Shown: piece by piece, positions 1-64,000 of the stretch
Numbering within the stretch: the first letter of the stretch is position 1
Layout of the letters: each line of letters opens with the position of its first letter
NCBI GenBank assembly: GCA_002118135.1
Contig: BDIU01000009.1
Location: 186,001-250,000, forward strand
Source of the DNA: Trebouxia sp. TZW2008
Taxonomy: Eukaryota > Chlorophyta > Trebouxiophyceae > Trebouxiales > Trebouxiaceae
DNA: 64,000 nt
Direction of reading: 5' to 3'
Program-made: the position numbers and the translations under genes
Notes under the pieces: model-generated
The model's database searches: none
What the model was told of the DNA's origin: nothing
What the model saw: the letters and a program-made list of their open reading frames with translations, nothing else

Positions 1-1900
1 TTGCCTTGTTACAGAATGCTTCTCTGTGTTCCACAAAGTGCTGCAACCCGGCAGTTGACCCAAGCTCAAATAGGCGTGGCAGCGACTCAAGGAGTTTTGA
101 AGAGCCTGCAAGCTGTTCGAAGAATGACTCTGAGCTCCAATCACCCAGGTCTCGTCGGTCTTGCGCGTACTGCTGTTGCGTCCCGTCCATATCTAGAATC
201 AGCGATGGCCGTGATCAGCATCAGCGATCGCTGCAGCCTGGCTTCATCGGATCTTGTTGCAGATCAATATCGTGCTGCATTCACGGCTTGCAACACAATC
301 AGCCGAAGCGATCTGTTACATTAGCTTGGTTGCGCTTCGCAACGCTTTTGAACGCTGATTGCCGAAGCTAAGGGCCAAAACCCAGTCCCTCGTGTTTCTA
401 TACAACATATTGCCCTTTTGCAGCGCGCCATAGCATTTCCGAGTCTCTGCAGGCTCAGACTCTCTGCAAGGCCGAGCAGGTATACATTGCGTCTAATCCC
501 TCTTTTAGCCTGTCTGGAAGGGCAAATTAATCCCAGCGCGAGTGGTTGCAAATTTTGCCGGCGATATGGACTTGAAACAGCAGGCAAGGGCAGCCTTGCT
601 TTGTCTGTCGCTTGCATATAGGTTTATATACAGTCGACCGCGCGGGCGTTTGACGCGTACGCATGTATGCATCTGCCCGGCGCTGTATTGCTCGCGAAGC
701 ACTTTTTGTCTCAACAGCAGTTCATATCAATTATGACGGCCTCGATGTCTGCAGGTCAAGAACAGCTACGCCACTGATGAGTACATGAAGCCTACCAAGG
801 CGCGTTGCCATTCTTTTGCTCTAAGCATGTTACTGCATCATCTTTATGAGTCGCGAGCGTGGCAGCATTGCATTTGGCTCAAATCTTAAGTACATAGAGC
901 ACAGCAAAACAGCCTGCACAAAGGTTGTGCAATCCTGAATGTGTCAGTGTGAGCTGCAGCCAGTCGCAGGAGACCAAAGCTGCACATTGTCACAGCACCA
1001 TCAAGCTCTGCAGAGGCTGAGCAATGGCCAGAGGACTACATATCATGACACACTCAGAATCATCAACCACCATTGCACCAAGTTTCCTAGGCAAGACTTC
1101 ACGCCAAGACACAAAGCTCCTGGGTACATTCGCAATCAGCTAGGAGGGTTCTTCACATCATGATAGCTTTCCCAAGGACTGGGGAGCATGAGAGTCTCCG
1201 AGGCTTGACACATGCATTGTTGATGTCAATGCAAAACCACCCCCGCGCGACCCAGCTCAACAGCAACATGTTATAGCTAGTGCTGTTTTTGCTTTTCAGA
1301 GCCAATGGTGTATGTGTTTTCAGGCTCTGCATTCTTCGCAAATGGACTTTGAGTGTTTGCAGCAAACATCGCCTGATTGCCAGTCTCAACTTGAGTTCTG
1401 CTGGTGTTCTCCCATTTATGGCTTCAAGTGACAAGTCAGCCAGAAACTGTAAAAGACTGCTTGAAAAGGTGCCCAGTCCTTGGGTTGTCTCGAGGGTCTC
1501 TATATACGACTCAGCGTGATCAAGTGTTGCCTTTCAAGGCGCGCCATGCTGCACCTCTGTCATTTGTTTTAGTTGGGGTGTGTGCATGTATGCATACAAC
1601 TCAGGCTGTGACAGTTTGTGTGCTTTGCCAATGATTCTGGTATATAGCATATCCTGCATGTATAGAGCATTTCATGCTGACGGTATTATGCTATTACCTC
1701 TGTGCTCCAGCTGCAAAAGTTGGCAGCAATCACACTGCTTGCTCTGGTCAGCTGCTGCCCGCTCAGCTTTGACTGTGACTGACAGCACTTGCTCCTAACA
1801 GCGCATTGTACAAATGATCAAGGGCAGTGAAGTATCTACCATTCAGCGATTTGTTTGTGGCAATTCATACACCAGAGACACACCACACAAGAAGCTCAGC
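1..1900. other. No gene recognised, left edge
   Basis: About 1.9 kb in which I see no convincing exon. Open frames are short, overlap on both strands and resemble no family I know. Base composition and TGCATGC-type motifs match the introns and intergenic DNA elsewhere in the window. It could contain the 5' part or promoter of the decayed LRR copy that begins near 1,915. Confidence 0.5.
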
Positions 1901-1914
1901 TCAAAGAAGAAGGT

Positions 1915-2212
1915 CCTTGCTAAAGGGGATTGGCAAGAGCTGGCAGATCTAAGATTGGATGGGACTGACCGATTGCCATGCTATTGCAGATCTGATGAAA
2001 GCTGATTGGCCATCTCTCTTGAGTTTGACATTGAACATATCTGTTGCGTGTCCTGACGTCTACTCCTTGCTCAACCTTGACTTTGACCAAGCTGATACTT
2101 CATCAAGAACGGCGTTGACGCTGCCAAGACGTATTGATGCTGACTTGCCAATGGACATGGTGACCTGGCCTAGATTGCAAACCGTCACCTTTGGGTTTGA
2201 CTACGATTGATC
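1915..2212 (+). pseudogene. Decayed copy of the 3' end of the LRR gene at 3.4-4.6 kb
   Basis: This stretch repeats the last ~290 bases of the downstream LRR gene (about 4,324-4,615). Shared peptide blocks include LMKADWP, ACPDV.SLL.L.FDQ and DLP..MVTWP. The reading frame shifts near 1,970-1,990, between the WQELADLRLDGTDRL part and the LMKADWPSLLSL part, so the copy cannot encode one continuous product. It ends in a TGA in the same relative place as the stop of the intact gene. I infer a local tandem duplication in which this copy lost its 5' part. An alternative is a terminal exon of a diverged paralogue whose other exons I fail to see. Confidence 0.7.
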
Positions 2213-3382
2213 TTGAAACAGTACTCACCAGAGTGTGACACCCAGAGGTAATTTTGACAAGACAAAGGCATATTAAGGCTTTGTCACATAATTCTATGCG
2301 CACGCAAGAAAGGCTCACCTCAACAAATGTGCCCTCTTCATTGCACCGTCTTAATGCTCGTCTTTGGCGATAACACTGTTTGTTGCATGCATGCAAAGCA
2401 ACCAACGCGCCTGTACACGTTGGCTAGCACACTCACCTGTATCGTGGACCTAACCCTATACGCAGAAAACTTGAAGTGCATAGGCTGTGGCCTTGTCGTC
2501 ATTTGAGCCCAGATATGAGCCTGTGATATTACTCTCTGTGCCTCAGAGCGGATGTGACCCTGGCAAGGCTGGCAATCACGCTGCATTGATTTGCCTGTGC
2601 ACGCAAAGCTCTGTATGAGACTTCTGGATTTTGCTACCAGCTGGTAGCCGAAAGGCTCTCTGCAGCATGGCCAAGATTTGAGACATTTGTGCTAGTGAAG
2701 TTTGTTGACATCAACATTTCATGTTTGTTGCTGCAGGAAAGGTTGAGACTGCTGACAATGCTACTTCTGGTTGACTCTATGCTGCAAATCTCAATCTGTT
2801 CTGTTAGCTGGCCATTTGCCTAGTATCGGCTTCTGCTTTAACTTCAAAGCCTTTGACCAGGGATTTGTCGCCGCGAGCTTACAGCCACACTGTACGAAGT
2901 CGGAAGCGATGGTACCTGCGCTGGTACAGATGGAGTTGCATTGGCGTAAGCAGCTGACCCGGGACGCCCAGGTAGTTTCACTAAGTGGACAACCAAGATC
3001 TTGATGATCCAGTGCCAAAGCAACGCAGCTACCAAGCTATGGTGTCTTCGGCAATCCGTGCGGATCGAGTCACACGCTACTCAGGAGGTAGAGGTCGCGC
3101 GGCTGCCCGGTCTGGTCTACACTAGCAGCTCAGCTAGAGAGTTGGCAATGCTGCTGATGCTCCTTTCTAGCTTTGTGGACCCAATTTTTCAACGGCAAGT
3201 TTGCTGCTACCCTCATTGAAGGCCTTCCACATTTGTCGTGTTTCTACGCACTTTCCTTGCTGCCACACGCCGGACAGCATGCACCCTTCTGCAAGTTGGA
3301 CCCAACCCTGTCGTTGACGTTGTGCTGCAGGCTGATCCCTAACAAGACTCAGGCTCCTTCAGAGAAATATGCAGATTTCTGT
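2213..3382. other. Intergenic / upstream region of the LRR gene
   Basis: No conserved exon is seen. The frame of the LRR gene is open back to about 3,173 but has no ATG before 3,383, so 3,173-3,382 may be 5' UTR or part of a longer first exon whose start was not found. Confidence 0.45.
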
Positions 3383-4615
3383 ATGCCTGCAGACCTTTTG
3401 CATCAAGTACCAGAGCTTGCTGCTTTCCTTGCCCCTTCATCACTTGCAAACTTGTTGGCTTGCAACAGAGAGTTGCGCCACGTCGTTCATGCCTTAGCCT
3501 GCAAGGTCACAGTGACACGTCAACAGGACCTTGACATCCTCAACAAGCATAGTTGGCCTCGGCTGACCATCATACATTGGCTCGAAGACTGTCATTTCTT
3601 TGTCTTGCCTTGGCCAGAGAATGGCAAGCTTGAGCATCTGGCAACTGTGCATCTAGACCATCAAGGCAGCGACAGCACTGTCTTAGTCGTCAGAGCACAG
3701 CAGGCATCGCTTCAGCTTTCCTCTCAGTCATCACCGGACTTGCCCGAAAGGCGTGGGCTCCTTAACTTGTGTCTTTACCGTTTCTTTGCTATCTTTTGGA
3801 CTTTGCTTTTCTGGCTGCAGCGACGTTTAGTCAGACTGTACGTCAAGCTGACTATCTCTGTGGAGAAGCACGCAGCAGCTGTGAGGCGGGTGTACAAACC
3901 TTCTCCACCCGCTTCCCACATGCTTGCTATACAACCCAAAGAACGCAAAAGAGGGAAGTTCACCAGAAATGTGAAAGAGTCCTCGCTGATGCTTGTAAAG
4001 CATGGCGCAGCGTCAATGGCAGCCATCTGGCCATGCATTCGGGAGATTACTATGACCTACAGCAAAATGGGTGATGCAAGCATTGCAGCATTGCTAAAAG
4101 GTCCCTTTCCAGAGCTTTATAGCTTGCACCTAACAGCAATGTCTTTGGGTCTGAAAACAACCACAGCGTTGGTGCAGGCAGCACCTGCTCACTTGCAGTC
4201 TCTTTGCCTTGTCGACTGCGACCTTGACAATCAAGCTCTTCAGGTGCTGGCAACAGCTTCCTGGCCAGTTTTGTCCATCCTTGACCTGTCCCACAATGCA
4301 TTTGAAGGCTCTGCCTTTACATGCCTTGCTCAAGAAAAGTGGCCGCTGCTGAGGGTGTTGAGGTTAAATGGGATTGACCTTGACCATAATGCTGTGGCAG
4401 AGCTTATGAAAGCTGACTGGCCACTGCTGACATTGGACATTTCTGCTGCGTGTCCTGATGTCTGTTCACTGCTCAGCCTTGCATTTGACCAAGGTCATTT
4501 TTCTTCTAGACGTCTGCTAGTCCTGTCAAGACATGTCAATACTGATCTGCCCAAAAATATGGTGACTTGGCCAAGTTTGCATAGAGTTGACTTTGGCTTG
4601 GTCAAGCATGTATAA
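3383..4615 (+). CDS. F-box-like / leucine-rich repeat protein
   Basis: Single open frame of about 410 codons from the first in-frame ATG, ending in TAA. The N-terminus (LLHQVPELAAFLAPSSLANL followed by LLACNRELRHVV) resembles an F-box-type helical motif. The second half contains irregular leucine-rich repeats about 24-28 residues apart, such as LYSLHLTAMSLG, LQSLCLVDCDLDNQALQVL, LSILDLSHNAFEGSAFTCLA and LRVLRLNGIDLDHNAVAEL, the pattern of algal RNI/cysteine-containing LRR proteins. Near residue 130 a very hydrophobic run (CLYRFFAIFWTLLFWL) could be a membrane segment or a retained intron; removing the obvious GT..AG piece breaks the frame, so I left it in. F-box/LRR proteins usually choose substrates for SCF ubiquitin ligases, but that role is only inference here. 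It converges on the AAA ATPase gene, whose stop lies ~685 bp downstream. Confidence 0.6.
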   Translation: MPADLLHQVPELAAFLAPSSLANLLACNRELRHVVHALACKVTVTRQQDLDILNKHSWPRLTIIHWLEDCHFFVLPWPENGKLEHLATVHLDHQGSDSTVLVVRAQQASLQLSSQSSPDLPERRGLLNLCLYRFFAIFWTLLFWLQRRLVRLYVKLTISVEKHAAAVRRVYKPSPPASHMLAIQPKERKRGKFTRNVKESSLMLVKHGAASMAAIWPCIREITMTYSKMGDASIAALLKGPFPELYSLHLTAMSLGLKTTTALVQAAPAHLQSLCLVDCDLDNQALQVLATASWPVLSILDLSHNAFEGSAFTCLAQEKWPLLRVLRLNGIDLDHNAVAELMKADWPLLTLDISAACPDVCSLLSLAFDQGHFSSRRLLVLSRHVNTDLPKNMVTWPSLHRVDFGLVKHV

Positions 4616-5299
4616 TTGTGTATAATCAAATCACATTAGAACTCCTCCCAAAGGTACCACATGAATGCATGCGCGTTAGCCTTGCATTTTATCTTAGCCT
4701 CTGTGACTTTGAAATGCCTCTGAAGGGATGCAGCTTTAGCAATGCACTCGATCCTGCATTACTTGCCTTTGCATGCTGAGCCCTGCAGCGTATCTGACTG
4801 ATGTGTGTGAATTTGACACCGGAGCTGGTACCCAGGGCTGTTTTTGGCTGACAGTTGCATTTCTGCAACTGCCATTTCCCAAATTCGTAAACAACATATC
4901 GCTTATGCACTTACAAAGAAACGCCCGGCTTGACAAGTATATGTGTGCACGCTGTGCAACACCATATTGGTGCTTGACTTTACTCATTCACTTCATTGTA
5001 AATGTGGGCTAGGCAGGCCCAACTAGGTACGTACAGAAGCAATCAACTGTCTTCAACCAATTCGATCATAAGCTAACCTAAACCAATTATATTGGACATG
5101 AAGGGCGGAGAGGTCTTTGTACACAGTTGACTGCCAAGTATCTCTAAGTTTACCCTTGGCCTGAGTGCCTGCCAAGTGCCCAAACACACACTGATAAGGC
5201 AGTCTGTCGTGACTTTATGATCACTTTGTATGCTGCTCAAGAGTCACTGAATGCATGCCAAGCCGCAGCACGCCTGTACACATTGCAAAGCATACCTAC
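4616..5299. other. Convergent intergenic spacer
   Basis: Spacer between the stops of two converging genes. It holds 3' UTR material and one copy of a dispersed repeat (about 4,981-5,070, minus orientation relative to the copy at 8,461). No exon is seen. Confidence 0.5.
4981..5070 (-). repeat. Dispersed repeat family A, copy 1
   Basis: Reverse-complement counterpart of the 8,461 copy. Similarity covers the CATTGTAAA..GGGCTAGGCAGGCCCA..TAGGTACGTACAGAAGCAATCAACTGTC order and the flanking GGTT..CAATTCGAT stretch. It lies between two convergent genes. Confidence 0.75.
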
Positions 5300-8200
5300 C
5301 TACACACTGGACAGACAGCAAACATGCTGCTGAATGCATTGTACAAATGCATTGCTTGCATGCACATCACTTTGTGTAAGCTGTAGGCCATGACCCTCTT
5401 CAAGCCAGGCTGCTGTGAGCTGACCTAATTCGCCATTGATTTGTATCACTGTATTGTCATACCAGTCTTGCAGCGCCTGTAGATGTTGCGTGCATCTGCT
5501 GAGCTGATGTTTGAATGTCTCTGCCAAGGCAACCTGCAGTGCATATTGCGAAGTACTGCATGAAATGGGAGAGGGGACATTTGAATTTGGCCTGCTTTTT
5601 TGACAAGCCATTGGTATGGACCTGCTAGCATGCCAGGATCTGGCATGCCTGGGACTGTAAGCGAGCTGCTCATTCATGCGCTGCAAGCATATTTTCAAAG
5701 GCATTGCACAAGTGTTGCGGAAATCAGCATGTGCCATGACGCTGTTGGACTTGGCGCCTTTCTGTGGTCACCTTCTTCTGGTGCTTCACCCATCAGCTGC
5801 GCAAATGATTGGGCAATGAGAAGTACGCCGTGCAGTCATCATGCAACATTCTGTGTAAGTGACAAAGCATGCACATGCATGTCAGTATGGAGCTGGTGAT
5901 AGCAGCTATCTGGCTTGCATGCCGCACTGACTTCAAGGCGCTATCTTTGATGTGCTCAAATTCAACATAAACAAATATGACACTGCCCTGACAGCTCAGT
6001 GAAGAGAAGACCCTACCTGCAGCTTCTGCTGGGTTTGCAAAATGGCCCTTTGCAGTGCCGCATCTCTCCCTTTATCAGGCTGCTGTCTGATGACTGGTGC
6101 AGCTGTCCCTGTGTCCTTAGGCTGTGTCTGCTGCTGCTGCTTTTGCTGCTGCTGCTGCTGCTGCAGCGCTTCGTCGTCTCGGTTGTCAGCAGCAGCCATT
6201 GGTCCCTGAGTCCCAGTCAACTGCTGCTGTTGCTGCCGCTGATGTAGCTGCTCAGTTGATGCAGCAAAGGCTTGACATGCAGATGCAGTTGCAGCTTCAG
6301 GTGCTGCTACTGGCATTGCTGCTGTTCCAGCTTGAGCCACTGGGCCTGCAACTGCTGCTGCAGGTTGAAGGCTGAACCCTAACTGTACTGCTTCAGCCTG
6401 CTGTACATACCCTGGCAGATGATCATTTGGCGGGCCGGCAGCGTCAGTTGCATGCTGGCTGGTGTCAAAGTCCATGAGTTGGTCAGCATCTGATGCAACA
6501 GCGGCTTGTGTTGCATCACGCGCAGCCAACTCCAAGCCTTGGTCTGATGCAATAGCATCTTGTGATCTGTCATGCGCAGCCAGGACTGACAGGTTCTGCT
6601 GATGTCGTGCAGCAGTGTCCTTAGCTTGGAACTGCTCCTGCTCGTCTGCTTCATGACTGGCTAGGACATCACCATGCACGCTGTGAGGCTGCAGCATCCC
6701 AGGATTCATGGCAGCATACCGTTCACGCTGAGCACGCTGAGCATGCTGACCAGTGTTCACATTCAAATTTTCAACGCCCACATCAAGCATGTCATCGCTT
6801 TCATCACTGCTCATCATGGGGCTGCCGGGCAACACTCCTCTGCCCTGCCCTCTGCCCTGCCCTAGCTGGGAAGGCTCACCAGCTTGTGTTGTCTGATGCT
6901 GAAGTGAGTGCTGCTGCCTGGCAAGGTGCTGTTGAGCAGCAGCAAGCAGACGTTGGTTTGCAGGGTCTGTCAGGTGGAGCTGTTGAGTGGCTGCTTGACA
7001 CCACAGCAAGACATCATCTCCTAGAGCACATGCTGCAGCAGCCCTTACGCTGTACCTGCAGGAAAGCAGAAACGCTGACTGGCGGCACTGTTGACATCTC
7101 ACCACAAAGTGTGCCCTGAAACTGGTGTTCTGCTTGAGTCTGAGCGTGCAATGGCAGCTCATGCAAAAGAGAAGACATTTTAACCAATGACGACCAATTG
7201 CCAGGGCATTTGTTTGCTTACGCAGGCCCCAATATGACAAGTCACGCATGCTCTTGCAGCATGCACCAACAAACAGTGAGAAGTTTCCTTCATAATTCAA
7301 ACACCTTCAGTCAAATTAAACACAAATAATCTGGCGCAAAACTGAAACGCCTTCCACGCTTTAGGTTGTGATAAGCTTGGCAAACAGGTAATCGCCAGAA
7401 TTTCTCACCCTGCACTGCCAGCCCTCAGTTGCTTGTTTTGGCGTGCTAGCTTGCCCTCAGCAGCAAGGCAGATGCCTGCAACAGCCCTCCTGACTGCCTT
7501 CGCAAAAGTGTTCAGCGTCTTGAATTGCCCCTGCTGTGCCTGCTGAGCTACTGCTGCCAAGGATACCAGCTGCCTAGGGCTGTCTGTATCAGCCTCAGGG
7601 CCGCTCTGAACAGCCCTAGGGCCTTCAGAGCCAGCCAAAGGGCCGTTTGAGTCAGCCCTTGGGGGATCTTGATTAGCCCTAATGATGACATAGGCTTGAG
7701 CACATTTGATGCGGCTGTCTCTCAGCAGCTGTTGTCCACAGAGCTTGATACGCTTTTGAATCTGCAAGTATGTAAACAGTTTACGTTGAACCTCAAGCAG
7801 TCTAGCAACACCGATGTTCTGATGGGCTGCGCAACAGCATATCTGCCACAGTCTTTGTTTACAGACAGCATCCTTAGTGACACACAGCAACATAGGCCAG
7901 AAAGCTTCCTGATCGCTTAGCATATGACAAGCACAAAAGGTCAAGCGCTTCTGACACTGAGCAACCAAAGACAAATTGTCCACAACCAGCTTGATTGAGC
8001 AATCAAAGACAAGTCGTGCACAACCAATTTGATTGACTCAGAGCCTTTGTCTGCTGCACAGCCTTCTCGAGCAGCACAAACAGTAATGTGAGGACCACAT
8101 AATGTATCAGGTATAGGTATCATACATAAGCTAAACTAGTTCTGGGCAATAAACACCAAGTCCAGCAACTGTTATGCGTGTGCCAACAGCCCTGTCTTGC

Positions 8201-9613
8201 TAAAACATGTGACCATCATGACAGCAGAGGCGAGCAGACAATGAAGTCCAGTCTGTAACAGGGTAGCACATAAGCTAGTCAATCTCGCCTAGTGGCATCG
8301 ACCGGGTACATGTGTGTGACTGATCAAACGGGGTTGCTTGAGCTTAACAAAGGGGGGATGTAACAGGGTAGCACATAAGCTAGTGAATCTAGCCTAGTGG
8401 CATCGACCGGTTGCGTGTCGTTCTGTAACACAGTCTAAAGTAAGCACTGGCTCACCTGACACGATTGAACTGGTTGGAGACAGTTGATTGCTTCTGTACG
8501 TACCTAGATGGGCCTGCTGAGCCTGCCTAGCCCACGTTTACAATGAATGAATGCATGACTGGCTCACCTCAGCATGCAGCTTCAGGCCGTGCTGCAGCTC
8601 ATTGGCATTCACTGCTATGTAGGTCTGCCTACTGAAGGGTGACCGATTCTGCTGCCCATTCTGCCCATTGGCCTCTGCGAGTGGGTTGCCAGTTGTGCCT
8701 GGTCCAGCCTGCCTTTCGTTCCCACTGACTTGATGCCCGATGAGCCCATTGACCTGCTGCCCACTGGACCCATTGCTTTGCTGCCCATTCTGCCAATTGA
8801 CTTCTTGCTCAGTGTGCCCACTGTGTTGCTGCCCATTGAGCGCATGGCTCTGCTGCCCATTGTGCCCACTGCCCTGCTGCCCATGGGGCCCATGAATGTG
8901 CTGCCCATTCTCCCCAATAGGTTCTTGCCTATCGTACCCACTACTGCCAACTCTACCAGCCAACTGCTCATGCAACTGTGATGCAGCGGCAGCTGCAACT
9001 GCATGCCCTGCAGCTTGGGCTGTCCTAGAAACTGCTATCTCCCAGCTGTTGTGGGAATGCGCACCAGAGCCAAGCTGAGTGACCCCACTGCTGCTGCTTG
9101 CATTCAGCCTGCCAGGCATGGTGTCATCCCATGAACTTCTGAATGCTGATTGCCAGCTGTGGCTTTCACTGGTAGAGTGCAACCTAGGTGCTGCATGACT
9201 AATGCTTGCATGACTCATAGGTGCCGCAGCAGCTGCTGTTGGTGTGCTGCAGAAGAAGCTGAGCAGGTCAGGTGGCAGTTCCTGAGGGTTGCATTTGCAG
9301 GTGGCCAGAACCATGAGAGGCTGTGTAGCAGGGATCTGCATGGCACAGACGTACTCAAAAAAGCCTTGGATGGTGAGTGCCAATTGCCGCTTGCTTCTAA
9401 GCAACACTGATTGATAAGTCCAAATTGCGATTGCCCAAATGAGATGCTTGCAGAAGCATGGACAAGCCCTAATCCATAAACCTTTTGTGCATGCGCTCAA
9501 AGTGCTGCTAACATTGTAGCTGACAATTCAGACAGATTTGACAATGTCATGACAAAAAGTTCGCGACAGCAAAAGCATGCAAGCAATGTCACACTGCTCC
9601 AGTAGCACCAGGG

Positions 9614-9662
<49 letters not shown>

Positions 9663-12600
9663 CAGCAGCAGCTATACCAGGACAAGTTGTGACTCTGATG
9701 CCGGTCATGACATTCAATTGAGACCCACCTGCCTTGCCACCTGCTCAAACACCTTCCACAGCTCTGACAGCACATACACCTCCACTCCCTGCTCTGCAGC
9801 CCCCATTTCGGGCCTGTTACCCTCAAGGCTGGCCTCCCCAAGGCTGTTGCCCTCAGGGCTTCTGTCCTCAGCCCTGATGCCCTCAGCCCTTGCTGTTGCT
9901 TGTGAACTCCTCTGCTGAGACTTATTCTGATGAATATCAGGGCTCAGTAGGACCGATGCCTGTGGCTGTGCTTGCACAATTGGGGTGTTTGCTGCAGCCC
10001 CAGGATGAAGCAGGCTCAAAGAGGGGCTGGCAGGGGGTGGCCCCTGAATGCCAGGACTTGTTGCAGCAGCCCTGGGGCCAGGCAGGCTTAGGGTGGGGCT
10101 AGCAGGAGCAGCGAAGTTTTGGACAGGGCTGTTTGCAGCAGCTCTAGATCGAGGCAGGCTCAAAGTGGGGCTGGTGGGAACCTGATGGAAGGACAGATGG
10201 CGAGCAGGGGTGGGGGTGCACTGCTGGGATGCCTGGGGGGCTGCAGGGAGGTTGCCTCTGGACCCTCCTGAGCTCCTTGCTTGTCTTCCTTGCAGTGAGA
10301 CCAGTCCCCTGCACAACTGGCATAGTTTATGCAGGCAGTAAGTCAGGATGTAACTGCAACACCCAAATTGGTCAATGATGTTTCTGCTAAAACTGCTTCT
10401 GGTGTCATGAAGTGACTCTGTGTTTGAGAAGCCGTCTGGAACTGCCACTTACTGCACTTCCCTTCGGAATGTCATTTGCAAGCAGCGGGCAAACAGAGCA
10501 CTATTCCTTTCTTTTAAACAAACAATGCAAAACGAAAAGTGCTATTTCCTTCCTTTCCAAAAGGTGCAGGGTTTTTGAAACAATGAGCGCTTTTGACCTA
10601 AATGGTGAGATGGAGTCAGGATAGGCTTTCAGGGGCGTGATGGAGGGCTGAGCATTGCGGTGAGGGGTCGCCCCCGGGGTGACCCCGCCTACTGCAGCTG
10701 GCCCGCACTCCTCTGCATCTTCACTGCTGATGGTCGCGGGTTCAAGTGCCCATGCATCCAGGCTGGGCAAAAACAGCACCAGAGGGGAATGGCTGTTGGC
10801 CCTGCACAGACACACAGTGATCACCAAGACAAAGATCACCTCAAATCTCAGCCCGTCTGATGTTAGGGATGCTGCCGGATCCTGCCTCAGACGCCCTGAG
10901 CCATGCACACTCCTGCATCTTTCCTATATCATGCCAGAGCACATTTGCAACACAATTCCAGTGTTTGGGCGAGGCACATGACTTTCCAATGGACACAGTC
11001 TTGACTAGATGACTTTGTTGCGTGGCATATGCAATGTAAACACCTGCGTCTAGCTTCCTCAAGCAGTTGCACCAGACCAACAGCAGCATCACCAGAGCCT
11101 CCTGCCACAAGCATAGGCAGGCTGACTGTATGCACTTCCACCCCTTGCGCCAATTTCAGCACTGCCCCTGCAATGCTGCCCTGCCCTGAGTTCTCATCTC
11201 CACACAGCAGCAGCTTGCAGGGTCGAGAGGGGGGCTGTTTCTGGCAGCCCCACTCAGGGACCCCACTCTGTGGCCCCAGTGGGGTGGGCTGCCCAGGGCT
11301 GTTTGGATCAGCCCCCAAATCAGCTGCCCTCCCCAAATTGCCTGCAAGGCACAGTTCATCACAACTTCTCCTGGAAATGCAGTACATCAGGAATTTTGCT
11401 GGTGCTAGAACCGTATTCTAATAGAAAGCTGACAAGGTTTGTCTAGGCACACTGTTCCAACTGCAGAGCTCAATTTGCTTGCAGAGCAATGCAACAGCTA
11501 TGTCCTCATAAATGAATGTTGCAAAAGCGGAACTGCTTGTGAGCAATGCAACAGCCATGTGCTGATAACTGAATGTTCACAGGTGGCTCTCAAGTAAGGT
11601 TGCTGTAAAGTCCTAGCACCCTGCACATTTCAGGAATCCTTATAGCTAGTGCTATCAGGAAGTACAACAGCAACCAGAATGAGAAGAAGAATGTATTGTG
11701 ACTTCAAAACTGAGCATGCATGCATCTGCTGACCTGACGAGCGACTAACAGATGCTTCAACAGCTCCTAAATCGACAAAAGTTGCCTCAGGAGCCTCATG
11801 TTGCTCTGCTTCCTGCCCAGCTGCTGCACCAGCTTCCACACTGCCTGAGGACTTGCCAGCAGATGCTGTGACAGCTGCTAGAGCAGCTTCCATGGGACCT
11901 TGCCAGGGCAGCTGGGCTGCTGCGACGTGCAGTAATATGCTTGTCAGGGCTGGTAACAGCAAGGGCGACAGGTGGTAGGGCAGGGCTTTTGCATGGCCAG
12001 AGGATAGGGCAGAAAGGTTCTGCCTGGCAGAACAAGGCAGAGGGGCAGCTGCAAGGGCTGTTTGCCAGTCAACAGTCCTGACCTTCAGGCTGCCCAGCAA
12101 CTGCTCAGGCAGCTGCTTTGGACACCCTTGCTGCCGCCGCTGCTGCTGCTCTGTGCCTACCTGCTGTGCCTGTTGCTGAAGGCCATCTTGCTGCTGCTGA
12201 CTCTGCTGCTGCTGGTGCGGCTGATTGGTGGCAATGTGCTGTGACTGTTCTGTGGCCATCTGCTGTGAATATTGCTGGAAACTATGCTGCTGCTGCCAAG
12301 GGTTCAAGCTCTGCTGAGCAGGGTTCTGCTCTTCTTTGCCTTCTGCCATATGGCAGAGCTGATCTACAAGGCTGGGACAGGTGCGAGCCACAGCTGCCAT
12401 GACTGCAGCAGTGCACAGGGCTTGTAGGTCTGCCCCTGCAAAGCCCTCAGTGGACGCTGCTAGGCGCTGCAGCATGCTCACTGGCACCTGCTGATGCCAC
12501 CTGCATCAAAGAAGAACATGAGTGGGCAAGAAGAAGAAGATGAGGAGCTGTCGGCGCAGCGATGCATAGGGCCTGCAGATCTGCCCCTGCAGAGCGCTTT

Positions 12601-13170
12601 GTGGATGCTGCTAGGCGCTGCAGCACGCCAGCTGGCACCTGCTGACGCCACCTGTACCAAAGAGGAAGAGGGGTAGTATTAGAAGAGTGGAAAGAAGAGG
12701 ATGAGCTGTGACTGCAGGAGTGCAGTGGGCCTGCAGGTCTGCCCCTGCAAAGCCCTCGGTGGACACTGCTAGGCGCTGCAGGACCTCAGCTGGCACCTGC
12801 TGATACCACCTGCATCGAAAGAAGAAGAGGAGTGGTGCAACAAAGAGGAGCGGCAAGACAAAGAAGAGCACTTTGTGATTGCAACAGTGCACAGAGCTTG
12901 CAGATCTGCTCATGCAAAGCTGTTGGTGAATGCTGTCAGGCAATGCAGCACGCATGCTGGCACCTGCTGACGCCACCTGCTTTTAATGAAGGAAAGAACT
13001 GGTAAGAGAGGGACATCAGACCAAAATTATTGCCCGAGGGAGTTCACACCAATCTGAACATGTGTTTGTACACAGAGCAAAACCACAATGGAGAATCTAC
13101 AGCCATCTCAATTGTCTGCACTAAAAGTGGACAGACAGACTGACAGACAGGTAAACAGGCAGACAGACAA

Positions 13171-13214
<44 letters not shown>

Positions 13215-16200
13215 ACAGACAGATAGACAGGCGGGCAGACAGGCAGGCAGACAGACGGCCAGGCAGACAGACAGCCAGACAGAAAGACAGCCAGCCAGAC
13301 AGTAGATTAGGGCTGTTTGGGGAGCCCGTATGCCCTGATGCAGTGTGAGAGAAGGGAGTCACCTGCTTGTGCGCACCTTCAGGATTACAAGCCTGTCTGC
13401 AAGTTAGGGCAGGGAAAAATAAACCTCCCTGTCAATGCTACAAAGAATCCTATTGACGCTAGCACGTTTCAGTGAGGTGTGGGTCAATGCTAGAAGAAGA
13501 GAATTACCTGCTTGTGCGCACCTTCAAGATTGCAAGCCTGTCTGCAAGGGAGGGCAGGGCAAAATGGACCTCTCTGTCAAAGCGCCCTGGCCTACGTAGG
13601 GCAGGATCAATTGCGTCAGGCCTGTTGGTGGCCCCAATCACCACAACTGCCCCTCTGTCGACCAGCCCGTCCATGAGCGCCAATAGAGTAGATACCACTG
13701 ATGCAAAGACTTGGTCACAGCTGCTGCTGCTAGAAGCTCGGGCTGGCACTAGGCCATCTAGCTCATCTAGGAAGATGATTGACGGCGCCCTCCTTGCTGC
13801 CTGAAGCACAGCAAGGCCTATTCTGACTTAGACGTCCAAGCGATGCACTAAAACAAGGACAAAGCTGTTGGTAGCAGCTGCTGCTGATGGATGCACGCGC
13901 TGGCACTAGGCCGTCTAGCTCATCCAAGAAAATGATTGAACGCGCTCTCCTTGCTGCCTGTACCACTGCAAGGTATTTCATTCATGGGGAGATGATGAAG
14001 GGTGCCATGCTTGCTGCCTAAAGGATATAGAAGGACATGGAATGCTGAGGCGAGAGCACATGCAAACACTTGATTGCAGCAGCTGCTGCTGTTGGAAACG
14101 CAGGCTAGCACTAGGCCATCTAGCTCATCCAAGGAAGTGATTGAGGGTGCCCTTTGTGCAGCCTGTGATATGTGTGATCACTACATATCATGATTGTTGA
14201 AAAGCAATGCAGACATCGCTTGACAGATTGCACCAAGTCCCAATGAAGATGTGCAACACTAATGACTGCAGCTGCCGGCGCCAAAGCATTTACCTGACCC
14301 AAAAGGGTGATTGGGGTTGCCTTGTTTGCTGCGTGCCCAGCTTGCTGTGCTTCAGGCGTTTATTGGTTGAAAAGTTCTCATCGCATTCAAATCCATAAGA
14401 GCGACATTGTTCATTGCAGCAACCATGCTGCCGCTGATGCTGGGTCAACAAACATGCCTAACACAAAGGAAGTGCTGTGATATACTCAATGAGCTTGCAA
14501 GGGCACACCTCATCAAACAGCAGTCTAAGGGTCCTTTCAGCTTCCCCAGCAAACTTGCCCAGGCAATCTGCCCCCTTGCGAGCAAATAGCGTGACAGCAG
14601 ATCCACCCTGGCTATGGCTGCAGGCCCCTGCCAAAGCTCTAGCCACCAGGGTCTTGCCTGTGCCTGGGGCGCCATGGAACAAAATGCCCCTGCAGCCGTT
14701 AAGACGCACAAAGAACGTATTACTTCTGGGCTTGCAGATGATTGTCTCGGCTCTAACACAGTATACTAAAAAGCGTTGAGAAATGGACTGCCAGCAGCAT
14801 CAACATTGTCTACCTCATGAACAACCGAGTGACATTGATGCATATGGACAATCTGTGTACGCACAAAGATGACCTTGGTGGTGTTACGCCCGTGTGCCTG
14901 AAGACCTCAGGGTATTGCAGTGGCAGCAACACCATGTCTTTGAGCTGTTTGCATCACAGCTGCACGACTGCCCACAGCAGCTCACCTGCCTCATAGACAA
15001 TTGCCTGACACTGCTGCGCCTGGGCAATGTGGGGATGCACAGGGCTCACCTTGGTGGTGTGATACCCGTGTGCCGAAAGAACGGGTATTGCAGCGGCAGC
15101 AGCACCATTTCCTTCAGCTGCTGCATCACAGCTGCATGACTGCCCACAGCAGCTCACCTGCCTCATGGACAATTGCCTGACACTGCTGCACCTGGGCAAT
15201 GTGGGGATGCACAGGGCTCACCTTGGTGGTGTGATACCCGTGTGCCGAAAGAACGGGTATTGCAGCGGCAGCAACACCATGTCTTTCAGCTGCTGCATCA
15301 CAGCTGCATGACCGCCAACAGCAACCTTCTTACCTGATGGACAGATGACTGACACTGATGTACAACGGCAGCCTTAGCATGCACAGCGGTGATCTGGGCA
15401 AGATGATGCCTATGTGCGTGAAGACTTCTGAACACTGCAGAGGCAAGACGCTGCAAAGGTAGCAGCAGCGTTCTTGTGGGGGCAGGTAACAGACAATGAT
15501 GTACCCAGGCAAGCTTGGTGGGGTGATGCTTGAGTGCTTGAAGACCTCTGGGTTTTGCAGGGACGGGATGCTGTAGGGCCCGCAGCATTGTTATGCAGCA
15601 TAGCAGTGCAGGGACAGACCACTGACGCTCTGCAGTGGTGATCGAGGGTGACCTTGGAGGGGTGATGCCCATATGCTTGAAGACTTCTGGATACTGCAGC
15701 GGCAGCAGCACCATCTCCTTCAACTGCTGGATCACGGCTGCATGACCACCCACAGCAGCCCAGCCCTCACTCACCACATTCCTGTCAGCTGGCACAACCC
15801 CAGCAGAGGGCTCAGGGGGTTTGGCAGAAGCTTGTGACTGTGGCCTAGCACCTGCAAGTAGAATGCAATGTTTGCTACAAGATCAAAAACATCAGTTCAT
15901 ACAGTTTCTGGTACTTGGCACACCCTCAAAACCACTATCCCCTTCAGCTGCTGAACCACAGAGTGCATGCCCGCCCACAGCAGCCCAGCCCTCAGTCATC
16001 ACATTCCTGCCACCTGGTACAGCCCCAGCAGGGGCATCTGAGGGGTTGGCAGAAGCTCCTGACTGTGGCCCAGCATCTGCAAATGTGGCACCGTCAGTGC
16101 AAGAGTGTTAGCACCATACACATAGTGTTGATCACTTGGAAACATCCCCAGCAGCCAATCTCATTTAGCTGCTGAACCACAGGCGCATGACCGCGCATTG

Positions 16201-17537
16201 CCGCCCAGCCCTCACTCACCACAGCCCTATCCCCTGGCACAACCCCAGTAGGGGGCTCAGGGGGGTTTTTGGGAGTCTGTGGATCGCCATGGCTGTGGCC
16301 TAGCACCTGCAAGTGTGAGCATTGTTCGTCACTACAGGAGTGCAGACACATGTACACATGTAAATTTTTGTCACTTGGCACAACCCTAGCGAGGGCCTAA
16401 AGGGCCTTTGGTGGTTTGGCACAAGGTTCTGGCTGCTGTCTAGGACCTGCATGCGCAATATATGAATGTCATAGTGCACCAATACAAACATGCATAATTT
16501 CCGTGACTTATCCCCAACAGGCCCAACAGCGGGCTTTGGGGTCTTTGCCAGAAGCCTCTGACTAAGGCCTAGCATCTGCAAATGTGACACGTCACTGTCA
16601 CTCCAGGAGCAAAAACACGTGAACCCATGTGATGCATGACACCTGGCACAATCCCATGGCCTCAGCAGGGGACTCTGAGGGGTTGACAGAAGCCCCTGAC
16701 TGTGGCCAAAGGCTTGCAAATACAAGGTGTGAATGTCATTGCTGGCACACTGGTGCAAGCATACAAGAGTCACATCACTGAGCATGAGCTTGGCAGCCTC
16801 AGCAAGGGATTCTCAACTGCTGACAAGTCTTTTGACAATGACCTATCACCTTCCATAGCGCTACTTCAAACACACGCCAGTTCTGGCAGGTTTTCAGAGC
16901 TTGGCAGCCATGCTCTAGCAAGCTGGCAGAACTGATGTGTGCCTATATAGCGGCACAGGAAGGACTTTTGGCTTGGCAGAAGCTTAGCAGTGCACTCAAG
17001 CCTGCATGGGTTTAGGCTCAAGCTCGCAGCACTCGCGTCTTGAAGCAAGAACAGACAGAGATACAGTAGCTTCTCTGTATAAGGACACTCAACAAAAGGA
17101 CATTCTCAATGCAAGGACAAAGCAGTTGAAAACCTTTCACTACATTTTGCCTGCAAAGGCATCTTTAGTTAAGGGCAATCCGTTGTAAGGACAATTTTCT
17201 TGGTAGCCAACACAGCTTTCATAAAGAGAAAGTACTTTCTTGCCACCAGCTGCGTGTGCCATAGCCACTAGCACCTGCCTGTGTCAATTCTCACATGGCT
17301 GATGTGAACGCTGTCACCTCAGTAGCAACTTTGTTGAACACTGGCCAGCACAGCCTTCTTGGTGAATACCTTAGGAAATGTTATTTTCATAGGAGGTACG
17401 TTATGCGCAACCCAGCCATTGACATTACACGTTGTTTTAGGGCGTGGGCACAGCAAGCTTGGCTGCCACATGCATTAGATTAGTATTGGCTGACATTGTC
17501 TGTATGACCCCCTGCTGGGTCCCCATGACAGTAAATG

Positions 17538-17593
<56 letters not shown>

Positions 17594-19890
17594 CCGACCT
17601 AGGAAATGGTCCCACAGCTCTACTTGTGGATGGCTGTGCCTCGCCAAGGCTATTGTCTTGTGTGCCTCTAACTATTGAAGTGCAGCAAAAGCCAGTGGTG
17701 TTCACCAATCGATCAAGCGGACAGCACATCATCCACTCACATACATGCATGCAGATTGTTGATTCTCCTTGCATTATCTGTCAAAGAAAACAAGCTGACT
17801 TTGCACTATCTGTCCGATCAAAGTTTGAAGCAGCTTCTTTGCTTTGGCAGCAAATGGCGTGGAGCTATGCAAAGAATGGACATACCCAGCACAACCGGAT
17901 TCAGCCTGAGCTTGTCTCTGGCTAAACGAGCTGCATTCTTCTTCTGGAAGTGCTCTTCATCATCAGATCCTGCTGCCAGCGCTGCCCTGCAAAACAGTAT
18001 TGACGTGTTGATTTGGTGCATGTCTCAACTACTCAGATGTTGTTTGATCAGTTCCAAGTGTTGGACATGCAGTGCAATCGAGTTAGCTAACATGAAGAGT
18101 AATCAAGCGCCTTGACATGACCCTGTCTCTCGCTGTGAGTAGCATGTTTACTGCGCAATGTGCGGAATGCAATCGCAAATCACTGAGCAGAATTTTCCTG
18201 AGACAAGAAGAAAGCAATGGAAATGGCAATCGTTTGCCAGCAGGCATGAGAGTTGCTGGGGAGGACTTTTTGGATAATGTGTGATTGCATCAGATATTCA
18301 TGCTTGGGCTTGCGAACTTACATAAGAAAGGTTGCTTTGCTGTAAGTGCTTGTGTTTTTTGAGCTGCTCAGATACTGCCGCCCTCAAGATTGTGTAGTGT
18401 TGTGCATCTTGGGCTTAAGACTTCTGAACAATGAGAGCTGTTACTGCTCACAGCAACACAGGCCAAAAGGCAATGAAAGGCATTGGCAGTCATGGCATGT
18501 GATGTCAACACAAGATAGCGTTTGCCTGTGCACACACTCCTCAACACCAGCTTTCAGAAGTGTTGTCTGCAAGTAAAGCTTTGAGGCTGGTATTCCATGG
18601 CAACTGCATGGTCAACTGTGACATCGCAAGCATTTCAAAGCAAGCTGTCAGCAGGACTGAGTGAGTGTAGCACAAAGCAAAAATGCCCTCACTATGTCGC
18701 TTCACAATGAAGCCTATAGTATTAGAAACACTGCCAGACGCACAGCCATTTTGTCTGGCCGAGTTATTTCTACAAATTTGCTGAAGCTGTAGCAATACCT
18801 GGTTTCATGCCGCAGACGCTTGACAGCCTTCCTTGCATTACGCATTCTGTCCTCTGGAGGAGTGTCGCGCAAGCGCTTGATGCCAGCAGCATTAGTCACA
18901 GGACTCATTGCCCCATTGGCACCATTTCCATGCAGGTGCCTAGCCAGTGGGTATGGGCTGTATGGAGATATTGGGGTTTGCCTGCAGCCAACCCAGCTCT
19001 CGTGCTGGAGGTTTGCATTGATTTTGATGGGCAACAGCATATCCAGCTCAAAGGTTGGTAACCCAGTGTCTGGCAAGTTGCTTGCTGTGCATGCCTATGA
19101 TCCCTCTGCAGACGCATGCATAGTCACGCTGTTGGATCTGTGTTCAAGATGTGTAAGGCTTTCAGCTCTTGACCTCATGCTCTGCCAATGACACCAGCAA
19201 CTTAATCATCAAGACATGTCAGAAGTGTCTCACCCTCCTGCTGGCGCATCTGCTCCATACATGTGGGCATGCGCTTTGCATGCGATGAGATACTGACTGG
19301 GGTAGAAGGTGCAGCCTGCCTGCTTGGCGCAGTGCTTGTGAAAGGAATGTGGACAGTTGTCCAAGCGGCAGCCCATGGTGGCACCGCGCTGCTGACATTC
19401 AGCACACCTGCAAGACCAGGAAGTATATGCATGCATGCATTACTGTCTGTGCAAAATGTAGTTGAACGCTGAGGAGGTTTCATAATTGTCAGCTTAGAGA
19501 GCAACAGTCAGCTGAGACATGCAAAAATTTATATGTGGCGGATGCATGCATGCAAACATGGATGCATTAACATCATGCTTTCAAACATGGTACTTACCAT
19601 GTCACTCTGGCTCTTTTCAGAACCTTACTTATGCCTCTGATGCGAGCATCGCCTGTCTCATATGCCTGTGGGGCACGCAATTGATGCAGTGCTATACTTG
19701 ATGTTGCCTGTATCTTGCGCGATCAGCCAGGGTCACACACCTCAGGGCTCCAGATGGCGCACTCACGGTGCACCCAAAGTGCTTTCTTGCTTTTCGAGTC
19801 CTCGCCAACGGGGCCTATCAGATGGCCTAGCTGGTCTGTCTGGAAGCCTTCGGCATGACCGCATAAGCTACACAACCTATTGTCGTTCAT
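5300..19890 (-). CDS. ATAD2/Yta7-like AAA ATPase with N-terminal ePHD finger, 16 exons
   Basis: Exons on the minus strand: 19890-19741, 19665-19598, 19407-19234, 18981-18799, 17986-17886, 15851-15653, 14689-14509, 13800-13508, 12500-11734, 11341-11044, 10801-10598, 10308-9729, 9335-8568, 7761-7409, 7055-6017, 5533-5300. Phases agree throughout and give 1,863 codons plus stop. Exons 1-3 encode an extended PHD finger (CSLC, WVHREC, CAEC, CPHSFHKHC). Exons 4-5 are basic (KRLR). Exons 6-9 form the active AAA module: GITPPRG linker, Walker A GAPGTGKT, Walker B IIFLDELD, sensor GATNRPD, arginine fingers RRPGRFDRE, lid GFAGADLQALC. Exons 10-11 form a second AAA fold with a dead P-loop (LLLCGDENSGQG, no GKT lysine) and a Walker B strand lacking DE (LVLFLPSLDAWALE). 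Exons 12-15 are low-complexity with polyQ. No bromodomain is seen. The ePHD plus AAA order resembles a plant ATAD2-type chromatin ATPase, probably acting on nucleosomes or histones. Upstream non-recognised exons remain possible. Confidence 0.88.
6017..7055 (-). repeat. Glutamine-rich low-complexity exon 15 of the AAA ATPase
   Basis: The 346-codon exon is rich in Q, A, D and S. It contains CAG/CAA runs that encode polyglutamine tracts (around 6,130-6,165 and 6,220-6,245). In its middle is a short degenerate repeat around the word AARD/AAHDRSQDA/ASDQGLELAARD. Such tracts are typical disordered regions of nuclear proteins and are prone to length change. Confidence 0.75.
8248..8420. repeat. Direct repeat, ~52 bp copies at ~109 bp period
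   Basis: The block starting TGTAACAGGGTAGCACATAA and running to CATCGACCGG occurs at about 8,253-8,311 and again at 8,359-8,412 with only two or three differences. It lies in the intron between exons 13 and 14 of the AAA ATPase. The TGTAACA word appears once more at 8,425. Low divergence means a recent tandem duplication. Confidence 0.85.
8461..8560 (+). repeat. Dispersed repeat family A, copy 2
   Basis: About 90 bp containing GACAGTTGATTGCTTCTGTA, TACGTACCTAG, GGGCCTGCTGAGCCTGCC and TTTACAATGAATGAATG. It matches the reverse complement of 4,981-5,070 with roughly 90% identity by eye. A more diverged direct copy lies at 41,830-41,920 and partial inverted copies at 33,625-33,660 and 33,895-33,965. 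It lies inside an intron, just after the exon 13 donor. No terminal inverted repeat or coding capacity is visible, so it may be a small non-autonomous element. Confidence 0.75.
9610..9675. repeat. (CAG)n microsatellite in an intron
   Basis: Roughly 17-19 nearly perfect CAG units lie in the intron between exons 12 and 13 of the AAA ATPase. On the gene strand it reads CTG. It is outside the coding exons in my model, unlike the polyQ runs of exon 15. Confidence 0.9.
9960..10215 (-). repeat. Three tandem ~21-residue repeats in exon 12
   Basis: On the minus strand the peptide unit (P)xSPTLSLPRSRAAANSP occurs three times in a row, as SPTLSLPRSRAAANSP, SPTLSLPGPRAAATSP and SPSLSLLHPGAAANTP, each about 63-66 bases. 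It is a coding minisatellite in the disordered C-terminal half of the AAA ATPase. SP sites recur and could be phosphorylated. Confidence 0.8.
12556..12980 (-). repeat. Three decayed upstream copies of the AAA lid exon (exon 9 head)
   Basis: Copies at about 12,556-12,655, 12,715-12,815 and 12,888-12,980 repeat the first ~95 bases of exon 9, which starts at 12,500. The middle copy is best kept: acceptor CAG, then WYQQVPAEVLQRLAVSTEGF. The outer two are read in a shifted frame. All three lie 5' of the real exon in gene direction, each with ~60-70 bases of similar purine-rich (GAAGAAGAGG) intron. None has a donor matching the real exon end. Confidence 0.85.
13128..13305. repeat. (CAGG/CAGA)n simple repeat
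   Basis: About 175 bp of imperfect tetranucleotides, with a pure CAGG core near 13,170-13,213 flanked by CAGACAGA variants, in the intron between exons 8 and 9 of the AAA ATPase. The open frame across it is an artefact of the 4-bp period. Confidence 0.9.
13355..13440 (-). repeat. Downstream partial copy of the Walker B exon tail
   Basis: Plus-strand text CTGCTTGTGCGCACCTTCAG and about 60 further bases repeat the last part of exon 8 (13,508-13,590), including its donor region. It lies 3' of the intact exon in gene direction and contains only the exon tail. Confidence 0.8.
13866..14340 (-). repeat. Four decayed upstream copies of the Walker B exon head
   Basis: Copies at about 13,866-13,975, 13,984-14,020, 14,084-14,165 and 14,262-14,340 repeat the start of exon 8. 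Readable peptides are AARRARSIIFLDELDGLVPA, a short AASMAPFII, AAQRAPSITSLDELDGLV and AANKATPITLLGQVNALA, so decay increases with distance from the real exon (13,800). They stop within the exon and have no donor. In the real exon the same segment carries the Walker B residues. Confidence 0.88.
14868..15575 (-). repeat. Five downstream copies of the exon 6 tail of the AAA ATPase
   Basis: Copies of the 3' part of exon 6 lie at about 14,868-14,985, 15,047-15,160, 15,218-15,330, 15,390-15,450 and 15,510-15,575. The second and third belong to two nearly identical ~172-bp units (14,983-15,152 and 15,155-15,325). Both keep an open frame through AAVMQQLKEMVLLPLQYP and FFRHTGITPPR, and a canonical AAG/GTGAGCC donor in the same phase as exon 6. 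The other three are shifted or lack the donor. All lie 3' of the intact exon (15,851-15,653). Confidence 0.88.
15922..16722 (-). repeat. Five upstream copies of the exon 6 head of the AAA ATPase
   Basis: Copies at about 15,922-16,080, 16,150-16,312, 16,378-16,450, 16,503-16,581 and 16,633-16,722 all repeat the CAG acceptor and the Pro/Ser-rich start of exon 6 (words like GCTAGGCCACAG, CCTGAGCCC, GTTGTGCCAG). The first two run on to the EGWAA..GHA..VQQL region. The last three keep only ~70 bases. Decay grows with distance from the intact exon. None has a usable donor. Confidence 0.85.
17055..17215. repeat. Dispersed repeat family B (TAAGGACA-type), copy 1
   Basis: Contains the recurring words TATAAGGACACTCAA, AAAGGACATTC, GCAAGGACAA and TGTAAGGACAATTT. 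Related blocks lie at 34,185-34,255 (partial), 35,020-35,180 and 38,090-38,235. It has internal ~15-18 bp periodicity around AAGGACA and no coding potential. It lies in the large intron between exons 5 and 6 of the AAA ATPase. Confidence 0.65.
17535..17593. repeat. (ATTG)n microsatellite
   Basis: About 14 perfect GATT/ATTG tetranucleotide units in an intron of the AAA ATPase gene. Confidence 0.95.
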
Positions 19891-20906
19891 GGTGCAAGCC
19901 GGAATCGACAGAAAGATCACAAAGCCATATTGGGAAGGCAGGCAGCAGCAGCGTCGTTGTTTGTGATGCGTCTCCTAGTCTGCGAGTGCTTACTATTCAT
20001 TGCCGCATAATGTGTTCTGCCACTGTTGAGACACTTCGAAGATCACGATTCTGGCTCAACTACCGGTGCAGGTCCACACGGACTGGCAGTCACTGCAGGT
20101 TGACCGTGCAGCGATCTGGATGCACACGCAGTCAACTCAACATGCGCTGCTGGGCACCTTTGACCACACATTGCATCGAACGACCGTCCGGCTTTCTGGT
20201 CACTGAGGTCACAATGTGATGCAGAAGCGGATCAGGTGGGGAGCCATGTGGTGCCGCCTTCCACTCTGTCACGCTGATCCTGCAAGGATTGCATTACGGC
20301 TATGCAGGGGGCAGGACAAGCCCGGAGCCACAGCCCCTCAGCCGCGGAAAAGGCCAAACGCTGGCCGCCATTCTGGTCAGCGCGTGCGTATGCAGTGACG
20401 ACTGAAACAGCCACAGCCAGCGTGGTGAGCAAAAAATGGCGGGATCGCCAATGTGTGCTTCGGGGATGACCTTATCTGGCGAGGGGATTGACAATTTTGC
20501 CGGGAAATTTCAAAGGTCACTGCTCACGAAACGCTTGTCGCCAGCGTAGCAGTTGTTGCAAGTGGCACTGGACGAGTCTCAAAGCAGGTCATTGCCGTAG
20601 CAGACACGAGCAGCTGCTGCAGGCTAGCTAGCTCTTCCGGCGACCAGCAAGCTTCTGTTAAAGGGGTCCTTGCGCCATCCGCTGCAGAGTGCTTTCCCGG
20701 CTTAAGGCTGTTTGCGCCGTTTATCGTTTCGCAGAATCCTGAGCAAAGTCAATGCCGCACATGCTAGGTATGACATTGTTTGACATCGTGTCCGGCTGTC
20801 GCTACAAGCACTGCCTGCAGTTTTCGGATGACACTGCCTCCACTGCTTAGCTTGACTGTGTAGAGTCTTTCGACAGCAAACATAGCTGCTCTTGACTTCA
20901 GGTACA
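19891..20906. promoter_or_regulatory. Divergent intergenic region, probable shared promoter
   Basis: About 1.0 kb separates the start codons of the AAA ATPase (-) and the 435-residue unknown protein (+). No exon is seen inside. I cannot point to a core promoter motif, so the promoter role is inferred only from the head-to-head layout. Confidence 0.45.
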
Positions 20907-23752
20907 ATGATAACCGAAGCTTTCAGAAAGAGGAGGGCTACAGATGTTGACGAGGTGAGTGCTAGCTCTGTGTTCACAGCTTGAAATCTCGTGACCGTGT
21001 CTTCGTAGTCCACTAGGCCCAGATTGCGCTGCCACACTTGAGCTCTCTCTGCGCGTCCACCACGGCAGCAGGCATTGCTGCGGAAGCTGCTCACATATTT
21101 GGCATGTCTATTCGTGCAGCATCGTTTTGACAGTGACTGCCCGCCGACTTTGGACGCGTAGATTGAAAGCCTGTACATTTGCTGAGTCCAGCCACTCAAG
21201 TGCTGCGCCCATAGGAAGGCACTTCGTAACTTGCCAAAGTCATCTGCATGTGTCTTCTGTCGCTTGACTCGCTGCTTCTTTCAGACGAACGAGTTTCAGG
21301 GCATAGCTCAGAGCACAGGGTAGTCATACGGTAATGCCTCTGCTGTGCAGGCTGCAAAAGTTGTGGTCAAGAGGGCAAAGATCTCATCTGATGAGGCTCT
21401 TTTGCCAACATCAGCTTCCTTCAGTGCGTTGGACAGCCTTGCTGAGGTAACTGAAGCAGTCAGCAAGTCAGCTTCCACAGTCACAGCACACACTCAGCCT
21501 TCTGCCAAAGCAGTAGACAACTGCCAGTGGACACCCAAGGAGAACAGGTCTCCTAATCTGTCAGGAGTGCATGGACTTCAGATACAATTGGATGATGCAG
21601 AGGATGCTTGTCATCGTCATGAGCAGGTAACTGGTCACCGGCAAATTGTAATCTTCAATTTGCAATAGTTTCCCTAGAAGCTCAGCTTGCGTGTCATGAC
21701 TTGCAAATTCAAGCTTGTGTAAACTGTGCAGGATCTTGACCTTGAAGCAGCTCAGGAAGCACCAGCAGAGTCAGAAGGCCTTCTCAACCTGCTTCTATTG
21801 GCTGACAGCAGTCTGCTAAACAGCAGCGACGACCGCCAGGAATTTGCATCAGTATGTTTCAACAGCGAGCAGAGCAGTAACAGCAGCAGCCGTGACTTGC
21901 CTTGGGTAGATGACAAAGTGCACCAGCAAGCAGACCATGATGACAAGCAGCGCAGTAGCAACAGCAGCAGGTCGCTCACCCTTGATGAAAGCCTGGACCA
22001 ACAGGGCATGCCAGAGACTGCACCTACTGAGGCTGCCACAACTTGGAGGTCTTCAACAGGAGGTGCGTACTGTTCTTGTCAAGTATAAACGCTTTGACAA
22101 TCAATCCTGCACTAGTCTGCATCTATCGTCACAACTTATCACATGGCTCAGGCTAGAGCAATCTGGCTGTACTGAGGCTGTGTTACTGCACATTTGCTGT
22201 AATGATGTGTACAGACGCAAGGCACGTGGTGCATTGGCAGAAACACTGTTGCCGTTGACTTGACTTTCAGGACTTGTCTTGCCTGATGGACCTGCTGAAT
22301 GTTGCTTGTGTCAATTTACAGGGTTGAGGCCAGCAGTTAGTGCCCAGTCAGCGTCTTTGATTTCTGTAGCAATCAACTTTGACTCAGACAGCAGCAGTGA
22401 TGACGAGGAAGAAGAGGCCTCCCCTGCTCAAAGCCCCACAGGCAAGTCACAGATGACAATGGCATCATGGCATATGTAACTTGAGCCATAGCTTTTTGAA
22501 ATATTCGTCTTGGTCATACCAGCAAAATGTCTTTACAAAGCAAATGCAGCAGAAGTCAGCACCTGACTTAAGGTCACATGCAGCTGTATGCATGCAGCTT
22601 GATTGCAAAAAGATTTGCTGCAGGCATGGGAAGGTATGGTCAGGACTTGCACAAAACAGCAACTTTGGCTTTGAAGCAGACGGTAGCCTTGAAGAAGAAG
22701 AGCTTCAACAGGACCACAAAGACTGTGAGGCAGCTTCGCAACGCCAAGGACCACAGCTTTGAGGCTGCTGAGAAGGCAGTGCACGCTACAAAGGTGGCTG
22801 AGCAGGCTGTTCAGAGGCTGGCACAATTTGCAGGTATGCCTCAAAGCCCTCACACCAATGTTCTGATGCAGCATTTGCTTTCAAGCATGTTCTGCATGCT
22901 TCTGATAAGAAGTCATGCCATTTGCACGGAAGCAATGTCATGCAGCACAGGCGGTGAAAGTGTTCATGCATAATCGTCTGCACTGTGGCTACCTGTTGTT
23001 TTGGTGATCGATGCTGTGTTGCTACAAGAAGTCTAGTCTGCTACTTGATGTTGCTGCTGCAAGCTCATCTGCTCATGACCTCCTTCTTGCGCAGGCACCT
23101 TTGATGTCTTGGTCAAGGAGGCAGTGCGTGCAGCAAACGCAGCTGCACAGCTGAGGGCAGATTATGCAGCCAGTGTTGTGGCGGGTGACCTGGCAGAGGC
23201 ACAAAGGGACAGGGTTGCAAGCAAGAGGGGCAAGAGGCGGTCTGCATCACCAAAGACCCCTAAGAAGATGTCCTGGGCAGCTGATGAGCACTTGGTGCAC
23301 AAGAGGATATTCTCCACGGTATGTTTACAGAGCGGCGGTGCATTCATGTCAAGACATGGCGTGTCTCGATTCACATGGGGACATATCATGCAATGTCCAG
23401 GCATTGTGTGCAATGATGACCTCCTCAACCCTTTTCACTGCATGGGCACATTCATGCAGCTGTCAGGCATCGTACGCAATGGTCAGGCATTGTATGCAAT
23501 GCTGAGTTTGCAAAGGTTGCGTCAAGCATGCATATTTGCATCAGCTGACTTGTGCCAAGCTTTGCCACCCAAAACAGCTTTATGCATTGGGCAGCTTTTG
23601 GGCACCTGTACCTCAATGCATGCATGCAAAAGACCTGCACCAAGTCTGACAATAGCTGCAGTAGCAACTAGCAACAGCTAACAAGAAGTTTGCGTTTGTT
23701 GCAGGCTGACCCACCTTCAGCTGCCAGCTTTCCTTACATGGCAGCAGCATGA
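20907..23752 (+). CDS. Unknown 435-residue protein with acidic/Ser-rich middle and PP1-docking-like C-terminus
   Basis: Seven exons with consistent phases: 20907-20954, 21351-21626, 21732-22062, 22271-22441, 22624-22833, 23095-23318, 23705-23752. The first exon starts MITEAFRKRRATDVDE followed by a strong GTGAGT donor. The intron after exon 4 uses a GC donor (ACAG/GCAAGT). The protein has a basic N-terminus, a Ser/Asp/Gln-rich part, an acidic patch (DSDSSSDDEEEE), a basic alanine-rich helical part (AEKAVHATKVAEQAVQRLAQ) and near the end SPKTPKKMSWAADEHLVHKR followed by IFS. The K-M-S-W plus acidic and L..(K)R.F layout resembles the RVxF-type docking region of PNUTS-like protein phosphatase 1 regulators. 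That is inference from one motif, and I do not recognise the family as a whole. No membrane segment or signal peptide is seen. Confidence 0.7.
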
Positions 23753-24736
23753 GAAGCAATGCCTGCACAGTAGGTCAAGACCTTTTCGCTCAGATCTGGT
23801 CTTGGCAGCCTTGTGGACAACTACATCTCCAGCCCTGTCCAGTATAGCCCAAGCATCAGCGCTCTGATGTCCAGAGCCTCTTGCGCAGCCCTCCAAATGT
23901 ACAGTCATGAACCCAATCCTGGATGTCCATGGCTTGTGGCATTGCTGATGCCCTGCCTGACATCTTGAGTTCAGATAGCACACCACAATAGGAATTGTAG
24001 ATAGCATAGGCCGCGTGTAGATTAAATTCTGTCATAGTTTGCTGTAGAGTAGAAGTTGTCAGATGCAGCGCTGTCTGTTGAGAAGAGCATCTTGGCAGTC
24101 AAATCCAGCGTGTACAGAATGCCCTCCTGTTTCCACTGCATAGATAGGTGGACAGAAACGATATCATACATTGAGACATGTTTACACTTTGCAGTGTGAC
24201 TGCCATGCCTATTGCCAAGCTACAGACAATTGCAAGGGTCCGTGTTGAAACGTGTACGCTTCATCTCGTGTGCTCCTCTGCCCATCATAGACAGTTATGC
24301 TTTACTTGATGAGAATGCATGAAATCCTTGGCATTGCACAGGCATGAAATGTTGTGTGCATATGAAGGATATCTTTCACAACACGCTGTGCAGGCAGGCA
24401 ATGAGCTTGTAGTCGTGCTCATAAATTGGTGGTTTGGCAGCACACAAAGCTTTGCAGCTTGCAGCACTGACCAGAGCACTGACTCTGTATGCAATGCGAT
24501 TTACGATGCAACGACGGCGTACCTCTCGCTGTGCAGTTGTCCAAGCAAAAAATTGTGAGTGTGCTCGCGAAACCGCAATTGCGCACAGACAATACGCAAG
24601 ACATCTGCAAGGATTGCAATACCGTTTGTTTAGCAGCGCGTCGACCAATTGAGCAGAAGCCTGTGCGCCGACACCTCTAGATCCACTCCAGCGCAGCTTG
24701 TGCTTAGCGCTCACCTGTTGCTTCGGCGGGCCTGCC
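23753..24736. other. Intergenic region upstream of the PABPN1 gene
   Basis: Nearly 1 kb holding the 3' end of the preceding gene and the promoter/5' UTR of the next. Short open frames on both strands show no family resemblance. Confidence 0.5.
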
Positions 24737-26550
24737 ATGACAGACTACGAAGGCGACGAGCAGCTGCAGGATGCCTTCGAGGAGGGCAATGGGGATGCGA
24801 CGCACGAGGAGGTATGCTAGATGCCTGTGACAGTCCCTGCAGCGCTGTTGCCAAGCATGCCAGGTGTCATGTGCAGGAGCTGGCTTCCATGCGCGCCCGT
24901 CTAGCGCAACTTGAAGAGGAAAAGAAGAAAATGGAGGAGCACACTGTAAGTGACACCCAACGTAGCTTTCGCATGCTGCTGCACTTGCTTTCTGAAGACG
25001 GTAAAGACCACCTCTTGTCAATGGCAGGCGAAAGCAGAGAAGGAATTCCAAGGTGAGCCTGAACAGCCAATAGATGCAGAAGAGGCAGAACGGGCGAGCA
25101 AGGAAGCAGATTCAAGATCAGTATATGTGGGGAATGTTGACTATGACTGCACACCTGAGGAGCTACAACGGCATTTCCAGGTATAGTTGGCCCAAAATCA
25201 TGACACTTCCAGGGCGCCAAGCAATTTCATCTACAAAGGTCGTGACAGCTCAGTCTTCATGCAGGAGTGTGGTGTCGTCAACAGAGTAACAATTCTCACT
25301 GACAAGTTTGGTGGGGCAAAGGGATACGCGTACATAGAGTTTGACAAAGCAGATGCGGCTGTGTCTGCAGTATTGCTTGATGGCACAGAATTGCGGAATC
25401 GCCAAATCAAGGTGTGTCAACAGAACTGCAGACTAGACAATGACTGGTGTCATGCATTTGGCATTGCTTCCAGCACCCGTACCATATCAGCTTCACTGTT
25501 GCGTATGCTCTGCTTCAGCACGCAAAGTTTCCTGCAGCTATCTTTGTCAGCAGTCATCTAGTGGATAGCCTTCCTTTTGTGCTTCATGTGCTTTGATAGC
25601 TGAGTTTACTTCAGCTTTGCATTCAATATTAATACATTCTGCCTCTAGATGCATGCACAGAACAAACAGCTCTGGCTGACCTTGCAACACATCCGAGACC
25701 AGTATGGCTTTACCTGTGCATCAGCATGGCCCCTGCTAGGCAAGAGCATGCATACAGCAGCCTTGGCAATCAGTAAGCAGCATGTGAGTGTCACAATCAA
25801 GTGATGCCAACCCTCTTGAAGCTGCTTTGATGCCTCGGCGGCAACATCATCATTGTTGACATGCTTGCTGGGGAGGTTTTGCCATGACGCCAGGTGCATA
25901 CGGAAGCCCGGACATACGTTGCAGGTAAATCCCAAGAGGCATAATGTGCCAGGCATGAAAGAGAGAGGTAGGGTTAGGGGCAGGGGCCCACCTAGGGGTA
26001 GAGGCTACTTCCCTAGGGGCAGAGGGCGGGGTGGCTACTATGGTGGGTTTGACCCCAACTATGGCTATGGGGGCTACGGCGGAGGCTATGGGTAAGACAG
26101 CGACGACTTGTTTGAATCAGAACTCACAGTCAGTCTTCATCACGTCAAGGTGTTGTCATTGTGAACCACAGCACTGTCAATGCGCCCATGTACTTGTTTG
26201 ATCTGCTTGCGAACTGAAAATATTGCAGGCAATCATTACAGACCTGAGCGACGTGTCAGCGTTCCATTCCAGACCATGCTGTTGCCGAGGCGTGCATGTG
26301 ACACTGCTCGAGCAAGTCCAATCTGAAGGCCTCTCTGTTCTGCACTGATGTCAAAACCTGCTGTTTTGTTGGAGGCTACATTGGCATAGCATGCTTGTTA
26401 CGCTGTTGCCAGCCTTCAAGAATGCTTCTGTTGCAATTGCCAGCAGAGTCTCACAGAAAGTGTTCAAGGTTTGACATTTGAAGTTGTGTGCATTGCAGGT
26501 ACGCACCTAGAGGCCGGGGACGAGGGCGCAACTACTATGCACCATACTGA
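24737..26550 (+). CDS. PABPN1: Nuclear poly(A)-binding protein, PABPN1/PABN type
   Basis: Six exons: 24737-24811, 24877-24945, 25028-25180, 25265-25411, 25925-26091, 26499-26550, giving 220 codons plus TGA. Domain order is that of PABPN1: acidic N-terminus ([20 protein letters not shown]), a coiled-coil helix ([20 protein letters not shown]), then one RRM with RNP2 [12 protein letters not shown] and RNP1 [11 protein letters not shown], the [10 protein letters not shown] extension, and an RGG/GYG-rich tail ending NYYAPY. Known family role: binds growing poly(A) tails in the nucleus, stimulates poly(A) polymerase and controls tail length. The last intron splits a glycine codon. If it is retained, a TAA directly after GGYG at 26,093 ends the protein 17 residues early. 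Symbol assigned by family; the species name may differ. Confidence 0.95.
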
Positions 26551-28745
26551 TGGCCTTCACTGCAGTCTTGCTAACCTTCATGTGATCTTGAGCTCTATGG
26601 TTTCAGCAATTGCAAGGATGCTGCAAGGGTTTGCAGCAATCCAAGTATAGCCCAACAGTTTTCTATGCTTTCCTAGCTACTTGCCATGCATGAAGCATGT
26701 TTGCATACAGGTCTAGCTGGTGTCTCATTAGGCTATTGTCTCTGTCAGGCCCAACAGCAGCAGGTGCATGTTGCTATGCTCTTAGTCTGAAATCGTCTTG
26801 AACCAGTGTTGTGTCATAAAGTGTCAGTTCACCCACACTTGACTACAGCAGGAATTGTTTGACGTATGACAGCACGAGCACTTTGCAGCTCAGCCGCCAG
26901 TTGTGAGCTGTTGCACAGGCACACCAATTAACCAAGAACGCATGCTGCTTTTGCGCACTGATTTGCATCCCGCTCTGCAACATGCATGACATGAACGACG
27001 TCATGAACCATACGCTATCTTCACATGTACAATATGTGTAAACGTGCTGTCATGCCAAGTGATGACTCTGGTCTGTATCTTGAACAGGGCTCTAACAGGG
27101 CTCTAAAGTTGCAAAAGCGCATTGGGCTGATAGCACTTGGGACACTGTGGCACTCAATATCCGCAATTCTCTCTTGCATAATTGTGGCCTGCCCTGAACC
27201 AACATTCAGAAGCCCTTGACTCTGACCAGATTTGGTACAATCTCTCTGTCTATCCTTGGCACTGGAAGGCAGGTAGGCATGGACAGCTTGAAAGCTCATT
27301 GAGCTGATGCCCCTCTCGTGAAATATTGGAACTACACACACAGTGTGTGTATTGTGAGAGCCTGACTTGACCTGACCACAGGCCTAGCGGCCATCACATA
27401 GGCCTGGCTGCAACGATCAATGCATGGCAACCTTGAGCTGCCCTGCTAAACCTGCATCAGACAGCATGCAGTCAGGACTGTCACCCCAACAACGACAATA
27501 TCACAACAGGAAGCATTGGATGCAGCATCAGCATCGATACATGTCAGCTAGCCAGCAGACGCAAATTACCCATGTGATGAAAAGCATCCCTTGCTGCACA
27601 TCAAAACATCACGTGAAACAGTGAACGCTAACACTGCTGCTGGAGAGAAGGACTCAGCATGAGTAGGAGGTTAAACATATTTCTTCCATTCAATGAGTCA
27701 GACTGAACGCTCATCATAGTCCACAGCAGCAGCAGCATAATGACACACGAGATAGACATGCTCAGACCTCAGAATTAAAAAGCTCGATGGTATATTCAAC
27801 ATCTGGTGTTCAGCGTTGGATTTCCAAAGGTTTCATCATCGGCCTTGCCCAGGCAACATCAATGCAGCCATAAACATGCACATGCAGCCATCAGAACCAC
27901 AGCCAATGAGTGGTTTTCGACATATCTAAGTTCAGGATGAAGATAGCTCATGCTCTCATCATATGGCTGTTGCACAGGCAGACTTGCAGTCCAGTCGTGT
28001 TTGATGCATGCATACCTATGCGCTGCTCTTTGGCAAAGCGTGCACAGTCTCTTCGCCTCTGAGTGACGCTCAATAGCTGCTGGTCATCATATTTTCCAGC
28101 GCGCTCTCGCCCTGCACACACACAGGCTCAAGCGGGTCAAACAAGATGCGTTCCTCCGTAACCGTATACTCTGATGTTTGCCGATGCTTCTGCGCAGACT
28201 GCTGCGCCCTCGGACCCCAGCCAAGTGCCCGCAGCAGCAGCTACTGCATAGCGGCGGCCTTATGCTGCTTTGAGCAGCCGTGCAACCCTTGCAGGCATAA
28301 TAGAGTGGCGGTTTCAATTTCAGAATTCCTCGATCAGTCATTGATGGGCAGAAGCATTGATGCAGCATCGCAGGCCTTGCACCATTGCACTCCTGCGCTG
28401 CGCCAGCATAGCATTGGCATTCGTAACAAATACAAGTTGTGCGTATGGGTCTGATGTCGTTGCTTTGAAAGCTATCGGTCGTTCTCTCCCTGCATGCCCG
28501 TGCCTGCTGGCTTCCTCAAGCGAAACACGTGTGCGTAGCTCACGTTCTCATTAGCCAAGTCAGTGCTGGTAGTCCGCGCAAGAAGCTCTCTTGCAGCCAG
28601 AGTTTTTGACGGTCTCAATCTGCCAGAGTGTCTCTCTTTCTCTGTGACTACGACTGATCAATCAGCTTAGGTCAGCGCAGGGCTCCATCAAGCGTCTCGC
28701 AAGACGGTTTGATCATCTTGGCAGCATCAATTTGGCTTGCTGTCC
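26551..28745. other. 2.2-kb intergenic region without recognisable gene
   Basis: Between the PABPN1 stop and the PRA1 start. I looked on both strands for exon-like blocks with family resemblance and found none. It contains simple TGCATGC-rich DNA and a short palindromic ACACACAGTGTGTGT at about 27,334-27,348. A small non-coding gene cannot be excluded. Confidence 0.5.
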
Positions 28746-31700
28746 ATGGACTGGAGCAACGTCACATATGACGAGCTTCTGACCTCACTGAGAGAGGTAT
28801 CAAATTGTTGCGCATGCACTGTTCAGGAATGCATACACCTTGCAGACAATGCACAGGTCCACAAATGCTTCCACATGCTCCACAGGTGGACTGGTCGCAG
28901 CCACCAAGGCCTGTCGGCGAGTTCTTCAGCAGATTCTCTTTTCCAAAGACTCAGCAGAAGCTCCAGCAGCGCTTGAAGTGCAATGTGTACTACTATCGAT
29001 CAAACTATGCTCTGACTGTCCTTGTCAGCTTTGTCATAGCCTTCATACGGCGTCCAACAGCCCTGCTGTCTGTTTTGGCCGTTGGGTCTGGGGTCTTGTG
29101 TCTGAACGACACTTTTGCCACAACACTCAGGTACATGATTGCCTGGCAAGCTGCATGAGATGTGTTCATGCTTGATCAGGCCATGTCACACGCAAAGTCA
29201 TCTGGCAGCTTTGCACCGCTAGCCTTGCTGTTATGCCTTTGCCACTGGTGTGTGCGCAGCTGCTGAACATACACAAAGACTTAGGCATATCTTTATGTGG
29301 CTCATTTCTGCTGCAGTGCACTGCATTATGCAATACGTATACAGTGACACAAGGTCATCAGACTCTGCTGATGTTATGGGCATTATGTCACTCAAAACCC
29401 AGTGTTTGTTTGTGCAACTGCATAGTCTCAGCCATTGCAGTGATGGTGCAGTGATCGAATACTGCGATTCATACGGAAGATGCACCCGCCCTTAGCCCAG
29501 CGAATAAGAGCTATATCAGGAGGGCATAGCGGCTACGGGTAAGCAACTGCTCCAATCCTGCCTGTGGCTGTGTAGCTGTCAAGCGTGGAAGCAACATGCT
29601 GCTCGATGCTTAGCAAGGGAAATGCCAACCAGGGTTGGGCATGAATGAGCTCCCCACCACATGCTCTCTTTTGGATCGTCGAGAACTAGATTTCCAGGCG
29701 TGCATCGCCTGTGCATGCAAAACTCTGCAATGCAATGATGTACTTGAATCAAGTCGCATGAGTCCTCTCTCCACTAATCAAATTTGTTTGCGTGAAATCT
29801 TTGAGCTGTATGCTGCTGCCGCAAGCCTTAACATCTTTCATGCGGCATATAGCATGCGCTCAATTCATATTCTGTCCTTTTGAAAGCTACATGTCAGACC
29901 TCCTGTGAGCGCTTGTGTCATGTGATGCAGAGCGCCTCCAGGGAGGCGAACAGTCAAAATCTGTGGGGTGCAGCGCATAGCAGTTGTGGCTGTCCTGTTC
30001 AGCTTAGGTGTTCTTTTGCTCTACTACAGTGCTGCCCACCTGACAATCCTGTGGGCTGCCTTGACAGGTAAAGTCGACTGGTAAAACTTGGTCATCTGCA
30101 TGGCATTGAACAGCAGTCCTCAACTCAAGGCTTGCTAGTCACACTGGCTTGTGCCCACTTGCCAAAGCTTGTGTCTTTCAGAGCACCTACCATGTACATG
30201 TCTTTTGATCAATCATTTTCTGTGAATGCTGCTTTGCTCAGCGGCATGTCTTCAGCTTAAGCGACGTTCCTTTATTGGACCCAACAGCGTACTGCAAGAT
30301 GCTGAGGGTCGCACAGTCAGGTCTGCCCTTTCTCTCCAGCTTCAGCTTGCCATGCGCATACAAGCTGCTGTCATGTCATGTGTGCATTTGCATAAATGTA
30401 CTTGCAAGTCTTTAGATAGTTCCATTTGCAAACTTGTGAACAATCGCCAAATCGACAGAATTTTGCAGCAAGTCAGGCTTTAAACACAGTATGCAGCATC
30501 GATCCCCTCAATGCAGACAGTTCCTGTCTCTTTGCTGTCAAGTCGACCAGTGCAAGTATTCTGCAACAACATTCCTGGCATAGGTGATTGTGTGTCACAG
30601 ATGTACAATGCACACCATCACATGTGCCCGGAATGTGATAAAACAAACAATTTGCAGTGCAGCTGTTGAGTAGCTTGCGGCTTGTTTCTAGCTGATGCAA
30701 AAAGTGCTATTTTAGTGTGTTGCTTTTGCCACTCTGCTTTGCTGCTGCAGGCAACACAGTTGTTCTTGCCCACGCACTCCTCAGGACACCAAACCTAAAA
30801 ACCCGCTTGTCATCTGCACGAGAGGAATTCAGGGCAGTATGGTAAGCTCATGCACTCACTCACTCACTCACTCACTCACTCACTCACTCACTCGCTCACT
30901 CGCTCACTCCCTGGCTTGAGACAGGCAGTTGCAACACAAGGACAGATTACACGTCATCAAGACATGTATGAGGAGTGACATATCCACATATATGGTTGTG
31001 TTGTTCAGACGTATCAGTTGTGCTTGTGATGTGCATGCCTAGCTCAAGCCAGATGTTTGCTTTTGGGACTATTTGACCTGAGCACTTCAAGAGCAGTGAG
31101 CAGCTGGTCATATCCGATCCACACTTCCAGCATAGTGGCTGCTGACAGCAGCATGTTGACTGCTACTGCACACACAATGAAACCACAAGAAATGCATCAT
31201 GGGGCTTGCCAGTGCTTTGACGCTGCAAATCATGCAGATGACATCCTGTAAACAGCGCATTCTGACAATGCATTCCTGTTCATGTGCATGTCGGCTATCG
31301 GTGGCCTCAAGCAGTTTTATTTGAGACTGATGAGGCACCTGCATCTGCTTGCCCTGACCCTGCTTAGTAACGCTACCTCCTTAGATGTGCGTGTTTATCT
31401 TGACAGGGGTGCATAATACAGCAGCTGTCCAGCCCTCTCTCTAATGCAGTGTGAGGAACATTTAGTTGTAGCCCCCTGCAGCTTGTGTTACCTTGCAAGT
31501 GATTTGAGCCATGTATGTGTAGGCAATGCATACAAGTTGATGCAACTCAACAGATTGGGCTGCCGTTGCCCCAGCACAGGGCATGACCCAAAGCTCCCAC
31601 CTGTATCGATGTGAACATGTTTCACCATGCTAACATGTGTGTGTTTTACCACATTGCCACACATTGCCATGTGCGTGTTTGACAATGTTTCCATGTGTTT

Positions 31701-31836
31701 TACCCTGTTGCCATGTGTGTGTGTGTGTCACCATGTGTGTATTTTGACATGTTCCCAATATTTTACCCCCTCTGTTTGCTGCTGCAGGCGAGGGTACCAA
31801 CAGCCCAGCTATGATGCTCATGACTACAATTTGTAA
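28746..31836 (+). CDS. PRA1-family (prenylated Rab acceptor) membrane protein
   Basis: Six exons: 28746-28796, 28886-29130, 29452-29538, 29931-30067, 30751-30841, 31788-31836; phases agree and give 219 codons plus TAA. Family hallmarks are in order: DWSQPPRPVGEFFSRFSFPK, NVYYYRSNYALTVLVSFVIA (first membrane hairpin), FIRRPTALLSVLAVGSGVL, RFIRKMHPPLAQRIRA, a second hydrophobic hairpin (RIAVVAVLFSLGVLLLYYSA and HLTILWAAL), and LRTPNLK..LSSAREEFRAVW. PRA1 proteins sit in ER/Golgi/endosomal membranes and help Rab GTPases reach membranes. The short tail RGYQQPSYDAHDYNL is not conserved. Intron 5 contains a CACT microsatellite and a CATGTGTGT-rich minisatellite. The TGTAA overlapping the stop codon may be part of the poly(A) signal context. 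Confidence 0.9.
30850..30911. repeat. (CACT)n microsatellite
   Basis: About 14 CACT/CACTCGCT units directly after the exon 5 donor of the PRA1 gene, intronic. Confidence 0.95.
31612..31760. repeat. CATGTGTGTTTTACC-type minisatellite
   Basis: Imperfect ~20-26 bp units built from (AC)CAT(G)TTGCCATGTGTGTTTT repeat 5-6 times just before the last exon of the PRA1 gene. Pyrimidine/GT-rich and intronic. Confidence 0.7.
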
Positions 31837-32748
31837 CAATCTGGTGCTGTTGCTTGTCATCAGCAAGAGTCCTGTCATGTGGATGCTTGCGATCAACTGA
31901 CTAATTACAAGGCTGCATTGCCTGCTGGCATACTTGCAAGACATGCATGCAACTTGCAATCCAGTACTCGTGTGCTATCTTCACCTTTGTGCTATTGCCC
32001 CGCAATTCGACTTGAAGTTGCAATCTGCATCTACATCCACGTTTGAAGGACTTAACCTTGACCCAACTATGTGGCCAACTTCTCCAGAATATGCATTCTT
32101 GCATGCTGCAAGCATAGTTGAAATACTAAGGGAGAGCGTTTGACGCCAGATGAGACACAGCATGGACTGTTGCAAATCACCTCCTGTTGGTGGCAAAGAA
32201 TCATAGTCTGCTGACCCAGCTCAGTCTCAATGCTCAATGTGAGACAAACAGCAAATAAGCCAAGCGCAAGCTAATCTAAAAGCAGCCACAAGCAATGTTC
32301 ATGTTCAGATTCAACCCAATGTGGGTGAATGTATGTCTGCCTGCCTGCCTAAAACAATGTAACACCTGAATGTACAATAATCTTGAGCAAATACCATACA
32401 GAAGCAAACAGAACTCAATGAAAACTACATTGTACCTGCTGACAAGGTGCTGCTCTGCTGATAGCAGGAACACCACAACCATCAGTGGTCATGGCTTCAT
32501 CACAAACGATGGCCGGGTCAGCACATCTTGTCAATCATACTTTCTGCCTAGTGCAGAAGCAAACTAAAACTCAAAAATGACTGCAATCAGAAGCACACAT
32601 ACACACAGAACAGAACCCTGAAGCACAAGTCAAGTGATACAAAGACACTAACTGCAATTTGCATGTCTCAACGTAACTGCTGCGAGCTGTAACAGATCAC
32701 AGCTTAAGCGCATATAGATGCTTTCCAGCCAGCTTCTCAACAGCTCAG
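31837..32748. other. Convergent intergenic spacer
   Basis: Between the PRA1 stop and the stop of the membrane-protein gene. No exon is recognised; probably two 3' UTRs and spacer. Confidence 0.5.
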
Positions 32749-35700
32749 CTACACCTCCTCTTGGGCACTGTCTAACACCACACTTGTGCCAATCAAGTTG
32801 CGACTTTCAGTCGAGGTGCCTGGGCTACCACCATTCGTGCTGTCCGTGCTATGCGCTGAATCAGACGCATCCTTCTGCTGTTTGTTATGCTGTTTGTGTT
32901 GCTGCTGGTTTTGCTGTTTGTTCTGCTGTTTATTGAACCCCCCCTTGCTTGTGCCTTCGCTGTCCTGCTTGCTCTTGTTCTTGCTCTTCTCCTTGCTCTT
33001 GGGGGGCTTAGGGTAGACCTGGGCAATGCGTGCTAGCATTGTGGGGGCCACAAGAATGCACAAGGCCAGCAACTCGGGCAGGGTGTTGAGCAAGTAGTAG
33101 CTGACATCATTGATCCAAAGGTGCTGGTAGGGGGAGTACAGGGCCACGACGCCTGTTGCAGCGCGAATGGCTAACAGGCAGTCACAGACTAGGACTAGCA
33201 CAACCTGCACACAATGAACAAGAAGGTTAGTGAAGATGAGCACTTCCTCTAGGGAGCTCAGTGGAACCAGTCTGTGCTTCAAGGTGGAGCGCATGGATCT
33301 GCCCATCTCCAATGCTGACAGCTTCTGACTGCCATGCACTAGCATTTGTTTGCATTGTGTCTTGCATCTCACATCCTAACCCTTGAACCCAGACACTCGC
33401 CTGACAGAGATAACACTATCTCAACCCTTTTTGTGCTAGGCTCGCCAAGACCCCAGCTTCCTAGTGTTTCTGCGAGCCAAACGCTTCAGAGATACCACAA
33501 TCTAGTACTAATCTAGAACTAGTGTCAGGGACTGCAGTTCCTGTGCAGGCATGGCAAGGCTGCAAATGCATGCAGCCATAGCATGACCATGTCAGCATAT
33601 CCTGCTGCCCTGAGACACTCATTTTCTTTCATTCATAACGCATGCTAGACGCTCTCAGTTGCAACCACAAGCAAGCATTTGTAACAAATTTGAAGCAAAG
33701 GGTAGTAGCCCCGTTGTGGCAGGGTCAAGCGTCGTGTAATTTTAGGCCCATAGATCACAGCAGTCAACACACACAGCAGCAGTGATCTGCCAGCCTTGGC
33801 TGGTTGGCAGGGCAGTCTTTGCTGGCAGGCATGGCAAGCCTGCAAATGCATGCAGCCATAGCATATCTGCTTGCCCTGCTTCCTTGATAGAATTAGTCTC
33901 ATTCATTCAACATGCGTGCTAGACAAGCTCAGCAGGCCCAGCTAGGCCACTCACAATCCAGCAGTGACAGACACACAGCAGCAGTGACCTACCAGCCTTG
34001 GCTGTTTGGCAGGGCAGTCTTGACTTGCAGGCACAAACCCAGACTTGCTGCGCTGTGTCACCAAGACACTGAAGGCGATCCTGCCACTGAGCAGCATCTG
34101 ACCAAAGACAACAGACGCCAGGCCCTGCATCAATTTACAGTATTTTCTTGTTGCAGTGACATTCTCGAGATGACATCAATGAGAGTGCAAAACAAGCACT
34201 GCATTTGGACTGCAATGGCGCTTCTGAGTAGCGAAAACTCAATGTAGTGACAAATGTGTTGATGACGCATGTAGTCATTACATCAAGAATATACTCTTAC
34301 CACTCTTGACTCCAGATATGTAAGTCGTCATTGCTTGGACGGCAAGCCATAAACAGGTGAAAAATGATGGCAATCAAGTGCAGCAGACACTTGAAATAAA
34401 GCAGCAGGTATGCAGGCGTTTGTTAGCTATGAGCTGTGTTGCAGCTTGCCATTACATCCTGATATCAGTGTATGTTACAGCTCATGTGCCGATCATTGTG
34501 CAATCTGTACCGTGTGCACTAATATGCACAGAAGCCATTGAAGGCTTGTCAACTGTTGCAAATAGTTATGAGCCTGGACAGCAGGTGACAAGATATCAAG
34601 TCGTGTACCTATCTTTGATGTGTGTAGTACAGAATGCATGTCACAGGATGATAGCAAGACACATTTGAGATACACTATGTTAACATATGTACTATGCTGC
34701 ACTGTGATAGCATCTGTGACATGCAACATGTGAATGACATGTAAGCATATGGTGTCTACTGCACAGCTGGTACAATGCAACACATATCAATCTACAGCAC
34801 ATTGCTGGTACATACCCCTGCTAATGCGTGCACTTGACTTTCACGGCATTGCCAAGACAGGATACAGCATACCTTGCGTTTTCAAATGTCTGCCGTGACA
34901 GTCTGACTTGAAGACTTGAAAGATATGTTGACATGCAGATCTGCGTTGGCATGACTTGTGGTCTGTGAGTGATACAGCAGAGGCAGGTGATGATGTTCGT
35001 TGCAGCTGGTTGCCAATGTACAGTGATCTCTTGATTTAAAGACACTCAATATAAGGACGTTCTTGATGTAAGGACAATGCAACTGGGAAGCACTGCATTT
35101 TGACTGCAGGGGCGCCTCTGAGTAAAGACAATTTGATGTAGGGACAGCTTCCTTGGGAAGCACAGCAGTCATTGTCACTGTAGCAGACAGAAGTGATTAG
35201 CATTGCAGCTGTTCGCTACTGTATTGCAAGAGTGTGCACTGTGACCTACATAGCTTGCAGCTGTTCTCAGTCGTTGCCCATAAGATGCTGCATAATGTTC
35301 ATACGCTCCAAAGGTTAATGCTGCTGCCACAGCGCCGCATCCTGCCCCAAATATCACAACAGCAGCCACAAGTGTGTATGCCCATAGAGCATACATTCTG
35401 CGCTCCATCTTGCCAAAGAATACAGGCCCTACATTGTGAAGCCTGCAGAATGTTTGTAGTGGCTCAGCAGCATTCCCAGAATGGCAGTGTAAGCTACAAC
35501 ATGATTGTTTGGTCAAGATCACAGAACTTGGTATTTGAGTGTACGCGTCCCATAACGTTCGAATTGTGACACACGACCAGACAGACTGACATGTGTCAAC
35601 CGTATGGTAATTGCTACAGGCCTTACACTATAAGGCAGATTGTGACATAGTCAGGAATGCTGCAATGTTGGCCTGAGCCCACAGGCTGGGAAGATATGCA

Positions 35701-36321
35701 TAGGACATGCCTCTTGGGGCCATGATCAGCATCATGCATTTGCCAAATGCTCATCAAGTGCACATATGCGCTTTGCAGCCAGGATTTGCAAACATGCACT
35801 TGAACTAGTTTCAGGTCTTTGGTGACTGGCATGATCATGACTTGGGGTGAATTACAAGCTGCAAAGCAGGGCTTCAAGGGCTCACCAAGTGCCAAGCACA
35901 AGGCTAAGGGTTGCTGCATTTGCCCCAACGCCCCCGTTGTTGAAGGCTAGCCAGACCCCTTGAAGTACCGGCCGATAGTGAACCGTGTAAGCAGCTCTCA
36001 CTCCAAAAGCGACTGTTCTGACTGCAGGCGGCATCCACTCAGACGTGGGCGGCATTTGAAAGTCTACGTGCACTGCGCAAAGAGCGTTTGCGACAGCCTG
36101 CACTTACATGCCGTACTGGCGCACAGAACTTCATATATTATGTAGCGTGTGTACATGGAGTTAGCGATTGCGCCGAGCAGAAACAGGAAAAAAAGGACAC
36201 AAGTGACAGTCGCTGCTGCTGTTGAAGTGCCGTACGGTGTGAAGGCCGTCTCACGAGCCAGATCGTATGACCACGGCTTATCATGTTGCGGAAGCAGTGC
36301 GTTGAGCAAGCGCAATGGCAT
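32749..36321 (-). CDS. Multi-pass membrane protein, TOM1/TOM3- or GPCR-like (model incomplete)
   Basis: Exons I can support: 36321-36108 (starts MPLRLLNALLPQ, contains membrane segment VTCVLFFLFLLGAIANSMYT), 36072-35886 (GGVGANAATLSLVLGTW), one starting 35442 and running to about 35,260 (KMERRMYALWAYTLVAAVVI plus GAGCGAVAAALTFGAYEHYA), and a last exon 33206-32749 (VVLVLVCDCLLAIRAATG, DVSYYLLNTLPELLALCILV, RIAQVYPKPPKSKEK). Exons between about 35.2 and 33.2 kb were not resolved. At least five hydrophobic helices are seen. The end of the last helix resembles the C-terminal part of THH1/TOM1/TOM3 proteins, but this is weak. The C-terminal tail is hydrophilic: Lys/Ser then Gln/Asn-rich (NKQQNKQQNQQQHKQHNKQQ). 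Confidence 0.5.
33535..34040. repeat. Interleaved direct repeats (~280 bp and ~205 bp spacing)
   Basis: GGCATGGCAAG(G/C)CTGCAAATGCATGCAGCCATAGCAT occurs at about 33,549 and 33,829, followed each time by related CATTCATT..GCTAGAC text. ACACACAGCAGCAGTGA followed by CAGCCTTGGCTG.TTGGCAG occurs at about 33,768 and 33,972. These overlapping tandem duplications sit in the unresolved intron region of the membrane-protein gene, together with partial family A repeat copies. Confidence 0.8.
35020..35180. repeat. Dispersed repeat family B, copy 2
   Basis: Contains TTGATTTAAAGACACTCAAT, ATAAGGACGTTCTTGATGTA and AGGACAATG, then CACTGCATTTTGACTGCAGG, and a second half with TTTGATGTAGGGACAGC. Shares blocks with 17,055-17,215, 38,090-38,235 and a fragment at 34,185-34,255. 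Intronic. Confidence 0.7.
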
Positions 36322-37207
36322 CGAGACCCTCAACCAGGTCAAACAGTGAAGCTTGATTAGACTAATAAGGAGAAGCTACTTGGGCTTGCATGCTCAAGAG
36401 CGCTTGCAATATCTGAGGGCAACGCTGTGAGTAACAGTAGCGAAATCGATCATTTGTGGGGCCCAACAGCGATCCGCAAGCGGCCGTACAAGCTCTCAGC
36501 ACACACGCAGTAGCCCAAGTAGTGGTACGTGTCCAAGTTAAACGATAGTCGCTACCCTCTGAATGCGCGCTGTGTGTCGAAACGCGGCTCATCTGCGGTG
36601 ACCAACATGCCATCGCGTGTATGGTTGCTTTCGAATTGACTCGTTTCGACTTGATAGATAGAAACGCGAATGCAGCTGTCGATTACGCCGCAGCGCGTTC
36701 AAAGTTGCTGCTGAGTGCACCACGCCAACGACACGCGCTTCATGTGACCCACCAGATGAGTAATGAAGGCCTCGCATGCAAGATGGCTGTGTGCAGATCG
36801 CAAGCGGACACATGGCCTGGTGCCCTGAGAAAACGGCCTGCAGCTGCTGGACTGTTACACTGTTGATGCATGCAAAGTCAGCGCATGTTGCTCTGTTTTA
36901 GCCTGCGTTAAGGTGCAACTTTTTCGGTGTCGGCACAAGTACTGTCGACCATGATCTTCAGAGCTACAGGAGCAGTCAGCGTAGCAGAACAATGCGTGAC
37001 ATTTGGCACTCGTCAACACATTTGCAATGAAGTTGGATGAAATACTTGCTATCCTACTAGACTGACGTGTTGACACTGAATAACCTGCAATGAGGGCAGA
37101 CACGCCATTAAGCTATCACACAATCAAGTCAACAGATCAGAGCTGATTTGTATATGGATCAAGACAAGCAGGCAAACATAACAAAGGAAGACTACTCACA
37201 CTCACTC

Positions 37208-38742
37208 CTACAAGTTATTGGGCAGGTCAAGGTATGATTTGCACATGTCATACAGGGTGAAGCCTATTGCTGTTGACGGGATGACTTTCATGTAGTTAAT
37301 GCTCAGGCCAGCAAACAGTGCTTTGACGCCTTGTTGGCTTCCAATAGTCAATAGACCATGCCATGTAGACCGTAACAGCGTCTGACTATGTGCCTTTAAA
37401 GCAGCCTGCTGTTGCGCAGGAGGGAGCTTGAGACCCTGGACCTGCATTCGCCTCCTAACAACATCTAGTGGGTATGTCAGCGTCTGAGCGACCAACCCTG
37501 AAGTTGCGCCAAAAGTGAGCATGATGATCACAGGTAGCTTTTGCCGTCCGCTTGGCAAAGCATCATCCACCTGTTTCTGCTGCCAATAGTATTGCTTCAA
37601 GGACTGGTATACATAGAACTTCAAACCAGCGTAGGGCAGAATGCCAGCTAGTGTGGGGCCAATGCCCCTGTACAGCCCAGAAAAGCCCTCTTGCTTCAGC
37701 GTTGATGCAAACACTCCCCTGATAGTGCTTGTTGGACTGCGCGGCATCATCTGCTGCAATCTTGACGCTGCTGACGTGCTAGCCGTGCTGTGACTTGCTG
37801 CTCTTTGGCTTACCGCAGCATCTGGGTTGTTGCGGTTGCCAGATTCGCTCTGGTAGGCTAGCCGAGTTCGTACCAAGTCCAGTGGGTATGTAATCATGAC
37901 AGCAGATGCGCCAGCTGCAGATCCAGCTAGGAGATCAATGACAGGAGAGACTGGCTTGCTGCTGCTTGCTGATGTTGCCAGGTGCACCAGCCCCTTTCTG
38001 TATGACTCATAGGCTGTGAAGTGAATCGCAGCATAAGGGACAATGCGCAATACACTGGCACCATTTCCCCTGTAGCACATACAGTAAGTTTGTTTTGTCA
38101 ACACACTCGATATCAGGATAATCTTGGTATAAACACGAGGTGGCTGGGACCCAATCGATGCATTCTGACTGCACGGTATGTTTTAGGAAGGACATTTCAG
38201 TGTAAGGACTTTCTTTGTAACTACTGCGATGATTGTAAAGAGAATGTACTTAGCTGCTGCACTGCAGCCTCACAAATGCTGCAGGGACAAAGCAGCTGCG
38301 GCTCACCTGAAAAGTGCAATAGCACCCTCTTGCTGATGAATGCGCAATAAGGTGGCTCCAACACCAGTGCCTTGCAGTTGCCCTGTCTGCAAAACACCAA
38401 GCCACAAAGCCTTGAGACCTGTCCTTTGGAAGCAGTATATACATGCATGTTTGCAGGGATGCATGTTTGTACGGATGCACATTTGCATCATCACCTGAAA
38501 CAAGATTTTGATGCGTTCCAAAGGTGCAACACTGGTTTTGGAGAGACCACCAGCTACACCCCCAGCAAGCAGTTCCTGTGACATCCACAGCTCGTCACTG
38601 ATTCGACTGCAAGTGTTGCAAAGGAGCAAGCAGCAGCGACTACTCGAACCTTAGCGAGGGTAGGTAACTGCCTCAGTTCCCCTTGCAGGTATGGCGCTGT
38701 GTGGGGCACCGGGTGATTGTGTCCGTGCACATGCTCCTCCAT
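37208..38742 (-). CDS. Mitochondrial carrier family protein, probable coenzyme A transporter
   Basis: Exons 38606-38495, 38386-38307 and 38069-37208 fit in phase. A first exon starting at ATG 38742 ([14 protein letters not shown]) and ending near 38,669 is my best guess, but its donor is weak. The three ~100-residue carrier repeats are present with signature motifs [27 protein letters not shown] and [14 protein letters not shown]. Other conserved segments are [40 protein letters not shown] and [20 protein letters not shown]. The combination is that of plant CoAc/SLC25A42/Leu5 proteins, which bring CoA into the mitochondrial matrix across the inner membrane in exchange for nucleotides. The loop after repeat 2 carries a non-conserved Ser/Ala-rich insert (residues around [18 protein letters not shown]). 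It is head-to-head with the coiled-coil gene at 39.5 kb. Confidence 0.88.
38090..38235. repeat. Dispersed repeat family B, copy 3
   Basis: Words CACTCGATATCAGGATAATC, GATGCATTCTGACTGCA and AGGACATTTCAGTGTAAGGA match the family B layout. It lies in the intron before the last exon of the CoA carrier. Confidence 0.6.
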
Positions 38743-39532
38743 CTGATCATCTACTGAGTATCCGGAGTCATTCAGACGCGGCTGTGTGAGACTATAACCT
38801 GACTAGTCTCTGCCGTTGAGGCCTCGTCAACCTATGCGCACAGAATCAGCAGCTCGCAGCTTAAGCGATCAGGCTCTTCTCGTGTCAACACTAGCGGCAG
38901 GTCTCTGTGACAGCAGGAGTGAACAAGTTACCACTATTGCGTTCAGGTGCTGATGGCTAATCGAGTCGTGAGAGTGTTTCACGCGACCACAAATGCAATG
39001 CACAAAGCACCTCGCTGACAAACGTTAGTCAGAATTTTCATTCATTTGCACAAGCGTGTTGACCGTTTTGAACTCTAGACTTGCAGCTGCAGATCGAGTC
39101 TCAGCGATCAACGCGTTTTTGTTGCAGTAAGGGTATTGCGAAAGCGTAGCGTTGGTGACGTTTTGACAAAGGATTCAGAACGTGGAAGGCATCAGTAGTT
39201 TCTGGTTTGTGACTGGAAGCAGGGGCACCTGCTTACAAAGCAAGAGGGCCCAACATCACCTTAGTCTGGAGCAAAAAGCCAACAAGATGAAGTAGCGTTA
39301 GGACATGCTGGCGTAATACAAGGCGTTCGCCTTGAGGCAGACCTTTCGTGACGCCCAATCGGACAGCCAAGAAGTTCAGCATCTGGACCAGCTTAGTATA
39401 CTACGTAGTGTGGCAAACACCTTCACCTTGTGAGTCATCAGGCGGAGAGCTTTGCTTCTAGACACCAGAAGCTGTAGGCCGTGCCTCAATACGTCGTTTT
39501 GTCCGCAGTTATTCTGGAAGCGAGGTCTGCAT

Positions 39533-42500
39533 ATGCGCAACCTCTTCAGATTTGGCTGCCTGAAGCCGAAGACAGCAGATGGCGATGACTCTCTGTTGAG
39601 GTATCCTGGCAGCAAGGCTGGTGATGCATATGGAGTTGGAGGCACCACTGGCGTTGCCAGATGGCAGACCCCTCCCCTGGGCAAGGGCGCAAAGCAGCAT
39701 ATGCCTGGCTACCAGGTCTGTACTAGCGGCTTGGCTCAACATGCTGTCAAGAACACACTTTGCAGCATAGCTTGATGCTTATGATGCAAATTTGACTGGA
39801 CAAGCCTTTTATTCTCAGCGTGATGCAAGCTTGACTTGTATGGCACAATCAAGCAATCTGGTAAAGACAGCAAAGCAAAACAAGCTCAAAGCGGCACATC
39901 TCCTTCGTTTGTGAAGCCATCTCTCTGCCTGCCGTCATTTGGCATGCTGTCTTTCTAGCTGGCATGTTGCACCTGCAATAGCACACTGTGCATCGTGTCA
40001 AGCAGATTGCTTTTGAAGAGGTTCTTGCAACCAATCCCTTTGTCAGCAACCCCTCCGCAACATGTGAGGCTGGCCATCACAGCCTGTCATGAATGCTTTT
40101 GGCAGGCGTTTGCTTGATGTATGAAAAAATCAGTCTATTGCGCTGTAATTCCAGGGTTCAGCGCTTTGCATGACCTGTTCAGAGCAAAGGGTGCACATTC
40201 TTTGTGATTCAAAACAAGTTGCAGATGGCCTTTGAAGAGGCTCTGCAGCAAGCTTACAGCCATACAGCACTAGCAATACACACGTATTGCAAAGTGCAGA
40301 GAAAGATCCTTCAATCAACCGTTGTCAAAAGCCATGCCAACAATGTCCATAGGCTTGGAGCACACTGAGCGCCTCAGCTCTCATAAGACTGGTTGAGTTC
40401 GTCAAGTGTTCTTTCATTGTCAGTCTTGCTTCCATACAGGAGGCAATCACAGATGGCTGGTGTGCTCAGTGCAGCACCCAGTCTGCTGCTCTGGAGGCTA
40501 ACCTGAAGAAGAGTCAGCAGGCGCTTGAGGCAGCGCTGAGCAGTCAAGGCATCCTCAAGGTCAGCCAATCTTTTCTGCTGCATGCTTTCTGGTACTGTTC
40601 TGACAAGCGGAACACACTGGACAACGCACATGCACAGCCCTGTATTGACGAGGTCTGTTGCTCTGAATTTGAACTCGAAAAGGAGCCTAACAGCCGCCTG
40701 TAGCAGCGCTGAACGGTCAAGGCATCCTCAAGGTCAGTCAACAACAATTGGCCACATGCTTTGACGCATTGGCCCTGAATACGCCTGCACCACAGTCAAT
40801 ACCCAGCATGTGTGTCATAGGCCAAAGGTTGGGTAATGCAGTTGAACTGCCCTGACCTCCTGTGCCAGTGCATTACAGAGGGCATAAACAAGCCTTGAAA
40901 TTGCCTTTAGACTTGGCAATGCATGGATGAATGCTGCATGCCTCTGTTCTGCATTTGTATTAGCATCAGCCTGTCAAAGCAGAGTTCTCAGCTCTCAGCT
41001 CACAGCACTCATGCACTGCATAACCACATGTCTCTGCTGTTTGCCAAAGGATGCTGCAGGCCGTATTTGCTACACAGACGCTGTTGTACGCATGCAACCA
41101 CAGCGTGTGTTTCGCAGGCCAAAAGCCGAGTGTTGAAGCTGATCTGCACTGGCATTAAAATCATCACAAAGCCCTGAATCCGCCTCGAGAGTTGGCAATG
41201 CACAACGCAACGCTGTTGACAATGCTGCGCTGACATTTGCCACACAGGTACATGTACCCTTGCAAACACATTTTGTGCTTCACAGGCCAAAAGTCGAGTG
41301 TTGGAGTCAATTTGCACAGGCATCAGGGAGCGTTACAAAGCCCTGAACTTGCCTCCAGAGCTGGCGGTTCATGAGTCACAGTCAGCAGATGTGGTAGCAG
41401 ACATGATCCACCCTGATCAGCGAGCCATTGGAGCGGCAGGCAGAAAAGTGCTGGCCATGTTTGAAACCATCAGCCAGTTCTGCCAAAAGGCACAGCAGGT
41501 GGGGATATTGCTCTTCTTGACGGTTCCTGTTTGCTTTGTTTGTGCTCTAAGTTTTTGAGACGGATGTGGTGGCAGACATGATTCATCCTGATCAGCGTTC
41601 TTTTGCTGTTGATAAGTGCCTATAGCTGGGCAGCAAGGATCCTGAGCTGAGTGCATGTGTCGCAGGCAAATGCTGACCTGAAAGCGGAAGTTGAGGTGGC
41701 AAGGGCAGGCCAGCGCTTTGCTGAGTATGAGAAGTCCAAGATCAACCAGATGAACATTGCCAGGTGAGTATTGTGTTGTTGCAACTGAAACATCCACTTC
41801 ATGGTTCATGATTTAGGAAAGCGCAGCACCAACCTGTTTACTGACAGTTGATTGCTCCAATACGTACCAAGTCGGCCTGCTAAGCCTGTCTCACACACGT
41901 TTAGAATGAAAGAATATGATGAATCCACTTCAAGGCACATGTCATCAGTCAAGCAGTCAAAAGCTGTCTAGTCACTGACAGCAGGCAAACAGGCAATTGT
42001 CAAGGCAACACTCAAGCAATCAGCTGTCATAGGTTCACAGCACGCTGCATATGGAGAACTGTAGCACAGCATATTGAGCTTGTTACAAGCTAATTGATCA
42101 GCAAGGCCTTCTGGACTTTGCCTGTTTGGTATTGTGCTTCACCCTGTGTGTTGCAAAATGGCTTCAACTACTGATAGAGCAGGAATGCAGCATAAGCAAT
42201 TGCAGCACCTGTCAATGTACAATGAATTGCCTGATTGCAGTTGGTGCTCAGCCATGATGCAAGTGCTAAATGTCTTTGGCCACATGCATCAGTGCTTGCA
42301 GCATGCATTTAGTGTTTCATGCTCTGACAAAATTACAGCATGCAAAAGATCAGTGTTTCTGACCCTGACATTCACAAGTTCTGCATCTGATCAGGGGTCA
42401 GGCCATTCATAATGCCAAGATAGAGCTGCACAACATTGAGGTTGAGAGCAGGATCCTCAAAGATGCTCTTTCCAGGTGCAGCCCAGACTTGGTTGTTGCA

Positions 42501-45500
42501 GAGAAGCAATCTGTTGCACTGGAACTGATATCACGCCTGACTGCTAATCGTTCCCTGTGAATGTGTTCGCTGCAGCGCAACTGCGTATGTGCTCAGGATG
42601 TTGCAATCATGTGTTCATGATGTCATTCACTCGGACATTGTCATTCCCTGCCATTTGAGCGTAGTCTTGCAGTGTGTGGGCATTGTGACTGGTTTGGCTG
42701 TTCATCGATTCATGTAAGCATCTACAGGATCTTGAATGACAGCAGTTGGGACAGGTTTTGCCATGTGTACCATGAAATTTATGCTTTGACACCGTTTGCA
42801 GCCTGGCGCTGCGTTTCATACAGAGCTTTACAACAGTGACTGCAGAGTGATGTGCATTCATGCTGCAAGGGTGCGATGTTTTTCTGACTGCACTCAAGCG
42901 TTTGATGGTAACAACTGCATGGTGCAGGGCGCTGCATGATCTGGGCAGAGATGGTGACTATGAAGCATATGGGTATTATGGGCGATGTGAGGACACCCCT
43001 TGCCAGTCCCTCAATCCCTCTCAGCAGACTTCCCTTTCAGGTATAATCTGCATCATTGTCAGAACTTTAGGCTAATGACCCTAATGCTACAGTGACACAC
43101 ACGGAGCCACATCATCGTGTCTTGACTGTTGTTGGCTGGAACACTGCTGTGCACATATGTTTGCGTGATTCAGTCACAGCTGGACAAAACTCTCCATTTG
43201 CTTGTTGTTTTGACGCTTTTGCAGGACCTGAATCGTATTGCAACCTTCAGCAGCATATAGGGCGTATACGGCAGGAACAACAAAGGTGAGATAGGCACTC
43301 AATGCTGCTGTGACAGTGGCAATGCTGCTGCAATGAAGCATCCAACTGTTGCACCTGTAGTGAGGCAAATAGCAGTTGCAAGTCACTGATTGTGCTGGCT
43401 TTGCAGGCTGCTTCAAAGAGAACGAAGGGTCTGTCCAGTTGCCCTCATTTGATAGCCACCCATTCAGAGAGAATGCCATCAACAGAGCCCAGTGCATGAG
43501 CAGCAGTTTGTCAGGAGAGAAGCTGAAGGTGAAGCCGCCTTACCCCTCCTGTCATTTACCAAATCCTCGGCCCCCTAGAGTAGTCCTGAAGTGATGCCTG
43601 AGATACACACAGCTCTGAGCACATGTAGCGTATACATGACCAAACAGCAGCTTTGCTTGCAACCAGTGACATAAGCCTTGCTGCAGCAGATGGTGTCATG
43701 CGCTATACCAACCTTGATTAGTATTGATGTGATCAACCAGAATTTGATGTTTTGGTGGTATACGCTTGAAAGCTGAGGTGAGATGTCCTGACGAGTGTGA
43801 CGCTGGAAACTGTTGACTGCACGGTGTGTGCTTGCTTTGAGAAGACTTAGCAGATCATGATAATGTAATCATGGCTGTGTTACTGCCTGTTCATGCATCA
43901 TGATCATTACACAAAGCAAGTGCAAAGCACTGAGCCTGCAAAGCTACTCAGTGTGCCCTGATAAGCCTAGTGTGTAGCCATCTGAAGCATGTGAGCCCTT
44001 TGCAGGCTCTGCAGCTGCTGCAACACAAGTCCTCAGGGTCGTCTGTGCTGCAACTTGCTGCGGGAGAGCCGCTGTCTGGAGAGGTGAGTTTTCGGCAGGG
44101 ACAGCTTTCTGACGCTGTGGCCGGCACGAGCGGTCGTGACCAAGTCGGCCATGCAGCAGACGTTGCAGCGCTGTCGAAGCATAGCCAAGCCCCTTTGCAG
44201 CCTCCATTGGCGTGGCAGCGCTCGCCTGTACGTGGCCACAGACGCCAGCTGAGCACCGTGGCTGAGGAGACGTACACCCCGGCTGCGGCTAAGCGGGGGC
44301 TGCCGACGTTGAACTTGGAGCCTTTGATGCAAAGGCAAGAGGCCTACACTGGTCCGCAAGAGCTGTACCAGAGCACAGCTTACACCAGTGAGGCCACAGA
44401 CGTCCGCACCAGCGCTACAGCCTCCAACTTCAGCGACGCAGCAGCTCACAGCGGCGGGCAGGCGCTGCTGGCCAATTTGCCTACACACGAGTTGGCCGAA
44501 GCAGACAGTCCTGCGACAGCAGATGGCCAGCCGCCGCTGATCAGCTTCACCCCGCCACCGCGGCAGGCTGTCGCTAAGCTGGCCAAGATGTTCCAGCCAG
44601 GACCAACTAGGCTGTCTGCTCCTGGTGGCCAGGCTGGCTCAGCTCAAGGGGAGGTCGCTGCTAGCAAGCATTTCTCGCCCCTGAAGCACCATATCAAGAA
44701 GGGTCAGCCAGCAGCAGCTGTTGCCACAGAGGCAGCAGGGGGAACGTCCAGGCTTGCAAATGAGGCAGGCCCCAGGGAGTCACATCTTGACTTCTTCTTG
44801 AGGGATGCTGCTGCTGCCAGTGCAAACTTCAGGTGAGCAGCATGTCTCTGCAGCACTGCAGAAAGCATACCCTGTGCACCAGATCTGCTAATTGAGCTTG
44901 TACTGAACATCGCGATCTGTCACTGCAATGTGTTCTTTGTGATGATTCACTGCTTTTGTAAGCGCATCCTCACCTTGCAAAGCTCCTTTTTCCCCTGAGC
45001 TGCAGCATTGCCAGACCTGTATCTGTCCTGGCACAAGACTCCAGCTGAAACTCCACAGTGTTGCCCTTGCTTTACCAACATGACTCTGCTTGCAGTCTTG
45101 AGTCGCTACACAATGCCTGAACGGCAGACCCCCAAAGATACACTGGGATGTCTGAACAGAAGTATTGAAAAAAGAAAGAAAAGAAAGAGAAAGACAAGAA
45201 AAGAAGGTATTGGTATTTATGAGCTTTGCTGTAAAGGCAATCGTGCAACCCTGCATTTGAGACTGACGACCCTAATAGACCGGTGTTGCTATAGGAGGAG
45301 CCAAGTCCAGCAGTTGCCCCCTGGCAAAAGCGTATCAAGGCCTCAATTTCTGCTCACGCTTGTTTGTCTGAGCTTTCCTTGAATACAGTCTTGACATGTT
45401 CCGCAGCAAAGTTGTGTTTGCGATGCTGTGGGAGGAGTCAGACTCCAGCAGTGGGGCCTTTTCAGAAGCACATCAAGGCTGCTTGAGATATGCGATGCAC

Positions 45501-48500
45501 TTGTCCTGCAGAGCACAACCCCTGTGTGCTTGAGCAAAGCTTGCAAGTACTCTTGTCCAGCTCTTCCTTGACAGTAGCCCGGGTGTCTTGTGTCAGCAAA
45601 GCAACTTGTTGCGTGTTGCTGTTCATGTGTTGCAATGTGAAAGAACCGCTCGGTGTTTTGACGTGTTCTGAAGAACATCCTTTTGTTGTAGGCGGAGTCA
45701 GAGTCCAGCAGTGGGTCCCTTGCAGAAACACATCAAGGCCTCAGCCACAGCTCATGGTTTCTTTGGTGCCTATGAGTCCGCTGTGCAGCAGCAACAAGCT
45801 CAGGTACATCTTCTGTCACTTGAATGGACACACGTGCTTCATCATATTCATGCTTGCCTCTTTCTCAGCATGGTCGTCAACAATCGTGAGAGTCAAAGCA
45901 CAATTTGCCAAGAGCCAGTTTGGTGGGCAGCAGCAACACTTCACACCATCCCTGTACAAGCTGTCATGAGCTGGACACTGGTCTGCACCATGTGTGACAT
46001 TCATACACACACTGCCCCATCTGGTGGTAAGGTACACGTTTGTATGCCAGCAGAGGCTTGCTTACACAGCTCTTTGACTGACCATGTGCAGGCCCAGCAG
46101 TCGGAAAGCAGTTCAGCTGTAACCTGTGTCGCTTATTTCCAGGGTCTCCACACAAAGCAACTCTGCAAAGCATCAAGCATATACACCTTGCAGAAGTGCA
46201 TTTCCCTCAAGCAGATTGCATTCGTCCAGGAGCGGCCTTGTCTCCCCTAAACCCTAAACCCTGCCATGGCGCTGATCTATCAGTAAGGTGATAAAGATTG
46301 TGACTCACATGTGTTGATACACAGGTGAGACAGTCAAGGGCCAGTGTGGTGTCCAGTCACAGCAAAATTTCTGCTGTATTGCAAGAGGCTTGAAGCCTCT
46401 GAACTTTTTCTAAGCTCTGCTGACACCTCACATTCTCTAACAAACCCTTGACATTTACATGCGCTTTGGATCCTCCTTCCTTACTGGCAGGAAAGAGCAA
46501 CATGTGTCGTCTCACAGGTGAGGCAGTCAAGGGCGAGTTCCGTTTCTAGTCACAGCAACCCACTGTTCACCAGCGACCCTGATGATTTAGATGCCCAAGT
46601 GGACATCCAGTCAGCTGCACTGCCAACAGTGCCAGAGGCCCTCAATGAGAGCATAACAACATATGAAGACCCAGCCGTCAGGTAGCGCTTGGCCTAAGCT
46701 TGAACAAGCTGTTGCATTTTTGTTCCAATTGGTTGTGAAAGCATTTCATTGTGAAATCATCAAGGCTTGTGTTGCGCATTCACATGTGCTGCCCACGAAC
46801 TCAGATGCCCTCAACAAAAACATTGCCACCTGTGTAGACATTGCTGCAAAGTAAAGCATGGTTGCACAGGCAACAGTCTGTGGCAATGCATTTTCATTTG
46901 AGTCCATGTCATCAGCTCTGCTGTGTGCTGCCCACAACACCAGAGGCCCTGACGTGAAGCGTTGTCATCTTTGATCATGCAGCTAATGGAATTAAACTGA
47001 GCCTGCAGCTTGTAGCTTGTAATACATCTGCTTTCGAGTCCAGTCAGCTTCCGCATGCATGCTAGACACATCCATGCAGGCAGCAAGGACGTACTTGTAC
47101 CTTCATGTTGGGCTGCCAGGGACAGTCAATTTGTAGATACAATGTTAGTTGGGTTTGAATCAGAAAGATGCCAAGCGCAATGCTCTGTGTTCCAGGGGTG
47201 ATGGCGCAGTGCAACCAATCAAGAAGAGTGTTGTTGCCAGTACCTCTACTAGATTGATCAACAGACGGCTAGGCCAAGACCCTGCATCACCCAATCAGCT
47301 GAAGGATGATCAGATGGATCAGCCAGCTCAGGCGGATCAGCCAGGATCAAGTGAGGAACAAGTAGGCGCAGCCCCTGGAAAGACACCTGACACTAATGTG
47401 AAGGTAAACCAGCCTTTGAGGTGCGGGAGGTATGGTCAGGATCTGATGGCTCATAAAGGGCGCCAAGATGGTAGTCAGGTAGAAGCTGACAGGGCTCAGA
47501 GCAAGATTCCTAGGCTTGGCGCTGGTGGTAAGATGGACCCGGCTTTGCTTGTTTCTCGCCAGTCCACAACAGCCCTGCCTGCAGCCCCTGCTAGGGCAGC
47601 GCCAACTGCTCTGCCGAACCCTCAGGCTCAGAGTATTGCCCCTGAGGTTCTGCCGTCATACCCTGACATGGCAAAACCTCCTCAGCAGCCTGCTGTGACT
47701 AAGCCAGATAGGGATGCTGCCAATTGTCCTGGCCCCTCTAGTGTGGATGACCTGCTGACTGAAACAGCCCCAGCTGCTGCAGTGGCGGGAGTAGCAATAG
47801 CCCCTCTTCCCGCCATGACTGCCTCCATGGCTGGAAGCGCAGCAGCAATGGCTGAGAGCGTAGCTGCTCTGGCAAGGAACACAGCAGCTGACAGGGAAGC
47901 TGCCAAGGCAGCTCTGGGCCAGCACTACCGCCAGTACAGAGCTCGTAAGGCAGCTGCTGAACAGCGTAATGCCATTGCTCCCGCCAACATCAACAGAGCT
48001 GCAGCACAGGCAGCTGTGGCGTCAGCTTCTGGCCCAGCTTCTGCATCAGCTGCATTAAGGGCTGTTCTGAGAGATGCCCCAGCTGCTGCTGCACCTTCTG
48101 CTGTAGCTGCCTCAGCAGGTCACATGGCAGGCACTAGACATGATTTTGCTGCTGCTGCTGTTGCTGCTGACACGAGCAGTCAGCAGCATGCTTGGATGCA
48201 CAATGCTGCTGGAAAGACTGCTGACGATGTGCCTCTAAGGGTCAAGTACAGCACTAGTAGCAGTGGTAGCAGCAGTGGCAGGAACAGCAGCAGCAACAGC
48301 AGTGGCAGCAGCTGGCGTGATGTAGAAGCATCTGCTGAGCAGAGTTCACTGTCACTTAGATCTCTTAGCCAACAGCAGCAGCAGCAGCAGCAAGAGAGTC
48401 ACTTTGCAGTGCACAGCATGCAGCGTCAGAAGCCCTTAGGACAGCAAGCTGGTGTTGTTTTTAGAGACGGGCATAGGCATCAACAGCAGCAGCAGCAGCG

Positions 48501-49309
48501 GCCTAGTAATCCTGCTGCCTTAACGCAACCAAGGGGTGAGCAATTTCCTATTGTGTACAAACAGAGCAAAGGGACAGTCCCAGGGTTACAGATAGTACCT
48601 GAAGCACAGGCAGTGTCACAATTAGGGCCTAGTTCTTCTTCCTTTACAGCCTCTTCTTCAGCAACTGTCTCAGAAGATGAGCAGGTGTTGACTGACGGGG
48701 TCAACGTAAGGTCAGATGAAGTGAGGAAGAGCAATGACAAGCTGGACATGCTGCTACAGAGCACTGTCAAAAGATCACAACTGCCTGGTGTGGGTAAAGA
48801 GAATCAGGTGAGCTTCACAATCATTTCACAGCTTACACAGCATCAATATCACTGCTAGCAAAATGCATGATGTCTCACTCATAAGCTCTGTGAAGACACA
48901 GTACTGGTCACTCTGCTGACATATGGAGAGTTGTGTGTGGCTGGCAAAGGGGATGACAATATCCGCTTGCTGTTGGCCACATGCCTCCCTAGCACAGCAC
49001 AACGTTTTTACATGCAGAAGATTTGATGTACTGGCACTGCCTCCTGAACCGTGTCTCAAAAAAATGCACAGCGCACATCTCATACTGCTGTCCTTCCTTC
49101 TTCTCCCACAACACACAGACGATACAATGCCTTCCAATTCTGGACAAATGCCATCAGAGAGCAACACTGCTGAGTGACCATGTCACCAGCTTAAAGTGTG
49201 AAGCATATGATTTGTCTGTTGACTGCAGGGTCTGACAGGAGTGGCTGCTGCAAGAACAGGCAAAAATATGTGGGAAGCAAACAAGGCTTTGCGGGATTTT
49301 AGGCATTGA
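39533..49309 (+). CDS. Large coiled-coil / low-complexity protein of unknown function, ~14 exons
   Basis: Exons in agreeing phase: 39533-39715, 40440-40559, 41286-41498, 41666-41763, 42395-42475, 42928-43040, 43225-43285, 43407-43428, 44006-44832, 45692-45803, 46092-46118, 46518-46681, 47196-48807, 49229-49309 (1,237 codons plus TGA). The N-terminal third is helical and coiled-coil-like (KKSQQALEAALSSQ, FETISQFCQKAQQ, KAEVEVARAGQRFAEYEKSK, AKIELHNIEVESRILKDALS, GRIRQEQQ/RLLQRERR), somewhat like a BAR-type membrane-curving domain, which is a guess. The rest is Ala/Ser/Gln/Pro-rich and probably disordered, with polyQ and SSGSSSG runs. Two very short exons (22 and 27 nt) are inferred to keep phase. 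Without exons 7 and 8 an alternative frame from 43,407 reads CFKENEGSVQLPSFD in phase with exon 6, so alternative splicing is possible. I do not recognise the family. Confidence 0.62.
40660..40735 (+). repeat. Downstream partial copy of exon 2 tail of the coiled-coil gene
   Basis: About 55 bases ending GTCAAGGCATCCTCAAGGTCAG repeat the tail and donor of exon 2 (40,505-40,565). The frame is broken. It lies 3' of the intact exon. Confidence 0.82.
40862..41205 (+). repeat. Two decayed upstream copies of exon 3 head of the coiled-coil gene
   Basis: Copies at about 40,870-40,922 and 41,118-41,204 repeat the start of exon 3 (41,286). The closer one still reads AKSRVLKLICTGI before a stop. The more distant one keeps only the GGCATAAACAAGCCTTGAA and TTGGCAATGCATG part. 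Confidence 0.82.
41560..41605 (+). repeat. Downstream partial copy of exon 3 of the coiled-coil gene
   Basis: GACGGATGTGGTGGCAGACA and TGATTCATCCTGATCAGCG repeat the DVVADMIHPDQR part of exon 3 (about 41,384-41,420). It is followed by a non-matching intron. Confidence 0.8.
41830..41920 (+). repeat. Dispersed repeat family A, copy 3
   Basis: TGACAGTTGATTGCTCCAAT, TACGTACCAAGTCGGCCTGC and CACGTTTAGAATGAAAGAAT align with the 8,461 copy. It is more diverged and lies in an intron just after a donor, as copy 2 does. Confidence 0.7.
45290..45490 (+). repeat. Two decayed upstream copies of exon 10 head of the coiled-coil gene
   Basis: About 45,296-45,352 and 45,430-45,488 repeat the start of exon 10 (45,692), around the words GGAGTCAGACTCCAGCAGTG and AAGCACATCAAGGC. 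Both are frame-broken and lack the donor half. Confidence 0.83.
46245..46262 (+). repeat. Short interstitial telomere-type repeat (CCCTAAA)2.6
   Basis: CCCTAAACCCTAAACCCT, the Arabidopsis-type telomere unit, in an intron of the coiled-coil gene. It could be a telobox-like regulatory site or a relic of end repair. Confidence 0.85.
46320..46400 (+). repeat. Decayed upstream copy of exon 12 head of the coiled-coil gene
   Basis: ACAGGTGAGACAGTCAAGGG followed by CCAGTGTGGTGTCCAGTCAC repeats the acceptor and start of exon 12 (46,512-46,560), then diverges. Confidence 0.8.
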
Positions 49310-50023
49310 TGTTTGCTTGTCTGTGACTGCGCTTGTTACTGCCAAATATGCGTACCAAAATGCAACTTGATGCTGCGCCTCTGAGCTAAGTCAGTGTGTT
49401 ATTGACAATCGTGCCATATTGCTTTGGCCATGGCCACAGTGCTCAATTGCGACGCTCAAGTGCATGCTATGACGCACTTGCCTATATGTATATTATTGTT
49501 AGGTCCCATGGCCAGACTGGGCCATGCCTTTGCTGGCGTTTGGCATATCACAGAACTAGCTCAGTCCCTTTGTCTGTGATTGCAAGCAGCTGGAATTGCT
49601 GCAATCTTGAAGGTTGATGCTGTGTTATGCCTAGGTGCATATGCTTTGTTTGCTTTGAAAACCCCTGCGCTGGGCTTGTGCTCATTATTGATCCCTTACA
49701 AAAGCACTCATTGCAAGCGTTAGCAAGGGGGATTTAAACGGCCAAGTCACGGCTTTGTTCTTCAGTAACGAGCCTTCAACATTGCAAGCCAATAGCAATT
49801 ACTGTTTATCAATCATGTCCATGACTGCATGCAGCTTGCACAATGAAGCCAAGCTGGCTTGCAAAGTGCTTTGCCTCAAACCATAGCTCATGCATGAGCA
49901 AGGCAACAGTCATGCCTTTGCTGACACTTGCTGCAAAATTGACAATTGAGACAACATTCACTGTTGAACTTGTTGGTCACCCCAAGCAGCAATTCAAGCC
50001 TAAAATGGCCACTGTCCCAGTTT
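49310..50023. other. Convergent intergenic spacer
   Basis: Between the stops of the coiled-coil gene and VPS45. No exon is recognised. Confidence 0.5.
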
Positions 50024-53000
50024 CTATGTGCTGTACATCTTTTCATTACTGCTCATCTCAGTCAAGTCATGCATGAAAGTGGTAGAGTTTTGCACGCTGG
50101 TGCCTCCTAGCACAAATTTCGTGCCTGAAGCCCAACCCTCATGTCTTTCACTCTGTGCATTCAGCTCAGACACAACCCTAGCTTCTTCATATGTTGTGCC
50201 CCCAACTATGAAAATGATGATCAGCTTAGGTGGCTGCACTTTTGCCGGCTGAGCTGGAATGAGTGTCTTGTCAACAGTCGGGTACTCGCTATCCTTCAGG
50301 CGACTCTTTGCAGCCGCCTCCAAGGTTTGCATCAGCAGTGGCGTGTGCTGAGTGTACACATTCTCTACACCCTGCAGCACATGTGCAGCAGTGGTTCTGA
50401 TGGCAATGGTACACTGCAAGCAGCTGAAGCCTCTGGTTTGCTATACATGCTATTTTGTTCCTGGAGACAGGCAGCAAGGGCCAGCCTTGAGAGTGTGGCA
50501 GGTGGGCGCTGACAACACAAGGCAATGCAATGCAATGTAATGCAATCCAATGCATGCCTGATTTGCGCGCAACACTGTCAGACACGAATATGAGCATGCC
50601 ATGCGGAGCCAGATTGCATAGTGCATGCAAAGCATTCCCACCATGCCTCCTTTCCAAGCAATCAAGCAATCTGAAGTGCATGTTGTGCCATGTGACCCAC
50701 CTTCAAATTCTGCTTCGCCAAAGTGGCAAAGCGCGATGAGAAGGTCATGTCAGAGAACAGGTCTCCAACCCGCTTCTCCTGGCCGCAGTTCAGCAGCAAT
50801 GTGCGTACTAAGGCAAGCTGTTGCCGTGGTGTTCCAGCCTCCTGCAGCAGACAAACTCAATGTTATGATGCAACAGTTAGAATCATCACTGAAAATGTCC
50901 TTGCATCAAACTGCACTGTCCACTTGTGTTTTTTCCGGGACTCCTGGCCGGAGTTGAGCAGTAAGGTGCGCACTAAGGCGAGCTGTTGCCGCGGTGTTCC
51001 AGCTTGCCGCAGCAGCCAGACTTGTTGTCGACACCATTTGTGACTCATGCAAATGCAATCTCTACGGCAGCCTGAGAGGGTATTGAAATGGCTGCATGTA
51101 AACATGACGTCCCATCACAGTCCCTCTCAGCTTCAATATCTAGTAATGTGAGCCCTTGGGCAAGCAGCTGACGTGGTGTTCAGGGCTCCTGCAGCAGCCA
51201 GAATGACCATTGATGCTCTCCATGCCGAAACTCCCACGGGACAAGTTGCTTTGACCTTTCTCCACTGTGACCAGTCAACTGTCGTCAATTCCTGTCAAAA
51301 GACACTGTTAGCTATGTTGAACAACAATTGACATCACATTTGCATAAGTCATAATCCAAATAGCGTCCGTCTGTCACAACGAGCACACAACAGACTGTTG
51401 CACGAGAGACACAGCTTGTGAATCCAGGTGAATACATGCGCTGTGTCATTCATGCAACAGTTGTTTATGTGCTAGCCCAGCACCATTTTGGGCAATGACA
51501 CTGATGCCACAAACAAAATCAGGAACAAACAGAGGGAGAGTAGAGCAGCAGAGAGGAGCAGTAGGTCAAAAGCAGGTCAAGTGTTGTCTTGCTTTGGCCT
51601 TGAAGCAGCATTGGCTGCAAGCTGGTAACAAGCAGACATGGCTCGGGTTGGCATGCAAGTCAACACATAAATTACACAGCCATTGTCCCTGCAACATTTT
51701 GTGATGCTGAGTGATACTGATGCGGTTGCTCAAGAAATTTACGGCGTCTACAACAGCAATGGCAACAGATTTTGCCACCTTCTCCGCATGAATGCCTTGA
51801 ACAATAAGGTCTGCCAGATTCTAGAATGAGCAGTCTAAAATTGTGCTACAACAATCACACTGGGCTGCCTTCACAGTCATATGTATGATCCAGGAAAGCA
51901 AGAGCAGGTTGATGCAGAGTACGGCGCGCCTTGCTTAGACTAGAATCAGCAGTCTCAAAAAAAGGATTGAAACCGATGTCATCCTATTTACATATAGAGA
52001 ACTCCAGGTGTGATCTGCAAATCTCGTTCCCAGAACAAAGACCAAATGGAAGCTGTTTGTGGACGGGTTGAAAATAAGCTATTGTACCTGAAGCCTCTGC
52101 AGAAGGTCTGAGGTCTGTGCTCTGCCCTCCCTCTCATACCGCAGGGCAAACAGCATCACCAGACGCACCCTGCACATGCCACAACTGACATAAAACTTGG
52201 CCAATTGTTGCCCCCTAATGTTACAGTTCATCGGGTATCCAAATCGGAAAAACTTGCAATTGTATTGTTGTCAGGGGGGTTAATTATGTTGTAGGGATCA
52301 GGGGTTCAAGGTTTTTTTTGCGCTTCCTATGGTAGGAATCAAAATCCGATAAGGTTTAACACAGGGGATTGATGACAGCATCATGCATCCGGCTTGACAA
52401 CGACCTCATGCATGCATCATTACAACAAGCCGCACCTGTCAGCAGCCATGATTTTTTGACCAGCAATGAAAGAAACAATACTGTCATGCATGTAGCTGCT
52501 GTAGTGACAGAGCATCCTTGTCAGCATGTTGAAGTCTTGAACCAATGGTGCGGTCAATGCTTAGGCACGCAATTACGTGTTTTCCTAATCGTGCAGTTGT
52601 ATTGACAGCTTCATGCACGGCAATGGATGGAAGCCTTCATACCAAATACTGAACTGATCGCATCATTTTCTGCACTCAGTTGGAAATCGAGTCGAGCTGG
52701 TTTGTCACCAATGCAAAATGGTGACAGGGCGCACTTGTCAGCACCTGTGAGTCCTCAGCCAGTGATGAGGCCAATGAAGTTCTTGTGCAAATAGCTGGAC
52801 GGTTGCTGCATGCATGCAATTTTATGACCCATGCGACTTGACGGGAGCCTGATGCATGCATCTGAATTGATAGCTTGATTGGTGTCAAGGCATACTTGTC
52901 AGCATCTGTGAGTCCTGAACCAGTGATGAGCCCAATCATAGCTTGCATGCAGTTTGATAGCAGCTTTGTGCATAATCTCATGATCAGTCACGATAGCCTC

Positions 53001-56000
53001 ATGCAGGCAGCTTGAAAACACGGCCTACTTGTCAGCATCTGTGAGTCCTGGACCAGTGACGAGGCCGATGATGGCCTCATAGTGCTGCATGAGGTTGCTG
53101 GAGCTGCAAGCAACCTCCTGCTCCATGCTGGACACCTGCAACCACATGTAACTACTTACTTCGCGCAAAAAAATATTGAGCATACCTCTGTGTACAGAAC
53201 TGCATTGGAGTGTGCAGAGATGTCTCACAAAATTTTGCAAACGCATGTCACAAAGTGCGCTGCAGACAGCATACATAGCAGCCCTCGGATTGGAGATAGC
53301 AACAAGCGAGCCAAGCAACATATCTATGCTCATATCAATGCACAACCATCTGCAAAGGTGTGTGCATGGTTGGATGATGCATGACAAGGACTGCACATTC
53401 ATGAGCAAATGTGTCCTGATTGTGGAATGGCATCTCGACCAGACTCAGCATGTCATGCGTAACATAAGTATTTGAGGGTGTTTGCCATAGACTGCCTGAA
53501 TCTCATGGACAGTTGATTATTGTCCTATGTGGCACATGCGATCAGCCTTTTGACTGGCAAAAGCATGTAAAACTACATCCTCACTCTTTTTCAAACGATG
53601 AGGAGTCTTTTTAGCACTGCAAATGTATAGAGAAAGCACCTGCATGAGTGTGCGTGTGTCCACCAGGCGCGATAGCTCGCTCATGATGGTGACATGCTTG
53701 CCAGCATTTCTCTGGGCAGCACTGAACTCGCTGAAGTTCTCCACAAAGTTCTGCAACACAAAAGGCCTCGTCATCATTGCCAGAAAGGCCATTGAACAAA
53801 ACAGGCAGGGAATGTTGAGGCGCGCGGAACCCACAAAAACTCTGTACAAAGTTCAGCATCAGAAAACGTGTTATTGCATACACCAGATACACTATTCTAT
53901 GAGACAGTCAGTCATGATGGTGACATGCTTGCTGGCATTTCTCTGAGCAGTGCTGAAGTCGCTGAAGTCTCTCCACAAAGTTCTGCAACACAAAAGGCCT
54001 CGTCATTGTTGCCAAAAGGACATTGAACAAGAAAGGCAGGAAATGTTCAGGCACACGGAATTCACAAGCTCTCCACAAAGTTCTGCATCACAAAGTGTGT
54101 CGCTTGCAAACACCAGACACAAAATTCTATGAGACAGTCAGTCATGATGGTGACATGCTTGCCAGCATTTCTCTGAGCAGCACTGAACTCGCTGAAGTTT
54201 CTCTACAAAGTTCTGCATCACAACAGGCTTTGTCATACATGACATACACGACAGACTACAAGAGAGGGAGTCTCTATGACAGCATGCTTGCCGGCATTTC
54301 CTGAGCAGTGCTGAACTTGCTCAAGTCTCCATAAGACTCTGCATTGTACCAGGCTGTGTCAAAGAACGAGACCAGAAATGAGCTTTGGCCTGTAAAGTTG
54401 GTGGGCACATTGCCGCAGCTGCCGGACAGAGGCTGAGAAGCGTACTACAAGCCATCAGATGCGTAGGCTGTGAAGGAGCATCATGTAGCGTATCGATCGA
54501 AGACACACGTCAAAGTTGAACAATGCAAATCAATAGTGTCTTGAAGTCTGGGAGAAGTGCAACAAAGGTGTCAGGAATTGAGAAATTGCTGCAGCTGCAG
54601 CAGCAGTGCTGCAATACTGCTGAGAAGCTGTTCAACAAGGAAGAGCTGTGCAAGACATGTCACTATTGGGCAGAGGCAGCAGACGACAGGCTGAAAGGAA
54701 CAGGGAATGATTGATAACAGAGAACAAAAAGACATATCACAGTGGTGCCACATCTTGATCTGGCACCATTGTTGTCTGTGACAAAGCAGGTCCCATGGTC
54801 AGGCTGTCAGTCTGAGCAATGAACAATCCAAGCATTCAGCAATCTTGGCATCACATCAAAGAATGCTGCTAATTGATCACGGTAGTCCTGTAGGGACATT
54901 GCGCAGAACAGGTTGAAAGCAATTTGCAGTGACGACAAGCTTGCATGTTTCAGTACAATGTCTGTCGAGACTTTTGATCTTGCCAATTGACAAGCAGCTC
55001 TTGTACCACAAACTGCTGCCTGTTGATGCATTCTGTGCTACAAAACAGATATAACTTATGACAGCTGGCACACAAAAAGAGAATGACAGGCTGAAAGGAG
55101 CATGGATTGATTGGTAACAGACAACATGGTGGACGCCAAATCACGGTAGTGACGAACATCTTGATGTGGCATCAACTGTTGTCTGTGACCAAGCAGGTCC
55201 CATAGTCAGGCTGTCAGTCTGGGCAATGAACCATCCAAGCATTCAGCGTGTTTTGATACAATGTTGGCTGAACATCACGTGTAAGGTAGACAATGTGCAG
55301 GATTAGCACAGGTGCAAACTCCCTTTTGCAGGCCCAATAAGCGTGTGTGTGTCAACACAGTGTCTGTTGTGCGTTTTGATCTTGCCAATTGACAATTGTG
55401 CTGCTCCTGCACAATTAACAACGCTTGCTGCCGCTTGGCGGAATGCAGTACTGTGCTGCAAAAGCAACAGCTGATCAGCTGGTATGATTGATGGCTAAGT
55501 TGAGCGTCATTGATGCAAATGTTGCCTGCATAGACAAAATAAAGCCACATGACTTGAGCTGAAACAGACAGGTGCAGTCACTTCTTAAGTGTCTTGTGCA
55601 CCATATAGCTTGTCCACTCGCTGTATGTATGCTGAGTGATGACAGGTGATACCCTGAGGCAAACCTGCATGTCTGCAGTTGAGTCGATGCGCTTGGAGTT
55701 GTTACAATGTTTCAGGAACCCGTCTTTAAGCTCTTTGACTCAATGTCGCCAAAATTGGCATACATACTGATTGTGCGTTTGATAAATGCTGCAAGCGGTC
55801 ATTTGGAGGCAGACCTGCATGTCTTCAATTGTGTTGATGCGCTTGGAGTTGTTGCTCTGTTTCTGAAATTCGTCCACAAGCTCCTTCACAGCTGACCCAA
55901 TGTCGCCAAAGTTGGCATACATGTTCTTACGGAAGAAGTCATCTTGCCTATAGCTCAGCACTGCTTCCTGAAAGTCCTTCTTGACCTGCACAGAAAACAC

Positions 56001-58922
56001 AGAAAGTGCAGTTGCTGACTGCAAAAGCTGATTCAGCAAAATGCAAAGCAAGTCGCAAAGGAGCAAAACAAGATAGCTGAGCACTGCTTCCTGAAAGTCC
56101 TTCTTCGACTACACAGCAACCACAGAAATTGCAGTTGTTGACTGCAGAAGCTGATTCAGCAAAGCATGAAGTCGGGTGCACAAGAGCAACATGGCATAGC
56201 TCAGCACAGCTTCCTGAAAAGCCTTCTACACAGCAAACATTGCAACACCTCAATCTCCAGAGCAAGGCCAAAGATTATGTTGGAATTGCAATCAGGGTTG
56301 TTGACTGTGAGCAAAAGTTCATGAAGCTCAAGCTGAGACAGGTTGCTGAGGAGCCTTCCGCTTTGTGCATGCAAATCTTACAACATCAATGCAATGTGTG
56401 TAGTAGTGCGTGCTGATGGAAGTTGATTGACTCCTTAATCACAAAAATATATGTGCCTTGGGGCTGAATCGGCACACAATGAGTTTTATTATGATTGTCA
56501 TGATTTTCAGGATACTGTACATCAAACTGACGAGGGAAGATGACCTACGCCTGGTATGTGTGACAGGTCGACCCTATTGGTTTCCAACCCTATGAGCTCA
56601 TGAACCATAGCCTGGTAGGTCCACTGAAGCAGCAGAGGGGTGACAGGGTCATCCTTTCTGTCCAGGATAAGCACTAGGGGCGAGGCCTCCTGCCCTCGTG
56701 CCCCAAAGTCAAACAGCCCTCGCTCCTCCACTGTTGTCAGATGGTGCAGCGACTGTGCTAGCTTCTCACAAGCCTCACTGTTGCGCTGATACCTGTGCAT
56801 AAAGGGAATTCACAGAAATTGGCTGGACAGCTTGGTGATACAATCAGCACAGCAAGAACGCAAATTTTTTTGTCTTGTGGCATTGTCATGGGACTTTGCT
56901 GTACTTTGAAGCAAATGGGAACCTAAAGTCAAAGAGCCCTTGCTCTTCAACAGTTGTCAGATGATGAAGCGACTGTGCTAGCACAAGCTTCGCTGTTGCG
57001 CTGGTACCTACACATGGAGTGAATCCACAGTCAGACTTGGCTTGAAAACCTGGTGTTACAATCAGTGCAAAAAGGAGCGGCTCTTGAGTGTTGCCAAAGC
57101 CAAACAGCCCTGGCTCCTCTACATGTGTCAGATGGTGCAATGACTGCGCCAGCTTCTCACCAGCTTCCCTGTTGCGCTGGTACCTATACATGGCTGAGAT
57201 ATGACCTGTCAGCATGTGCAATCGTATATGATGACGATTGCAGAAGCCATGCCTGACCCCTGCCAGGTGTTTGCCAGCTTTCAATTGCAAGTGCTGTGAA
57301 CGGTGCTGCTGTGATGAGCTGTCACTGCTTCAGCCTGCTTGTATCATTTGCGTTTGCTCGCTACCTAACTGCTGCTGCTGCTGCTGCTGCTGCTGCGGTT
57401 TGATCTCATGTGCCGTCTGTGGTGCTTCAGCTGAAACTACTTGCCTGAGTGGGCATATCTGACTGCTGCTCATGCACGCCTTCCCCAACTTTTCAACAGG
57501 GCCGAGCCATGACAACTGTAGACAAGCTTTTGTCCTGTACATCTTGCAAGGTATGCAATGCTAAACTAACAGCAGCACACTAAAATTGCATACATCACCG
57601 TTTTACTGCAAGATTGCTATGATTGCAAAAGCACTACATCATTGTGTTTGAGCTTTGTAAGGGTAAACAACAAAACATGCCTGATGTTGAAGCGCCTGCG
57701 CAGGGACAGCGTCAAGGATGCCAGTCCTTCTGTCATGCGGGTGACAGCATCTGTGCTGTTGGCATAGTCCCAGTTGAAGGGCTGCAACACGACATGCGGC
57801 CGAGGCAAGGGTATGCAGAAGTGCTGTGGGTCCATGACCACAAAGTCACCAAAGAATTCCTGCACCTGTTCACAGAAAACCAATACAAGCCTCAGATATC
57901 TACAATACATTGCAGCTAAGCAAGTGATGGCATAGTCCCAGTTGAAGGGTTGCAACACGACATGTGGCCGAGGCAAGGGTATGCAGAAGTGCTGTGAGTC
58001 CATGACCACAAAGTCACCAAAGAATTCCTGCACCTGCAAACAGAAACACATGTGCTTGTCTCAGAAATATGCAAAGTGGTGCAGCTAAGGAGGCAGCTCA
58101 ATGCTTGTATTGGCAGCAGAAGAAGTCTTTGGACCTGTTTACCAAGCATGTGATAACTGATGATTGTGATGCAGCCACGCAGGTACGGTCTCAATGATGG
58201 GATGGTAGGCCTTGTCAGACGTACAGGCTTGTCCAACAGCTGTTTAGCAGCTGTATTGTTGTACCTGTGCAACCAACTCCTTGCTGTCACCCTCAGCCAG
58301 ATCTTGAAGCCGCATGTCTTCCACACGGTTTGTAAAATCTGCACACAGCAACAGCCTGATTGCACTTGCATGGATGTGATGTTGCAGACATTTTGCATGT
58401 TGTGATGACAATGTTTTGATTTGCATGAATGTGTTAAGCAGACTCAGACCTTACTGACACCCTGGGAGTTGCTGGTATTACAAGGTGCGCAGGCTGTGTT
58501 TGTGGCAAGGCAAGCAACAAAGCAAACTGAGCACTGACTGACCGGTACTCACACATATTGTAAGACCCATAGCACGGCTCCCTGAGCTCTCTGCGCAGCC
58601 TGGCAATGTTCTCGCGTGTTGGCCGCACAAAGCACACTGCCTGCGTGCCACGAAGAGCTTGGTAGGGATGGCGGGTGCATAGCAGCTGAGTATGCCCTGC
58701 ATTGAAGGTAGCCTTTCTGCTTGCCTTCAGGTGCACAAGCGGATCTCTCTTGTCAGCATCCAGTCTTTCGACCAGGTAAACTTCTTGCTCTAGGATTTCA
58801 GATTGGCTGTAGACAGTGCTGACAATCCTTGTCGTGTCAGCATCCAGTAGCAACACCTTCATGCCTGGGATCTCCTTCAGCATCCTGTCGACGTAGTATC
58901 GAACAACAGTAGCTAAGTCCAT
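50024..58922 (-). CDS. VPS45: VPS45, Sec1/Munc18-family vesicle fusion protein, 11 exons
   Basis: Exons: 58922-58725, 58640-58553, 58338-58265, 57865-57681, 56792-56549, 55985-55815, 53750-53640, 53135-53029, 52169-52088, 50841-50701, 50371-50024. Phases agree and give 582 codons plus stop, the usual family length. Conserved stretches follow VPS45 order: IPGMKVLLLDADTTRIVSTV, YSQSEILEQEVYLVERLD, FVRPTRENIARLRREL, LVLILDRKDDPVTPLLLQWT, YQAMVHELIGL, MYANFGDIGSAVKELVDEFQ, GKHVTIMSELSRLVD, RLVMLFALRYEREG, GVENVYTQHTPLL and IFIVGGTTYEEARVV. VPS45 works with a Tlg2/SYP4-type syntaxin at the TGN/early endosome to guide SNARE assembly. Two introns (58724-58641 and the one after exon 4) have GC donors. 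The first is 84 bp, in frame and stop-free. Most exons are flanked by decayed partial copies. It is head-to-head with the kinase gene. Confidence 0.95.
50938..51200 (-). repeat. Upstream partial copies of VPS45 exon 10 head
   Basis: A well-kept copy at about 50,938-51,012 reads AGTPRQQLALVRTLLLNSGQ as the real exon does, then diverges. A weaker one lies at about 51,140-51,200. Both lie 5' of the intact exon (50,841) and lack its tail. Confidence 0.85.
52510..52970 (-). repeat. Three downstream partial copies of VPS45 exon 8 tail
   Basis: CTTGTCAGCATCTGTGAGTC-type text from the end of exon 8 (53,029-53,080 on the plus strand) recurs at about 52,890-52,965, 52,735-52,790 and, weakly, 52,512-52,560. 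The first still reads MIGLITGSGLTDADK on the minus strand. All lie 3' of the intact exon and carry only its tail. Confidence 0.83.
53815..54350 (-). repeat. Tandem ~230-bp units holding VPS45 exon 7 head
   Basis: The start of exon 7 (GTGACATGCTTGCCAGCATT and TCTCTGAGCAG on the plus strand) plus its upstream intron (AAAGTTCTGCAACACAAAAGGCCTCGTC) recurs at about 53,915-54,010, 54,145-54,235 and 54,280-54,350. Each copy carries matching intron (GACATTGAACAAGAAAGGCA), so the unit is exon head plus intron. The frames are broken. All lie 5' of the intact exon (53,750). Confidence 0.87.
54690..55420. repeat. Two ~400-bp tandem units inside a VPS45 intron
   Basis: GACAGGCTGAAAGGA (54,687 and 55,087), then TTGTCTGTGAC(A/C)AAGCAGGTCC (54,772 and 55,179), then CAATGAAC(A/C)ATCCAAGCATTCAGC (54,819 and 55,225) and TTTTGATCTTGCCAATTGAC (54,971 and 55,374) occur in the same order about 400 bp apart. 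No exon similarity is seen, so this is a purely intronic tandem duplication between exons 7 and 6. Confidence 0.88.
55655..55785 (-). repeat. Downstream partial copy of VPS45 exon 6 tail
   Basis: Repeats the part of exon 6 encoding MYANFGDI to the end (plus-strand words CAATGTCGCC, GCGCTTGGAGTTGTT, ACCTGCATGTCTGCAGTTGA). Internal deletion and frame changes make it non-functional. It lies 3' of the intact exon. Confidence 0.82.
56065..56235 (-). repeat. Two upstream copies of VPS45 exon 6 head
   Basis: AGCACTGCTTCCTGAAAGTC plus the following intron (CACAGAAA.TGCAGTTG.TGACTGCA) recurs at about 56,078-56,150 and 56,200-56,232. Only the first ~10-15 codons of exon 6 are present. They lie 5' of the intact exon (55,985). 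Confidence 0.83.
56922..57195 (-). repeat. Two decayed upstream copies of VPS45 exon 5 head
   Basis: Copies at about 56,925-57,010 and 57,095-57,190 read YQRNSEA.. / SLHHLTTVEEQGLFDF and YQRNREAGEKLAQSLHHLTH on the minus strand. They match the start of exon 5 (56,792), then diverge before the LILDRKDDP motif. Both keep a CAG acceptor. Confidence 0.88.
57370..57397. repeat. (CTG)n microsatellite
   Basis: Nine to ten CTG units in a VPS45 intron, in the same strand sense as the polyQ/CAG tracts elsewhere when read in reverse. Confidence 0.9.
57925..58033 (-). repeat. Near-identical upstream copy of VPS45 exon 4 head, still open
   Basis: A 109-base copy of the first part of exon 4 (57,865-57,757) with about three differences by eye; one changes MDPQHF to MDSQHF. 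It keeps the CAG acceptor and the reading frame VQEFFGDFVV..HFCIPLPRP. The frame stays open through the following intron into the real exon 4. It has no obvious donor of its own. Confidence 0.9.
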
Positions 58923-60278
58923 GCTGACGAAAACCAAGACTCCTAATGTTCACGGTACTGAGCTGCCGGGATCTTTAATGTATTTGCAGTGATCTGGTAT
59001 CTACCGCCCAAATCAGATCCACTTGCTGGCGCATAGCTGGCGGCAGCATCGAAACGATACAGTCCACAGGCGTGATCGGCCTGTGATTTGCGTGAGAAGC
59101 CGCTAACAGCTGACTATGTCAGTGAATGCTTGGTTGGAAGTCACAGACTGGCAGTGACGGGGTTTGCTAGAAGATCGCAATGTGCGCAACGACTGACAGT
59201 TTCTACTGGTTGCTCTAGACTGGTGACTACACCGCGATGACCGCTGCACACGGCAAGGACATCATGAGCAAAATGCAAAAGCTGCATCGTCACGGACGTA
59301 CAGACTCAAGGAACGCTGCTCAATGCTTGCATTGAGTGTCAGAGTTTCTCATGCCGATACTTTCATCTTGTAGCCATGGCTACCCAGCTCTGGCTAGATG
59401 TATGTCCCATCGACTTCCTCTGTATAGGAGGATGCATGTCTCTGTCCACGTTTCAGACTCCAAATGTGCCCTTTTGCCAAGGACCACAGTCATTGTGATG
59501 GACATTGCAGGCGCATTGTCTTCAGCTGAAATCATATAGAACCTGATGCAAGTTAGCGGGCACGTCTTGCCCTTGCTTGTGGCAGATGGTCATACGTTCC
59601 ACATGACTTATGCTATGCATCAAGTCGTGGAGTCTCAATAGTGTAGGCTGTTACACTTCTTGAGAGGAAGCTCAGATCAACATGCGGTCAACGTGAGCAC
59701 ATTACTTGCATGACCAGGCCATGCACACACAATACCTGCAAATCCTTGGCAGCAAAGGAACCCATACGTCATCCCAGGGGCCCCCATGTCTGACCCCTAA
59801 AGTGGCTCTGCATTGAAGTCATTTAAGCTGCCTCATGACAACGACTGCGGCAGCGCAGTCTAGACGACCTTGTCTGGTGCACTCAAATGCAGTGGAACAA
59901 TTGAAGATGCTGCTGCGTCCCAGCAAATTCAGACAGCGTCCAGTTTGTTGTGTGCGTCTTGACTTTGCTGCAGTTGCTTGATCAGCATGCTGACCTTTCA
60001 TCGTCCGCTTGATTGAGTTTGACGGAGATGCCCTCGCCGGCTGCGCAGCCGGTGTAAGCAGGAGTACCGGTGGCGTAGCATGCAACGCGTTGGTATATGC
60101 AGTCAACTCAACGCGAAGCCTTCGAAAGCACGCATCTTACACCTGCAGTGTTGGCGACGGCCCTCTTCAGGCCGTCAGCTGCACAATAGAAAACATCGGG
60201 CGGTGTCAAGGAGCATCACAACCTGTTCTACGTCCAAAGACGCAACTCTCAGGCTATTTGGGTGAGACTGACAAAGTC
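58923..60278. promoter_or_regulatory. Divergent intergenic region between VPS45 and the kinase gene
   Basis: About 1.36 kb between two start codons pointing away from each other. The kinase frame is open upstream of 60,279 back to about 60,009 but without an ATG, so part of this is probably 5' UTR. No core promoter motif is identified. Confidence 0.45.
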
Positions 60279-63200
60279 ATGACTTCGAGCCAAGCATTGA
60301 AATACCAGCTGAAGATCAACACGACTTTCGGCAGGTACCGACAAGACTTCGAATCTAGATATGAGGTCAAAGACAAGGTCGGCTCTGGAAGCTTTGGCAC
60401 CGTTTACAAGGTTGTCAGCAAGCAGACAGGCGAAGAGTAAGCACATCTCCTTTTTTCACGACAAGTGCACCTGCTTTCAAGTCTCAGATGCATACTCTAC
60501 TGCTCACATGCTTGTGTGCCATTGTCCTCATTCAAGCACGGCACTGCAGGCACAGCATGCCACAACAAGACAAGCTTTCAACATGTATGCATGAACTTTC
60601 CCGACCAGGTCATCCACAATTCAGCAGCTGGCATAATCTGACATGATGCTGCATGCTTGTATATTGTCACGCTCTTGCATTAGCTGGCGCCTCAACAGAC
60701 TTTCTGTGTTCACCATTCACATGCACCTCACACGCTACAGCATGATCATTTCGAGCTTGAAGGATGCATGTTGCACATAGCAGGTGCAAGTTGTTCAGTC
60801 GTTCATACTTAATCTTGACTGATTGCTGTCCTGCTGCAGGTTTGCGGTCAAAAAGATCGCAAAGCGTTTTGACCCGAACACATACATGGAGCCAATGTTT
60901 GCACGGCGCATACAGCATGAAGTGGACATCTACAATCATATAGGTCAGTGAATTTTTGACCTTGCGCGCGCACTTGTGTGCAGAAGATTGCATGGCCGAG
61001 CAGCATGCACCTGGCAACCAAGCAAAGTTGCACAATCAGCTTCATTCTGCTGTTACTCCTGGAAATGCAACTCTCTTCCTCAAGGTTTCACAGTGCGTGA
61101 CAAAGTGATCTTCCAAGGCCCAACAATAAAAACGCCAGATGCACTCATGCATCCTATACATACAGCAAGTGCAAACAATCTGCCAGCTGTGCAAATTTGC
61201 TGTGCATTGCCACCAACCTGACCGAAATTCAATAAATGATTACATAGCATTGTCAACTCAGGCAGGTCCTTGGATGTGACGCACTTGTATGGTGCATAAG
61301 AACACAGCACAGGTGTGATGCTGGTCATGTAGATGCGCATTATCACCAAACTTGCCAGCCTGCAGCAAATCACAACACAATTTGTCAGTGCAGGCAATTC
61401 GTTGAATGTGGCAAAGCTATATGGTGCACGTGAGAACAGTGTCCGTGTGCTGCGGGGTATGGAAATGTACAGTGGGAGAGATGTGCATGATCACCAAGCT
61501 TCCAATCACCCTCAACATCAGCAAACTACAAAATGCATTGTCTTTGCAGGCAGGTCGTTGAATGTGGCATACTTGTACGGTGCATATGAGGACAGCAAGA
61601 GTGTGATGCTGGTGATGGAGATATGCAGCGGGGGAGAAATGTGGAATCGAGTGCGCCGTGGCAGGTACAGCGAGAAAGGTGCCCATTGACATTCAGACAG
61701 TGCAACAAGACCACTCTGTATATTTCTATCGACATGGCGCATGCAGCACGAGAGGTGCCTCTGCTGTCCAATCCATTCCTCTTTATGCATGTGAAATTGT
61801 TGCAGGACAGCGAGGAAGGCGCTGGTTGACATTTGCCAAGTGCAACGATGTTACTCTGTGCTATTCCCTGCTTTACTGTATTGCCCCTGTGCTATGCCTG
61901 AGCCTCATCATCTCCATCATCCCAAGGTCACCTGCATTGAGGGGAGGGAGGTGTGCACATTCTTGATCATGTGTATGAAGCAGTATAAAGTCAGCTGCTG
62001 TTGTGCCCGCATGCATGCTTTATGACTCGATTGTGTAAGCGGGCTGCTGCTGCTCACACAGGGGCTTCCTTTACACCACCTGACAGCGTAGACAATCTGT
62101 CCTTGTTTGTCACTGCATTCCGCCCCACCACTGTCAATGAGGCTGTCTGACACATTGCACTTGCTGCCCAATATGTCACCATGCATGCAGCTAATGTTTC
62201 ATGTTTCTGCCTGCAGACGCCGCCAATGCAACCCGCGACGTCCTGAGGACCATAGCGCAATGCCACTCCCGCAATGTGCTCATACGTGATGTGAAGCCTG
62301 ACAACTTCCTGTATCTGACTGCTGATGATGAGGCGCCTCTGAAAGCCATTGACTTTGGGCTTGCACAGTACTGCAAGCCAGACGAGAGCTTGAGAGACAG
62401 AGCAGGTGCTTGTCATGAGTCAAGCAGACATGTTCAGTGCATTGTATGTATGTGCGGCCAATTTTGGTGTGCACCTTGATGAGGCCAATTGTGAACAAAG
62501 TCTCAGCAGTTGGCCACATGATGCTGATGCTGTGTCAGTTCATATTCACGGTGTCGTGTGAATCTCAAGTTGATTCAGTACCTCAGAAGTGCAGCAATAT
62601 CCTGTGAAACATCATCTGCCTGTATGGATAGGCCACAGCACAGCACAGCACAGCACAGCACAGCACAGCACAGCATCCAATTGCGCTGTGTAGCCAACAC
62701 CCACTGTATCAGAGCAAGATGCATAAACCTGCATATGGTGAAGCATAGCCATCATCAGCCAGCATCAATTGTTAATCTACACTATATTCTGTGGATGCAG
62801 GCACAGCAATCTACATAGCACCTGAGGTGCTGAAGCAGAAGTATGGTTTGCCCTCAGACCTGTGGTCAGCTGGTATCATAGCTTACCAGCTGGTAACAGG
62901 CCGTTTGCCCTTCTCTGGAGAAGAAGGAGAAGAGGTCAGCACACGCTTTATGGAGAAGCAGCAGTTTGACCACAAGGTACAGAAAATCTCCATGTTTAGC
63001 GAATGCCAAATGAGGTTCATGAGATGAGGTTGTTGTCATTCTGAACACAACGTTGCAGGAGGTCAGGGCGGTGCTGTATGCTGCGCTGGATTCAGAAGCC
63101 CAACTCAGTAACCTCTCAATGCAAAGACTTGGTCCATAGCCTGCTGCAGTGCCATTTTACTGTACAACCTTTCTTTTTCTTGTCATTCTGCCTCCACTTC

Positions 63201-64000
63201 TTCTGCTGCTGTTCTGTTTGTGATGATATCGCAGGAGGTGTTCAGGGCAGTGTTGTACACTGGGCTGGACTTGAGCAGCCCACGCTGGTATTGAATATCC
63301 CCTTTATGCAAGATCTTGATGCAAAGCCTACAGTGTCACCTTACTTCTGCTTATTTTTCTTCTTCTTCTGCCTGTCATGCAATGTAACATTGTTGCAGGA
63401 GGTATTCCGGGCAGTGCTGTATGCTGAGCTGGACTTTGACAGCCCCCCTTGGGATTCAGTATCCCCTCAGTGCAAGGATCTGGTGCAGAGCCTGCTGCAG
63501 CGAGACCCTGCTAGCCGCCTCACAGCTGCTCAAGCCCTCAAGCACAGGTGGGCGCTACTGCTCCTCTTGACATTTGCCTGCATGTAATGATGCAAGCACA
63601 GGTCAGGCTTACTGTCCTGTCAGTACTAGCTTGCAGGTACAGTGGCGCAGCTGGATCTTCACATCCTGGGCAGTTACACATGCACTCACATGCGACATGC
63701 ACTTGTACGCAATGCTCCTTTGTTCATGCTGTAAGCCCTGCTGGTGCTCAAGCTCTCAAGCACCGGTCAGACACTGTTTTGCTTGAGATATGAAAGCACA
63801 GTCACTTGCAAGTTGGCCGGCATATCTGTACACAGCAGAGCTGTCAGCAGAACACTACTTATGAGAAATTGTATATTGCTTTGCTGTGCTGCTGCATGAT
63901 CATCAAACAAGGTTGAAATGATTGTCAGAACTTCTACCTATATGCTTTTATGCTCTGCAGTTGGCTGTCATACACAGAGGATGTAGCATCAGATGCGCCG
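60279..64000 (+). CDS. CDPK-like serine/threonine protein kinase, 3' end outside the window
   Basis: Exons: 60279-60436, 60840-60943, 61550-61678, 62217-62405, 62801-62976, 63399-63547 and 63961 to beyond the window; phases agree. ATG 60279 is the first in-frame start. Kinase motifs in order: glycine loop VGSGSFGTVYK, catalytic lysine in FAVKKIAK, helix C glutamate in QHEVDIYNHI, hinge VMEICSGGEM, catalytic loop VLIRDVKPDNFLYL, DFG in AIDFGLAQYCKP, APE in TAIYIAPEVL, DLWSAGII, and the closing arginine region DPASRLTAAQALKH. The HRD histidine is replaced by isoleucine. The sequence after the kinase domain (WLSYTEDVASDAP) resembles the start of a CDPK autoinhibitory junction, so calcium-binding EF hands are expected to the right, but I cannot see them. 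It probably phosphorylates Ser/Thr in response to Ca2+. Confidence 0.85.
61258..61485 (+). repeat. Two decayed upstream copies of kinase exon 3 head
   Basis: Copies at about 61,258-61,350 and 61,388-61,485 repeat the start of exon 3 (61,550). The second reads GNSLNVAKLYGARENSVRVL where the real exon reads GRSLNVAYLYGAYEDSKSVM. The first contains stops. Both keep the CAG-like acceptor and diverge before the exon end. Confidence 0.88.
62634..62674. repeat. (CACAG)n microsatellite
   Basis: Eight perfect CACAG pentamers in the intron between kinase exons 4 and 5. Confidence 0.95.
63056..63325 (+). repeat. Two decayed upstream copies of kinase exon 6 head
   Basis: Copies at about 63,056-63,155 and 63,234-63,325 repeat GCAGGAGGT..TTC(A/C)GGGCAGT and the LYAELDFDSP region of exon 6 (63,399). 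Each has its own TTCTTTTTCTTC/CTGCC pyrimidine-rich tract, so the repeated unit is intron tail plus exon head. Single-base changes break the frame in both. Confidence 0.88.
63730..63770 (+). repeat. Downstream copy of kinase exon 6 tail
   Basis: AGCCCTGCTGGTGCTCAAGC and TCTCAAGCACCGGT repeat the end of exon 6 (63,508-63,549) with an internal deletion. It lies 3' of the intact exon. Confidence 0.75.

Follow-up and report, generated by a model that had tools for sequence, protein, structure and literature searches.

The introns of a stretch of the genome of Trebouxia, a genus of lichen photobionts, carry partial copies of their neighbouring exons, and these copies keep strictly to one side: those of an acceptor and the head of an exon lie upstream of that exon, and those of an exon tail and its donor lie downstream of it. 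We conclude that these exon-edge copies very probably record a succession of local tandem duplications, each crossing one splice junction. The window, by which we mean the whole stretch of 64,000 nucleotides that was analysed, is part of contig C9 of a genome of 68.5 Mb in 527 contigs.

Genes were predicted with an unsupervised gene finder and a spliced protein aligner, both written for the present analysis. The models of three genes, encoding VPS45, a coiled-coil protein and an AAA ATPase, were guided by Trebouxia proteins through spliced alignment, and the best-matching relatives of all three come from Trebouxia; a fourth gene, encoding a kinase, was modelled manually on the basis of its splice sites and reading frame. 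The VPS45 gene (50027..58922, minus strand; Pfam Sec1) was aligned to protein P0001 of Trebouxia sp. C0005, with 90% identity over the aligned columns, and has 11 exons, located at 58922-58725, 58640-58553, 58338-58265, 57865-57681, 56792-56549, 55985-55815, 53750-53640, 53135-53029, 52169-52088, 50841-50701 and 50371-50027. The coiled-coil protein gene (39533..49306, plus strand) supplied 12 exons from spliced alignments to P0241, P0242 and P0243 and shows 61% identity to Trebouxia C0004; no Pfam family was found in the 351 amino acids submitted, and its small first exons between 39715 and 40440 are tentative and bear none of the counted copies. The ATAD2-like AAA ATPase gene (6017..19890, minus strand; Pfam AAA and AAA_lid_3) supplied 15 exons from spliced alignment to P0121 and shows 53% identity to Trebouxia C0004; its C-terminal exons are uncertain, and none of these bears a counted copy either. 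The kinase is of the calcium-dependent type (CDPK-like; Pfam Pkinase, PDB match CDPK3), and its gene (60279..64000, plus strand) runs off the window, with seven exons at 60279-60436, 60840-60943, 61550-61678, 62217-62405, 62801-62976, 63399-63547 and from 63961 onward.

To find the copies, each exon with its 110-bp flanks was compared to its own gene (blastn, E<=0.01, within 1.5 kb), and matches were counted when they reached or spanned a junction and overlapped another exon by no more than 20 bases; four additional matches that stop short of a junction were excluded. Across the four modelled genes this yielded 42 junction matches, with the copies of acceptor and exon head upstream of their own exon in 29/29 cases and the copies of exon tail and donor downstream in 13/13. 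These matches fall on 20 exon sides (13 head and 7 tail), every one of which is arranged as predicted, an outcome with a probability of about one in a million by our own arithmetic if sides were random and independent. The first-pass annotation of this DNA had claimed precisely this rule, and the count of sides in the exon-versus-intron alignment upholds it, head and tail copies not being spread equally over both sides (42/42 as predicted). An excess of heads over tails, 14 to 1 in a strict first pass, shrank to the 13 versus 7 exon sides given above when the search was widened and the kinase gene added, and was gone from the additional stretches described below (12 heads, 12 tails).

The VPS45 gene, whose copies all lie on the minus strand, bears head copies upstream of exon 4 (57925..58089; 86% identity over 165 bp), exon 5 (two, 56922..57191; 78% and 84%), exon 6 (56073-56218; 81%), exon 7 (four matches, 53912..54343; 81-93%) and exon 10 (two, 50941..51200; 78-85%), and tail copies downstream of exon 6 (55656..55765; 79%) and exon 8 (three, 52404..52942; 72-86%). 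The region of the exon 6 head copy (56073..56227) also holds an extra 32-bp fragment at 56196-56227, which was left out of the count. In the AAA gene, also on the minus strand, exon 6 is flanked by five head copies upstream (15933..16725; 71-83%) and five tail copies downstream (14870..15560; 78-80%), the latter region including an array of whole tandem units at 14872-15323 (172 bp x 2.6); exon 8 has three head copies upstream (13868..14165; 78-84%) and a tail copy downstream (13350..13438; 87%), and exon 9 has three head copies upstream (12556..12980; 76-79%). On the plus strand, two head copies precede kinase exon 3 (61247..61481; 70-80%) and a weak tail copy follows it (61799..61859; 73%, E 0.004), and exon 6 is likewise preceded by two head copies (63052..63329; 75-78%) and followed by a short tail copy (63745..63767; 91%, E 0.001). 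The coiled-coil gene, also on the plus strand, has a tail copy downstream of exon 2 (40653..40741; 78%) and head copies upstream of exon 3 (41065..41196; 74%), exon 9 (two, 45286..45479; 79-86%) and exon 10 (46307..46365; 81%), as well as a fragment downstream of exon 3 (41563..41597; 91% over 35 bp) that stops short of the donor and was excluded from the count. All the exons previously listed for the AAA (6, 8, 9), VPS45 (4, 5, 6, 7, 8, 10) and kinase (3, 6) genes were recovered under the same numbering; for the coiled-coil gene, the present model has copies at exons 2, 3, 9 and 10, two of which probably correspond to the exons formerly called 10 and 12 in a different numbering.

As a wider sample we took sixteen 10-kb stretches from eleven other contigs, picked by position alone, in which exons were predicted ab initio and are noisy; three of the four predicted proteins submitted from them have a Pfam family. 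The placeable single-junction matches again comprised heads exclusively upstream (12/12) and tails exclusively downstream (12/12), all 24 coming from five of the stretches (L004, L005, L008, L010 and L011), so that 66/66 placed matches from the four genes and the 16 stretches together lie on the predicted side. Left aside were six matches that extended across both boundaries of small predicted exons, one tail match of undecided side, two interior matches and two inverted ones. At least one of the exons counted in these stretches, that at 3028-3113 of L008, is possibly a copy in its own right.

Under the tandem-duplication explanation, a unit mostly of 100-250 bp would be duplicated and would by chance span a single splice junction. 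If an acceptor were crossed, the intron end and exon head would be doubled, with only the downstream one joined to the exon body; if a donor were crossed, the spare copy would come to lie downstream of the exon. The gene would remain functional because splicing would keep to the site joined to the complete exon, and the extra copy would be stranded in an intron that has grown by one unit. The underlying DNA event was presumably a duplication during replication or break repair rather than the insertion of a mobile element. Given a tandem duplication and a gene that survives it, the sidedness follows almost of logical necessity, and it is the commonness of the copies that is informative. Five predictions of this explanation were tested and all were borne out, namely the layout, direct orientation, locality of the copies, an intact exon accompanied by a decaying copy, and longer introns. 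The reading given in the first-pass annotation, that introns here grow by successive tandem duplications, is supported by these results.

A scan for repeat pairs (simple repeats masked, E<=1e-4) detected 174 direct versus 6 inverted local pairs in 224 kb, with 59 direct and no inverted pairs in the window and 115 direct and 6 inverted pairs in the 16 other stretches, 14 of which contain direct pairs. Such local direct repeats cover ~12% of the 224 kb (18.3 of 160 kb in the stretches and 8.3 of 64 kb in the window). Since the direct excess persists after masking, chance or simple repeats were ruled out as its source. When exon-anchored searches were run unmasked, the AAA gene showed 24 inverted matches and the VPS45 and coiled-coil genes showed none; we take these 24 to be CTG/CAG repeats, because 19 of 22 inverted hits of another search are such. 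For the 99 primary pairs, the median spacing is 161 bp, with 47/99 falling in 120-179 bp, and a log-normal fit of the unit sizes was not rejected (p 0.09). Identity lies at 70-90% in 83/99 pairs and reaches 95% or more in only 2/99, a scarcity of near-identical pairs indicating either that the process has slowed or that young copies are missing from the assembly.

The structure of these pairs bears on an alternative that we consider rather unlikely, in which nearby sequence and filler were copied into a break during its repair (templated insertion), with no true tandem duplication. While other arrays are fully tandem, some blocks of ~90% identity are sharp-edged and parted by an unrelated spacer, unlike the outcome of plain tandem duplication and uniform decay, and the matched length is at most 0.9 (rounded) of the spacing in 72/99 primary pairs. 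Templated insertion, however, would be free to place a copy on either side of the exon, yet every placed match lies on the predicted one. The two explanations are compatible, a duplication with filler between its units being a hybrid of both.

Also compatible with tandem duplication is a process directed to exon/intron junctions, for example by nucleosome or transcript structure, which we regard as improbable though not strained. In three genes, 16/20 non-exonic arrays cross a junction (a GACA microsatellite is among the four that lie wholly in introns), compared to 35-37% of simulated random duplications that were either intron-only or crossed one junction. The expected share rises to 45% once the easier detection of exon-anchored copies is allowed for (p 0.0015), and the clustered unit sizes likewise favour a directed process. 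Against it, the expectation becomes 56% if introns are shortened beforehand by the known duplications (p 0.022; this layout took in the kinase gene, which the 16/20 count left out), old events that cross a junction are more readily detected through exon anchoring, and the log-normal fit of sizes was not rejected. A junction excess is thus suggested, though dependent on the ancestral intron length that the model assumes. The idea that whole-exon duplications are selected against was dropped, as few of them are expected (78/2,498 simulated placements).

Comparison of the copies to their exons indicates which of the two has changed. In three genes, exons and copies show 195 amino-acid differences. 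The Trebouxia C0005 or C0004 protein has the exon residue at 134 of these and the copy residue at 10, and shares neither at 51. Within their exon parts, the copies have diverged from the exon by 3-29%, and an in-frame stop or indel was found in the exon part of 26/46 matches (including the four short of a junction). Using the longest copy per exon side (17 sides, three genes), mismatch at codon positions 1, 2 and 3 was 0.113, 0.086 and 0.251, and 0.208 in aligned intron parts; with all copies the values were 0.132, 0.102, 0.254 and 0.210, respectively. At positions 1 and 2, mismatch is roughly half as high as in the intron parts, which matches the expectation for an exon that is held while the copy alone drifts, and mismatch at position 3 is somewhat above a rough neutral expectation. 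The copied AG is retained in 26/29 cases and the copied GT in 10/13; copied acceptors score below their paired real site in 27/29 and copied donors in 7/13, by matrices that were built from real sites and are hence biased to them. Judged by their sequence, the copies behave as debris.

The intron sides of the copies are overall more decayed than their exon parts predict, with a mean score of 21 versus an expected 53 at 0.12 indels per substitution, or 33 at 0.3, although the 80 bases compared may exceed the duplicated unit and so lower the scores; single copies reached p <0.05 in 7/39 and 5/39 cases, respectively. The gap is clearest in the VPS45 exon 4 copy (105/109 exon bases identical) and in one exon 7 copy (68/70). 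Each of several causes might explain this excess: gene conversion by the live exon, filler left where a break was joined, a duplicated unit whose end lay near the junction, or some remaining use of the copied site.

Together with the mostly retained splice dinucleotides, this near-identity of the VPS45 exon 4 copy, whose intron flank is far more diverged, might be read as a sign that the copies are functional alternative exons or splice sites under selection, the more so as use of its site would add 56 codons, in frame and stop-free, and as mismatch is in excess at codon position 3. We nevertheless find this very unlikely: splicing at a copied site would preserve an open reading frame in only 3/42 cases, the other 39 giving a frameshift or stop, more than half of the matches carry the lesions described above, no such insertions appear in the alignment of the C0005 VPS45 protein, and by our own estimate AG retention is about the level left by drift at the exon-part rate. 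The codon-position excess was considered as proof of coding copies and dropped, as it is contradicted by the lesions and the frame tests. In tandem exon duplication, including mutually exclusive exons, neighbouring exon copies share one orientation; the Trebouxia copies are likewise same-orientation neighbours, but none in the three genes bears both splice sites, and no complete open second exon was found in these genes.

Introner elements are dispersed families that add intron DNA genome-wide, and the Trebouxia copies likewise add intron DNA, but the tested copy regions match their own locus only. In the 68.5-Mb genome, four such regions had no match outside the locus they come from (best-candidate search, simple repeats skipped), and far direct pairs numbered 14 versus 174 local ones in the loci examined; an origin from introner-like or other dispersed mobile elements is thus disfavoured and scarcely credible. 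An assembly artefact is just as hard to credit, given that the divergence of the exon parts is far above consensus error and that many copies bear lesions of their own.

Returning to tandem duplication, we compared introns with and without copies. Those with copies (n=17) have a median length of 726 bp and those without (n=24) of 394 bp (p 4e-5), which is supportive of intron growth but not proof of it, since long introns also give more room for copies. The distances from each junction to its farthest copy add up to 6,901 of 24,521 intron bases in the four genes, an upper estimate that would attribute at most 28% of intron length to such duplications. In Asterochloris, the available text of PMC6652019 gives ~9 introns per gene, a gene length of 4,240 and an mRNA of 1,400, which by our own division amounts to ~315 bp per intron.

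The kind of event described here is already known, and its scale appears to be new. The tandem genomic duplication model of intron gain goes back to Rogers 1989 and Hellsten 2011, as cited in PMC4974935, and in the potato RdRp gene described there a single such duplication turned the copy into a new exon and gave a new intron. The Trebouxia copies, in contrast, stay inside the pre-existing intron and make it longer; there are several in each gene, and they occur at many places. Internal gene duplication (Gao and Lynch 2009, through papers citing it) resembles our case in that duplication within genes is a common event; as cited, it concerns internal duplication with the creation of introns, whereas in Trebouxia the duplicated unit spans a single junction and one exon remains intact. 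Among the best-ranked titles and abstract openings of the open-licence literature, we found no report of the exon-edge duplication pattern in Trebouxia, or of its being pervasive in an algal genome; in word searches of main texts, 'intron' and 'tandem' each occurred 0 times in PMC11523091, and 'intron' once (in the reference list) and 'tandem' 0 times in PMC12712428.

These copies touch on two long-standing questions, the origin of intron length and the choice of the spliceosome between two near-equal sites. Mostly intact rival sites are tolerated at either intron end, which points to exon definition, a mode of splicing treated in the available text of PMC3488318; the spare sites may be ignored because exons are recognised as units. 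A single genome here offers many natural duplications of single splice sites, of graded ages and with the intact exon as an internal control, which makes it possible to measure how fast intron DNA is born and decays, and at what age a given copied site is in use. Ab initio gene finders mistake such copies for exons, as did the one used here. Finally, we put forward, as a doubtful but conceivable extension, that Trebouxia introns consist largely of what a genome-wide, junction-preferring tandem duplication of roughly nucleosome-sized units (mode 120-179 bp) has left behind, with a length ratchet and under an exon definition so strict that intact, nearly identical sites are passed over. If such a ratchet is real, junction-crossing duplications would be tolerated and losses touching the live exon would not, and intron length would rise.

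The head copy of VPS45 exon 4, comprising the acceptor and exon start duplicated in the intron upstream of the intact exon, lies at 57866-58089 and was characterized by sequence comparison with exon 4 and by a frame test. Its exon part is identical to exon 4 at 105 of 109 positions, and its acceptor, if used, would add 168 nt, in frame and stop-free; the copy is a candidate for either an alternative isoform or a gene-conversion tract. The donors of two introns in this gene appear to be of the GC type (GCAAGC and GCATGT, at 58719-58724 and 57675-57680, - strand).

Coding tandem repeats were found in exons 13 and 12 of the ATAD2-like AAA ATPase gene (8648-8942 and 9982-10174), with spacings divisible by 3 in 6/7 and 2/2 cases, respectively. 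The window also contains perfect or near-perfect tetra-/pentanucleotide microsatellites (TTGA, CACT and CACAG; 17538-17593, 30853-30909 and 62634-62675) and a short dispersed repeat of ~45-92 bp and 81-84% identity (4985-5067, 8463-8553, 33899-33946 and 41843-41915), whose occurrence in both orientations sets it apart from the local copies.

Spacing and identity were counted for 99 local duplication pairs from the window and sixteen other 10-kb stretches of the genome (L003-L018). Across this set, spacings cluster at 120-179 bp (47/99 pairs), with 13/99 at 180-239, and a log-normal fit to them was not rejected. Near-identical duplications were very scarce, only two of the 99 pairs reaching at least 95%, a scarcity that may reflect a burst in the past or young copies that are missing.
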